Source: Liolophura sinensis (taxonomy: Eukaryota; Mollusca; Polyplacophora; Chitonida; Chitonidae). From it: a DNA stretch of 64,000 nt. Of the stretch, positions 1-64,000 are shown piece by piece. Where the stretch lies: NCBI RefSeq assembly GCF_032854445.1, contig NC_088295.1, positions 75,914,028-75,978,027 of the forward strand. Direction: 5' to 3'. The position numbers and the translations under genes are program-made. Each line of letters begins with the position of its first letter. The first letter of the stretch is position 1. The notes beneath the pieces are model-generated. The model saw nothing but the letters and a program-made list of their open reading frames with translations. It made no database searches and was not told the origin of the DNA.

Positions 1-324
1 CAGATGTAGACCTATATGTGTCTTGTTTGTATATATAATATGAAATACAAAGACGTTTTGCTTAGTTTGTTTCTAGGTTCTGAAACCGTTTTCAACATTA
101 TTTCATGTATATACAAGATGGTGCCAGACCGAAGACACGAATTAGGTGTATACATTCTTATAAAATGGCTGTCGAGGGAGGAGGACACAGTACCCAGCAA
201 ATATAGCGAGCAGACGAGATGAGGCGGTGTATTGAAATCCATTGTCGACTGGATCAGTATAGGGAAGAAATAAACCATTATCCTTCCCATGCACAGATTT
301 CTTGTAATGTGCAGGTTTTTAGTT
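1..324. other. Non-coding stretch, nothing recognised
   Basis: Short reading frames occur on both strands, but none resembles a known protein or has splice-site support. No repeat unit was recognised here. Confidence 0.5.
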
Positions 325-478
325 ATTTTATTTATTTTGATTGATGTTTTAGAATATTTCACTTATACGACGGCGGCCAGTAGTATGGTTTGAGGAAACC
401 GGGCAAAACCTGAGGGAAACCCACGACCATTCGCAGGTTGCTGGCAGACCTTCCCATGTTCTGTAATGTCCAGGTCTA
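325..478 (-). mobile_element. tRNA-derived SINE, 3' part (minus strand)
   Basis: Read on the minus strand this matches the 3' body of the SINE family found throughout the window: a segment with AACCTGCGAATGGTCGTGGG, a GGAAACC box, the GCCGCCGTCGTATAAGTG core, then a degenerate AT-rich tail. The tRNA-like head is missing. The family resembles a widespread molluscan tRNA-derived SINE; the formal family name is not assigned here. Confidence 0.75.
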
Positions 479-1341
479 CACTTACTTGCATGCTATACAT
501 GTACATGTACATGTTTCATTATACATGTATACATGTATACATGTAGGTCGATCAAGATTCGTAACCGAAGCGTGACGGGGAAAACAATATGTAGGCTATG
601 TACGTGCGCATTCATCCTTGTTAAACGCGTGCCTCTCGTTGGATATATTATGAAGTCTTGGGGCACACACACACACACACAAAACGCGGAGTGAACATCA
701 CGCATTCGAATCTGGTCTTACCGTTCTTTTAATTGCTTCTTAAGACATATACTTATGATATACCGGGCCCCTATACTGTTACGGAATTTTAAACTGTGAC
801 CTCTGACAATCCTGGTAGGCTGTATAGGTCAATACCAAAATTGTGAAATTCAAGTTCCTGCGTGAAATCGTAAAACCTCGCAATGCACACAAGACTTCTC
901 ATTATGGAAGGCCTGCGAAAAGTGGGGAGAAAAGTTTATATAGACACACACACCCATACAAACACCATTACTGTACCGGTAATATATGCATATGTACACG
1001 TGTACGTACGTATGCACTGTTTCATGCACTGATCTACGTTGTTGGACTATATCAGATATACGTATCTTTTAAATGAATTTTTTTCCCAACGTAATGATTA
1101 AATTATGGCATGGATTGTTGTAATGCATATACACCATATATGCTTCGATCCCGCCATTTTCCTTGCAGTAGTCTTCGAAATGAATGCTTATAACTTTTCA
1201 TCCTTATAGATGCATGCAATTATTAACATATACACTGTAAAACAACATTGTACCACAGGTGTACACACAATTGTAACAAACTGTAACATCTAAGTCTTTT
1301 GTGTACTAGACGTATACAACTTTCGTACTTGAGAAAACACC
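479..1341. other. Intergenic, no gene seen
   Basis: Contains a TACATGTA-rich patch around 497-545 and a short CA run at 664-681. Small reading frames look random; no homology recognised. Confidence 0.5.
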
Positions 1342-1550
1342 TGGGCCCAGGTGTTTCAAAACTGGTTTAAGACTTCATACTGGATTTAACTTTAAGCCAA
1401 GCCTTCAATGTTGTACTTTGTGGGGAAATGTGTAATAGTACATTGAATGTAAACTAAAGCTGCTGCTGTTGTACTTAATTTGCACAGCTGCGTGGGTTGC
1501 TGAGTTAATAGCAGTATTAGCTAATATACATTTTCGAACAACTGGGCCCA
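1342..1550. mobile_element. MITE-like element with GGGCCCA terminal inverted repeats
   Basis: The left end (1342-1361) reads TGGGCCCAGGTGTTTCAAAA. The right end (1531-1550) on the opposite strand reads TGGGCCCAGTTGTTCGAAAA, so the two ends are inverted repeats of about 20 bp with three mismatches. The interior of about 170 bp has no coding capacity. This is the structure of a short non-autonomous DNA transposon. No clear target duplication was identified. Confidence 0.6.
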
Positions 1551-2884
1551 CGTGTATTGGTAGTACACACTGAGCAAAGGGAATTGATATCAATCCAAAA
1601 GAATTGAAGCCTTGATTACCCTTTTTATAAGCTAGTATGTACTAAATTTATAACATCGGCATGTAGGCCCACATTATTAATCGTATCAACAAAAATAGGC
1701 GGCAACAGACGGCAGCTGAACATATTCCAGCGCACAAACAAAAACCATTCTTTTTTCCCTGGGCCACAGCCTTTTGTAACACTTCGAGAATAAAGTGACC
1801 CGTTATGCGTTTACAAGCAGCAAAATTATTGAGAAAGTGGGTTAATGTATGCGTGTTTAGTGTTGCAGGGCTATCCATTTTTGTAAGACAGGGGTGAAAC
1901 GTGTGCTTTTTATCAAATGTCGAACAAAGAATAAAGGGTTGAGATGAATTTTATAGGCAATTTCACCAAAAAAAAAAAATACCATTTGGCTTAATGCATT
2001 GCATTTAGTGACTTCACTCATATATGGCGAGCAAAGAAAACACATAAAATAGAGATAACATTACATAGCATCTTGAAAAAAGTTAGCGTTCTACCCTCGT
2101 GTAGACCCTCGTCTTGCTGACACCGAGCTGACAAGAGCTGAGAAAGATTTATCAAAGCTGAGCAGCGGCCGACTAACGTCGACAGTCCAGCTAGCGGTAT
2201 AGAGCCTTGGGCTGTGCGTGTACATGTGTGCAGCCGTCGATTCATGCGCATCACCCCCTGCACACACCCCCTGCACCCCCCTCCCCCCCCACCCAACTGT
2301 TCTTCACCAAGCCATTTTAAGTGGTCTGACATCAGCCCCACGCCTGGTTCAGTCATAATGTGATAAACACTGGACTGAATTTTAACTCATCACAATGCAT
2401 AGAACGACAAAGCCAGATGGGGCTGTGGTAGACACATAACTTTTACACGATGTGGCTTTCCGCCAATGGTTTACTCTATATACATGAAGTTTACTTTGTG
2501 TGAACAATGCCTATATGCTTGACTGAAGAAGAGGAAGGTATGCCAACTGCAAATAAGTAAATCTGAGCTAATTTTAAGTATAATAAGTATTTAAGTATAA
2601 TAAGGGGCCTCGTAGGCCCCTTTAAATATATACATTTATACATTTATCTAGACATGCCTGTAAGCTGTAAAATTAAATTTTTTGGTCATATTAGCATTTT
2701 TATATGGCTCAGTGTATTAAACTGTAGCAATATCCAAACAATACCTGCGAGTGTTGAATTAATGTATATATGATTTGTAAGTATAGCACACTTATGCCAT
2801 AAGTATTAAAACGCGTTAGAAACATGTCTCCAAACTGACTTTCCTCGTCCCATTAGAACACTTTTATGCTCTCACTAGCTGAGG
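1551..2884. other. Intergenic, no gene seen
   Basis: Contains a cytosine-rich stretch at about 2264-2294 and AT-rich sequence around 2570-2640. Reading frames of 60-110 codons on the minus strand are low-complexity or unsupported. Confidence 0.5.
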
Positions 2885-3825
2885 TGTCTTACGGGTTGGT
2901 TTGTTAGACGTCACAACTTTGATCCATGAGTGGACATGGCCGAATTCGGTCCTCATGGCCGTGGCCTCCAAAACTGCTAGCACTTAATCCATGAGTTGGT
3001 CTGACCAAAAGGAACCCTATAACTGGCAGGGGTGTATAATGGATTGGCGTCCAGGACAACTAGCCCTTGATCCATGGGGTGGAATTGGCTAAATTCAGCC
3101 GTCAGTGGCCTACAAGGCATCTAATGGGACAGCCTTTCAGGACGTATGTGCTATGATCCATGAGGTGGCCTGGCCGAATTTAATCCTCAGTGGGCGAGGT
3201 ATCTAACGGTCTGACCAAAATGAGCCCTATAACTGGCAGAGGTGTCTAATGGGTTGGCATCCAGGACAGCTAGCCCTTGATCCTGGGGTGGAATTGGCCA
3301 AATTCAGCCGTCATTGGCCGACAAGGTATCTAATGGGTCGGCCTTTAATCCATGAGGTGGCCTGGTCGAATTTACCCTTAGTGGCCGAGGTTTCTGACGG
3401 GTTGGCCTTTCAGGACGTATGTTCTTTGATCCATGAGGTGGCCTGTCCGAATTTAACCCTCAGTGGCCGAGGTATCTAACGGGTTGGCCTTTCAGAACGT
3501 ATGTTCTCTGATCCATGAGGTGGCCTGGCCGACTTTAGCCCTCAGTGGCAGAGATGTTTAGTGGGTTAATCTGCTTGTAGGGCCTCTTGTCCTTGTTCCA
3601 TGAGGTTGCAGGGCAGAATTCAACCCTCACTGCCTGGCCGAGGTGCTTAATGGGTTGACCTGGAGAACGACCTGGAGAACATAGCTGGTCCTTGTTCCAT
3701 GAGGTGACAGGGCAGAATTCAGCCTTCGCTGGCTGAGATGTCTAACGGGTGGTCTCCAGGACGTCGAGGCCTTTGATCCATGAAGTGACAGGGCCGAATT
3801 AATTCAGTCGTTGGTAGCGGCGAGG
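2885..3825. repeat. Degenerate tandem array, about 82 bp unit
   Basis: The word GATCCATGAG and close variants recur at about 2921, 2986, 3070, 3155, 3348, 3429, 3510, 3595 and 3775, usually 81-86 bp apart. Units share a GGCCGAATT(C/T)A segment and a GTCTAACGGGTTGGCCTT-like segment. Divergence between units is high, so the array is old. A 76-codon frame inside (3249-3479) is a by-product. Confidence 0.8.
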
Positions 3826-3917
3826 TGTCAGTAACACGCGTGTCGCACGCACCAGTTGACATTCACGCATGTGGCATGCATATATACATGTATATGTGTG
3901 GTTGTTATACATCTTTC

Positions 3918-4050
3918 ACAACCTGCGGATGGTTGCGGGTTTCCCCCAGGCTCTGCCCGGTTTCCTCCCACCATAATGCTGGCCGCCGTCGCATAAGTGA
4001 AATATTCTTGAGTTCGGCGTAAAACACCAGTCAGATAAATAAATAAATAT
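3918..4050 (+). mobile_element. tRNA-derived SINE, 3' part (plus strand)
   Basis: Contains ACCTGCGGATGGTTGCGGG, the GGTTTCCTCCCACCATAATG box, the GCCGCCGTCGCATAAGTGAA core, a TTCTTGAGTTCGGCGTAAAA segment and a TAAATAAATAAAT tail. The tRNA head is absent, so the copy is 5'-truncated. This is one of the best-preserved 3' ends in the window. Confidence 0.85.
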
Positions 4051-5304
4051 ACATCTGTCATATACATAACATAATAAATTTATGTGTCATACTTATATAT
4101 AAGTAGTTTTGTGCATTTCTTGATCGAATATCTTATAGGCCTAATACATGCATGCACATATAGTTCGTAAAGCTAAGGGAGATAAGACTGGAGGGAGCAC
4201 ACAGCAATCGGATCTTCAGATAGCAAGTTGACAATGCAAGGTAAAAGAAGAATCGGAAATCGGATAAAAGAAGAGGAAATCGATGTGAACTGTGTGCTGT
4301 AGTCATTCCGTGCTGGCCTAACCACGTCCCCGTCTATATATATGCACTATCAATATGTGTACCGGGTTAATACTGGCTCTTCTCAGCCCGGATGTATGCC
4401 CCCTTACGTGTGACCGACAGCTGGATGTCGTGATATGTATGAACTAGGTAACTGTGGCCCACATTCCAGGAACATAACCGAATCGTGTATATGTATGTAT
4501 ACATTTACATCAGGGATACCTGCCAGAATATATAGACATACTAAGGTCTTATTGTGTTTAGCTGAACCCTGCGGACTGTACCAATATTAACAGCTGATGC
4601 ACCGACTATAGACATCATATTCAAGCAGCTAATATACAGTGGATCGCGATTACAGATTAGAACAGTGCATCATGTACGTGAGGGGCCTATAGATAGTGTG
4701 TGAATTTCATGTCAGATTAACTCAGCTGTTCTGCTATATTGAGTTACTTATCAGCCGACAGCAAGGATGTTCTAATTTATGTATTCTGGGAGACAAAAAG
4801 CGGTGTATAACTTGTATTCAACATGTTCTCGTTCCAACATAGCTAACTTTTTTTCTTCATTTCTTCCCCTCCCCCCCTCCCCCGAAGATAAGCAGTAGTG
4901 ATTTAATATTCTGTCGGGATCCATGACAAAATATACCTGCATGGAACCATTAATTTGACACTCCATAAGACCGAAACGTTTCCACCCGCATGTTATCGTA
5001 GAATTTGGCGTTGTATACGATACTACTGTATAGGGTGTTCACCGCGGGCTACATTCATGTGCACAAGGTATTGGTATTTTCCAAGGAAAGGCCCATATAC
5101 AATTCTTGACCTTTTCTGCCCCGAACTCTATGGACGTTAGGACTTTTCAGCGCATGGACAGGAAATCCTATAGTCGTCGTTATTTATACCAGCTGATTCC
5201 ATCCCCTACCCCACCCCACCCCAACCCATCACAGTCTTCCCCTTCAATGATCTGAGCATATTCAGGTTCTGTACACGATGGTGTATACATTGATTATATT
5301 TCGT
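4051..5304. other. Intergenic, no gene seen
   Basis: No coding similarity and no repeat family recognised. A pyrimidine-rich patch lies at 4849-4884. Confidence 0.5.
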
Positions 5305-5400
5305 AGGGTATAGCTCAACCGCTTAGTCAGTGTTTTATATAAAGCATCGACTCGCTCTGAACAATGCACATACGTAGTCCCATGTTCGAATCCAGCTCTC
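5305..5400 (+). repeat. tRNA-like fragment (possible SINE head)
   Basis: TAGCTCAACCGCTTAGTC resembles a pol III A box, and TGTTCGAATCCAGC about 65 bp later matches a B box. Spacing is longer than in a functional tRNA and no cloverleaf is evident, so this is more likely a decayed tRNA-derived SINE head than a tRNA gene. Confidence 0.35.
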
Positions 5401-7217
5401 GCAGATTTTACTGCGGCTGAGATCCATGAGGCTTACATTACTAGGTACGTGGCGAAGAGTGATGTTTTACTCTTGGCACTCCAAATTTCTTCACCCCATA
5501 AGCTGACAGCCGTAATATGAGTGAAACAGTTTTGAATACACTGATTACCGGTTTACATATGGGCAAAATTGATTTCTGTTTTGATATTTTAAAACAGGTC
5601 AGATATGAAGACCTGGCTTATCTATTCAAGAAATGCTCTTGCGGGTTTTAATCACGCTACATCGCCAAATTTTGTATCCCGACGCTCGCTGAAGGTTGCT
5701 TTGTCGAGCTTTGTAAATCTACACCAATACTACTCAGTATACAACAAGTCCATTGCGATAAAACCCAGACTTCCTGTGATAATGCACATGTAGCAGCGGG
5801 AACAACCGTCTATTTATACAGGTCTGTATTCGCTGTGGCGGCTTATAACTGATCAGTGTTCTAATGATTTTTGTCCTGGCTCCCACAAAAACACAGCTGC
5901 CACAAAATACTGCTAATACAGTAAATCTCCTCAACGGACTGCTTGTGCGTGCAGCGTGCTAGGATAGATTTTACATCCACTCTGTATCACCATCGAGTCC
6001 ATGCAGCATGCGTATACCCTTAAGCAGTTATACTATATGTTCCCCTGTACATACAGATTTTCCATTCGGCCTGTATGTGCACATATGTAGATGAATTCAG
6101 TGATGTCGTCAGTGGATTATCTATGTTTGCCCGCGTCTTCGTATGAACTGAACTTAAGATACTTGAGTCAAGACCTTCAAGTGGATCTATATATAGCAAA
6201 TACACTATTTTATGATGCAGAGTGTAATTCAGGTCGTGAATGCATGACTGAATGAATTATTCATTTGGGAACAACAGCACTGTGAAGGTTATTGCATTCA
6301 ATATGGTTTCCAGGACTGATGACCGAGTACATAGACTTGTCGGCCTCGGCAACCGGCTTCTGACTGGTGAACGTGGTGATATCAACATCAGTTGGCAGTT
6401 GACCTGACATAACCTTGGCACTTTGTATCATAAAACAGCGCGACTATTGAAAGATATCAGAATAGATTCGGACTTATCCATGAAGAGCCTTATAACGGTT
6501 CCAATCGAGCACGTACATATATGTACTGTCCACGCCATTCTGTATAAGATACACATGTAACATACATGGCATGGTTAAAGGCTTTAAATTTACTTGTCTT
6601 GCTTGCATTCTACAAATATATGTGCCTACATAGCCAGTGTATAGACATTTGGATAGGACAAGGCGGGGCTATCCGAACCTCACATTGTTTACCAGGCGTG
6701 TAACCATTAGTCAACGAGTATAACCCGGAGTCCTGTGCAGGCTGCAGTAGCCTTTATTGGCTGTTTCATCGACCACACTTCCTCGTCCAAAGATGGGGAT
6801 TTATAACATTGGCGAGAGAGAAAATAGAAAGAAATTAGAGAATAGAAACAAAATTGACAGATGTATGCGTGTTGGTGTTCCTGGAAGTATATATGATGGG
6901 AATAAATGATATTCAGGCAACTTTAAACTTTAAACAAAAAGAAAATTGATTTCTTCCTTCGATCGAATAAGTTTTATCATTCTCATTCTACGAAAGATTT
7001 GGCCTTATCGCTCCATAGCCAGTGAAGTCACAGGCTCGAATCCAGCTATAGTCCGCTGGTTTGGCCCACAGCTATTAGTATGGATATACGTCATTCCGCT
7101 CAGCGCTTTATTGATGCTTATAAAACAATAGAAAACCCTCCAGACTCTCTTCATAGCTTCGATACGAACACAAACAACAAGTCAAAAGCTATAAAAGAGC
7201 GCGTTCGAAATAAGCCT
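5401..7217. other. Intergenic, no gene seen
   Basis: No protein or RNA gene recognised. A weak B-box-like string lies near 7035-7048 but has no matching A box. Confidence 0.5.
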
Positions 7218-7790
7218 TTGCCGAGTCGAGAAAAGAATACATGGCCATGTTTAATGACACATCAAATCTGCTGTATATACCCGAGAAAAGAATGCATGGT
7301 CATGTTTAATGACATATCTGTTCAGCTGTATATACCCGAGAAAAGAATGCATGGTCATGTTTGATGACATATCTGGTCTGCTATATATGAACGAGATAAA
7401 GAATGCATGGTCATGTTTGATGGCACATCTGGTCTGCTATATGTGAACGAGAAAAGAATGCATGGTCAAGTTTGATGACACATCTGGTCTGCTATATATA
7501 AACGAGAAAAGAACGCATGTTCAAGTTTGATGAAACATCTAATCTGCCACATATACCCAAGGAAAGAATGCATGGCCATGCTTGATGACATATCTGTTCT
7601 GCTATATATACCCGAGAGAAGAATGCGTGGTCATGTTTGATGACATATCTGTTCTGCTATATATACCCAAGAAGGAATGCATGGTCATGTTTGATGACAT
7701 ATCTGTTCTGCTATATATACCCGAGAAGGAATGCATGGTCATGTTTGATGACATATCTGTTCTGCTATATATACCCGCATGGTATTCTGC
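7218..7790. repeat. Tandem array, about 55 bp unit
   Basis: About ten units carry GAATGCATGGTCATGTTTGA followed by a GACATATCTG(T/G)TCTGCTATA segment and ATACCCGAGAA. The word AATGC recurs at 7291, 7346, 7402 and 7457, that is every 55-56 bp. The frames at 7080-7364 and 7582-7818 are translations of the repeat, not genes. Confidence 0.9.
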
Positions 7791-8533
7791 TCACATAAGC
7801 AGGTTCTTCGCCGTATAAGTTGCTATATACCTACATATATCTACAACCTAAAACATAACTGAACCTTTAAAACGGCATTATTTGAATGTATATACACTGC
7901 ACGAGCCAAAAAACGCATAACAATTACAGTTATATGTACATGTATCTGTGATTCATTAACAAGGATGCAGTGTAGTGTGGTCAGTCCATGTATATGGCCT
8001 ATATAGTAAATCAACATATTATATGATATTTTTATTAGGATTCTTTAAGACATTCATATGTCCATCATTTTCTTCAGTAATCAGCGGCGCATGAATGAAT
8101 GCCAGCAATATAGTACATGTATCTTTAGCCAGTGTAAATGCGGTAACATAGAACAATCTTGTCACATACAACAACAGGACATAGTCAAAATATACGGTGT
8201 CTCTTTGAATATTTTACAGTGAGGAGTATGTGGCATTTATTATTACATTTATGTTTTATACAAGCAATTCTATATGCTGTATATAATATCAAAAAATGTA
8301 ACAGGAATAGGTTATATAACAAAGTTGAAGAGACCTTTTTTTCCAAGTAAAGAAACCTTGAATACCTAATAAACATTACATATATACATACAGATATCCA
8401 TGCTAGTGTAATTGACATTTACGGCTGTCTATATATAGACTGACAATCACACGAACAAAGCATACACATCGCTCGCTACATACATGTAATCCTGTGATCC
8501 CAATTAACCTGACCATTTACTTAGGTTACCTAT

Positions 8534-8540
<7 letters not shown>
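7791..8540. other. Intergenic, no gene seen
   Basis: At 7889-7925 the string ATATACACTGCACGAGCC followed by AAAAAACGCATAAC resembles the terminus of a Tc1/mariner element, but no partner end was found. Nothing else recognised. Confidence 0.4.

Positions 8541-8624
<84 letters not shown>
8541..8624. repeat. CA/AT compound microsatellite
   Basis: A run of AC dinucleotides passes directly into about 30 AT dinucleotides. Confidence 0.97.
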
Positions 8625-8626
<2 letters not shown>

Positions 8627-8739
8627 GTTGTCATCGCATATAGGCTTGTTCCTTTTCAATTATCCACTAATGGAATACGCTTTGCAGCCGCTATTGTTAT
8701 ATATTGCTGTATATACTGTACCAGATATTGTAACACCCG

Positions 8740-8935
8740 GGTATATCTTACACGTAAACGGGTATTATATACACGTATAAAAGGTTTTACATACACGTAT
8801 AAAGAGTATTGTGCACACGTATAAAGAGTATTATATACACGCGTAAAGGTATTATATACACGTATAAAGTGTTTTATGTACACGTATAAAGTGTTTTATG
8901 TACACGTATAAAGTGTATTATATACACGTATACAG
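8740..8935. repeat. Short tandem array, 22-24 bp unit
   Basis: Repeated TACACGTATAAAG(T/A)G segments separated by TTTTATG or TATTATA blocks, with the CACGTATAA word recurring at about 8772, 8794, 8816 and onward. Seven to eight units. The 75-codon minus-strand frame across it is a by-product. Confidence 0.85.
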
Positions 8936-9281
8936 GGCATAAACATGCACATAGCGTTTTATCTGTTTTGATATGTTTACTTATTTGATTGCTGCTATCA
9001 ATATATTCAAGAATTTCAATGTACTATAGTACGATAGCGGTCAGTTTTATGCGTAGAAGAAACCAGAGTGACCGGAGTAAACCATCGATCCATAGCAATT
9101 AACTCACCAGCTTTGCTACATACATGTGATCATGAAGTACAGACGTGAGCAACATGCATATACTGGTGGGAAACAAGTGGCATTCAACGAAAACCTGTGT
9201 TGACGGTCACATGTCCGAGCGTGTTCCATAGCTTATTGTCAGAAAGGCTTCACTAATCCATAAAAACCGATAATAAATGTT

Positions 9282-9360
9282 CTATCCAAGACCGGGATTG
9301 AACTCGCATCTCGTGTGTCCCAGCGATTCAAAGACACGCAAGCCAATAAGCTCGACGGCG
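9282..9360 (-). repeat. tRNA-like fragment (minus strand)
   Basis: Read on the minus strand it has GAGCTTATTGGC (A-box-like) and GAGTTCAATCCCGG (B-box-like) about 40 bp apart. It lacks a convincing cloverleaf and acceptor stem. Most likely the head of a decayed tRNA-derived SINE. Confidence 0.4.
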
Positions 9361-11639
9361 ACCAGATTTTTAGTGTGAGTTTTGAGGTCTAATATTTTGT
9401 ACATGCGCACGGAGTATAGGCCTACATACATGTATCCTGCGTCAATAGAAAAACAGATGAGTTCCTGGCTATACCAATGAGACGAGCATTTATACCGCAT
9501 GTGTTGCACGTAGCAGCCCTTGTTTATGGCATCTCACTACGCTACGCAGCTGATCCTTACAGGAGTGTGTTTATAATGGCATCAGTGCAACCTGTTAGAC
9601 ATGGAATTCGCCCAAAAGCAGTGCATACAGAGCCTTATGTATACGGTTATGTACATGTGAGCTCAACAGTTGCGCGCTCTGCGCAATGCATGCAATCCAG
9701 CCTGTGCCCTATAAACGCCTTTAAGCGCGGCACGACATGGATTTGGTACTCCAGAGGCCTATATGCATGTTAAGCCTGTTACATTAGTCTGTATATGAAT
9801 CACTGGCCAAGGTCCAAGACGATTACGACAATTACATCGGAACGAAATTTGATTATAAACAGACACTCATTGGTATCAGGCGGTCGCCGTAATTATGGAT
9901 GAAGAAAACTGAATAAGGAACACCACGCTTTATCCCCAAGTACATTTGTACTCACAATTCTGACGTTAGGCTGCTGTCGCACCAGCTAGGTTAGAACCTC
10001 CTTGTTTAAGAATTAAGAATTGTTCAAGAGTTATGGCTTAACGCCACTTCGCGTTAATTGGTGAGATGGTGTGGTTGGAGCCTCATTGGTCCGCTTCGAA
10101 TGTTACCCTGGCAACCAGACGGTTGTGCATATTTCAGCAACATCATATACAGGTATATGTTCTGGTCAGGGGTATCACTTGAAGTGTAATGAGGCCGTAT
10201 TTGCATGGCAACCCATATTCGTCCACTTCGCATGTTGCCATGGTAACCAGATGGCCATGTAACATTCGTAACACCAAATAAAGGTGCACATAATGTTATT
10301 GTTCGGATTATCGTCAAAAGGGTTTTGGAGATGCTGTTTTAATTTTTGTTGCTGATATATATTTATACTGAGCGGTTGGTGTGGGCGTGGGTGTGGGTGT
10401 GTAATAGCGGTTGGTGTTGGTGTGGGTGTGGGCGAGTAATAGCGGTTGATTAATGCGTACTTAATCACTCACAGTTACAGACATACTCATAAAAAAACAA
10501 CAACAAAGAAAATGTATTTCCATTTTTTACTGGCGTGTTTCCAATGATTAGCTCGTGTGCATGTCCACAAACATCGTATGCTTTTATACTTACAGACTGG
10601 CGCTCAATCAACTTGTAACAACCGATGTGATGTACATGTACTACAAGACATGCAACAACGTCGTAAAGGAAGTCACCAGCTTAGATATGAAGCTTTTTGA
10701 AGTTTGCCTTCAGCAAATACTTGTATACATGTGGTATTTAATATGTATGCATAATGGTTAATGGCATGGCGGTACTGTAATTCTATACGCGCAGCCATCG
10801 ATCATATACTGAATGACAGAATTAAAGAGTGGACAATATACGGTCATCTCATTGTATCCTGACCAAACCTCACAGTTTCTAGATGTATATACATGTAGAA
10901 CTTTGTTAATACATTGTTTATGGGAATGATGATCACAAGTCCTCGACTATAACAACACTGATCAAATATCCAGGACTATCGCTGTCTCTGTATACATGTA
11001 TTTAATCTTTAATTTGAAAGAGTTAAGCCTTTTTTAGCCCAGTTTCCAACTGCAATCATCTTTTAATTGTGGCCACCCAACGAAACTCTTTGATACATGT
11101 ATGAAGTATACAGTATACAGCTCCATGCTTTGACATTTATTTATGGCGCATAGCCGACTATGTCAGCTTCAAGGTACATATACCTGTACATCCGCATCAC
11201 ACACATACATTTACGTAAAGTGTGCAGTGAGATGCCTTATATGGTCTAGATAGATTTTAAGATATAAAGAGTTTCAGTGTTTCGCTGAATAGTTCATACA
11301 TGTAAGTACATTGTATACTGCTTTTAAGTTTTCGAACAATAGCTTACTCACTAATATATACACGTCAAACCCCAGTTACATCTGAAAGTTCATTTCAAGT
11401 GTGTATGTCAACAAACATGATTGCACAAGATATATATAGAAGCATGTTTAACATGACATTTTGTTAATCTGCGTGTATAACTTGATTGTTTGGCGTTTGA
11501 CGTCGCTTTGAACACTACATCGAGCGTCTTTGTGCTGTCTCACTGGAAGGCTATGTCAAAGACACCTGATAGTAGACCAGTTACACATCTGTGTAAATAT
11601 GCACATGTAAGTCTATGTTTTATCTGCAGTTTGCTAGTT
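9361..11639. other. Intergenic, no gene seen
   Basis: The only local structure is a GT-rich direct repeat at 10372-10450, where GCGGTTGGTG recurs at 10372 and 10407 and a partial copy starts at 10442 (35 bp period). The 98-codon frame at 9477-9773 shows no recognisable domain and no splice support. Confidence 0.5.
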
Positions 11640-11735
11640 ATGATGGAAGGAAACCGGGCAGAGCCCGTGGGAAAGCCCGACTATCCGCAGGTTGCTATTA
11701 GACCTTACCAAGGACGACCAGAGACTTGTGGTTAA
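11640..11735 (-). mobile_element. SINE fragment (minus strand)
   Basis: Matches the central part of the window's SINE: a GGAAACCGGGCAGAGCCCG segment, then a GAAAGCCCGACTATCCGCAG segment and GGTTGCT. Both the tail and the tRNA head are missing. Confidence 0.7.
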
Positions 11736-11883
11736 AGATGAATGTACTTATGGTTAGTGATGAATGTCACCGTATGGAGCCTCACCACAACATATTCTGA
11801 CAACATCTCGCCACTCCAAGAACAGGTTGCAGCAGGTTCCCGGCTGGCATCTCCCTGGGGGCCTTTGCTCCAGCTCCATCTCA

Positions 11884-11904
11884 CCCCCCCCCCCCCCCCC
11901 CCCC
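11884..11904. repeat. Poly-C run
   Basis: Twenty-one consecutive cytosines. This is prone to polymerase slippage, so the true length is uncertain. Confidence 0.9.
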
Positions 11905-12394
11905 TCCGCCTCTCTCACATTCCCCTTCATCAATGTGCATGTTTACTCGCATGCTTCACCCTCACTGACACCGGAGTTTAAGACAATCAAAAACTGGGTC
12001 AGACAAATATGAACTTGTAACCAATCCCTGCGTCAACCTTTTACTGCTGAGCAAGTTAAGCTTTGCCTTGAGAGTAGGTCTGTGCCTAATTCTACGTGTA
12101 CACTAGTTTTTATGCATATAAAGGCGCCTATGTTGTTGAAAAAGGTCGTCCCACCCTCTACATCTTCTCCCCATAAACTCCCTGTACATCCCTTCTTTGC
12201 AGGTACCATTGCTATCATTATCTCGGTGAAGTTATTTTGTAAAGAAACTATGTACAAGGGTATTTAGCACTATATAGGCCTGCCAGTTTGGTTAAGAAAC
12301 ATGCATATTTAAATAGGGCCCTATCCAGATATCAGTATCATATGCTCATAGCTGTCCTGGAAAATGACAAGGTCATGGATACCTGCTGATGAGC

Positions 12395-12397
<3 letters not shown>
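11905..12397. other. Intergenic, no gene seen
   Basis: Short overlapping frames on both strands (12033-12267) have no recognisable similarity. Confidence 0.5.

Positions 12398-12462
<65 letters not shown>
12398..12462. repeat. AT microsatellite
   Basis: About 32 consecutive AT dinucleotides. Confidence 0.97.
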
Positions 12463-12465
<3 letters not shown>

Positions 12466-12741
12466 CTGTTTATTATCTGGCCAGGTCACAGGTGGGACGA
12501 GCTAAACACAAATATATAAACATATATAAACAATAGGAACAGCTGGATGCATGGTTACCGATGCGTACGTGCATGTAAGAGTATAACTTCCACCAGTGTT
12601 GGCCTACTCAATCACTGGAACTGGATTGTTCGCGCCGTAGTTAAGCCGATCGGAGATAGGTGCACTATTGTCTTTTCAGGCATCATCACGCGCCGATCGT
12701 CATAAGTAGCAGGATCGAATCCCGAATAACATCACAAGAAC

Positions 12742-14515
12742 ACCACACGGTGTAACAATATCAGACATAGTTCACAAAAGGTTGAAGACGACACCGTGTA
12801 ACCATCACAGATATACTTCACGGAAGGTAGAATATCACACCGTGTAACCATGACAGATATACTTCACAGAAGGTAGAATATCACACCGTGTAACCATGTC
12901 AGACATATTTCACAGAAGGTAGAATACCACACCGTGCAACCATGTCAGACATATTTCACAAAAGGTAGAATATCACACCGTGCAACCATGTGAGACATAC
13001 TTCACAGAGGGTAGAATACCACGCCGTGTAACCATGTCAGACATATTTCACAGAAGGTAGAATACCACACCGTGTAACCATGTCAGACATACTTCACAGA
13101 AGGTAGAATACCACACCATGTAACCATGTCAGGCATATTTCACAGAAGGCAGAATACCACACCGTGCAACCATATTAGACATATTTCACAGAAGGTAGAA
13201 TACCACACCGGGTAACCATGTGAGACATATTTCACAGAAGGCAGATTACCACACCGTGTAACCATGTCAGACATATTTCCCAGACGGTAGAATACCACAC
13301 CGTGTAACCATGTCAGACATACTTCACAGAAGGCAGAATACCACACCGTGTAACCTTGTCAGACATATTTCACAAAAGGCAGAATATCACACCGTGCAAC
13401 CATGTCAGACATACTTCACAGAAGGTAGAATACCACACCGTGTAACCATGTCAGACATATTTCACAGAAGGTAGAATACCACACCGTGTAACCATGTCAG
13501 ACATATTTCACAGAAGGTAGAATACCACACCGTGTAACCATGTCAGACATATTTCACAGAAGGTAGAATACCACACCGTGTAACCATGTCAGATATACTT
13601 CACGGAAGGTAGAATACCACACCGTGTAACCATGTCAGACATACTTTACAAGAGGTAGAATACCACACCGTGTAACCATGCCAGACATATTTCACAGAAG
13701 GTAGAATACCACACCGTGTAACCATGTCAGACATATTTCACAGAAGGTAGAATACCACACCGTGTAACCATGCCAGATATACTTCACGGAAGGTAGGACA
13801 CCACACCGTGTAACCATGTCAGACATACTTCACAGAAGGTAGAATAACCACACCGTGTAACCATGTCAGACATACTTCACAGAAGGTAGAATACCACACC
13901 GTGCAACCATGTCAGACATATTTCACAGAAGGTAGAATACCACATTGTGTAACCATGTCAGACATATTTCACAGAAGGCAGAACACCACACCATGTAACC
14001 ATGTCAGACATACTTCACAGAAGGTAGAATACCACACCGTGCAACCATGTCAGACATATTTCACAAAAGGCAGAATATCACACCGTGCAACCATGTCAGA
14101 CATACTTCACAGAAGGTAAAATACCACACCGTGTAACCATGTCAGACATATTTCACAGAAGGTAGAACACGACACCGTGTAACCATGTCAGACATACTTC
14201 ACATAAGGTAGAATACCACACCGTGTAACCATGTCAGACATACTTCACAGAAGGTAGATTACTAGAACACCACACCGTGTAACCATGTCAGATATGCTTC
14301 ACAGAAGGTAGAACACCACACCGTGTAACCATGTCAGACATACTTTACAGAAGGTAGAATACCACACCCTGCAACCATGTCAGACATATTTCACAGAAGG
14401 CAGAATACCACACCGTGCAACCATGTCAGACATACTTCACAGAAGGTAGAATACCACACCGTGTAACCATGCCAGACATGCCTCACGGAAGGTAGAACAC
14501 CACGCCGTTTTCCCA
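12742..14515. repeat. Tandem array, 46 bp unit, about 38 copies
   Basis: The unit has ACCATGTCAGACATATTTCA, then CAGAAGGTAGAATACCACAC, then CGTGTA; ACCATGTCAG recurs at 13445 and 13491 (46 bp). Units differ by scattered substitutions (TATTTCA/TACTTCA, GTGTAACC/GTGCAACC), and one unit near 14265 carries a short insertion. There are no unique spacers, so this is not a CRISPR array. Since 46 is not a multiple of 3, reading frames change each unit and frames inside it (13140-13346, 13901-14119) are artefacts. Confidence 0.95.
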
Positions 14516-14745
14516 GTTGCAACCAGTGTGATCATATCCCCATACATTTCACAATACAGCCCACACTAGATCAAATGCCTGACCGTATGTAGCATTGTCA
14601 TGAACAATCAAAATGCTACACAGTTTTATCATGTCCCCATACACTTCACAACACAGCAGGCACACACGAGATCAAATGTGCGACCGTATATAACATTGTC
14701 TTGAACGACCAGATTACTACACAGTGTTATCATGTCCCCATGTGC
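14516..14745. repeat. Second-order direct repeat, about 100 bp unit
   Basis: Directly follows the 46 bp array. The word TCAT(A/G)TCCCC recurs at 14532, 14629 and 14730, each followed in the complete units by CATAC(A/C)(T/C)TTCACAA. About 2.2 diverged units. Confidence 0.75.
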
Positions 14746-15794
14746 ACTCCATTCTAATACATATTATTCAAATGACGTAAGTCTGTGACCAATGAGCTGG
14801 CAATGTTAAAACCCGCTTTTGTTGGTTCGACTGGAACTTTAGGTCAGGGGGTCTGTGAGGTACTTGGCGAAGGGCGGCTTTTTTCCTCTGACCACTCCGG
14901 TTTCCCCAACCCCAAAACCCGACCGGTGTAGTGTTAGAAGAGATTTGTTGAGTGCAGCGTTGATATGATTATGTGAGTCCAGATAAATCCAAGTTGGTGT
15001 GTTGTAATCTAAATAAAAAATCTTTGGATACACTTGGGATATACTATATCCTGGCAGACACACACACACACACACACAATTGTAAATAAAGCCTATTGCG
15101 GGGTATCAGCTGGCATGTGCTATTTTCTATTTAAGCGATATAGAAGTACAAGTTATTCCGGAAATAATGAAATCTCCTGTGTATAGATAACACAATATGA
15201 TTGCAATTCCGGTATAGCCGTGATTTCCGAGAGGATAACCTTTTCAGCCCGATGCTTGTGGTGTGATCGCCATTTTGTTCTCGTTATTTCCAGGGTTCCA
15301 GTCTGTATACTCGCTATTAAACGAAGGACGAAGAAGGAAAGCTGGACACAATTAATACTCTGTAATTTTAACTTCATTGATGTTCGCCAGTCTGTGTAAA
15401 TACTACTGTGTACGAGTTACAGTACAGAATATTGTGGCAAGCACGTACATCCCATAAATTTGTGAATTTTGTATCACATATCATCAGTGACGTGTATTTT
15501 TGAGTAATTTGTCTACCACTCTGTGTAACTGTGTACATGTATGTGCAGATTTGTAAAGAGTCGTTATCAGAGAGCCATACTGATTCGTGTTGAACTTACT
15601 GCAATATTGGATTTAGTACATGTACTTCCTCTTCGCGGAGACTTACACTAAAGCTAGTGGAAAACTTCAAACGCAGAAGCTGTAAGCTTTAATGCCCAAT
15701 GTTACATACTATCCTTTAAGTGAACAGCATACTGGCCAAGTGAAATGTCCGCCATGCAAATGTTGGAACATGACATCTTACTGGTATAGTACAT
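14746..15794. other. Intergenic, no gene seen
   Basis: Contains a CA run at 15058-15078. The 74-78 codon minus-strand frames have no recognised domain. Confidence 0.5.
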
Positions 15795-15925
15795 TGATGC
15801 TGCCTCGCTTGACGCTGAGCGCTATGAGGCTACAGAAAGGAAACAGGACTGGTTGGCCCGGTGTCAGTATAATGTGTCTGGATGGGTTGTCATGTCTGGT
15901 GTCTTCGGCATGACACTTCAGTGGC
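15795..15925 (-). mobile_element. Interspersed repeat of a second family (minus strand)
   Basis: Read on the minus strand it gives the order seen at 19790-19880: a TGCCGAAGACACCAGACATG segment, an ACTGACACCGGGCCAACCAG segment, CCTGTTTCC, and a CTCAGCGTCAAGCGAGG segment. It is therefore an inverted partial copy of the element at 19735-19965. Confidence 0.65.
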
Positions 15926-16209
15926 GTCAACTCAGTGGCGGCATGAACTCATAAAAAGAAGTCAAAATATATGTACACACAACTATTGATTCCTCGTCGC
16001 CATATGACAGAAAATTGTTGTAAGTACGATGCTAAACCCCAAGGATACAATACATACATATACATACACTAATTTCCACACTGATGAGCGTATTGCCCCG
16101 CGTGACTGTTGGACGTGACATATATGTACCATGACTGGATTTCGGAGTTTTACCCTTTCTCTCGCTGAAGAAAGGTGCAGTTCTGAGGCAAACGCGGCTG
16201 TACGGTAGT

Positions 16210-16325
16210 TAACTCATTTATTTATTCATTTGATTGTATTTTAATGCCATATACTCAACAGTTTTTCACTTATTTGACCGCGGTTAGGATTATGGATGAA
16301 GAAAACCGGAGTGCCCGCAGAAAAC
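16210..16325 (-). mobile_element. Degraded SINE (minus strand)
   Basis: An ATTTATTTATTCATTTGATT tail, a degenerate ATACTCAACAGTTTTTCACT segment and a GATGAAGAAAACCGGAGTGC segment align with the 3' body of the window's SINE family at reduced identity. Confidence 0.6.
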
Positions 16326-18779
16326 AACAACAAACAACCGCCTTTCTTAGTGTTTACAAACGCTATATATATCCTCGACCTGCATGGCTAGAGCTTCAAA
16401 GAGTCACAAAAATATTTAGCTTCCATTGATCTGAGAGCAAATAATTTCAAACTGTTCAACCTAACACCATATACACGGAGAACAGTTCATTTTACATGTA
16501 AGGGGGTGTAGGAGAAAGTAGAGGTAAAAGATGTCTGAAGTGTCATATAACCTTCACATTTGATCCCATATATACATGTACAGTGTATACGATATAGCAA
16601 TACAACTGACATAGTTATATACATATAAGTTAGTATTTGTGCATCTACCCAGTCAAAAAAAAAAAAAAAAGAATTTCAACCCCAGCTGGCCTTGTCAGTA
16701 ATCAAAACAGGCTGCCGTACACTGTTGAAATGAACATCTATAGCTGTATATATCATTAAGACATTTATTATGACAGTAACATAACAATAACATGGTACGA
16801 ACACTTGGTACATGTTTCTGGAGAGAAACAGGCCTGCATACAGCGAGTGGCATCACCTAATCACGGTACAGTACATCTTGATGAAGTTTGGCTTTGCTGG
16901 AATGTCACAAAGAATTCTACTTTGCAGATTCCTACAAATACATTTTACATATTTACTTGCACTGCAGCACATGCTTGCCATTTCCAGAAGCTCAAAGTTG
17001 CAGAGCTTCTTATACCTCAGTGCCCTGGCTTTTAAAAGTATGAACAGCCCTGCAAGAGCTGACCTAAATATTAGAACTTGGACTGCCTTTTGCACAGCGT
17101 TAGAGTTAGGAGTATAAATAAGGTCAGCACACAGAATATATAAAGTATGTGTCATCTGTGGAAATGTGGAGTGTTTTTTTTTACTTTAGAGCGTATAAAT
17201 GAAACCATGGCAATTATGAATGCAATGTTGTACAGTGTAATGTGCGTGGAAGTGGTGCCTTGCATAATTGGGATTAACAAACTTTTCTCCGTGATAGATA
17301 AACCGATGTTCCAATATAAACTTGGATGTTGAGAAAGCAAGCCACTGTCTATACCAATCAGCCATACGGAAAGGTACATGCAAGAGCTTATATACATGCG
17401 CTGCGACATATGCTATAACGGTGCCCTGTGGTGACAGTAATTCGCGAACAGCTCTGGAAGTAATCAGGGCCAGTTGCGATTTATCTGCTTCAAACGAAGA
17501 TAATCATTACATGGGCGCGGGTTAATCGCTATGTATACCAGTGCCTAAGCAACATGTAGTAAAGGTTACATCGTGATATGTAGGATGACGGTTTGTTGAT
17601 AAAATATAACTTTATATATCGGGAAAATATCACATAGCAAACTCATGTCGCCCTGGAAGACTATATGCGGAAAAAGTGTGGTTCTGGCTTCAGAATCACC
17701 CAGAACAGATACGTCTTGCTGCTTCCTCCACCTCGTGAACGTATGTATGCAAATTTACAGCCTGAAACATGGTATGTTGGTACAGTAAATTAGTGTTGTA
17801 AATATTTTATACCATTTTTCAGCTTAATACTGTACCTGTGTGGTGTAACTTTACTCTAGTCGATGTGTGTTTACAGCATGGTCTGTAAAACTGTAGTGGT
17901 TTGACCATTTACAGTGCACTTTGCCGTAATGTAAAATTTGCAATGGAGTTAACTGATTATTTACAATGGTATATGTGGAAATATACTACTATTTTGGGTG
18001 TAAATATTAAACAGCACATCTTGTAAATCTACAGTGAAAAGAACTGGTTACAAAATTTCCAGCACTTTTCACTGTAAACTTACTGTGTAATTTGTTACAG
18101 TGTATGGTTTGTCTGTGTGATGATTCAGATTCGTTGTTTGATAAACTGCATCGAACATGTAAATCATGCAAACTGTTTGGACAGGCTATCAAATATTAAT
18201 ATTTCATAATGGTTGCTGTAACTGACAAAAACAACAATTTGGAGACTCACACAATAGGTGCAAGCATGTAATACCGAAAAGCGTGCATATTAACACGAGG
18301 GTAAAGACAGCGTCATTTTTCATTGTTTTCACTGAACAATGATCTCCCAGGTGCATTATCATCTAAATTTGTGCGCAAGTTTCAGTTAGATAGACGCTTC
18401 ATTGTCCACTTACACAAAGCCGTTTCCGCTGGCGACGAAATTATCACTGAGCAAGCCAAATACTCTAATAAAATGTTTATCTAACAATGTCACAAATGAC
18501 CATTCATCTAAGGTACCGTAATTTCACCACATGCGATGTAAGATGTAATCAAAGATCATTTTGGCAGAAGTTTGATGTGAATATGCATGTCTGGTGTCAT
18601 CATGTAGACCTGATTTGCATTGTGCTTAACACATCCGAAAGGCCACATACCAACGTTACTGCGCATGTCTCGAGTTTTTGGCTCGAGTTTATGTATTCTG
18701 AGGGTATCAGCTCACATTTAGTTATCTTTTATGTATGTATTTGATGTTTAGTGTGAAGAGAAGTGGTCTTCAGCGAAAG
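16326..18779. other. Intergenic, no gene supported
   Basis: Overlapping frames at 16805-17155 (76-101 codons, both strands) have no recognised domain and no flanking splice signals I could support. Around 17780-18110 the word TTTACAGT/ACTGTAAA recurs in both orientations, suggesting a decayed inverted-repeat element without clear ends. Confidence 0.4.
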
Positions 18780-18783
18780 TTAA

Positions 18784-19404
18784 GCCCCGTCCAGACTATC
18801 CAACATTGTTCAATGTTTGTTGACTCAACGGCATGTTGAATGCTGTTGAGGTAAGTTGAGTGTCCCGTCCACACTACAAATCAGATAGGTCAACATTGTC
18901 TAACACTGTCGTCGTGTGTTGAGCTGTGTTTTTTCACCAAACATTCGATAGATTGCAAGGAAATTTTTCTCTCCATTTTTTTTTCCAGTGCATGAAACAC
19001 AATGATTTTCTTTCGTCTCTGTCTTTGTAATCTTTAGAAAGAGTGTTGTACGGTCAAGTATATTTTTCATACTCCTGTGTCAACGAAACTGTCTCATTGT
19101 TAGATCAGTTTCTCTCTTTCGCCTATGGTGCCGCCATTTTGCTCAGGTCACGTGTATTAAGACGGTCACGTTATTTCTACACGCTCGCTGATTGGCTACT
19201 TTCACTCAACTTAACACAACTTGTTGACAAAAAATACACATGCACATTTCCTATTCAGCCGTGTGGGATAGTGTTGAGAGTTGTTGAACGAAGTTGAGGA
19301 ACCCGTCCAGACTAATCAACACGTCTCAAATTGTTCACTCAGCTTCAAGTTGACTCTTGTTGAGTCAACAAAAGTTGAGTGATGTTACATAGTCTGGACG
19401 GGGT
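18784..19404. mobile_element. MITE-like element flanked by TTAA
   Basis: The left end begins GCCCCGTCCAGACTAT and the right end on the opposite strand begins ACCCCGTCCAGACTAT, a terminal inverted repeat of about 16 bp with one mismatch. TTAA stands immediately outside both ends (18780-18783 and 19405-19408). Inside, related CCGTCCA(C/G)ACTA copies recur near 18870 and 19301, and TTGTTGACTCAA/TTGAGTCAACAA words are frequent. TTAA duplication is known for piggyBac-type and Kolobok-type transposons. No transposase is encoded, so this is a non-autonomous copy of 621 bp. Confidence 0.8.
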
Positions 19405-19675
19405 TTAAGATTGCGCAAACGACCATATGCACTCGAGCAACGTTTATTGTCACTACGACCCCAGAAACAGGGAGAAAACGGGAAAATGACCACACATGCA
19501 TGTAACACCGCATACGCTATGGCTGTATGTGTAGGGCCTACATATCCTGCATATAACACCACGCATGCATGGCATATACATGTAGACGTCCTGAAGAGCC
19601 ACTCATGGTATGTATGTATGTATGAATTGATGGATGTATTTTGCAGTGATGTAACGGAGAGGAGACATTAAGTGT

Positions 19676-19679
<4 letters not shown>

Positions 19680-19730
<51 letters not shown>

Positions 19731-19731
19731 C
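19680..19731. repeat. CA/TA compound microsatellite
   Basis: A run of CA dinucleotides is followed by about eleven TA dinucleotides. Frames translated across it are artefacts. Confidence 0.97.
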
Positions 19732-19734
19732 TGT

Positions 19735-19965
19735 GATTTCTTGTACCAGAGGGAGTCTATTTTGCCACCCATGTGCTGCCACCACTGGATATCATGCCGA
19801 AGACACCAGAAAGGACACTCCACCCAGTCACCGGGCCAACCATTCCTGTTTCGTTGTTCTATCCTCGCAGTGCTGAGCGCCAATAAATTCAGCTAGCCAA
19901 CAAGTACCATTTTTAAGGTCTTTGGTATGACCCTATACCCGGGTTTGAACCCACGTTTTTGTGTA
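19735..19965 (+). mobile_element. Interspersed repeat of a second family (plus strand)
   Basis: Shows in order ATCATGCCGAAGACACCAGA, CACTCCACCCAGTCACCGGG, a GTGCTGAGCGCCAA segment, a TTTTTAAGGTCTTTGGTATG segment, and a CCCGGGTTTGAACCCACG end that looks like a tRNA B box. A related copy is at 56465-56620 and an inverted one at 15795-15925. I recognise this arrangement as a common dispersed repeat in molluscan genomes, but assign no formal name. Confidence 0.65.
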
Positions 19966-22610
19966 CAATACCATGCATGACATGTACAAAAAAGTTATGA
20001 ATGTAGAGCACAATGTATCATTAAAGACTGAAAGATTTGGCCAGAAAAACATGAAGTACAATATACAAAAATACGTGATGTTCATTTTTGCTATTTTTGT
20101 CATTGAAACATAGCAATTGTGGTTAATTTCTCTTCATGTTCAGTTCACATCCCACAGGGCATGCCCTGCAGAACTTGATACGTATGGATTGCTTGGTCAC
20201 GTGGTTCCCTAGAGATGGCGTATATGCATGTGCATGAGATCAGGAGTTTTGTTTGCTCTGTGACTTCTTCCAATTTGCCACGGGCTTTATTATTCATTTT
20301 TGCAGGTAATGTCGAAACTGTGTGATAATTAAAGGCTTCAGATGGTTCAAGCAGGAGACAGCACAGCTATAACCAGCATAATAAAGAAATGACCGAGGTT
20401 CTTTGGTCACCTCATGGCATAAGCCCAGTAGGCAGGTGGATGCATGGCGGTATCACAAGCTAGCTGTTCAAAGGCCGGGAAAGTCTATTACACACTACAG
20501 GGGGGAATCACACGTCTTGACGCTGTTATATAGCCTTAAGGAATTATTTAGTGGGAAGTGTTTGGTACAAAAGATACAAAGAAATAACCATATCGGCTTC
20601 ATTCGGATATCATCTGGCCATCCACAGCGTACCTGTACATTCTACTTGCATACTTTCCATCGTTGCCCATTACAACTATACATCTGTCGTCCTGACGATG
20701 GTTTATAGCTATAGCTTCCAAGCTGTTCCTGTCTGTCCACCAAGCAGGAGCTAGGCCTACCGAGAAGGATACAGACAACACGCCACCGTCATCGTTATTA
20801 AGTAACGAGAGAAGGTGTTAAGCTGTTGTCAAATAAAGCTGAAGTGTATAGAGCGAAGAAAGTGGCGATTCGCCATGCCTGAAAATCATACGTGAAGCGG
20901 CTAGCGGGGCCTGTCAAGTAGGCCTGAGCATGTCGATAAGAAATCTCGTGTTAAGTGGTCGCCACGGGCCGTATATACACCGGAGGCCAAACTGTACGGC
21001 ACCCTTCGGACTTTCCCAGACTCTAATCGATCAGCTATTGATTACTGATCGATGTCGGAATTTGATATTTGATAGTAAGTTACACACAGACTGACTGATC
21101 GATTCATTTTGTGGTTATCTCTAGAATTCTAGTCGTCCAGTTTTCGCATAAGTATTATAGCTCGTGCAATGGTCGTTAAGATAAATGCATGTGGTGAGTT
21201 GCAGGCGACTGGAGTTACCGGGTACGAATAGTTATAACTAATATTATAATCATGACCCAATAATCAAAGTATGGCTATAATGCCTTCGTGCTCATACAGG
21301 CATAAACAATTTCCCAGGCAGTCTAGTTGTGGCAACAAATGATAGCGAAAAAAAATTTAAACTAGGTATTTATAAATTAATGAAGCTCCCTAATAGCTTT
21401 TACCAGTATACACATGAATGTAGTATATCTCCAATTTAGCCTTCTAACTGGTTTTCACGGAAGCCCATTAGTGTCATGCTGGAAACAAGATGTACCAAGA
21501 CTGTAGGTGCTGCATTAATAAAAATGTAGCCCATTATATTTTCAGTAATGTAATGCTTGGTCCCCTTTGACTAGCCAACTGCCAAAGGCTAATCGCCGAC
21601 TACCTGTAACTTATTTAACCTCACAGAATTGGTGTATCCAGGTCCAAGTGTACCGCAAGACTTCCTGTAGATTCTACGGCCACTCCATTTCACACTTATA
21701 TTGCAACAATTTGCACAGACATTTTCTCGTTATTACGAGGTTTTTTCCACCAAATTTTTTTCAGCGTAACACTAATTGGTTTCCGTAAGTTCCGTCTTAA
21801 GCTATTTCTGCATATATAATCTATTCCCTGCAGTTTTAACTTGTTTGGCGTCATAGACGATGCTAGAGGGACATGTATCTTGTCAAATTTGGAACACGTC
21901 TGTATGTGGCTGCGAGGCCGTAATACAGCAAGGGCGTGTCAAACCGCCTCTTCTATCTCTGTCCACACAATCCGACATTGTCCTTTGCTTGGTATCACAA
22001 CAACGTCTCTTCCATATATAACCCGAGTAGGAACAAGCTCCACGCTGTCGATCTGGCCCGAGATCACGTTGTGTGAACAGTGCACGCAGGCGTATGAGGC
22101 CGAAGTTATCCAGTATAACATTACAGCAATCAGACTGTGTACCTCTCCAAGAGCTGGGACTCTCCGTCCATTTCTACTTGAGACCTCAGATTACCTAATA
22201 AACGGCAGTTCAACTGACACTTAACATATTCCTTTTGTTACTGGTTTATCTGTATACTCAGCTTACACATTGGGTATATTCTACCGTAGTGAAGCGATAG
22301 CCAGCGCCCATACCGCGCTGATGGCAGATTCAAAGCTATTTGGGAGACGTTGAATCTGTCGTATTGATTTACAAACTAAGCGGAAGTGCGTGGGCAGCAA
22401 AAAAAAAAAAAAAGGAAAAAAATATTCATATCTGTCAGTACTCAGAGAAATTCGACAACATCCGAGGCTGGGGCCTACATGTATGTGGCATGTCAAGATA
22501 GTCCAGAACCTTGTTGGACCAGATGTCACAAATGCACTTTCTGACCATAATATATGATTGGATGCATTGCATTGTTGCTAACCTTTACTGATGAATTAAT
22601 AAAGCTCGTC
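19966..22610. other. Intergenic, no gene confirmed
   Basis: Mostly featureless. The only part that may be coding is the minus-strand open stretch at 21939-22190, listed separately. The 101-codon frame at 20403-20708 and the 127-codon plus-strand frame at 21841-22224 were not recognised. Confidence 0.45.
21939..22190 (-). CDS. Unrecognised open frame, possible isolated exon or relic
   Basis: On the minus strand a frame is open from a TAA near 22191 to a TGA at 21939-21941 (83 codons; first ATG at 22121). The C-terminal part has alternating hydrophobic and charged residues (IDSVELVPTRVIYG, then VVVIPSKGQCRIVW) that look more protein-like than other frames nearby. I do not recognise a family, no paired splice sites were established, and the opposite strand is also open for 127 codons. 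It may be chance or a relic of a transposon protein. Confidence 0.15.
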   Translation of the reverse strand, partial: SEVSSRNGRRVPALGEVHSLIAVMLYWITSASYACVHCSHNVISGQIDSVELVPTRVIYGRDVVVIPSKGQCRIVWTEIEEAV

Positions 22611-22757
22611 ATTTATTTATTTATTTTTTAATTTTTAATCTGATTGTTGTTTAATGCCGTATTCAAGAATATTTCACTTACACGACGGCGGCCTGCATTA
22701 TGGTGGGAGGAAACCAGGACGAGCCTGGGAGAGACCCACGAATATTAGCAGGTTAAC
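22611..22757 (-). mobile_element. tRNA-derived SINE, 3' part (minus strand)
   Basis: An ATTTATTTATTTATTTTTTA tail, a TGATTGTTGTTTAATGCCGT segment, an ATTCAAGAATATTTCACTTA segment, a CGACGGCGGCCTGCATTATG core and GGTGGGAGGAAACC match the family. The tRNA head is missing. Confidence 0.8.
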
Positions 22758-24228
22758 TGCTTATCAAATCGGTTAACTTAACAACACATGTCCATTTTTA
22801 GTATATAGTATATAGACTGTATTAAAGAAAGATGTGAGCCTGCGTACACTTGGTGAAGGCACAGCGGAATTTTAATGTCGGACCACCTAGTTAGGTCTAA
22901 AACCCGAATTCTGTGACTATTCTTAAGCTACCGGTATACGGTTTGACGATTGATTTGTCTTTTATGGACCTTTTCTAAAACCTGTCCCTCCGAAAAAAGA
23001 GGCGGTATCTTTCTCCAGAGGCCCAGTTCCAAGATGATTGTTTGCACCATCTTGAAAAATCAAGACTTGAGCCAGAACACGTATAATCATGTACAAGTAC
23101 ACTTTTCCAGGTAATTCTTCTCATCTAAAATGGCCGCCATCTGGAACACCAAAAATGTCACGTTTGTACATGTAATGAAATCATACTGTCTAAAAAGAAT
23201 CTCTTCTTGTGAAGTCATTGATAAATGCATTAATTCATTCAACTCATTTTACTTCCATTTTTATAGCTGCAACCTAAACAGCTGTCAAGTACAACAATTT
23301 GAAATATTTCAATATATGAATGTTTCTGCCCTGAAAATGGTACTTTCGGTAAATTGTTGTAGACAAATGATATCACAACACAAGTGAAACACATTTATAA
23401 GTCACCATGCTTTAGTGTTATCTTTTATATCGCTATGTTATTGTGACTGACGAATCAGTATAACGTGTAGCGCGATACGATGGTCCTCTGTACATCGTCT
23501 CTATGCTCATTCGTCTGCTTTCTCTCATCTTTCACGCTCTCTTTAGCTAGAAGATTCGACCACCCACTGCGAAGGGTGGTGCTTCAGGAAGGTGGAGCAC
23601 AATATATCCAAAGTGATTGGCACGTACGAAGTGTTGGCATAGTATATCTGTGTCTGGAGGGAAGCGAACCATGAATGGTTAGAATCCGCATGACGGCAGT
23701 TCTCTAAGTACAAAAGTTAACCCGATGGCAGCCATCTTGGATTTCTGGGTCAACATGATTCCGACTGATTAAGCATGGTAAACTTATCTGAAAAATGTAT
23801 TTATACATCTTTCTAAGGGCTCTGGTTCAAAACTTAAATTCTTCAACATGACGTTGAAAGCATCTCAGGTACATATATTTGCGTGAAAGTGATGGCGTAG
23901 CATCCAAATAATGTCAGATACACTATCTTTGTGGCCCCCCGGAAAACAGCGTTCATGTACATGATACGAAATATTCAGATATAATGTAAATACACAATTC
24001 ACCAGGCAAAGCCTAGTATATGTCTGAAAAAAAAGAACTAGTATTAATGTGGTGCTAATGTCTTGCTTGATTAATTGATATGATTGGTTGATGAAACCCA
24101 TTTAAAAGACCTTTTCACCAATCATGAAGACCGTATTAAGGGCCCGGGGTAAACCACTGACGAACGTTGTGCAAACAGCCCTAAGAGCGACCTCTCTGAG
24201 CTCTCTTTGTGAGCTTGCGACCCCTACT
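22758..24228. other. Intergenic, no gene seen
   Basis: AAATGGCCGCCATCTGG at 23119-23135 and GGCAGCCATCTTGGATTTCT at 23728-23747 are inverted relative to each other; they may belong to a decayed inverted-repeat element. The 85-codon frame at 23130-23387 is unrecognised. Confidence 0.4.
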
Positions 24229-24465
24229 CGTTCAATATTTCTGTTTATTTATCTGATTGGTGTTTTACTCAAGAATATTTCACGACAGCGGCCAGCATTA
24301 TGGAGGGAAGAAATCAGGCACGGCCCGAGGGGAACCCACGACTATCTGCAGGTTGCTGGCAGACCTCCGTATTTACGGTCAGAGACTTGAACTCACAGAG
24401 ACCGCTTTGGTTAAAGGCTCCTAGTGCAACGCGGACGCAGACCACCTCGGCCTCCAAAATGCGAA
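24229..24465 (-). mobile_element. SINE with tRNA-like head, rearranged (minus strand)
   Basis: The tail GTTTATTTATCTGATTGGTG, the GACAGCGGCCAGCATTATGG core, GGTTGCTGGCAGACC and the head with TTGAACTCACAGAGACCGC are all present. The head continues into TTAAAGGCTCCTAGTGCAAC and a GCAGACCACCTCGGCCTCC end. The B box (GAGTTCAAG on the minus strand) is recognisable. A short deletion removes ACTTATACG relative to other copies. The head abuts the 56 bp array. Confidence 0.8.
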
Positions 24466-24469
24466 AGGC

Positions 24470-25398
24470 CATATTGTCCATTAGCGAAAGTATAGGAACA
24501 GTACTATCATAGGCCCACAAGTAATGTATCACAATGCCATATCCATCTTGCCCATTAAAAAAGTATAGGCACAATATGATCATAGGCCCTCAAACAGTGT
24601 ATCACAATACTTAGCTCACCTTGTCCACAGCACAATCACAGGCCCTTAAACACTATCAGACTACTTAGACCACCTTGTCCACAGCACAATCACAGGCCCT
24701 CAAACACTGTATCACAATACTTAAGCCACCTTGTCCACAACACCATCATAGGCCCACAAACACTGTATCACAATACTTAAGCCACCTTGTCCACAACACC
24801 ATCATAGGCCCACAAACACTGTATCACAATACTTAAGCCACCTTGTCCACAGCACCATCACAGGCCCACAAACACTGTATCACAATACTTAAGCCACCTT
24901 GTCCACAGCACCATCATAGGCCCACAAACACTGTATCACAATACTTAAGCCACCTTGTCCACAACACCATCATAGGCCCACAAACACTGTATCACAATAC
25001 TTAAGCCACCTTGTCCACAGCACCATCACAGGCCCACAAACACTGTATCACAATACTTAAGCCACCTTGTCCACAGCACCATCATAGGCCCACAAACACT
25101 GTATCACAATACTTAAGCCACCTTGTCTACAACACTATCATAGGCCCAAAAACACTGTATCACAATACTTAGACCACCTTGTCCACAGCACAATCACAGG
25201 CCCTCAAACACTGTATCACAATACTTAAGCCACCTTGTCCACAACACCATCATAGGCCCACAAACACTGTATCACAATACTTAAGCCACCTTGTCCACAA
25301 CACCATCATAGGCCCACAAACACTGTATCACAATACTTCAGCCACCTTGTCCACAACACCATCACAGGCCCTCAAACATTGTTTCACAAAGATAAACA
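24470..25398. repeat. Tandem array, 56 bp unit, about 16 copies
   Basis: The unit has CCACCTTGTCCACAACACCA, TCATAGGCCCACAAACACTG and TATCACAATACTTAAG; CCACC recurs at 24782 and 24838 (56 bp). The first units (24470-24700) are diverged and of uneven length; the middle units are nearly identical. The 77-codon frame at 25179-25412 is a by-product. Confidence 0.95.
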
Positions 25399-25652
25399 CT
25401 GCACTGAGATAATAATGTACTCTTACTTTAGTACCTTTCTCCCCATGGGTGTAAACACTACACCACTATAATAATGGTGTTCCATAACATCAGTGCCTTT
25501 CTCCCTGTGGGTGTTAGGATTACACTGTTATAGTAATGGTGTTCCATGACTTAGTTTCACCCAGAGGGTGCAATATCTACAACAACATTACAAAGACATT
25601 CCATAATTTTAGTGCCTTTCTCCTACTTGGCGTAAACCCCACACCACACATA
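25399..25652. repeat. Degenerate tandem repeat, about 65 bp unit, interrupted by a SINE
   Basis: Units share (G/A)TGCCTTTCTCC, GGGTGTAAACACTACACCAC, and AATGGTGTTCCAT(A/G)A. Four diverged units precede the SINE at 25653-25918, and repeat-like sequence (GATGCTCCTTAACTTCTCAC, GGTGTGAACACTAC) resumes after it at 25928-25971. Confidence 0.7.
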
Positions 25653-25918
25653 ACATTTATTTATTTGAGTGGTGTTTTACTCCGGACTTGAGAATATTTC
25701 ACTTATACGACGGCAGCCAGCATTATGTTGGGAGTAAATCGGGCAGAGCCCGCGGGAAACCCACGACCATCCACATGTTGCTGGCAGACCTTCCCATTTA
25801 CGGCCGGAAAGGAAGCCAAAAGAGCTGGACTTAAACTCAAAGCGACCACATTGATGAGAGGCTCCTGGGTCATTACGCCACACTAGTGCACAAACCACCT
25901 GAGCCACAGAGGCCCCCA
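25653..25918 (-). mobile_element. Near full-length tRNA-derived SINE (minus strand)
   Basis: The most complete copy in the window, about 265 bp. On the minus strand it starts with GGGGGCCTCTGTGGCTCAGG (a tRNA-like 5' end with an A-box region) and has a B-box region in GAGTTTAAGTCCAGC. It continues through GGAAGGTCTGCCAGCAACAT, GTGGATGGTCGTGGGTTTCC, the GCTGGCTGCCGTCGTATAAG core and ends in an AAATAAATAAAT tail. It splits a tandem array. Both flanks contain an ACCACA string, perhaps an imperfect target duplication. Confidence 0.9.
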
Positions 25919-26049
25919 CCACAACAATGATGCTCCTTAACTTCTCACCTTGGTGTGAACACTACATAGCCAGAACTTAGATTTGGTAGCAAGGCTACCA
26001 AAGAGCCTGCCCATAGGAGAAAGATGAATGCAAAAACACAGCTCAAAAC

Positions 26050-26213
26050 ATGAAGTACTGGGGCCATTTTCACAAAATTTCTTAAAGCACATTTCTTGTA
26101 ACATTTTTCACCGAGGACACTGTCTAGGTTATAATCCCATAAGGCAACGTCAATTGCAAGGAAAGTCACGAAAAACTGATTTACAAAGTTTTTGTGAAAG
26201 TGGCCCAAGAAAT
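26050..26213. mobile_element. MITE-like inverted-repeat element
   Basis: The left arm GGGGCCATTTTCACAAAATT (about 26058-26077) and the right arm, read on the opposite strand as TTGGGCCACTTTCACAAAAA (26211 downward), are imperfect terminal inverted repeats of about 20 bp. The interior is about 130 bp and non-coding. Frames across it are artefacts. Confidence 0.6.
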
Positions 26214-28885
26214 CATAAATGTGGTAATTTATGGTAATTAATATGCACACATTCGTGATGGAACATTTCCCCTGTGTCATTCTTTATACGCATCTAACAC
26301 TTCAGGTCAATACACGCCATGCTTTTTGAGACACCACCATTAACATTTTGCTCAACTTTGATTCTAATACACTATACACTAGGTCAGGAATTGGTAATTT
26401 AAGATATTTAATATGCACACACCTTACCACTGATGGACAATCCCTTTGGTGTTTTTGTGCTCTACAGGAGTGCAAACCATGATCGCAATACCTGCAGTGC
26501 TTTTTAAGACACCACCTTTTTTTAACATTGCTTTCCCCGTTATTGGACACTGGCACTCCAGGTACCAGTTACATTAGTCAATGAGTCAGGCTTTTATTCC
26601 GACTGTTCGTGCACATGCTAAAATAAAAGTGAAGTGCCCGCCCCCTATTCCGATGACTTCAGCACAATTATGTAGAAACAACGTAGAAATGTTAGATGCA
26701 ATTTACTAGACATTTCTGGTTAGGAATTACTCAAAATGCTGTATTGTCATCACATTTCACAGTCACATGGCAGAGCCTACAGTGGATACTTGCATGATGT
26801 GATGTAGTTCACTTCTGTCATTTAAGACTTAAGCAATGCAGCACAGATTTGCATCGCTCTTTTGTTTGGTGCTGCTTCACCGAGACCACTTACTAAAAGC
26901 AAGCCGTCCCACCCTAGCTATTATACCGCTACGCGTCAACCAGTACCCTTAACTGGATCAAGATTGACCCTGGATCTAACGCAACCCGAAGCGGATGCTC
27001 TACAAAACTGAACCTTGGGGATTGACGTTGCTGTGTAGAATGCTTATATTGAAGTTAATGTCATGGCACATGAAGCTGCTTGCAGATTTATATGTTGGAC
27101 AGTGCTTCAAAGCATACATTGTATGTATCCAGTAGGATATCTCAAACAAAATCAGTTCAAAAATGGTTTCATTTTATTATTTTCTTCTGTGTACTGTAGA
27201 CTAACCCTTGCTTGGATGTATTAGTCAAGGCTAAGTATCTCCTCAAAAATATCCACTTCCAGTATCTTACAGATATATTACACTGTTAATTCTTTGGCAA
27301 ACTGTAATGCTGAAATGTATATAAACCTCCTGTATTTTTCTTTTCTTGAAGATATAAAATCCCAACATCATTTTGTTATCATGCAGTGTCAAATCAGGCA
27401 TGAAATGCAAGTCCAGGGAAAAATGTCACATACATGCAAAGGGAGATAACTTTTGACATTAACAGAACTCCCCTCATGTTGTGAACACACCTCACAGCAA
27501 GTCTAGAGGTATTTTGATTTTACTTGAAGGTTAACTTTGTGGAGAAACTATGGCAAAGCAACGATGTGTTTTCAGTAACAATGAGATGTCCATGGTTGAC
27601 AATGGCCGAGACTAGCCCCATATTCATCTAACAGATGCATTAGATGAATGATCAGTAGATTATGACCAGACAGAGAGCCACTCGAATCACTGCAAGTAGC
27701 AGATGTTTCTACTACACAAATTCAACATTAATAGACTGTCTAGATCTGTCTCAAATAAACTTCATGCAAATACATAATTACACCGTGATGAACATTTGCA
27801 TATTATAATGCCTCTGGCAATCCAACAATGAACACTGGCATAGATATGACAAACAACAATTTAATCATAAAAATGCTATAACTCAGCATTTTCACACGTA
27901 AAAATTGACGTCATGTAAGAAATACATGGCTTGAAAAAGGAAAGACGCCCGGTTTGGTTCACAAATAAAGGCTATTTTCTCCTTTTTTTTCTCTTTTCGT
28001 TTTGAATCCATATGTATAAAAATAAAGTTTCTCTTTTTAACAAGTAACAAAATAGATCCTGAAAAATTGTGCCATAAATGTAAATGCCATCATGAAAGTA
28101 TAACTTCATTACATTCCCCCCAAAAAAATAAAAACATAATGCTGTATACTGTGCTCTTTGCAGATTTCGCTCTTTATTTTGTTTCCCAACAATTCTTTCC
28201 TTTTCCAAAGCTGCCTTTGGCAGGTACTATCATCAGGGTACCCATGTTGTACAAATGGTCCATATTTCACATATACCAAGGAGTCAAAATGAAGCCTGCC
28301 TAACCAACAGTCAATTGAAACATTCAAAAACAAGCGAAGTCTTCAGAAATAATCTGCTGAGATACTGAACTTCTTCGTCTTCAAACTTGAAAGTCTTCAT
28401 CTGCTGAACTGAAGAATTGTCTCTGTTACAGTTCTGTCACTGATAGTCAGACAATCGATATATTGTTTCTGCTATGGCAAATCATATTTAAATGCTCCTC
28501 TAAAAGTCAGATTGTAGTTGAAACAGATACCTTTACATGGTGCGAAGGGCATAAGTTTGGCATGCGTTAGTGGAAGAGATCTGATAATTTTAACAATAAT
28601 TAATCAAACATGTACAAAATGTGTTCAACGGATTTCTGTATCCGATATCAGACCTGAAGACAATAATAACATGGACTGGTTGTTTACACCCAGGTAAAAC
28701 AGGCAGTCATCACCCCTTCTGTCACATGGACTGTCCCATAGCCAAACACTGGCTGCACCAACTGAGCACTGCACAAGCATTTATTTAAAAATTAATACTT
28801 GATCTGCTGCATCAATGTCAGAAACCTTTCTCCTGTAGATTTCTAAATTCCTCGGTTGAAGTTTGCTAGCACATAGCTATTTGGG
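26214..28885. other. HEXIM 3' flank and intergenic DNA
   Basis: No other gene recognised. Just downstream of the HEXIM stop, the minus-strand word AATAAA at 28780-28785 (about 100 nt after the stop) is a candidate polyadenylation signal; other AATAAA words lie further downstream, so the 3' UTR length is unknown. The 74-85 codon frames between 26302 and 28333 are unsupported. Confidence 0.45.
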
Positions 28886-29911
28886 CTAGGCACGAAACAC
28901 GGAATCCACTTCCATAGACTGATTAGCTGTCCTGTTAACATCACTCACATCATGTCTATGCTCTTCACCACACACACCATTATGCACATCTGTCAAGTTG
29001 TTATTTAAAACTACACCTTGCGTATCTGAATCTTTTAACTTTTTCTCTAAGTTCTCAACCCTAGCTTCAAGTTCCAGATAGTCTTTCACAAGTTCATCTT
29101 TTGTCATTTTCTGTAATCGCTCCACATGAATGCTGTCATACGTCTCTGAAAAGTCTTTAGCTAAAAACTGCTCCTCATCATTGGAGGAATCATAAAGATA
29201 CTCATCCTCTGAATCTCCAGCACTACCCCCGGAACAGTGTGAACTATCTTTAGACAGTCTGTTCTCTTTTGCTGCGGGAAGGTCATCGGTTTTGTCGTCT
29301 AGTTTCAGGCTGGGTGAAATGCCCTCGTTTTTACTGTGATCTTCCATCAGAAACTGGGTGGTATTATAGGGTGCAACGGGATGGCCGGATTTGAAAGCTG
29401 CCTCTCGCTTTAAGTTGGCACGTTTTGTCTCTCTGTCGTCAACTTCTTTCCTCTCCGACCAAGAAAGTTTATGGTAAGGCTTGTATTTCCGGTGATGTTT
29501 TCCCCCCTTATGCTTCCCACGACGACGCCTCTTTTTCTTCCCCGGTCCACTCTCGTTGCCAGTCAAGCCACCTTCATTACTTGAGTGAGAGTTATTTAAA
29601 CTTTTACTGTCGTCCGTAGGGGATGGTGGGTTATCATAATTCGTCTCCATCGCCCCTAGGTTTTCATCACAAATCGTCCCTCTGAGGGGCTCCCGAAGGG
29701 GCGAACAGCCGAGGATTTGTTTACCTTCTCGATCCAATGACTCGGTTTCAGTCCGTTCATCATCGCCTAACGCACCATCCGCGATCACTTCGCCGTCGAT
29801 CCTTGGCTGCATCGAAGTGTCTCTACGTGAAATCTTTGTCTGCTTCATGGCATGGTCAGCCGTTGTTGAGTCGTTGATAATGTCTCCATCCATTTCTATC
29901 TTCATTAGCAT
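28886..29911 (-). CDS. HEXIM: HEXIM homologue, P-TEFb/7SK regulator
   Basis: A single uninterrupted frame of 341 residues. HEXIM proteins are nuclear; with 7SK RNA they hold P-TEFb (cyclin T/CDK9) inactive and so limit transcription elongation. Seen here: an acidic and polar N-terminus; an arginine/lysine-rich stretch at about 125-143 (GKKKRRRRGKHKGGKHHRK), the position of the 7SK-binding and nuclear localisation motif; KYKPYHKLSW at 142-151; the diagnostic PYNTTQFL at 181-188, which in vertebrate HEXIM1 contacts P-TEFb; acidic serine-rich segments around 233-248; then DFSETYDSIHVERLQ and a predicted coiled coil at about 262-295, matching the cyclin T-binding and dimerisation domain. Vertebrate HEXIM genes are also intronless, so lack of introns does not itself imply a retrocopy. 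ATGs at codons 1, 3 and 7 are possible starts; the seventh (GAAATGG) has the best context. Identification is by family motifs; function is inferred. Confidence 0.95.
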   Translation of the reverse strand: MLMKIEMDGDIINDSTTADHAMKQTKISRRDTSMQPRIDGEVIADGALGDDERTETESLDREGKQILGCSPLREPLRGTICDENLGAMETNYDNPPSPTDDSKSLNNSHSSNEGGLTGNESGPGKKKRRRRGKHKGGKHHRKYKPYHKLSWSERKEVDDRETKRANLKREAAFKSGHPVAPYNTTQFLMEDHSKNEGISPSLKLDDKTDDLPAAKENRLSKDSSHCSGGSAGDSEDEYLYDSSNDEEQFLAKDFSETYDSIHVERLQKMTKDELVKDYLELEARVENLEKKLKDSDTQGVVLNNNLTDVHNGVCGEEHRHDVSDVNRTANQSMEVDSVFRA

Positions 29912-30022
29912 AAACTTTTACAACACAATGACAAGAGCTGCACAAATATAGCATTGCAAACTGGTATACTTCCTCGTGTTTCGTCCTCATGGACAACTGT
30001 AACAGAGCTCTGTCGCTCGTAC

Positions 30023-30030
30023 TATATATA
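30023..30030 (-). promoter_or_regulatory. Candidate TATA box for HEXIM
   Basis: On the minus strand TATATATA followed by GT lies in GC-rich surroundings about 112 bp upstream of the HEXIM ATG. This would place transcription start near 29995. Position and sequence fit a TATA element; no further evidence is available from sequence. Confidence 0.4.
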
Positions 30031-30119
30031 CATCGCCACAGTTGTGTCCTCACGCGCAAAAAAGTAGTTCTCACTTGCCATCGGTACCATAAAATCAATA
30101 CATCAAAGCATGTATACAC

Positions 30120-31396
30120 TTATATTTCTTGGTATTCGTATACACCATGTATCGTGTAAATAGTTTTCTAACAAGACATTGTCCGATCTTCTTTATTTCA
30201 AGTACAATTTGTCAACATTTCAGCTGAATGTCCGACAGGCGCAGGAATTGAAAATAGTACAAAACAAGCGCGAGCTCCGACGCGATTAAAGGGAGATAAC
30301 TCTAAAACAATACCCTCAATTATTGCCAACCGTATTCATATTTCACTTAAGAGAACCGTAAATACAATGAAGTCAGCGTAGCTTACTTCATATTTTACTA
30401 ATGAATAAGATCTTACAAAAGTTTGGACAATGCAAAGCGTCTAAACAAATGAAGTAGTCAACATATAATTCTCCAATCATTCAGCTTGCGTGTTAGGCTA
30501 AATGTACATGGTGTATAAAGGCCTCCATAGCCTCGGTAGGCCGTGAAAAATAGTAAAAACCCGAAGCATAAAATAGTAAACTTCTTGGAAACTTTGTGAA
30601 CTTCCTTAATTTTTCGCAAATAAGAAAACGTATTTTTTCTATTTTTTCTGACCAGAAAGAAAACAACAAATTGTTTTATAACTGCAGAAGGCAACTGTTC
30701 TAGTTTACTTTTCCCCTACTTATACATGTGAATTTGTATCACGTAAATACAGTACATGTAAATGAAATACTAAAATGCTCACTTTTTTTTATTCACATTT
30801 TTAAAATTTGTCTCCTAAGGAAAAAAAACCTCTTAGGGATTTTTAGCAATTCATGCATGCAATTTGTTGTTTGTTGCATACCGGGACGAGGAAAATCATC
30901 GATGTAATGGTACATACAATTTATGAAGTTATTTTAAACATTCAAAGCTTTAGAGAAAAGCTAACGCTAGTGATAACGTGGCTTCTCAATTCAGGAATAT
31001 TACGAAAACAAAAGTTGTCCAAGAAAAGATTTCTCACTGATTGCGATAAAAACCTCGATCTTAGTCACGTGAACATATGTTTGTATATAAATGAATAATA
31101 AAAAAAACCCATACGCTTAAGGGTGGGCGATTGATTACTCTATGTCTACAAGAATTAACACCTTAAAGTCCGTAGATGACATGTATATGTGCACCTCGGC
31201 CCTTTCTGAAATGTATGCGGATCAGCACAGTGTTTCCATGTGCAACTCACAGCAAATATAAACTGTTATGACATATAAATGAATATATTCATATAAATGA
31301 AGATATTATATCAAATAATACGGTTACCATACACTAAAAAAATACCTGTATATAAGTGAGTGACCACACAACACGATACGTTGCATAGGGGCCCAC
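30120..31396. other. Intergenic, no gene seen
   Basis: AT-rich, with several poly-T and poly-A runs. The frames at 30458-30694 and 30853-31098 are unrecognised and low in complexity. Confidence 0.5.
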
Positions 31397-31719
31397 ATAG
31401 CCTACACTCTCAATGTTGTGGCAAAAATGCACATCCACCTAATTTCTGTATCAGCAGTGCACTAATTGTGTAATTTTTCATGTTAAAAGTGCACAAGCTA
31501 TGTACAACTGATACACTTATCATTGTGGATGAGTAAAGTTGTACACAGTGGCTTCCACTGAGTACATATATAACACTTACAACTTTCAGGCATGCGCATA
31601 TAACACTTGTAAACATATGTTGCCTAGGCCGTGTAGAACACTTTCTAAGTGTGGTCACTCCTCCAACGCTTTAAGTGTTAAATGTAGGCCTAGAACCTAG
31701 TTTTAAGAGTGTAGGCTAT
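31397..31719. mobile_element. MITE-like element with 14 bp perfect inverted ends
   Basis: ATAGCCTACACTCT at 31397-31410 is exactly the reverse complement of AGAGTGTAGGCTAT at 31706-31719. If TA is the duplicated target, the inverted repeat proper is 11 bp, as expected for a small Tc1/mariner-type derivative. The interior is non-coding; the 82-codon frame in it is unrecognised. Confidence 0.55.
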
Positions 31720-33148
31720 AAGCATCCCACTTTCTGCATCCCATAAAAAAACTTTAATTTGTTTTTTGGTTTTTTTTTTCAATATAAATAGGATAATACA
31801 AATCGCATGCGCCTGTTGTGATCGAAGGAAAAGCAGATAGCGATGGAAGCCTCGCTTTGATTTAGTAGGTCAAGCTGGGTCATGCTGATCTAAATATACC
31901 GCTATCGTTCTCCAAGCAAGAAACAGAACAGTTGGTCGAAGCGTTAAGGCTTTGTATATATAGACCATTTCGCCGCGCAGGTACATATTGTCTGGGTCTA
32001 TACAGCCACACAGGCAGGGTTCATAGTAGCGGCTATGTATACGTCTAATGTCACCATGAGGGTGACGTGTGCTGCTGAGATAATTAAATGCTGTTGAGAA
32101 ATATAGCAGACTTATCCCCGGCTTACTCGATCCGTAATCACATTTCACATGTGCTCAAGGGTGTACAGCCTAGGCGATGTACTATCTGTTGAAGACAGTG
32201 TGCTGATATAGGCCTACTGTATTATATTGTATCACCGTATCAAGGGCCCTTAAAATTGACTGTGGAGGTATATGAACTGACAGTTCATCTATACTGTTGT
32301 GTTCGCATCAGTATAGATATTCATGTGTAGCATACTTTCGGCGGTAAGCCTACATGTGAAGGTACGAGGTGTATGTCAACAAATTCTAAGCATATGTGCG
32401 AGGATTTATTAGGTCTAGCCTACATACTTCACATAAATGAATGCATTCACACACACGTATACATATTCATATGGGAGGCAAAGTGTTAGCTGTCTATGAC
32501 ATCTACAGACACCCCTCTCCCCAGCCCGCAATTCGACTTCCACTTCACCCAGTACATCACCCTAAGTCTCTCTCTCGGTTATCCATTTATCAGCGAGTAA
32601 TCCATGCGATGTATTGACTCCACACTCCTGTATAATTCCACAGCGTGAGGTATATATTGAGCGAAGGCATATAGCACTGCAGTGTGTCCATCCATCGATC
32701 CTACTGCAACCCATGGTGTAATGCTTAAGTCCCTGAACAGCATCATCCCCCACCCCAAAAATCAGGTTAATGTCATCGCCATTCACATAATTACATCCCC
32801 ACATTTGCCCACGTCACAGCCTCTCGTCTCAGACTTATTAATGAATGAATGATTGAATAGCAAGCTGATCTATAATTTCTTCTGAGTGAGGTGTAGTTTC
32901 TGGGCTATATATATGTCATATATGCTGGTACGTCGCATACATATAGGGCCCACACCCAGTGAATGCCTTTCAATCGTCTGGACACGAGGCGAGGGTTCAA
33001 CCCCAGCCCTTGGACAGAGGATTAGTGGAATGCTGTCCTGCATGGCAAATATAAGCTTGTGTGGTAGTTTTCTCAATATATTTAGTTGAAGATCACTTTA
33101 TTACATAAATTGTATATAATTCTCACAAGGTAACACACACTTATAAAA
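31720..33148. other. Intergenic, no gene seen
   Basis: A tRNA-like string with a B box (GGGTTCAACCCC, 32993-33004) lies in this stretch and may be the relic of a pol III-derived repeat. The 92- and 80-codon minus-strand frames are unrecognised. Confidence 0.45.
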
Positions 33149-33246
33149 AGGTGGTTCGTGGGTTTCCCTAGGGCTCTGCCCGGTTTTCCTCCCATCATGA
33201 AATATTCTTGAATAAGGCGTAAAGCACCAATCAAATAAATAAAAAA
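33149..33246 (+). mobile_element. SINE fragment with internal deletion (plus strand)
   Basis: GTGGTTCGTGGGTTTCCCTA, CTCTGCCCGG, TCCTCCCATCATG, then directly AAATATTCTTGAATAAGGCG and an AATCAAATAAATAAA tail. About 25 bp of the conserved core (the GCTGGCCGCCGTCGTATAAG region) are missing. Confidence 0.8.
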
Positions 33247-33450
33247 TATAAAACGATATACATGTTTTAATAAACTACAGCAGAAGAACTCTTTCAGAGT
33301 GACCAGTCCATATAGTTGATGGTATATATGCACTCACTTGAGGTTAAATACTTGACACATTGCTTCGTGCCGCGGAACACAATATGTATCCCACCTTCAT
33401 GGTTTAATGCAGCAGCTGTATATATGATTCAAACAAACTGATTCTCTGAT

Positions 33451-33565
33451 TATAGATTTTATTTAATTATTTGAATGGGGTTTTACGTCGTACTCAAAAA
33501 CATTTCATATAAAGTTGATCAGCATACTTGGTGGGGGCAAACCGAACAGAAGAGAACCCGGTGGG
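33451..33565 (-). mobile_element. Degraded SINE (minus strand)
   Basis: A TTTATTTAATTATTTGAATG tail, GGGGTTTTACGTCGTACTCA, AAAACATTTCATATAAAG and GGCAAACCGAACAGAAGAG follow the family order with many substitutions. Confidence 0.55.
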
Positions 33566-33669
33566 GGATTTTACAGTGAATATTCAATGCATATCATTCA
33601 CACGTAACTTTGGGCTATGGTCGCCTCTGGATGGTTTGACATCATTTCTATCACATCACGAGGACTGAT

Positions 33670-33703
33670 CTGGGATTAAGACAGACGTCTATCTTAATCC
33701 CAG
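33670..33703. other. Perfect 12 bp inverted repeat (hairpin)
   Basis: CTGGGATTAAGA (33670-33681) and TCTTAATCCCAG (33692-33703) are perfect reverse complements separated by 10 nt. AGGACTGAT occurs directly before the left arm (33661-33669) and again overlapping the right arm's end (33702-33710). Confidence 0.8.
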
Positions 33704-33710
33704 GACTGAT

Positions 33711-35094
33711 GCATGCTCCTTGTAAATGACATTCAATGTGTTTTAAACTCTCTTAATTCGCATACAATTACTGTAACTTATACGTGAATATTTTCATCTA
33801 CCCAAACGTCAGACCAAAGACAGAAGATATATTGGCATGTGCCGGTATACATTATATATATCAACTCCCCGGAAGAATTAAAAGTTTGTACAGTATATAT
33901 GAACAAGTTTGTCTGCTTTACTTACAGTTATTTTATAGGGGGATGGGGGGGGGGGGGACAATGAAATTGTGCCAAGCAGAATTTTAGCTGAATTTCCTTA
34001 TATCGTTCCATGTCCTATATTTTCCTTATACATGCGTGTACGATCTATGTCTGTATATTCTGTAATGACATGACCATCGTTCTTCCTGATCGATCGTCTA
34101 CTTGTGTGGCGCTTTATTTGACAATTATATACAATGCATGTTTTCGAGAGAGTATATATTTACGCTTTCGAAATATACATATAGGTCAGTATCAGTGCGG
34201 GTTTCTCACTTCCGCGAGTTTTGAAAAATATGCTTAAATTCGTATTTAAAGGTTTTTAGTGATAATAGTAATTAAAGTTGCATGATATATACGATCATGA
34301 CATAAAGTTGCATGATATATACGATCATGACATATACCATGCAGGTGACTCATGTTTAAAAGTTAGGAATATTACGTGGCTTAATTGTATGTGAGAACTT
34401 ACACGGCTATTATAGGCCTCTATGCTTTTCAAGGTGAAATACTGTATATATCTTAAGGAAGGCTTTACACAGTACATATAAATTTTTAACAAAATTTGGC
34501 GACAATATATATAGGTAAAGTTTTGAGCTGGTATGGGTTATTGTAGATGCACGCTTAAAACTGAATTATTATTCATAAATATTTATAAATACCATAATCT
34601 AATAAATAGTACACAGTATTGTGACAAAAATTTACACCTAGATAGATTTGTGCACCAATAATATGTAAAGTGCACAGTTTGTGTACCACATGCACAGCAT
34701 CATGTGTATCAGTGGTATATGCAGTTTGTGTGTACCACTGATACACAATTTGCGTAGGCCCTATAATACTGATACAAATTTCATTGTGAGTATGCAAATT
34801 TGTTCACAAGTAGAGTGTTTTCTTTTTAGAAAGTATACCTGTTATGCTGTAAACCTTTTAAGTAATGAATATTTATAAACAAATCATGCATCATAGATGA
34901 AGCTATAATTCGGACAATATGAAAAGGACAACCGAATTTACATTCATGCACTAAATCGTAAATACAGTAGGCCTATATGAAAAGTGTAATTGGCAATTGG
35001 TTGGGTAGGTTTAGTACTCTTGAACACGATATTAAAGGGAGATGCATGTATATATACCTGCTGCATGCATGCTTAACTTATACTGCCGCTGTGA
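33711..35094. other. Intergenic, no gene seen
   Basis: Contains a poly-G run at about 33945-33957, and an exact 30 bp tandem duplication listed separately. Sequence at 34600-34780 repeats short TGTACCA and GATACA words. No coding similarity. Confidence 0.5.
34274..34333. repeat. Exact 30 bp tandem duplication
   Basis: AAAGTTGCATGATATATACG followed by ATCATGACAT occurs twice in direct succession (34274-34303 and 34304-34333) with no mismatch, so the duplication is recent or an assembly artefact. Confidence 0.95.
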
Positions 35095-35297
35095 GTTTAG
35101 GTCAAACTGGTGCAAGGTTTCCTCTTGGCGTACATGTACGTGAGAAGGTCTGCCAGCAGTCTACGGATGCATGTGGGAGCATGCATGCGTGGGTCTCCTC
35201 GGAAGACTCTGGTCATTCAGTTTCCTCTAGCCATAATATGCTGATCGCCGTGGTATAAGTGAAATATTTTTAAGTAAAACAATAAATAAATAAATAC
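35095..35297 (+). mobile_element. Degraded SINE (plus strand)
   Basis: GAGAAGGTCTGCCAGCAGTC, CAGTTTCCTCTAGCCATAAT, GATCGCCGTGGTATAAGTGA and an AAACAATAAATAAATAAAT tail follow the family order. The tRNA head is not recognisable. Confidence 0.7.
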
Positions 35298-38200
35298 ATG
35301 TAGATAAGATTGCAGAAAGTCTCGTATATAGAAATGGCCGTGACACAAACGAAAGATCAACATGCATACTATAAAAGCGTGTAAGCTGGGACAAGATCGA
35401 TGCATGGACCCATGCAGGTTTACTGTAGGGGATAAATATACCTTATTTTATACTGTTCATAAAAAAGTTACATGAGCTTCCATGTGCCGATGATTTATGA
35501 AATCTTTAATTGATGTTGACCAGCCTATGCGCGACATGTTTAAGCATATATGCATTTACATGTGAATATACATGTAGCTGACAATTCAGAAAGTAAATCT
35601 CACTTAAATGGCACTGAACTAGGCTGAAGATTCTTGATTCTTTGTTTCTGCTGTAAAAATGTATGCAGCTGAATGTGCTGGCAATTTCGATGGCCAGTGA
35701 GCTCAATTGTATATCTATATAGTGATATAATATTTAGGATATTAGAATCGGTCATCAGCAGGAGTGAAGTTTGACCATTTCGTTTTATTTCACATACATA
35801 CTGTACTGGTTCTCCATTTTCTTATCTTTCCTCTCACTTCAAGATAAAAACCGAATTCAAATCGTAGATACCTTAAATTTGCCAAAAAATGCAACTTGTG
35901 AACCAAAGCAATGGGCTGTATTATTAGCCCCCCTCCCCCCCCCCCCCCCCCCCCCCGATTAGGAGAATTACCTCACTGGGGGGAATCACCTAATTGTGAA
36001 TAGCTACATATCTCTAGTGAACGTTTATTGCCCTCTGTTACCACTGGTCTGTGAACAGAACTCTGTCCATGCAGCAACAGTCTCGATCACGTGGGTCACC
36101 ATGCAGGGTGCCATCAGGGAAGGGTTTTAGGTAAACATTTTAGAAGGATTCAGATTATGGCAGTTTCTAAAATTAAAGGACATAAAACGCGCCTTTTTGA
36201 TGCAGGTGAAATCTTATTGACTCCCACCCCCACCCCTACACCACCTCGCACACACACTTCCCTTTAATTATAACCTTCCCATTTTGCTGGGTTATCCATG
36301 CGACGATAATCCTATGGTAGCCTAAACCGGACAAGGAAAGCTGGTTTACATATCATAAGCTGTAACTCAATAAATGTGCAACAGACCAACCCACCCCTCT
36401 ATAGGCCTACTTTACCGCTTCACGTAAATATCGAGCCGACATGGTTTAGTGCAAACTTGAGGCTTCGTATGCTCTCATCTCTAGCGATAACACCAATGGC
36501 AGTTTGGCACTATTTACCGGGCTCCTAAAAGTTTATTGACTACACTGAGTTTCTAATAATCCTTCACAGAAGTACCAACAAACAACCTGTGATAATGTAT
36601 TAACGGTTGCCATTCTTTCAACAATGCCTGTACGACTTCCACACCGATATCCCAATGGACTTTTCCAAACAGAAATAGGCTCCCCCGCTCCCCAACACAC
36701 AAGAACATTGACTTACCCCGTCTCAGCTGAAAGTCAGCCCAAGAAGAAGTAAATCTACGCATGCCATTGTTCATTCCAGATGGCTTAAAGCACATTGCAG
36801 TTGCTGATAACCCACGTCAGGTCATGTATCCTACTGAACTAAGTCTTTGTTAGTTATTTGTTTTGGAAAAGATAAAAAAAAATAACAATGTTGTATACTG
36901 CATATTACATTGCATGTGCATTATTGGATCGTCTGTCGATGATCTATTCTACTTATATTTGCGCTTAACATTTAAATGTACACGTGAACAATTTTCACTA
37001 AATTATGGTCATTCTTAAAAACTCCGATTTTATCGTATGACCGAGACTAGATATAATCAGCTGAGCATCTGAGACCTAGAGGTGGGTGTCCTAAGTAAGG
37101 TCTAATCTGCTCCTGTACTTGGGCCTACCTAGCGGTATGAATTCCTTAATCGCACGTGTAGTTTTTTTTTTGTTTTTTTGTACCGGTAGTACAATTTCAG
37201 TCAGTGGCAGTTGGTGCTTCCTTCAGCTAATAATGGGCTCAATAACTCTTAAAGGCTTATGTTGTAAATAAACGCCAACGTGGCCGAGAACCATGTTAAT
37301 CTACATAATGTTGACCTACACCCACCCGCGCGGACATTTACACTTCAAATACATCGGCGCCTGTGTATTAACGCTTGACCCGAACAGTTTATATACAGCT
37401 TGGATTGTGAATATATGCATATATCGGCTTCCATGTAGCTGTACAACGCTAAGTCACCGATAATGGCACAGTTCGATCTTATCCCAGCTGTCACTGTGGT
37501 CATATGTTCGCGACCTTACAGTCAACCCACGTGTAAGGGCCCACAAGTAATGTCACAGCGTCTCGGGAAGAAATACAATGTAGCTGTTCCATCTTACTCC
37601 CTTGTCTACAAGTGACGATTAAAATGGACCATACAGTGAGAACCTGGGACTATTAGGCATATATAAACAATACAATAGACCCAAGGAAAACGAACACAAA
37701 ACTGATTGGCGTCTACATGGCCCTAGTTTTTCAGTATGACCAATAGAGTATATTCACATATCCTGACATCAGAATTTTATGCAGGCTGAACCTAATAAAT
37801 ATGGGAAAATTGATTGTTTTCTGTTGTCCCATTGACTGATTTATTCCTGCTGCAGTGGAAGGGGAAAGGAAAATAGAACAGCTAGCCTTGTAGACGAGTG
37901 AAACTGATCTGGCATCGAGTTCAAACAGCCAGTTAGCGGGGTGCTGCATGTCACTGTATACATGGCCATGCTGATATGGGTGGCCCACAATGCTCATTTC
38001 CACCCTACAACCTTTCTACATCCCACCGGTGTCCTAATTTCCCATTCTGTAAGACTTGTCGGAAGTTGGAGGTCACGTAACCTCCTTTTCGAGTCTAAAA
38101 CAAAATGGCCGCCTAGTGTGAAAAGCATTAGGGCAAAGGTCACTTTTTATCCACTTCACTAGCAAAGGGTAAAGTCTAGCTGTATAAAATAACATCACGA

Positions 38201-38969
38201 AAGCTCTGCAGGAATCCTCAGACTATCTGGAAAGCTGAAAATTATACAAATCCTACCGATACCAGATCGATGACACCGATTCAAAACTTGGCGTTTTTTC
38301 TATGCAATAACATTGGGAGGACCGTTTTCAGATCACGTGGTGCCTAGCTTCCGAGCTCTCTTACAAAATGATAAACTGTTCTTCTCAGTCAGGGCTGAAA
38401 TTCGCAGTTTGTCTTTTGCCAGGGCAACAACAACAGCCGAAAATCAAAGAGAAACACAAAGACCCCCCCCCTTCCCCAAATAAATACTGATAATAATAAT
38501 AATCAAAAAATATTTTACCATCAACAATTTCTTTGATTCTCTTTTAATACACATTAACAACTGCACGTCAACATGAGACAATAAGTAATGCAGCCTTTCG
38601 AAAGCAGAAGCTCAAAGGAATAAAGTTACGGACATCATGTACATCATCGAGCAAATATTATACCTCTGCAATATTAATTGTTTTGACTTAATAAACACTT
38701 AAATGAAACGAAACACTTAAGGTCATGTACATGTATTAATAATATGGACACATCTCAGTACACAAACGTTTCATACATAGCAGATCAATTAACACTAAAT
38801 CAAGTACAGGTGATGGCATATCAATATTGCCCTTCATCTGATACACTACAGAGCAGAGCAATCAAAACAACAGTACATTAACAATGTCTCTATGTCATAT
38901 TTGTAACAGTCAGACCATTCAGGTTTCCATAAACTAATTTATGGCAAGTGTTGGCTGAAGTGCTTACTA
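35298..38969. other. Intergenic, no gene supported
   Basis: Contains a long C run (about 35928-35956). The 80-codon frame at 36553-36795 and the 90-codon frame at 37731-38003 are unrecognised. Around 38075-38345 CpG-containing promoter-like words occur (AAAATGGCCGCC, ATCACGTGG), but no downstream coding exon was found. Confidence 0.4.
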
Positions 38970-39066
38970 TATATATTTATTTGATTGGTGTTTTAACGCC
39001 CTACTCAAGAATATTTCGTTTATATGATGGAGGCCATCATTATGGTGGGAGGAAATCGGGCACCTG
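38970..39066 (-). mobile_element. SINE fragment (minus strand)
   Basis: A TATTTATTTGATTGGTGTTT tail, TACTCAAGAATATTTCG, GATGGAGGCCATCATTATGG and TGGGAGGAAATCGGGC match the 3' body of the family. Confidence 0.75.
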
Positions 39067-40351
39067 GTGTGCTCATTGTAGCCAATTGAGTTACCTTTTT
39101 CTCACATGGTTAGACAATTAATTAACAACATACCCACGCCTTCACTTTTCCAAAAGTCTGGTAAACAAATGTAACATTCTACTTTCAGAACTAATATCTG
39201 TCCCAAAAATTAGAAGAAATAGGGTAAAGTGAGGAGCCTCTCTACAACATCTGCACAATGCAGTAAATCACAGATTAAGTGTACTGGATATAATCTTGGC
39301 TTTGACAAGCCAAGATTTTGAGCAGACAACTTTTTTTTGTTTTATCCTAAAGCACACTTCAGAAGACTGATAGGGCAAATTTTCGTCCATTCCTCCCCCC
39401 CACCCCACTAAAATTGGCACTTTCTGGTCAACACAGATTAGGCCGTGGTACAGATCCTGTTAGGTTTATTTTAGACTTTCCATGTTTGTGCCTGTACACA
39501 TTTTGTAACAATGAAGGATTATGGCTTAACACCACATGTTGTAAGACCACAATCAGTACGTCTTCTCATTCTTTTTGGCACCATATGTTACAGATGTATA
39601 ATGCCAGTTGGTTCCAGTTATCATCGTATAAATGCAGTCCTAATTCTCTAAATTTTTTTCTAATTTTAATTCAGAAAAACACTTGTGTGGATACATATTT
39701 AATCACATATTCATTAAAGTTTAGTAACAGATCCACATACGGGGCAAAATTGATATTAAAAAAGCAACTGTATATTTGCTTTAAAAATAAAAATTCTAAT
39801 AATACAATACATAAAATAAATTTAGTATAAAATATGGGCAACAGATTTGACTAAATCAATAAATCACATGGATTTCCATTTGCACTATGATTAAATCATA
39901 CCATACCAAATCACTTAAAATATATAAGATAAATTACTTCACAATACTCACATAATGTAGAGAATGTATAAAATATATTAAACTAATAATATGCGTCAAT
40001 TTATAAAATATACGATACTGTTATTGTGATACATTAAAATAATTAATAGCCTTCTGAAAGGGACACTTTTATTTACATACTCATTACACTACAATGAATG
40101 TCTAGAACCTTGCATCTGATATAGCTAATATTGTAAAATACCATTTCATAACATCCTCTTCCAAGCACTGACAAAACATTTTCTAATACAGCAAATTACT
40201 GTGGCAAAGTACTTTTGTGTACTTGAAGTGTTCATATCCAATTATATCTTTCTCACATCAAATAACATAAAAGCAGATAAGATTCTCAATTCATATTCAA
40301 TTCACGTAAAAATCACTTTTGATAAAGCATCTGCTAATCACCAGGCAGTTG
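39067..40351. other. AGMO 3' flank / probable 3' UTR
   Basis: Directly downstream of the AGMO stop. Very AT-rich with no coding similarity; the 138-codon plus-strand frame at 39414-39830 is low in complexity and unrecognised. Several minus-strand AATAAA words exist, so the polyadenylation site cannot be fixed. Confidence 0.4.
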
Positions 40352-40559
40352 TTACATCTGTTTATTTTTTTCAAGCCTGCCACTGTAGAATGTCACCTGA
40401 CGGACAATCCAGATGACAACAGAGGTGATGTACCAGTACTGTACAAAACGCATGGCAAGAGGGCGTGATTTGAGGTCCTGGTATCCTAGGACACCCAGGA
40501 TAAGGTCAGCAGTGAGGAACAACACACAGCGGAAGAGCTCCAGCAAAGGGGAGTAATCA
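40352..40559 (-). CDS. AGMO: AGMO coding exon 11 (residues 380-448 and stop)
   Basis: Follows a TTCTCTTTCAG acceptor. Encodes [20 protein letters not shown], a second hydrophobic segment [17 protein letters not shown], and a lysine-containing tail before TAA. The first ATG-initiated frame (from 40615) reads through the intron and is not the true start. Confidence 0.92.
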
Positions 40560-43500
40560 CTGAAAGAGAAAATCACGTCAATGAGGGCAAGCTCAAATTT
40601 CACATCACATTTCATGTTTGTATTGCAAAGTGATGGGAAGAAATGGAAATAATGCTGAATTGTGAGTCTTGCTAAAATGTATGTGTAGATGGTGCCGCTG
40701 GATAAAATTGTGTGTATAATACAACTGTCCAGACTTTATATATATAAAAAAAAAAACAAGTCATTTTCCTAACCACATGAAATATAGAACCTCTATTTTA
40801 GCAGAATAACTTACACTGAACCAGATTACTAATAATGCGTCAAAGCTGTGCATTGTTTTATTCCATGGTTAAAATGAAAGTAGTTCAGCCACCTCTTTCG
40901 TTTTCCTTTTAGAGAGACCAGAGAGATGCGAAGGTTTTCAGGAAAATATTTAAAGACTAACCTATTGTCAAACAGTCGTCCGAAAGATGTTAAAGACAGC
41001 AAAACAAAGACTTCAGAAAGAAGCACAAATGTGACAGGCAAGACCTGTGTACAAAAACAGAAGAACCCATCAAAAGATTCACATTAATGGAAGTTGTAAA
41101 TTCCTAATAAAACAAGCTAATTAAACTGCCTACAGCAGAATACCCTACGCCAATCATGGCTCCACCATCCTCGATCTGATCAGGATCTGCCTATCATGGC
41201 TCCACCGTCCTCGTATGGTAAACCTACCATGGTCGGATCATGTTCCAATGTACATGTATGATGGGCATACGATCAGATCAGGATCCGCCTATCATGGCTC
41301 CGCTGTCCTTGTATGGTAAGCCCACGGTGGTCGGATCATGTTCCAATGTACATGTATGATGGGCATACGATCAGATCAGGATCCATCTATCATGGCTCCA
41401 CCGTCCTCGTATGGTAAACCCACCATGGTCAGATCATGTTCCAATGTACATGTATGATGGGCATACGATCAGATCAGGATCCGCCTATCATGGCTCCACC
41501 GTCCTCGTATGGTAAGCCCACCAAGGTCAGATCATGTTCCAATGTACATGTATGATGGGCATACGATCAGATCAGGATCCGCCTATCACGGCTCCGCTGT
41601 CCTCGTATGGTAAGCCCACCAAGGTCGGATCGTGTTCCAATGTACATGTATGATGGGCATACGATCAGATCAGGATCTGCCTATCATGGCTCCACCGTCC
41701 TCTTATGGTAAGCCCACCAAGGTCGGATCATGTTCCAATGTACATGTATGATGGGCATACGATCAGATCAGGATCCGCCTATCATGGCTCCACCGTCCTC
41801 TTATGGTAAGCCCACCAAGGTTGGATCATGTTCCAATGTACATGTATGATGGGCATACGATCAGATCAGGATCCGCCCATCATGGCTCCACCATGTTACC
41901 ATATGATTCAAACATGATTTTACAACATTCAGCGCCCCATGATTTTACAAAGTCAACACAATCTGCAGATCATTTACTGCAGCTAATGAGATTGCAGAAT
42001 CATTCGCCTTTGTACCCACTTTGTACAAACGTGTAAGTATCTCTTCTGTATTATATATGTAGGCTACAAACACCGGTGCTATATACGCTCAAATTTTGCA
42101 CGAAATTGTTGCGCAGGAAAAAATACTTCTCATTAATACATGAACAGAAGACATAATGGATTTGTCGTAAATAAGTCTGTAACAAACACAGCATGAAATC
42201 TGGCAAATTTTGATCAATATGGCAGGATGATATACCCATGACGGTACCGCCAGGATGACAGAATGATATACCCATGATGTTACCATCAAATCATGGCACT
42301 GCCATGATGAAAGGAAGATATACCCATGATCGGTGCCAGGACGGCAGGATGATATACGCATGATGGCACTGTCCGGATGGCAGGATGATATACCCCTGAT
42401 GGTACCGCCAGGATGGCAGGATGATATACCAATGATTGTACCATCAGGATGGCAGGATGATATACCCATGATTGCACCATCAGGATGGCAGGATGATATA
42501 CCAATGATTGTACCATCAGGATGGCAGGATGATATACCCATGATGGTACTGCCAGGATGGCAGGATGATATACCCATGATGGTACCGTCAGGATGGCAGG
42601 ATGATATACGCATGATGGCACTGTCCGGATGGCAGGATGATATACCCCTGATGGTACTGCCAGGATGGCAGGATGATATACCAATGATTGTACCATCAGG
42701 ATGGCAGGATGATATACCCATGATGGCACCGCCAGGATGGCAGGATGATATACCAATGATTGTACCATCAGGATGGCAGGATGATATACCCATGATGGTA
42801 CCGCCAGGATGGCAGGATGATATACCCATGATGGTACCACCAGGATGGCAGGATGATATACCCATGATGGTACCACCAGGATGGCAGGATGATATACCCC
42901 TGATGGTACTGCCAGGATGGCAGGATGATATACCAATGATTGTACCATCAGGATGGCAGGATGATATACCCATGATGGCACCGCCAGGATGGCAGGATGA
43001 TATACCAATGATTGTACCATCAGGATGGCAGGATGATATACCCATGATGGTACCGCCAGGATGGCAGGATGATATACCCATGATGGTACCACCAGGATGG
43101 CAGGATGATATACCCATGATGGTACCACCAGGATGGCAGGATGATATACCAATGACTGTACCATCAGGATGGCAGGATGATATACCCATGATGGTACCGC
43201 CAGGATGGCAGGATGATATACCCATGATTGCACCATCAGGATGGCAGGATGATATACCAATGATTGTACCATCAGGATGGCAGGATGATATACCCATGAT
43301 TGTACCATCAGGATGGCAGGATGATATACCCATGATGGTACCGCCAGGATGGCAGAATGATATACGCATGATGTTACCACCAGGATGGCAGGATGATATA
43401 CGCATGATGGCACTGTCAGGATGGCAGAATGATATACCAATGATTGTACCATCAGGATGGCAGGATGATATACCCATGATGGTACCACCAGGATGGCAGG

Positions 43501-46500
43501 ATGATATACCCATGATGGTACCGTCAGGATGGCAGTAGACAGTGGATCAGGGTCAGCATACGATGGCCTTACATTCCACGCAAAGATTCGGCCTCGATGA
43601 GCATAGGGTATTCGACTAGGATCCGGCCGTATTGTACTTTCCGATAGTTTATTTTATGTATTTCATATAATTTAAAATAAAGCTTTCTATCATTCCCAAT
43701 TACATTTTCGTTTTGGTCAGAGAACAAAAACATAAGCATGGCTGATATTACCTTTTGTCTAAGATTACTACAACAGAGGCAGGAATACCTTGGCAGTCAG
43801 AAAGAGACAGTATTTTACGGGAGACAGAACAAGCCAGCCATTAAACAACCTTAAATAGAGCAGAAACAAGTCCAGCAGATATCAACTGCCAATCAAAAAT
43901 AACTGCCAATATAAAAGGCCAAATCTGAAAACGAGACTGACACATGACTTACTCGGTAGCTTGCTGCTATTTGCTGATTCAGCTGAATGATTATAAAGAA
44001 GTGAATACAGATGTATAGACCACACCATGGTGGTACACAACTGCTGTACTTCTCCACAGGATAACACACCTGAAACAAGGGATGTGAGATTTAATGAAAC
44101 CAGCGTTATGAGAATAAATCAAACAAGGAATATGAGAATTATTTCACAATTAATCAAACAAGGGATATGACAAATTAATCAAACAAGGGATATGACAATC
44201 ATTTCATAATTATTCAAACAAGGGGCATATGGTTTCATCAAACAAGGGATAGGAATTAATCAAATAAATGATATGATAATCAATCAGAGATATGAGAATG
44301 AACACAACAAGGGATACGAGAATTAATGAAATAAAGGATATGAGAATTAATGAAATAAGGGATATGAGAATTAATCAAACATCTTATGGTCAAAAGGTCT
44401 ATATTGTAAAATAATTATTTTTATTTCAATCTGTGGATGACCTGTCTCTGTGTATAACATACTGTCCTGTCCTCTTCCTCCTGTTGTTATATACCTTTGG
44501 AATGTCTTCGATGTTTCCCAACCTTGGTTTGCCGCGCTCCCAACCAGGTCCTTTAAATATCACGGACAGCTTATTAGCCAGCCCCTTTTCTTCCTTAAAG
44601 CGACCCCACATATAATGAAGGTGGCAGAACTGAAAGAGGAATACAGGAGATCTGACATATACCAGATGTGGCAGAAATGAAAGATGAATACAGGAGATCT
44701 GACACATACTACAGGCCGCAGAACTGAAAGATGAATACAGGTCTGACATTTACTGGACATGATAGAACAGAAAGAGGAATACAGGAGATCTGACATATAC
44801 CAGATGTGGTAGAACAGACAGATGAATACAGGAGATCTAATTTATATCTGGAAGTGACAGATTTGAATGTTGATGAATATTATAACATAAGCTGAATGTT
44901 CAAAATCACCTGTGAACTGAAAGATGGATGAAAAAATGAATTGCACTTTCTTTGCGCATTTGTATTTAACTACTTTTGTTTCAAGTAATATTGCTTGTGT
45001 GATCAGGAGTCCATGAAAAATATATGTGCAGACTTGTGGGTTGCTCTGGACACTTACCTGTACAATTGTTACACCTACCTGTATTTTGAACGGCTCAAAG
45101 GTACCAACAGGGTGGGTCAAGCCATAAACCACAGTCTCATCTTCAGCCTGGAAGGTCCCTAAACACAGGACCACACAATCCAGATCAGATGATATATGCA
45201 CATTTTATAAATTTACGCTGTCTATATGGCCTGAGCTAGTATGTAAATTTCAAGCGGACACCCAACCAGGTAAGCCAATATTCGTTTGTGTCTTTAAACA
45301 GAGTAAATACTCCGCATAATTAAATTAAAAACAAGAGAGAAGTCGACGAAAGTTCAATATATATTATACCTTTGCTTTCTTACTAACTACATCAATAAAC
45401 ATGTATACAGACTCAGAGGAAACTGTATGTATACAGAGGAAATTGAGAGAGGGGACTATGCCAATTTGTGAGGTATTAGTATGCACTAACTGAGGTTTCA
45501 CATCCATACGCCAAGTCATTTTGGAGATACGGCTCAGACAAGAGCACAAGGATATGAAACAGCTGATGGGGGTGGAAAGACAAATGTATACAAGCAAGTT
45601 CAGGTCAACAGAGTATATGTCAGAACAAATATGTTTGTCACTGGTTTGGCAGGGATACATTCATGTATTAAATATTAAACTTAAAAGTACATGCATAAAT
45701 AAAACAATGATTTATTCATTAAACATATATTAATTCTGATCCTAGTATTAGCGTTACCATGGCAACTGTGCAGATGGACAAATGTGTGACATGACACATT
45801 GTCATGTCTGTATATACACTGAACAAAAAAAAAAGACACTTCACATGTGTTACTTTTATGTTCCAAACATATTTCATATAGAACAAGTGTGCTGCTAGTG
45901 GATAAATCTGGTTCATGGACGTAATGGGCGTACAGTAAAACAGGATTAGGCCTCAAGGTTGGCTTGGCGCACCCTCCACAGTCAACAGTAGCATGATGGA
46001 GTCACTTTTTGATTTCAACTAGCCATCTGTATCTGTACTGTTCGGTATCGTAATACTCTAAATGCCTTTTCATTTCCGTTCATAAACTTTTGTGCATTTG
46101 GTAAGAAGACAAATTCACAGAAATCAACTTTCGCCGATCTTAACAGAATTTTTGAACAACTGGTCAAACTTCAATAAAAGGACGTAAAGTAATAAAACAA
46201 CTCAAGCATTCAAGTAACAGTGTTATCATTTAAACTTCTTTGTACCTGTAAGATGTCACAAAAATTCTATACAATACATTAGGTTGATCAGACAAAGGAA
46301 GTTAATCCTCCTATGCTTTTAATCTTAGTGTAACAGACTGTTGATATTCCTATGTATGTGACAGGGTAATATTATTCTCTATGTATTACAACTAGAGAAA
46401 AAACTAGTAGATTTCAGGACACACAGATGGAATGATTATGATTAACAGCAACTTCAGCACTCTTACAGGGGTACTGTGGTCGGAAAAAACTCACTACACG

Positions 46501-49500
46501 TTATACAACCCTCCCACTGTTTGACGTATAGAGAAAAGAGGCGTACTCTAATTCTATAACCTTTTCAACCGCCTCTGCCGCCAATGCTATGAATGTCATG
46601 TTCTGAAAAAATTATGGAGTGTAGAGAAATAATTAACACAACTTTATGAAGTTTGCTTCCTTAGTGACACATAGAAATCATTTTAGTGTCATTTTCATAA
46701 CAATTGTATGCACAAACTCCACTGAAAAAAAAATCCTTTAGAGGTCGAAAAGGTGAAAAATTTACAGTAACACAGAAATATGTGGTCATGGCTTGTAAAT
46801 GGTATAAGACCAAAGGCATTAAACGAGAAACATAAAATTGCTTTGTGTTCTTCTTTAAAGACTGGCAGCAGTACCGCGATATGGAGCTGAACACCGTATG
46901 CTGTTGGACTGGACTGCGCCCACACTCTCCACACCACGTGGTTCGTACATTCAGTTACCGCGCACGTCATCACAGCCTTGTTCATCAACCTCGGAAGGCT
47001 GAGGCTTCAAATTGAATCAATCATTTCTGCATGTGCTACGCTCTACTATCGTTATTTAATATGTCCTTCACTGTGCCCATTACAGTTGAAAACAACCCTG
47101 GTTAATTCAGGCAGATCCTACATACAACAGTGACAAAATACTTCACACTTTGATAAGCCATGATGTCACCTTGTCCTCACTCACCAAACAAACGATCCCA
47201 AACTATCAGTGTGCCGGCATAGTTCTTGTCAATGCAGTAGGGGTTTCTCCCATGGTGGACCCTATGGTGACTTGGGGTGTTCAATATATATTCTAATGGA
47301 CCCAAAGATTTCACATACTGGAGAAAAAAAGAAGATCTGAAGGTGATTAATAAGTTATCACTGGCAGTTTCACGTATATGGTTTCTTCATGTTCAACACC
47401 ATACAATCAAGTGAAAACCACAAGTATAGGCCTGTATCAGGGTAATGTAACAGAGAGCAAAAGCAATGATGCAGACCAAGTAGCAGATGTTCGGGGACAT
47501 CATCTAGTTACACATATTGTATAGATGGAGAAACACTGATTTAGGCACATCCCAATTACACATAGAAATACAGGATGCAGTGTGACAGGGGAGGTAACTA
47601 CGGTCTATGGCTAAGAATAGTTGCCTCCCTCTTCTTGGGAATTCTTCGCACTGTTAAATATATCTTAAAATTTTCTCCACAAACCCTTCTGAAGTCATAG
47701 CAACTTGTGCCAATGATCAGGTTCACAGGTAAAAGTTGCCTCAGTTTTAGTAGCAGTTTTATGTCTTGACGGAAGTGTACTTTCATGGATACATTTTCTG
47801 GATTGCTGATGTCTTTGGGGTATATAATACTGACTGTTTCTCAACACATCTTGATGGTTACTGATGGTAATGCTAAGGCAGGTTAGAAAATGGGTGGGGT
47901 CAGTTTGGAAAAATTCCACGCTTCAGTACTGAGTATGTCCGCCGTTTGCCTGCTGCAGTTCTACACATCGTCAATGCACTCAGCAATGTTACCTGGAACT
48001 GTAAGTCATCTATGAACACGTCGGTTGAAAACAGGAAAGGTGACTATCATGGCCAGTCGAGCACTTGAACGTTTTCGGCCTGTAGAAATGCTCTGCATAC
48101 AGCAACAACATGGGGACGGGCACTGTCGTGCTGAAATGTTACTCTAAGGCAATGGACTAACGAGACAACCACTGGGTGCACCCAGCCACAGTAAACCCAC
48201 ACCCGGCCTTCCAGTTATTTGGACAGGGTGGCCCACCCAGCCACAGTAAACCCACACCCGGCCTTCCAGTTATTTGGACAGGGTGGCCCACCCAGCCACA
48301 GTAAACCCACACCCGGCCTTCCAGTTATTTGGACAGGGTGGCCCACCCAGCCACAGTAAACCCACACCCTGCCTTCCAGTTATTTGGATAGGATGCCCCA
48401 ATCAGCCACAGTAAACCCATCCCAGGCCTTCCAGTTATTTGGACAGGGTGGCCCACCAAGCCACAGTAAACCCACACCCGGCCTTCCAGTTATTTGGACA
48501 GCACGCCCCAATCAGCCACAGTAAACCCACACCCGGCCTTCCAGTTATTTGGATAGACGCCCCAATCAGCCACAGGAAACCCATCCCAGGCCTTCCAGTT
48601 ATTTGGACAGGGTCGCCCACCCAGCTACAGTAAACCCACACCCGGCCTTCCAGTTATTTGGATAGGACGCCCCAATCAGCCACAGTAAACCCATCCCAGG
48701 CCTTCCATTTATTTGGACAGGATGGCCCACCAAGCCACAGTAAACCCACACCCGGCCTTCCAGTTATTTGGATAGGACGCCCCAATCAGCCACAGGAAAC
48801 CCATCCCATGCCTTCCATTTATTTGGACAGGGTGGCCCACCAAGCCACAGTAAACCCACACCAGGCCTTCCAGTTATTTGGATAGGACGCCCCAATCAGC
48901 CACAGTAAACCCATCCCAGGCCTTCCAGTTATTTGGACAGGGTGGCCCGCCCAGCCGGAGTAAACCCACTCCCAGGCCTTCCAGTTATTTGGACAGGGTG
49001 GCCCACCCAGCCAGAGTAAACCCACTCCCAGGCCTTCCAGTTACTTTGGAAAGGACGCCCCACGTAGTCTCAGTACACTGAATCAGGCCGTCCAGTTAAT
49101 GGGAAAAATACTCGATGGCTGAGCTTCACATAAAGTAGTACCCAAAGTGACAAATGACAATCTTAATGTTGAACTAGAACCAAAGACTTCTATATTCTTC
49201 AGAAGAGAATAACAGCTATTATAAGATGGATTTGAATTATAACTCTCCTATAAACAAACCCTGCAGTAAATTTTCCAGAAAATCACATTACCTCAGTGTG
49301 TATCCAGAACTGGAATAATATATTAAATTGCTGATGGACCAGGAAGACAGAGGGTGGGATGAACAGAGCCAAGGGCAAATAGAACATCTGAAACCAACAG
49401 AGAGAAGGACTAAATAAATGATCAAGGCAGTTCTCAGGATTTGCACTAGGTCTGATGTACAATAGAAAATAAATGCTTTATACCCACAACATATGCTTAG

Positions 49501-52500
49501 CTTGATAAATTATATAAATTTCAAATGTTTTAAATGACAAAATTTTACTACATGTACCTAAATTACCATAAATTTTGTCCAAGACTAACTTGTGCATTTT
49601 TCCTGATTCTGAGAGTTCTGTTGAGTTTAGAAAGGTATTTTGCAGTTTGCTTGGAATATGGGATGATATTCGACAGAAATTACAAGTTTTAAAATTAAAA
49701 AAAAAAATTTATCCCATTCATTTGTCTCCAAAAATGCCCTATTGTGGACGAAAATTTAGGTCATTTAGGGTATATATATATATATGGAATAAATAGGTCA
49801 TAAATATCCATTTATATGGTATGTATAGGGATATGGCTGTCTGGTTACCATGACAACCATGGAATGAACAAATGTGAGTCTTGACAAATCGTCATCTGTG
49901 TGTGTATGTATCCACCAAAGGTTAAAATTCTACACAGAAAACAGTTGGCATTATAGCCTGAACATGAAATCATATATATTTATATTGCATGTAGAGGGAA
50001 AATGGCAACCTGGTAGCCATGACAACCTCGCAAATAGACAAATGAGACTCGCGGGCATCATCATCTGTTTATGTATGTATCCATCAAAAACAATGGAAGC
50101 TCTATGTGGAAAACAGTTGGAGTTATAGCCTGGACACGAATCAGATGGACAGATGGACAAAATCGCAACGTCATACGCTCCGCACAATGGTGGGGGCATA
50201 TAAAGAGATCAGCAAAGCACTGATCATGCTGAACAGAATGTGGTTGTTGTTAAGCTTTCATTTACAGTTAAGAATGTGGAATCTAACCTTTTCAACAGGA
50301 ATCTAACATTTTTGCTGCTGTTTTTGACTCACTTGAATTAATTCACAATCATGATTTATTTTTGTCATACTTCTTAACTTGTTGATGTTAATAAAAGCTC
50401 AGTCTAAAATGCCACAGACTACATTAGAGATTTCCAGTCCATCAATAATTATAGCTTACTGACATAATGGTTGCCATAAAGCCTTTCTTTACTTTGGGAT
50501 CTGATCACAGGACATGAACTTCGATTGAAACTGCTGTTATTATTTTAGAGAGTACAGTTTTCATTAAAAATTCAAAAATTTCAAACAACTGCAAAGCTAC
50601 ATTACAAGACTGGATCTCCATTTCCCCAAAATAAAACATCTGTATCACTGGCAGCATAATTTTTGTAGGTGTGCTTTTGTCTCATAAGAGCTTCCTACTG
50701 GATTATATTTCAAAGCAAACAATGCTGAGGTAGTGAGAATCCTGACAGTTTGTTGCCATGGGCAATATAACACCAACACCAAGCTGTATATCTGTGAGAT
50801 TATGAGGATAATCCCTTTTCTTTAGCCTGTGATGTAAACAAATAATTATCTCTATATATCTGTAAACCATGTCAAAGATCTCAATTCCACTGGCGCTCGC
50901 CACTGTCGCAAATTTAGAAAAAAATTTTGAAATGGCGAAAAAAAATGTGAATTTACTTAGAAAATGTACAAACGCTACTCAAAATTTACCTGGCGAGGTT
51001 TTCCTAGTACTTTTCAGGCCCAAGAATTTTCTGGAGTTTTAAGGGTATTTTCTCTATATTTTGGATGGGAACAATTCATTCTTTAAGATGGATAGGAAGC
51101 TAGAGATCACCTGATCTCCTTAGTAACAAACGGCGTGGGTGAAGAAAACAGTCCTCCTAACTTTATGACATACGAAAATGCCTATTTTTGAATCGCTATC
51201 AGCAATCTTGTATCTGTTGAATTTGTATAATTGTCAGCATTCCAGATAGTCTAAGTATTTCTGCAGAGCTATTTGTTATTTTGTACAACTAGGCCTTACT
51301 GGTCGCTATCGAAGTGGAAAAAGTGACCTTTTACTTTACTTTCACTTTGAACAGCCTCATTTCAGCGAAACAACAACAACACTCTCATACGGCGATTTTA
51401 CCTGACAGAAATCTACAAAGGGGGTTCAGCAATCTTGCAAGTTGACTTACATTAGCTAACGCTTGAAAATCATTCTTGTTGAATAATGAACGAGAATCAT
51501 GGAATTTTGGGGGGATGCCATTCATAATCGAGCTCAATTATCAAGGGAGATAAATATAGGTAGTGTTAGACCTGTAAATGAAGTTACCTCCCTTGAAAAA
51601 TTTAACCCTTTTCACTTCAATAATCTATTTTAAGGAAGTAAATTCAATGTTTCAGAATACGTACCGACATATAAATGTGTACATAGTATGCTTTTCTCCA
51701 GTCATACTGTGTAACTCTAGTGTATTGATCATAATGCTGCAATTAAATGAACTAAATTTACAAATTTATTGCCTAACAAATTATTTTGAGGAAATTGCAT
51801 TTTACTAGGACACTACAGACGGATCGAAAAAAGGATAGATTTTCACTCTATCAAGGAATGGTCCATAATTTTGAGGGCAACTGTTCTAAATGCAGCATGG
51901 AATAACTTCTGGAAGAGAACAAACTGATTCTAGCAGCTATATCAAGGCAGATAAAAATGAATTACAGCTGGAGACTAACAAGAGTCATTCAGATACTGCT
52001 CCCATCCAATCAGTTGATGATCACATAGACTAAGTCACAGCGGCTGAGAAAGTATAGCTAAAGAAAAACAGTCTTGGTTACAAAATCTGATGAGTCGCTA
52101 AAGTGAGTGGCAAAAAAAAAAAATACTGAATCAGAGAAAGCCTAGTTGAAAGCCACTACCACAAAACATAAATTCTTAATTACATGTAAAACCATAAATG
52201 TACGTACTTAACCTAAATCGGAGCTAAACAAGCTCTAAATCTGAGCTTTATCGGAGAACCCAAGTCCTAAAGCTGTACAGTCTCCTCTCTTTCAAAACAT
52301 CTCAATTTTCATTCCCAAGGGGAGTTAAAGAGCTCCACTTTTACAGTTAATCTTGATTTTATGCTGCACATGTGATGAAGAGGCTTACCCATGAGGTATA
52401 CTTCTGCAGAACTGACTGTCGGAGGGCTGTAGTCAGGTTGTAATCCTCAGAGCTGTGGTGCACTTGATGGGCTGCCCACATTATGTTCACTTCTGAAACG

Positions 52501-55500
52501 ACACAGGAAGTGATGAAATTAGCCAGGTCAAAGTCTCAGTCAATATGTTTTTCTAGGCTTTAGGAGATACGGAATCATTTCCAATTTATCCGGGCATTTC
52601 CAGCAGCTAAATGTGGCATTCATGTGGTTGGTGGAACGGCCAGTAGCAATGTTTGTAAATATATATATAATGGTGACATCTTTATTAACTCGATGTCATT
52701 TATGTACAATGCATTTTCATAGAAATTCATTTACATGCATCGCAGTCTTACAGACTGACTTTGACATGAGGCGGTCTAACAGATAAATACAAAATAGATT
52801 CTAAGCTTTAAACTGCAGTTTAAGCTGCCCCAGAGGTTAGTTCGTAAAGTAAATAGCCTGCTGTGATGATGTCATTGGTGATGGGTGTCAAAATGACTTG
52901 GTTCAGGGAAGGATGCTAAGCTGGTCCCCGGTTCCCAGTATGTTTATCAATGACATCACCACTGACAGAAAATATGCATAAAATAAAGGGGTGATTAAGA
53001 AAAAAAAAATATGCTTCAAAAATGAAAAATTCTTTTTAATTTCTTTTTCACATTTTCATTAAACAATGTTCTTCTTTTTATCTATCCTAGAATGTGGATG
53101 CAGTGGCAGAATACCCGTACGATTTCAAACAGTGCAAATGTACAGTATACCATGAGCCAGTCTGTGGAACCAGTAGTAACCCAAATCTACTGCCAGGAAG
53201 GCTAACCACCAAGTCCATGCTGAGTCCCAGGCTAACTCATACACGCAAAACTTCTCAAACACCCAAACGTAAGATCCCAACTCAACTGTGCGCATAAGGT
53301 ATCTGCAAATGAAAGTTTAAAGGAGAATTCCTGTATCTGTATTTAAAATAAACTAAGGGTTTAAATGAAAAATCCTGTAGTTTGCAGGGCCTGATTTGAT
53401 AAGGTTGTGAACCCTGTACACAGTTTACAGGCACCACTAGTTTGTGTGCCTAAACAAGAAATATAAAAAAAAAAATCATACAAAAAATGGTATTCATTTA
53501 AAAAATAACAAATATTGTTCATGATAGATTTAATACAGTTATTATATAGCAGGAATATATATATGGAATATTATATAGCGCCATATATATCAGGAATTAA
53601 GTTTGATTAATTGTATACTTTATTACAGGCTGAATATACCCATCAGTTTCAATCATACAAAGGCTGGAATCAGCCAACATCTGGTTTTATCTCTTGTGGT
53701 CCCATCCCAATTGAGAGAATCCTTCAGTTCTGCATCCAACCCATCAGTCTGATCATCACTGCAGTAATCAGCCTGAGAAATTTAACCTGAACTGAGTCTG
53801 CAGAGTAAATAGTTTTCTTTCTATCATTCTATGTGTACATATATCTTCTATCCATATACTTGATACAAACCCCTTTAGATGAATATGTCAGTTGAATATC
53901 AGTGAGTTAAACTCATGAGTCTAATTTTTCTAACCAAACATATAAATCCTTGAACTGTGTAAACAAAAGCTACAACTTACCCTTAATTTCATATGTTTAA
54001 CATTTCAGAGAATAAAGTGAAAGTAGTCTCTCATCTACATGTAAACTAAACAACAAAGCTACAGAAACATTCAACATGAAAGGACCACTTTTAAATAAAG
54101 GCTTTTAAAGCTTTGCCTCGCATCATACATCGCATCATGCAGATGTCAGTCAACCTGCTAAACTCCTTATTGTTCAGCTCCAGCATGGGTACTTATGGTA
54201 GTACTTACAGAGGAAGACGAGAGAAAAGTCCAGCACTCATAGAGGTCACACCATCATTTATCCGCATTTTCTTATCTCCTTTAATCAAGGAGATTGTTAG
54301 CTCTATGGCCACAAACAACATAAAGGATGGCACAGACTGAAAGTCAAAGAAGATAAAGTATATAAAGTATATAAATACCTACTTGAATCATTTATATACA
54401 AAGCAAATGTGTAATCTATTTATATGCTCATATATTCAATGTTTTTTGTTGTTTTTTTTTGTGTGCTGTACTCAAGAATATTTCACTAATACAGCAGCTA
54501 GCATTATGGTGGGAGGAAACCAGGAAGAGCCCTGGGGAAACCCTTGAGCAGGTTGCTGGTAGACCTTCCTACTTAGAACCAGTGAGAAATACAGCATGAG
54601 CTAGATCTGAACTCGCAGCGACCACATGGATGAGAGGCTTATGCGCCGCTGTGCTGCCCTAGCATGCTAACAATCATGTACGGACGTACAGATGTCAAAG
54701 ACAGCTGTGGAGGGAAATGTCCAGCCAAAGTTTTGATGTTTGTCCTTAGGTTTCTCACACGGTGGGCCAAACAATACGCTGGTTTACTAAGAATGCATGT
54801 TGGAACACTCACAGCATGACTTTAATGGATGGCTTGCAGTAACCATCAGTTTAAGGCACAGTGAGTGGTACGGCAATACTTTGACGCCTACATATCTAGT
54901 CAAAATGTCAGTGAACAAAGATCTTCTCTCCTATCACTTTTACGAAAAAATTTACAGCGACCATAGTCTTGAGACTGCTCTGATCTTAGGTCTGGCAAAA
55001 CTTTTGTTCGGCCATGGATGGCCCCAAACCGTCAGAGCACGCTCTATTCAAAACCTGATGCAGTTTACTGCCCTTGTCAAATATGTCGAGACTGTCAGTA
55101 CTGTCAGGAGTCTCCAGCCCACACATCCTTGGAAATAATCAATCGATGCTGTGATTGAGATAAACTGCCAGGCGAAAAGATAAGGAACATAAGTGTCTGC
55201 AAATTTAAGTCTGTGGAATTCATAATATTTAATTTTTTTTCTCAAACGCCGTTGACAAACTGTCACGGTAACTGCATCAGGTTTTTAAATGAAGCGCACT
55301 CTGGCGCTGGATTGGAAACATCCTTGGCCGAACAAAATTTTTGCCAATCCTAACGTCAGTGCAATCTCGGACTACATCGACCAAAGTTCAATTACCACTC
55401 CTCTGTAGTGCGTGACGTTTGCAAAACACCGCGCAAACGGTAACATTTCGCTTTTTATCAAGGGAGAATATTGTGAAAATAGATGTGTGACAGTCGCACC

Positions 55501-55610
55501 TCTCGTGTGTAGTTCGGGACATCACTGACATCTCTGAATGACGTCTCGTTTGGAGTTACGAGGTAAAACAGTCTTCTAACTCCTGTCAAAAGTGACACAT
55601 TCCCCGCCAT
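40352..55610 (-). CDS. AGMO: Alkylglycerol monooxygenase gene, 11 coding exons
   Basis: AGMO (TMEM195) is an ER multi-pass membrane enzyme of the fatty acid hydroxylase superfamily. It uses tetrahydrobiopterin and di-iron to cleave the O-alkyl bond of alkylglycerols. Eleven exons, ATG at 55610 and TAA at 40352-40354, join with consistent phases into 448 residues, close to the roughly 445 of the human enzyme as I know it. The eight-histidine signature is complete: HRLAH 126-130, HQVHH 139-143, HRVHH 215-219. Other family segments present are SSEDYNL 144-150, LNTPSHH 209-215, IDKNYAG 226-232, TFQAED 243-248, YGLTHP 253-258 and SVIFKGPGW in exon 8. Hydrophobic segments lie in exons 2, 3, 5, 9, 10 and 11. 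All introns are GT-AG. Introns 5, 7, 8 and 9 hold tandem arrays, intron 1 a SINE, intron 4 a dispersed repeat and intron 5 a Tc1 relic. Divergent from PIR. Nothing suggests a pseudogene. Confidence 0.96.
40962..41044 (-). CDS. AGMO: AGMO coding exon 10 (residues 353-380)
   Basis: 83 bp after a TACACAG acceptor. Encodes the hydrophobic [20 protein letters not shown] and GRLFDN, aligning with the vertebrate LTLTSIGFLLDQR segment. Donor GTTAGT, exit phase 2. Confidence 0.92.
41152..41895. repeat. Tandem array, 98 bp unit, AGMO intron 9
   Basis: About 7.5 units with CATGGCTCCACCGTCCTCGT, ATGGTAAGCCCACCAAGGTC, GGATCATGTTCCAATGTACA and a TGATGGGCATACGATCAG segment. GGCTCC recurs at 41296 and 41394 (98 bp). 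A short partial unit stands at the start. The frame at 41803-42036 is a by-product. Confidence 0.95.
42219..43535. repeat. Tandem array, 36 bp unit, about 36 copies, AGMO intron 9
   Basis: The unit has CAGGATGGCAGGATGATATA followed by CCCATGATGGTACCGC. Unit types differ mainly in (A/G)CC(G/A)(C/T)C and in the CCCATGATGG versus CCAATGATTG part. Since 36 is divisible by three and three frames lack stops, reading frames of 400-474 codons appear on both strands. The array lies wholly inside an intron of AGMO and lacks splice or homology support for being a gene. A block of seven units (252 bp) is present twice in tandem, at about 42645-42896 and 42897-43148. Confidence 0.95.
43953..44069 (-). CDS. 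AGMO: AGMO coding exon 9 (residues 314-352)
   Basis: 117 bp; only one frame is open across it, and it is the frame that phase 0 requires. Encodes [16 protein letters not shown] and a membrane segment [15 protein letters not shown]. This is the least conserved part of the protein, as in other family members. The acceptor CTTGTTTCAG is the last unit of a short tandem array. Donor GTAAGT. Confidence 0.88.
44080..44390. repeat. Short tandem array next to AGMO exon 9 acceptor, about 22-28 bp unit
   Basis: Units of the type AATCAAACAAGGGATATGAG, repeated about 11-12 times with length variation, fill most of the 425 bp intron 8. On the minus strand each unit reads as ATATCCCTTGTTTGATTAAT. The exon 9 acceptor itself reads as ACATCCCTTGTTTCAGG, so it is the terminal unit of the array. 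Confidence 0.85.
44495..44629 (-). CDS. AGMO: AGMO coding exon 8 (residues 269-313)
   Basis: 135 bp, phase 0 at both ends. Encodes [36 protein letters not shown] and GNIEDIPK. The acceptor TCTTTCAG lies at the edge of a 47 bp tandem array made of copies of the same acceptor region. Donor GTATAT. Confidence 0.95.
44612..44855. repeat. 47 bp tandem array built from the AGMO exon 8 acceptor
   Basis: About five units of the type GTGGCAGAACTGAAAGA(G/T)G, AATACAGGAGATCTGACATA, TACCAGAT; starts at 44621, 44668, about 44716, about 44760 and about 44806. On the minus strand each unit contains a pyrimidine tract plus CTTTCAGTTCTGCC-like sequence, that is the exon 8 acceptor and the first ten or so exon bases. 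AG is kept in the native unit and in the unit near 44716 and lost in the others. Confidence 0.9.
45079..45158 (-). CDS. AGMO: AGMO coding exon 7 (residues 242-268)
   Basis: 80 bp. Encodes [20 protein letters not shown] and EPFKIQ, one of the most conserved stretches of the family. Donor GTAGGT, phase 0. Confidence 0.95.
45722..45815 (+). mobile_element. Fragment of a dispersed repeat (AGMO intron 6)
   Basis: TTACCATGGCAACTGTGCAG, ATGGACAAATGTGTGACATG and the following TGTCATGTCTGTATA resemble the repeat at 49845-50196. Immediately after, CACTGAACAAAAAAAAAAGA (45819-45838) looks like a Tc1/mariner terminus without a partner. The rest of intron 6 (45159-47184) holds nothing recognised. Confidence 0.45.
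47185..47317 (-). CDS. AGMO: AGMO coding exon 6 (residues 198-242), third histidine box
   Basis: 133 bp. Encodes [20 protein letters not shown], then [12 protein letters not shown] and LIVWDRLF. Histidine box 3 is H215, H218 and H219. Donor GTGAGT, exit phase 1. Confidence 0.96.
47923..48155 (-). pseudogene. Tc1/mariner transposase relic, C-terminal half (AGMO intron 5)
   Basis: On the minus strand the translated fragments run in the order expected for a Tc1-like transposase, in different frames: [17 protein letters not shown] and NVQVLDWP (with the second catalytic aspartate), then NRRVHR, then QANGGHTQY and a stop, the typical C-terminal end. The segment between DWP and RRVHR that should carry SPDLNPIEH and the third catalytic residue is missing, and in-frame stops separate the pieces. 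The element is dead and truncated. Confidence 0.85.
48181..49060. repeat. Tandem array, about 55 bp unit, AGMO intron 5
   Basis: About 16 units with GCCACAGTAAACCCACACCC, GGCCTTCCAGTTATTTGGAC and AGGGTGGCCCACCCA. CCCAG recurs at 48181, 48236 and 48291 (55 bp). Two unit types partly alternate: ACCCGGCC with GGACAGGGTGG, and TCCCAGGCC with GGATAGGACGC. The 64-75 codon frames inside are by-products. Confidence 0.95.
49292..49387 (-). CDS. AGMO: AGMO coding exon 5 (residues 166-197)
   Basis: 96 bp, phase 0 at both ends. Encodes a membrane-associated segment [20 protein letters not shown] and FQFWIHTE. Donor GTAATG. Confidence 0.94.
49845..50196 (+). mobile_element. Dispersed repeat (AGMO intron 4)
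   Basis: Two diverged internal units of about 165 bp, each with (C/T)CATGACAACC, ATGAAC or CTCGCAAA, TGTATCCA(C/T)CAAA, ACAGTTGG(C/A)(A/G)TTATAGCC. The element ends with CGCACAATGGTGGGGGCATA. A copy in the opposite orientation is at 59415-59960. I recognise the motif order as common in molluscan DNA. The remainder of intron 4 (up to 52388) holds nothing recognised. Confidence 0.65.
52389..52492 (-). CDS. AGMO: AGMO coding exon 4 (residues 131-165), second histidine box
   Basis: 104 bp after a GTTTCAG acceptor. Encodes [19 protein letters not shown] and [10 protein letters not shown]; histidine box 2 is H139, H142 and H143. Donor GTAAGC, phase 0. Confidence 0.96.
53151..53302 (-). CDS. AGMO: AGMO coding exon 3 (residues 80-131), first histidine box
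   Basis: 152 bp after an ATTTGCAG acceptor. Encodes [26 protein letters not shown] and [13 protein letters not shown]; the last contains histidine box 1 (H126, H130). Donor GTATAC, exit phase 1. Confidence 0.95.
54209..54336 (-). CDS. AGMO: AGMO coding exon 2 (residues 38-79)
   Basis: 128 bp, entering in phase 0 and leaving with two bases of codon 80. Encodes a hydrophobic segment ([15 protein letters not shown]) followed by the [17 protein letters not shown] signature. Donor GTAAGT. Confidence 0.93.
54440..54670 (-). mobile_element. tRNA-derived SINE, nearly complete (AGMO intron 1)
   Basis: From low to high coordinate: GTACTCAAGAATATTTCACT, GCAGCTAGCATTATGGTGGG, AGGAAACCAGGAAGAGCCC, GCAGGTTGCTGGTAGACCTT, ACAGCATGAGCTAGATCTGA, ACTCGCAGCGACCACATGGA, GAGAGGCTTATGCGCC, then GCATGCTAAC from the tRNA-like head. 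Same sense as AGMO. The tail has been replaced by T-rich sequence. Confidence 0.85.
55500..55610 (-). CDS. AGMO: AGMO coding exon 1 (residues 1-37)
   Basis: Starts ATGGCGGGG and encodes the N-terminus including [14 protein letters not shown] and DVSDVPNY, which align with the vertebrate MLFYTMKPSETSF / EVPDY region. It ends in phase 0 before GTGCGA. An upstream out-of-frame ATG at 55615 closes after nine codons, so the second ATG is chosen. Confidence 0.9.
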
Positions 55611-55654
55611 TTCATCCACGTGATATGCCGCCTAAATCAACGAAGTCAAGTATC

Positions 55655-55664
55655 TTTATATAAA
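55655..55664. promoter_or_regulatory. Palindromic TATA-like element between AGMO and PIR
   Basis: TTTATATAAA is a perfect 10 bp palindrome 45 bp upstream of the AGMO ATG. On the minus strand it reads TATATAAAG, a good TATA box, which would give AGMO a very short 5' leader. Because it is symmetric it could serve PIR too, but no PIR start was located. Positional inference only. Confidence 0.3.
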
Positions 55665-56436
55665 ACGTAAGCACGTAAGATGACTTACTCTTCCAGGTAT
55701 ATGCTTACTACTGCTTTGTTATCACGATTAAGTGAAATTAATTCTTCGTTTTTTTCGTTTACCTTGCAGAATTCGAAATAAGTGGCTTATTTTTATTGCA
55801 GTTTGGGGCGGTCAAGGTCAGCGCACTGTTGCGTTTGAAATAACACATGTGTTTTGTTTATTTGGACTGAATTAGGTCAAAGGGAGGAGACGATCTGAAT
55901 TCACAATGATCTAGCTGTCACCCTCGAATATCTGACTTAGGTTCCTTTCCTTTGTTACTTGTCATTACTTTATTTGGAGCACCAAGTCTTATTTATCCTG
56001 GTCACTTTGTTACAGGTAGTGAGGTACGTTCTGCTTTTGTTTATAATCTGAGCGTTTCATTTTTTTTTCTTAATCTTGTCGAAAAGTTTGAAATGGAGTG
56101 ACGGTATAAATCAAACGAATTTTTTTAAGTTACAAACGATATTAGGGATATTGAGCACGTTGTTGCGTGATCATGGTGATTACAAAAAGATGCGAATCTT
56201 ATCAGTTTGCAAAAGTCCATTGTGGCTATGTGGTCCTGCATTAATCACGTCGTAATTGTGAAAGTCCATTGAAGTTCAAATTGAACTGATATAACAGACC
56301 GAACTATCGTTCATCATATTTTTTATATCCATATATTGCAAACCGGAATGCATGTAAGTAAATCCCTGTTGAGGAAAGCAACATATGCAGTTGTGAGAGG
56401 TCTTAGCATTAGCACAATTCTAGGGCTAGCCTCATA

Positions 56437-56464
<28 letters not shown>

Positions 56465-56467
<3 letters not shown>

Positions 56468-56620
56468 CTTGGGTTTTTATGTCATACTTAGCAATTTTTC
56501 AGCCACATGATGTTGAGTGCCAAGCGAGGCAGCAGCAAGTAGCAGTTTTAAAGTCTTTGGTATGACCCAACCTGGGTTGGAGCCTTATAGTAGTCTAGCC
56601 GTAATAAATCGCTATGCATT
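56465..56620 (+). mobile_element. Interspersed repeat, second family (plus strand)
   Basis: TTTTATGTCATACTTAGCAA, TTTTTCAGCCACATGATG, GTGCCAAGCGAGGCAGCAGC, TTTTAAAGTCTTTGGTATGA and CCTGGGTTGGAGCCTT follow the same 3' order as the copy at 19735-19965. Confidence 0.65.
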
Positions 56621-56885
56621 AACCATGCTGGAGACAAGAACATGCTGAAGCACTTAATGTGCTTCATCAAACTTACACTCTGAATGTTCCTACGTGTACT
56701 CTTAGTGAAACCTACATATTGTTTGGTTGTTGGCAAAACCTTGATACAAAGAAACCCAAAGATAAACATCCAAACTTTGGCTTGATGTTTTACTCTAGCG
56801 CCATATTTTGACGTTAGGAGTCTACATCTACTCTAGATGTTTACTGCCAGGTTAAGGGTTAATGATGTGGTAGGGCTTCCAGTCA

Positions 56886-57042
56886 TAGATGGGAAGGCCT
56901 GTCAGCAGCCTGCAGATGGTTTTTGGCTTCCCTTGAGCTCTGCTCACGCCCCCACCACCCTAAACATAATGCTAGTTGCTGTCATTTGAATAAAATATTC
57001 TCAAGCAGGGTGTCAAAACACCAAGCAAATAAATAAATAAAG
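56886..57042 (+). mobile_element. SINE fragment (plus strand)
   Basis: GATGGGAAGGCCTGTCAGCA, GCCTGCAGATGG, TAATGCTAGTTGCTGTCATT, AATATTCTCAAGCAGGGTGT and an AAATAAATAAATAAAG tail match the family. It lies between AGMO and PIR. Confidence 0.75.
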
Positions 57043-58011
57043 ATGGTTTATATATACTGAAATCATTAATGAGCATCGCCATATAAATCTAGAACGCTGC
57101 TCAGCAAAGTTCTTGAAAAATGAACACTTTTTATTTCATTTTCAATAAAAGCAGTTATGTCATCATGACAAAAAGATTTAGTCCATGTTACCAATATGCT
57201 GGATGTAGTTGACTCATTTGCAACAGTGTTGATTATGATCTGTTTTTGAGTGATAGCTTGCAAATTAGTTCGCCCTAAAATAATTTATAATTTATTTGAA
57301 TATTTAGTCCTGATGGCATGCAGCATCACATTACTATTGTGAACATTGCAGGAATGAGCAGAAAAATGCAATTTTCTAAAGTAATTCATCCTCAGCTAAA
57401 TGTACATTTATATATACTACATGCAGATCTTCTTTATTAATACAACATGTGAACAAGTCATGGTGTAAAAATCTCCTGTATAGTCTCTTAAACTGTTTTA
57501 ATTCTTGACACACCAAATGACAGCATACAAGTTGTTATAACCATGTAGGCATGTTTTCAACACCACACAAGTATGGGTGTGATACGCTGATCATGGCTGG
57601 AATATATAGGCATATACTACATGGATGTATAGGGGTGTATGGTTAATGCCTCCAGCTTAATTTAGCCAAAGTTTGTGATGGTTTCTATAAAGCATTTTTC
57701 TGTTGTGCATTTCTTGTCAGATTTTCCACAGTCTGCAGCCCCTGTCAGTGTTCATAGTATCAACTTCTGTAGAGACATTGGGTAAACACTCTTCCAATAA
57801 GGAACAAATCCCAGCTTTTGAAAAGGGCTAAGGTACAGGCAGGTACATGCATGTATAGGTCCAAGTATAATGTATAGTTACCTTAATGTGTCTCTTTTAA
57901 TCATGTAAGATTCGTTATTTTGACTCGAAAGTTTATCTTTTCTGATATAAGATTATCATTGGTTGATTTAAATGCCTGCCATGCTTTGAATATGTTTCTT
58001 AGAAAGTGAAG

Positions 58012-58141
58012 ATGACACACAGAACTGTCACTAAGATTGCCTCACCAAAGATTCAGACAGAAGGTGGAGGGTTTTTAATTCGGAAGGTGATAGGAGGTGT
58101 TATCCCGACATGTGACCCATTTTTAATGCTGGACCATATAG
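58012..58141 (+). CDS. PIR: PIR coding exon 2 (residues 1-43; first coding exon)
   Basis: ATG at 58012 follows an acceptor (TTTCTTAG, 57995-58002) and nine untranslated bases, so an upstream untranslated exon is inferred and this is called exon 2. Encodes [20 protein letters not shown] and DPFLMLDHI. Donor GTATGT, exit phase 1. Confidence 0.92.
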
Positions 58142-61100
58142 GTATGTACTTACTCTACTCTTAAGGTCGGAAGAGACCAGAAATAAGTATGTACCTGGTG
58201 TAATCAGACGCATTCCAGGCTTTTGTCCTATCCTTTAGGATCAACCATCTGTGGTTACAAAACCAGATCTGAATACTTTTAAATTTTAGATAAGAATACA
58301 TGTTGCTAGTCTTGACCAAGATCATTCAATATTGATCTGTTGTTTTGGTCTGTTTTTTTTTTTTTAATTTTTTTATTTTTATTGTTTTTATATTATGCTT
58401 GAAATACATGTATGTTTCTTTGTACTCAGATGGTTTAGTATTCTGTAAATACATGTTTGTCTATTATGGCCCAACTGTCCAACACACATGTTTAGAAGGG
58501 ATACAGAAGTATTTCTGATTGGCTGGTGTGAGAAGTTGGCCAGTCTAGGCTATGCCTAGCCTAAAGTTGCTGCATTTTAGGTATGGCAGATTTATTGATA
58601 TGTTCAAAATCAGCAGGTTTGAATCTTGGAAATCCTGTCACAACTCTCAGCCAGTCAACATTTAATGATTCTGTATCCCTTTAATGTGGCTTAGTGTGGG
58701 TGGAGGAGGGCATCTGGAGAAACCTGATAGGAGAGATGAAGGATTATGGTTACTAGGCATAAGGGTATAGGTTCAATCCAGACTCGTGTGTGGCTTCCCT
58801 ACAAGTATCTGTTCTTTACTGGAGCCGTGATGATAATAAGCTGGCAGACACACAAAGAAATGTGGATATTTGCAAAATGATATGTTTGTTGAACAAATCC
58901 ATGCATCACTTTCTGTACTCAGTCATATTGAAGAGCTACTTCAGGGTCAAAACCTCTGTGTCTTAAATCATGATGAAATGGTAAATATCGAGATCTGAAT
59001 CTGAATTGCTTTCCTTCATTGGTAAAAATTACAGTGTATTAAATCTGATGTTGTTTGGGAAGAAAATCTTGAAACAAAAGTTTTGTTTTACAGAAACTAT
59101 AAACCACAGATTTTGTTTCTGAGAACCCTTCAGTTATAGGGGTTTATTAGGATTACATTCATCGTAAATCCTTTTATAAACCATGGTATTAGCTCTACTC
59201 CATAGGATTTTCATTCATATCATTTTAATATTTCTTGAATTGGAGTGGCACTGGATATGCTGTCCAGGATATGGCCACTTCATGCACGTGACAAAGCATC
59301 ATAGAACATTTACTAACAGCATTTAATTAAATTAACAAAGTGATTTCTTGACTACAAGACAGAGTTGATCAGACATGATTGTCTTGATATGTTGGAATTG
59401 TTTTGTTGTTTTTTATATATGCCCCCATCATTTGGCAGAGCGTATTATGTTATATCAATTTTGTTCGTCTGTCCATTTTCATGTCTAGGCTATAACTGCA
59501 ACAGTTTTCTGCATAGAGGCCGCTGTTGTGTAAGTGAAATATTCTTGAGTACGGCGTAAAACACCAGTCAAATAAATAAATAAATAAATTCTGCATAGAG
59601 TTCTAATTTTTGATGGATATGTACATACATACACAGATGATAATGTGTTGTGACTCACATTTGTTCATTTCCCCTGTTGTCATGGTTACCAGATCTCCAG
59701 TTTCCCTATATATACTATATAAATAAATATGATCTCGTGTCTGGGCTATAGCTTCAACAGTTTTCAACATAGAGTTTTAATTTTTTGTGGATACGTAGAT
59801 ACACAGATGACAGTGTGTCACGACTCACGTTTGTCCATTTTCACAGTTGTTGTTGTAACCAGATAGCCATTTTCTTTATATATACTACCTAAATAGAAAT
59901 GATTTTGGGTTTGGGCTACAACTGCAACTGTTTTATGCATTAAGTTTGGTGTTGAGGTGGACGCCTTTGTCCACTTACGATGAAGGTCCCCATGAGGGGT
60001 TATACTCATCACAATGCTGCTGGTATTCTTTTATACATTTCAAATAAATACATTTGTTGGGGCATATGTTGTGTGCACCTGAACTCTTATTCCATGTGTT
60101 TTTCTTCCAGGTCCTGTAGATTATAAACCAGGAGAAGCCCTTGGGGCTCCCGACCATCCTCACCGAGGCTTTGAAACAGTCACATACGTCATTGATGGGG
60201 GAGTCCGCCATCAAGACTCTGCTGGAAATAAGGGTAAAATGTCAATCTGTCTCCATCAAAATTGCATGAATTGGTTGTACTGTTCGACATGCACAAATAT
60301 GGTAAAATTACGCAGGATATGACATTAATTATTAACCTGTGAACTGGTGAGAAGTATTCAGATGCAGTGGTTAAATGTATATTTGATACAAACTCATATG
60401 AGACCTCCCAGGTTATCTTTTGTTGAATGAAGTTATAGTTAAGTGGTGATTTTACATACCTCTGTGCAGGTGATATTTAATTGTATTACTTCATTCTCAT
60501 TTGTACGTAAAAGGGTACATATCTGTGATACACAACATTAGTTGAACTGAGGATATTTATTTTAAACCATGCATGTATGTGTACTCCAGAAAAGGCTTGT
60601 TTCTTAGAAAGGTCAGATTTTGGGAAAGATGCATTATAAGGCCAGGGAAAACATCCGGACATAGGCCTGCAGATTGAGACATGCCTCCTTAGTCTTGAGC
60701 TCTTGGTTGACAGTGAAAGTATCCTTGTTTCACTGATCCAAAACCTGAGGCATTCAGGGAAACAGGTTTATCCTTTCTGTATATTGTGTGTTTAGGTACC
60801 CTGAAATCTGGCTGGGTGCAGTGGATGACGGCCGGCACTGGGCTGATACACTCAGAGATGCCTACGGAGGACATCCTAAAGAACGGGGGAAGGTCTGAGG
60901 GGTTTCAGCTCTGGGTCAACTTACCAGCAAAGGTAAACCCCAAAGGAAATCACTCTAGTCAGACATGTACTGGTACAGGCCCAACTATGGGTCAACCTGG
61001 CAGCCAAGGCAAACCCTAAAGGAAGATCATTCTACTCAGATTGTGTAACGGTACAGGCCCAGCTCTGGGTCAACCTGGCGGCCAAGGTAATCCCTAAAGG

Positions 61101-63145
61101 TACATCATTCTGCTAAGATTGTGTAACGGTACAAGTCCAGATCTGGGTCAAAATGGCAGCCACGGTAAACCTTAAAAGGAGATCACTAGTCAGATGGTGT
61201 AATGGTACAGGCCCAGATCTGAGTCAATCTGCTTACCAAGGTAACCCCCATAGGGAGATCACTCTAGTCAGATGGTGTGATGGTACAGGTCTAGATTGAG
61301 TCAACCTGGCAGCCAAGGAAAACCTCGAAGGGAGATCACTCTAGTCAGATGGTATAATGATACAGGCCCAGAGCTGAGTCAATCTGCATACCAAGGTAAC
61401 CCCCAAAGGGAGATCACTCTAGTCAGATGGTGTGATGGTACAGGTCTAGATTGTCAACCTGGCAGCCAAGGAAAACCTCGAAGGGAGATCACTCTAGTCA
61501 GATGGTATAATGATACAGGCCCAGAGCTGAGTCAATCTGCTTACCAAGGTAACCCCCATAGGGAGATCACTCTAGTCAGATGGTGTGATGGTACAGGTCT
61601 AGATTGAGTCAACCTGGCAGCCAAGGAAAACCTCGAAGGGAGATCACTCTAGTCAGATGGTATGATGATACAGGCCCAGAGCTGAGTCAATCTGCTTGCT
61701 AAGGTAACCCCCAAAGGGAGATCACTCTAGTCAGATGGCGTGATGGTTAAGGCCCAGCTCTGGGTCAACCTGACAGCCAAGGTAAACCCCAAAGGGAGAT
61801 CACTCTAGTCAGATGGCGTAATGGTACAGGCCCAGATATGGCTTCATCTACCATTGATAGTAAAAATCACAGGAAGATCGTTCTAGTTAAATGGTGTAAT
61901 GGTGAAATTTTTTTTTTTTATGAAATCATAATGTTTTACCTTTTTTTTTTTTTTTTGCGTTTTTTCTTTTCTTGAAACATTATTTTATAGGTAATGTCCT
62001 GAAATTCTAGGCCATTTCACATTTCTTATCAATGTAAGGGATTTCTTGTAATAGCAATAAATATTAGGTTGCATAAAAGCATGTATATCTATGGACACCT
62101 GTTGTCAACTGGAAATAGTATTGTAAGAACATGTTTTGTGTGTTTTAGGACAAAATGATTCCGCCCAGGTATCAAGACACGCCCCCAGAGAAAATCCCTC
62201 GTGTGAATACTGAAGATGGGAAGGCCACGGTCAAGGTTATAGCCGGGCATTCACTAGGTAAGTTGACTTGAAAGGTTTAACAGCTGTCTGAGTGACATTA
62301 GGCAAAATACATTTTTTCTGAACCTCATTTCTGAATGTAAGTTATCTCCCCTGAAAAATGACCACGGTGTGTTTATTGTTGAGCAGAAGTTCATCAAGTT
62401 GAGGAGACAAAGGTTATAATAATATACACATATATGATTGATAAACTTGGCTTACGTGCAGTACAGTCAGAAGATGAGGTACAGATAAGAGGGTCTACCA
62501 GCATTGACCTTCAAATGGTTGTGGGTTTAATCGTTCTGTAATTGAACTATTGTTGAAGTGAATAAATATAATTAAATAACAATGAGGGATTTCAGTAGTA
62601 GTAAATTTATAGTTTATGCAGATGAGAAATCACCTTTATACAAGGGGACAGTTCATAAGATCTTGAGTACCGGTATGCTTGAGAAACAAGTCTATTCTTC
62701 CTCTTACCAGATTGCAATAGAACTACTTTTGAAGAAGTTAACTCCCTAAGCCCCTATTTCACAATTTGTTACACCACTCATGAAACTTAACAGTCACAAC
62801 ATATTGTATGAAGCAGTGTTTGTTCTAGTTGAATTTGACTGGTTAATACAACAGATAGCATAGTGTCGATGTTGATGTATTCATTTGGATACCAGCATTG
62901 ATAATGTTTAAATGTTACACATGATGAAATTTCTTTTTCTGGGTACTATATCTTATTCAGATTAGACACAATACAGAATAACAAAGCTGTGTTTTGTGTT
63001 TTTTTGTTTTTGACAGGAGCATCTGCAGTTATAGAGACAAGGATCCCCATCTTGTTTTTAGACATTCACATAAAGCCTGGTGGAGTATTTGTACAGGAGA
63101 TAGCAGAGTCTTATAATGGCTTTGTCTATGTGTGGAGAGGAGCTG
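58012..63145 (+). CDS. PIR: Pirin gene, first five coding exons (3' end outside window)
   Basis: Pirin is a cupin-fold iron-binding nuclear protein; vertebrate pirin acts as a redox-dependent co-regulator of NF-kappaB, and pirins can show quercetinase activity. Coding pieces are 58012-58141, 60111-60233, 60796-60932, 62149-62257 and 63017-63145, joined with matching phases, about 209 residues so far against about 290 for the human protein. Seen here: DPFLMLDHI 35-43; [18 protein letters not shown] 57-74 with metal ligands H59 and H61; [18 protein letters not shown] 90-107 with H103 and E105; FQLWVNLP; then the PP(R)YQ and IPRV segments and the start of the C-terminal cupin domain. The four metal ligands match the human H56, H58, H101 and E103 pattern. 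The remaining C-terminal cupin strands are beyond 64000. Two introns begin with tandem arrays that copy the preceding donor site. Confidence 0.95.
58496..58682. mobile_element. MITE-like element in PIR intron
   Basis: AAGGGATACAGAA (58496-58508) and TTCTGTATCCCTT (58669-58681) are perfect inverted repeats of 13 bp. Inside them GATTGGCTG and CAGCCAGTC also form an imperfect inverted pair. The interior is about 160 bp and non-coding. Confidence 0.6.
59415..59960 (-). mobile_element. Dispersed repeat (PIR intron), split by a SINE
   Basis: Read on the minus strand it shows the same motif order as 49845-50196 and starts from the GGGGGCATA end. Units with GCAACAGTTTT, TTGATGGATATGTAC(A)TACA and GTCATGGTTACCAG recur about three times at roughly 150-170 bp. 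A 5'-truncated SINE is inserted at 59519-59588. Confidence 0.7.
59519..59588 (+). mobile_element. 5'-truncated SINE with 12 bp target duplication
   Basis: About 70 bp beginning GCCGCTGTTGTGTAAGTGAA, then ATATTCTTGAGTACGGCGTA and an AAATAAATAAATAAATAAA tail. TTCTGCATAGAG stands immediately before (59507-59518) and immediately after (59589-59600), a perfect 12 bp target-site duplication. Confidence 0.93.
60111..60233 (+). CDS. PIR: PIR coding exon 3 (residues 44-84), first metal ligands
   Basis: 123 bp after a TTTCTTCCAG acceptor. Encodes [20 protein letters not shown] with the two ligand histidines of the N-terminal cupin. Donor GTAAAA, exit phase 1. Confidence 0.95.
60796..60932 (+). CDS. 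PIR: PIR coding exon 4 (residues 85-130), remaining metal ligands
   Basis: 137 bp after a GTGTTTAG acceptor. Encodes [19 protein letters not shown] and [12 protein letters not shown]103 and E105 are ligands. The exon's last 30 bp with the donor GTAAAC are the first unit of the 77 bp array. Confidence 0.95.
60903..61850. repeat. Tandem array, about 77 bp unit, seeded by the PIR exon 4 donor
   Basis: About 12 units. The first is the exon end itself, CAGCTCTGGGTCAACTTACC then AGCAAAGGTAAACCCC; later units read GTCAACCTGGCAGCCAAGGT or GTCAATCTGCTTACCAAGGT, then AACCCC(A/C)AAAGGGAGATCA, CTCTAGTCAGATGGTGT and ATGGTACAGGCCCAGA. GTCAA recurs at 60915, 60991, 61069, 61147(GTCAAA), 61223 and 61300, 76-78 bp apart. 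Frames at 60786-61019 and 61296-61607 are by-products except for the true exon part. Confidence 0.92.
61851..62148. other. Rest of PIR intron 4
   Basis: Two poly-T runs (61909-61919 and 61941-61956) follow the array; nothing else recognised before the exon 5 acceptor. Confidence 0.5.
62149..62257 (+). CDS. PIR: PIR coding exon 5 (residues 131-166)
   Basis: 109 bp after a GTGTGTTTTAG acceptor. Encodes [19 protein letters not shown] and [12 protein letters not shown], matching the linker between the two cupin domains. Donor GTAAGT, exit phase 1. Confidence 0.94.
62258..63016. other. PIR intron 5
   Basis: No array. A weak SINE-like trace (GGTCTACCAGCATTGACCTT, GGTTGTGGGTTT, GTGAATAAATATAATTAAAT) at 62492-62577 could be a heavily decayed SINE. 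Nothing else seen. Confidence 0.4.
63017..63145 (+). CDS. PIR: PIR coding exon 6 (residues 167-209)
   Basis: 129 bp after a TTTTTGACAG acceptor. Encodes [20 protein letters not shown] and [20 protein letters not shown]. The first 46 bp are unique; the last 83 bp with donor GTAAGC form the first unit of the 88 bp array. Exit phase 1. Confidence 0.93.
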
Positions 63146-64000
63146 GTAAGCATTCACATATAGCCTGATGGAGTATTTGTACAGGAGATAGCAGAGTCTT
63201 ATAATGGCTTTGTCTATGTGTGGAGAGGAGCTGGTAAGCATTCACATAAAGCCTGGTGGAGTATTTGTACAGGAGAGAGCAGAGTCTTATAATGGCTTTG
63301 TCTATGTGTGGAGAGAAGCTGGTAAGTATTCACATATAGCCTGGTGGAGTATTTGTACAGGGGATAGCAGAGTCTTATAATGGCTTTGTCTGTGTGTGGA
63401 GAGGAGCTGGTAAGCATTCACATAAAGCCTGGTGGAGTATTTGTACAGGGGAGAGCAGAGTCTTATAATGGCTTTGTCTATGTGTGGAGAGAAGCTGGTA
63501 AGTATTCACATATAGCCTGGTGGAGTATTTGTACAGGGGATAGCAGAGTCTTATAATGGCTTTGTCTATGTGTGGAGAGGAGCTGGTAAGTATTCACATA
63601 AAGCCTGGTGGAGTATTTGTACAGGAGAAAGCAGAGTCTTATAATGGCTTTGTCTATGTGTGGAGAGGAGCTGGTAAGCATTCACATAAAGCCTGGTGGA
63701 GTATTTGTACAGGAAATAGCAGAGTCTTATAATGGCTTTGTCTATGTGTGGAGAGAAGCTGGTAAGTATTCACATATAGCCTGGTGGAGTATTTGTACAG
63801 GGGATAGCAGAGTCTTATAATGACTTTGTCTATGTGTGGAGAGAAGCTGGTAAGCATTCACATATAGCCTGGTGGAGTATTTGTACAGGAAATAGCAGAG
63901 TCTTATAATGGCTTTGTCTATGTGTGGAGAGAAGCTGGTAAGTATTCACATATAGCCTGGTGGAGTATTTGTACAGGAGATAGCAGAGTCTTATAATGGC
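63063..64000. repeat. Tandem array, exact 88 bp period, seeded by PIR exon 6 and its donor
   Basis: Units start at 63063 (inside the exon), 63151, 63239, 63327, 63415, 63503, 63591, 63679, 63767, 63855 and 63943 and are cut by the window end (10.7 units). Each contains the last 83 exon bases (CATTCACATAAAGCCTGGTG, GAGTATTTGTACAGGAGATA, GCAGAGTCTTATAATGGCTT, TGTCTATGTGTGGAGAGG, AGCTG) plus GTAAG. Units have no length change. Frames called across it (63029-63857) are by-products. Confidence 0.97.

Follow-up and report, generated by a model that had tools for sequence, protein, structure and literature searches.

Mirage-type minisatellites across exon/intron junctions in genes of a chiton

Border-spanning tandem duplications in amphioxus, human and chiton

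The name 'mirages' was given in the amphioxus gene Adh3 to tandem duplications that span exon/intron borders, and the available text of the same report also describes them in globin genes and adds a model of intron gain (PMC3087553). The amphioxus genes TnC and PGBD5 are likewise described as carrying mirage minisatellites (PMC3902484). In human genes that belong to segmental duplications, tandem repeats occur at exon-intron boundaries, with novel introns in some of them (PMC2812944), and the tandem duplication of AGGT-bearing segments has been described as a source of new introns (PMC4974935; the model is also cited in PMC3087553).

The arrays described here, from the chiton Liolophura sinensis, resemble the mirages of Adh3, BflGb6/BflGb9, TnC and PGBD5, as these are presented in the accessible portions of both reports, in being tandem duplications that span 5' and 3' borders; in amphioxus many but not all copies possess the AG or GT and units range from tens of base pairs to about 160 bp, and in these respects the chiton arrays are alike (PMC3087553, PMC3902484). 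However, the host is a mollusc and not a cephalochordate, and the present data add a frequency per junction and a comparison with random seeding. Normal splicing and length instability are reported, in the same portions, for amphioxus, whereas the likeness of the chiton arrays is structural and comes from one assembly. The repeats in human segmental duplications, according to the available part of that study, measure about 30 bp, have four copies on average, belong to recent primate paralogs and lie in half of the cases within coding exons (PMC2812944), whereas chiton units measure roughly 25-110 bp, reach about 40 copies and occur in conserved gene families. With the accessible account of intron gain from AGGT-bearing segments the chiton arrays share duplication across splice-like signals, but it is existing introns that are lengthened and no gained intron is shown.

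No earlier report of junction arrays in molluscs was found in the literature searched, in which coverage of subscription journals was limited, and the word 'tandem' is absent from the available main text of the paper on this chiton's genome (PMC11068029). A first-pass annotation of this DNA had noted recurrent minisatellites at splice sites and had suggested that, if general, this would be an undescribed route of intron growth. The observation largely holds but the claim to novelty does not, as the amphioxus mirages and the intron-gain model of 2010 precede it in the accessible text of those reports (PMC3087553, PMC3902484). The structure is of a known kind, now found in a second animal phylum and common there. 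With a probability of about 0.78, the chiton arrays are considered mirage-type junction minisatellites, that is, local tandem duplications that straddled a junction by chance and were tolerated, with a modest unexplained bias towards junctions.

Arrays in the AGMO and PIR genes

Genome searches covered 609.46 Mb in 632 contigs, and the window, the whole stretch of 64,000 nucleotides that was analysed, corresponds to C1:75914028-75978027. Its part from 40352 to 64000 contains the genes AGMO and PIR (Table 1). TRF (period of at least 15, score of at least 80, overlapping calls merged) detected 10 arrays in this part, or 9 if 44071-44224 and 44237-44379 are joined, where seven had been counted in the two genes before.

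Table 1. Genes, source exons and tandem arrays between positions 40352 and 64000 of the window
Feature	Position	Strand	Description	Basis
AGMO gene	55613 to ~40352	-		tblastn with human queries; partial Pfam and PDB matches
PIR gene	58054 to beyond 64000	+		tblastn with human queries; partial Pfam and PDB matches
98-bp array	41172..41892		AGMO intron, off edges	TRF
36-bp array	42312..43535		AGMO intron, off edges	TRF
24-bp minisatellite	44071..44379	-	ends at AGMO acceptor (exon first base 44069)	TRF and sequence
AGMO exon	44495..44629	-	source of 47-bp array	tblastn and sequence
47/91-bp minisatellite	44621..44838	-	acceptor and start of AGMO exon (exon first base 44629)	TRF and sequence
55-bp array	48179..49054		AGMO intron, off edges	TRF
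170-bp x 1.8 array	59622..59934		PIR intron, off edges; member of dispersed repeat family	TRF
PIR exon	60796..60932	+	source of 78-bp array; ends QLWVNLPAK; presumed true donor GT at 60933	Pfam PF02678, tblastn, sequence
78-bp minisatellite	60906..61837	+	last 27 bp of PIR exon, donor and ~50 bp of intron; ~12 copies	TRF and sequence
PIR exon	63017..63145	+	source of 88-bp array; presumed true donor GT at 63146	tblastn and sequence
88-bp minisatellite	63063..64000, on to L001:343	+	last 83 bp of PIR exon and 5 bp of intron (GTAAG); ~14.5 copies	TRF and sequence

Three of these arrays contain a splice site together with exon sequence, two of them at PIR donors and one at an AGMO acceptor, and the donor GT is kept in 13/13 scored copies of the 88-bp PIR array. 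Four arrays had been said to begin at an exon edge and to hold its splice site; these three do hold an exon end and the site, but the fourth, the 24-bp array, possesses the pyrimidine tract without exon sequence and merely abuts the AGMO acceptor. Nor do the three junction arrays begin at the edge, as TRF places their starts 9, 27 and 83 bp into the exon and the junction lies inside the unit. The exons show conservation with their counterparts in human AGMO and pirin and the copies are intronic, which makes it clear that copying went from exon to intron. The 98-, 36- and 55-bp arrays were located off exon edges by TRF, in agreement with the annotation, and an array at 53540-53597 is also off any exon edge.

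Random seeding in 40352-64000 predicts that 0.85 of the 10 arrays would lie on an edge, with P=0.043 for at least three and P=0.006 for at least four, where the 23 called edges of the region are approximate (several AGMO and PIR edges were missed or mis-set by the caller) and the three to four observed overlaps were read from the sequence.

Further repeats were seen in and around these genes. The 36-bp unit at 42312-43535 is a multiple of three and its array has open frames of 402-485 aa on both strands, which are probably repeat artefacts. Downstream of the PIR match L001:2414-2539, about 17 copies of a 129-bp unit that contains AAG/GTATAT form an array (L001:4960-7139). Long arrays are also present in the initial 40 kb of the window, at 12737-14508 (46 bp x 38) and 24579-25389 (56 bp x 14.5).

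Frequency of junction arrays in sampled genes

Since the AGMO-PIR region had been picked for looking odd, two independent samples were drawn. Sample 1 consisted of TCP1, aldehyde dehydrogenase, adaptin and tRNA synthetase genes (29 stretches, 164.7 kb) and sample 2 of kinesin and myosin genes (23 stretches, 110.9 kb), and together they comprised 52 stretches, 276 kb, six Pfam families, 328 splice edges and 67 TRF arrays (period of at least 15, score of at least 80). All stretches were selected on exon density, before any of them was searched for repeats. Pfam matches were used in 108/125 cases in sample 1 and in 95/213 cases in sample 2, the others lying outside the fetched stretches, and three kinesin matches within L035 and L038, each running through several stops, were also left out. 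Edges were called by combining the Pfam match with the reading frame and with a consensus matrix based on general animal frequencies, and those scoring below 1 were dropped. An array was counted as overlapping an edge when it reached at least 3 bp into exon and intron each and its exonic part did not exceed 1.6 units plus 5 bp. Since the expansion of an array moves its flanks away from each other, plain overlap with array coverage was not accepted as a null model, and each array was reduced to a single unit.

Arrays cover 12% of sample 1, or 13% with L001, which is about an eighth of the genic DNA, and therefore several edge overlaps are expected by chance; the earlier view that array ends would seldom fall on splice sites by chance was overstated, with about 4.5 overlaps expected among 67 arrays. 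Nevertheless, 12/67 arrays were located on a splice edge, against 4.6 expected from random seeds in both samples (P=0.0014) and 4.5 expected under a windowed null (P=0.0013), and twelve settings applied to both samples gave ratios of 2.4-3.1 with P values of 0.0003-0.0055. Sample 2 carries most of the excess (7/29 arrays, 2.1 expected, P=0.003), and sample 1 alone gave 5/38 arrays against 2.5 expected (P=0.098). With GC-weighted seeds the expectation rose to 6.0 (P=0.013), the weights being obtained from the 53 arrays outside the edge and near-edge count, among which are L029, L022, L028 and L046.

Of the 12 cases from TRF, nine are at donors and three at acceptors. Among the junction arrays read from the sampled sequences, that of L002, in a TCP1-family gene, has a unit of 93 bp of exon and 16 bp of intron, L006, in another stretch with a TCP1-family gene, has two donor arrays and one acceptor array, the unit of L019, in an adaptin gene, combines an acceptor with some 34 bp of exon, and a myosin gene in L052 possesses two donor arrays. 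The weakest of the 12 is L049 with 2.4 copies, where the caller took a donor copy and the true donor, by eye, is 30 bp upstream. Inspection revealed further junction arrays beyond the 12 (the acceptor of L006, with 1 bp of exon according to TRF, and arrays in L026, L028, L046 and L022), and 17/67 arrays are junction arrays when counted in this way. As those of L028, L046 and L022 sit at uncalled or mis-called edges, the count of 12 is conservative.

The three junction arrays of L006 form an apparent cluster within 9 kb of one gene (C8:53403900-53412800). Another array, L029:107-343, had been called as a donor overlap, and its edge was removed by hand, as it looks like a coding end with a stop codon. 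This 79-bp array over the apparent coding end and stop codon of an aldehyde dehydrogenase suggests that any border where a single copy suffices can carry such an array.

In a test that made no use of TRF, a junction window of 24 bases (12 of exon and 12 of intron) was sought for each junction in 2.5 kb of adjacent intron. When at least 18/24 matches were required, 13/328 junctions (about 4%) recurred at least twice in the adjacent intron, 11 of them being TRF cases and the two in L022 and L018 not. Under the same rule, the controls gave 0/328 for reverse complements, 0/1640 for shuffles and 4/328 for windows 30 bp inside the exon. At least two copies on the exon side only were found for 0/328 junction windows, and one such copy for three, at 18/24 or more. 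What had been a curiosity of amphioxus is thus extended to a mollusc, with a frequency per junction and a figure for bias that the earlier case reports, in their accessible portions, did not give.

The same junction windows were compared with such intron points as are terminal copies of a repeat, with 2 kb on either side. For at least two copies at 18/24 or more the ratio was 2.7 (P=0.0012; GC-matched P=0.009), for at least three copies it was 3.4 (P=0.00025; GC-matched 0.003), and at the stricter 20/24 or more it was 2.1-2.3 (P=0.02; GC-matched P=0.09). When single extra copies were admitted, no significant excess over the intron points was detected (ratio 1.3-1.5, P 0.08-0.2, GC-matched 0.17-0.45). 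Overall, the excess of junction windows with at least two copies over intron points is 1.6- to 3.4-fold, with a significance that varies by setting. The recurrence is real, and the preference for junctions is modest and threshold-dependent.

It may be asked whether there is any preference at all, or whether genic DNA of which about an eighth is minisatellite would give as many edge overlaps after correction for composition. Chance alone accounts for 4.5-6 of the 12 overlaps, and neither the stricter GC-matched comparison, nor the single-copy comparison, nor sample 1 by itself reached significance. However, the combined counts under uniform and under GC-weighted seeding and the multi-copy windows with and without GC matching all deviate from this expectation, and the uncalled or mis-called junction arrays make the observed count a conservative one, so that an absence of preference appears rather doubtful. 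The worry that exon-derived units simply stay recognisable, an ascertainment effect, was a fair one and called for a repeat-blind sample, but the overlaps persist in that sample. The excess over random seeds amounts to about two- to threefold in the 52 stretches, but the GC-based comparisons weaken it to the values given above.

Origin of the arrays and fate of their splice sites

A 315-base piece of the 78-bp PIR array had five matches in the genome, all of them within its own array, and 0/17 edge arrays matched another sampled locus, one of them matching a neighbouring array in its own locus. For non-edge arrays, matches to other sampled loci were found in 2/50, and L017:7671-8150 matched 31/53 other sources. 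The 98-bp array of the AGMO intron gave 51 genome matches, 48 of them elsewhere, and the 170-bp array of the PIR intron 86, of which 85 were elsewhere (among 40 of 655 candidates scored). Delivery by mobile elements that carry tandem repeats would fit some of these non-edge arrays, namely those with dispersed 98-bp and 170-bp relatives and L017:7671-8150. In contrast, edge arrays consist of sequence from the host exon itself and are without match at other sampled loci, the genome-wide search referring to the PIR 78-bp array only, and such delivery is hardly conceivable as their source.

Relatives of the 98-bp unit, diverged to 68-93% identity, are scattered over many sites and in part stand in rows (C1:71030871-71033021). 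Directly upstream of the 170-bp array stand ACGGCGTAAAACACC and then AAATAAATAAAT, a motif that we take to resemble a SINE tail. At C8:37880506-37891931, eight molluscan haemocyanin beta-sandwich domains follow each other in a row, resembling one eight-unit haemocyanin gene.

In 11/12 TRF cases (L049 left out) the junction is located at 0.26-0.85 of the unit, as would be the case for randomly overlapping segments, and therefore nothing points to breaks at the splice site itself. Slippage or break repair starting at the exon edge had been among the causes proposed previously. According to the preferred reading, a segment of roughly 25-110 bp would be duplicated in tandem locally, straddling the exon/intron border by chance, and slippage or unequal exchange would then expand the duplicated segment into the intron. 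The exon-proximal donor or acceptor would stay in use, the remaining copies becoming intronic decoy splice sites, and the gene would survive because its exon-proximal site is still used. An approximately two-fold excess over chance is left, for which a preference of arrays for GC-richer DNA accounts in part.

Exon edges might instead be true hot spots of duplication, for example because of R-loops, nucleosome positioning or polymerase pausing at junctions. The excess of windows with at least two copies and the fact that donors and acceptors are both affected are in line with this idea. However, breakpoints do not fall at a constant distance from the splice site. If first duplications were more frequent at edges, an excess should also appear when single extra copies are admitted, and no significant one was found. 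In 52 other arrays, moreover, the sense strand showed no enrichment of splice-like signals (P=0.83 for donors and P=0.72 for acceptors). Among these 52 were L022, L028 and L046, since recognised as junction arrays, and L029 was one of the 15 edge arrays used for comparison; as the 52 arrays show no sense-strand asymmetry, they are as a group unlike decayed junction arrays. Hot spots in this sense are considered unlikely.

A further possibility is that seeds last longer at edges, purifying selection keeping the exonic half so that a contracted array can be seeded again, whereas an intronic seed decays. The exon-side copy is indeed the coding copy, and a significant excess is present in multi-copy windows and absent once single extra copies are admitted; the data therefore lean, weakly, in this direction, although dispersed repeats within 2 kb may have raised the counts in the one-copy control. 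We regard a longer life of the seed as a tentative explanation of the bias, less likely to hold than to fail. With similar reserve it may be speculated that in distant animal phyla minisatellites are seeded preferentially at junctions, the selection on exons preserving the seed and arrays being rebuilt repeatedly at the same junctions. If this were true, much of the lengthening of introns and many decoy splice sites in such genomes would derive from exons (here at about 4% of junctions and in up to 17/67 genic arrays).

Whichever process maintains the bias, chance-straddling duplication as preferred here would leave copies of the splice site in the intron. A total of 230 copies at 19 sites were scored, L018 and AGMO 44069 being left out. 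The splice dinucleotide (GT/GC or AG) was kept in 205/230 copies, and 78/230 copies scored as high as the presumed true site. At 15/19 sites the true site was above the mean of its own copies (P=0.025), and therefore copies seem to drift; as so many copies are as strong as the true site, something beyond the core motif must choose. In PIR, exon-proximal splicing joins QLWVNLPAK to DKMIPPRYQ with the spacing of human pirin, and this protein alignment implies that the exon-proximal donor is used. Reading on from the exon into the two PIR arrays leads to stops by 61019 and 63168, and neither array stays open.

It could also be imagined that multiplied splice sites are themselves selected for, for instance in the fine control of splicing or as a source of new exons and introns. 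The many copies that keep the dinucleotide and the strength of 78 of them would agree with such a role, and an intron-gain model exists for amphioxus in the accessible text of that report (PMC3087553). However, true sites mostly stand above the mean of their copies and both PIR arrays run into stops, and selection of this kind seems very improbable. Irrespective of their cause, junction arrays are natural tests of splice-site choice, as up to about 40 copies of a donor or acceptor are present in one intron.

At the AGMO exon end 45079, a second donor-like site lies 21 bp on (45058-45078; ACAG/GTAGGT and ACAG/GTAAGT) and might represent an in-frame alternative donor.
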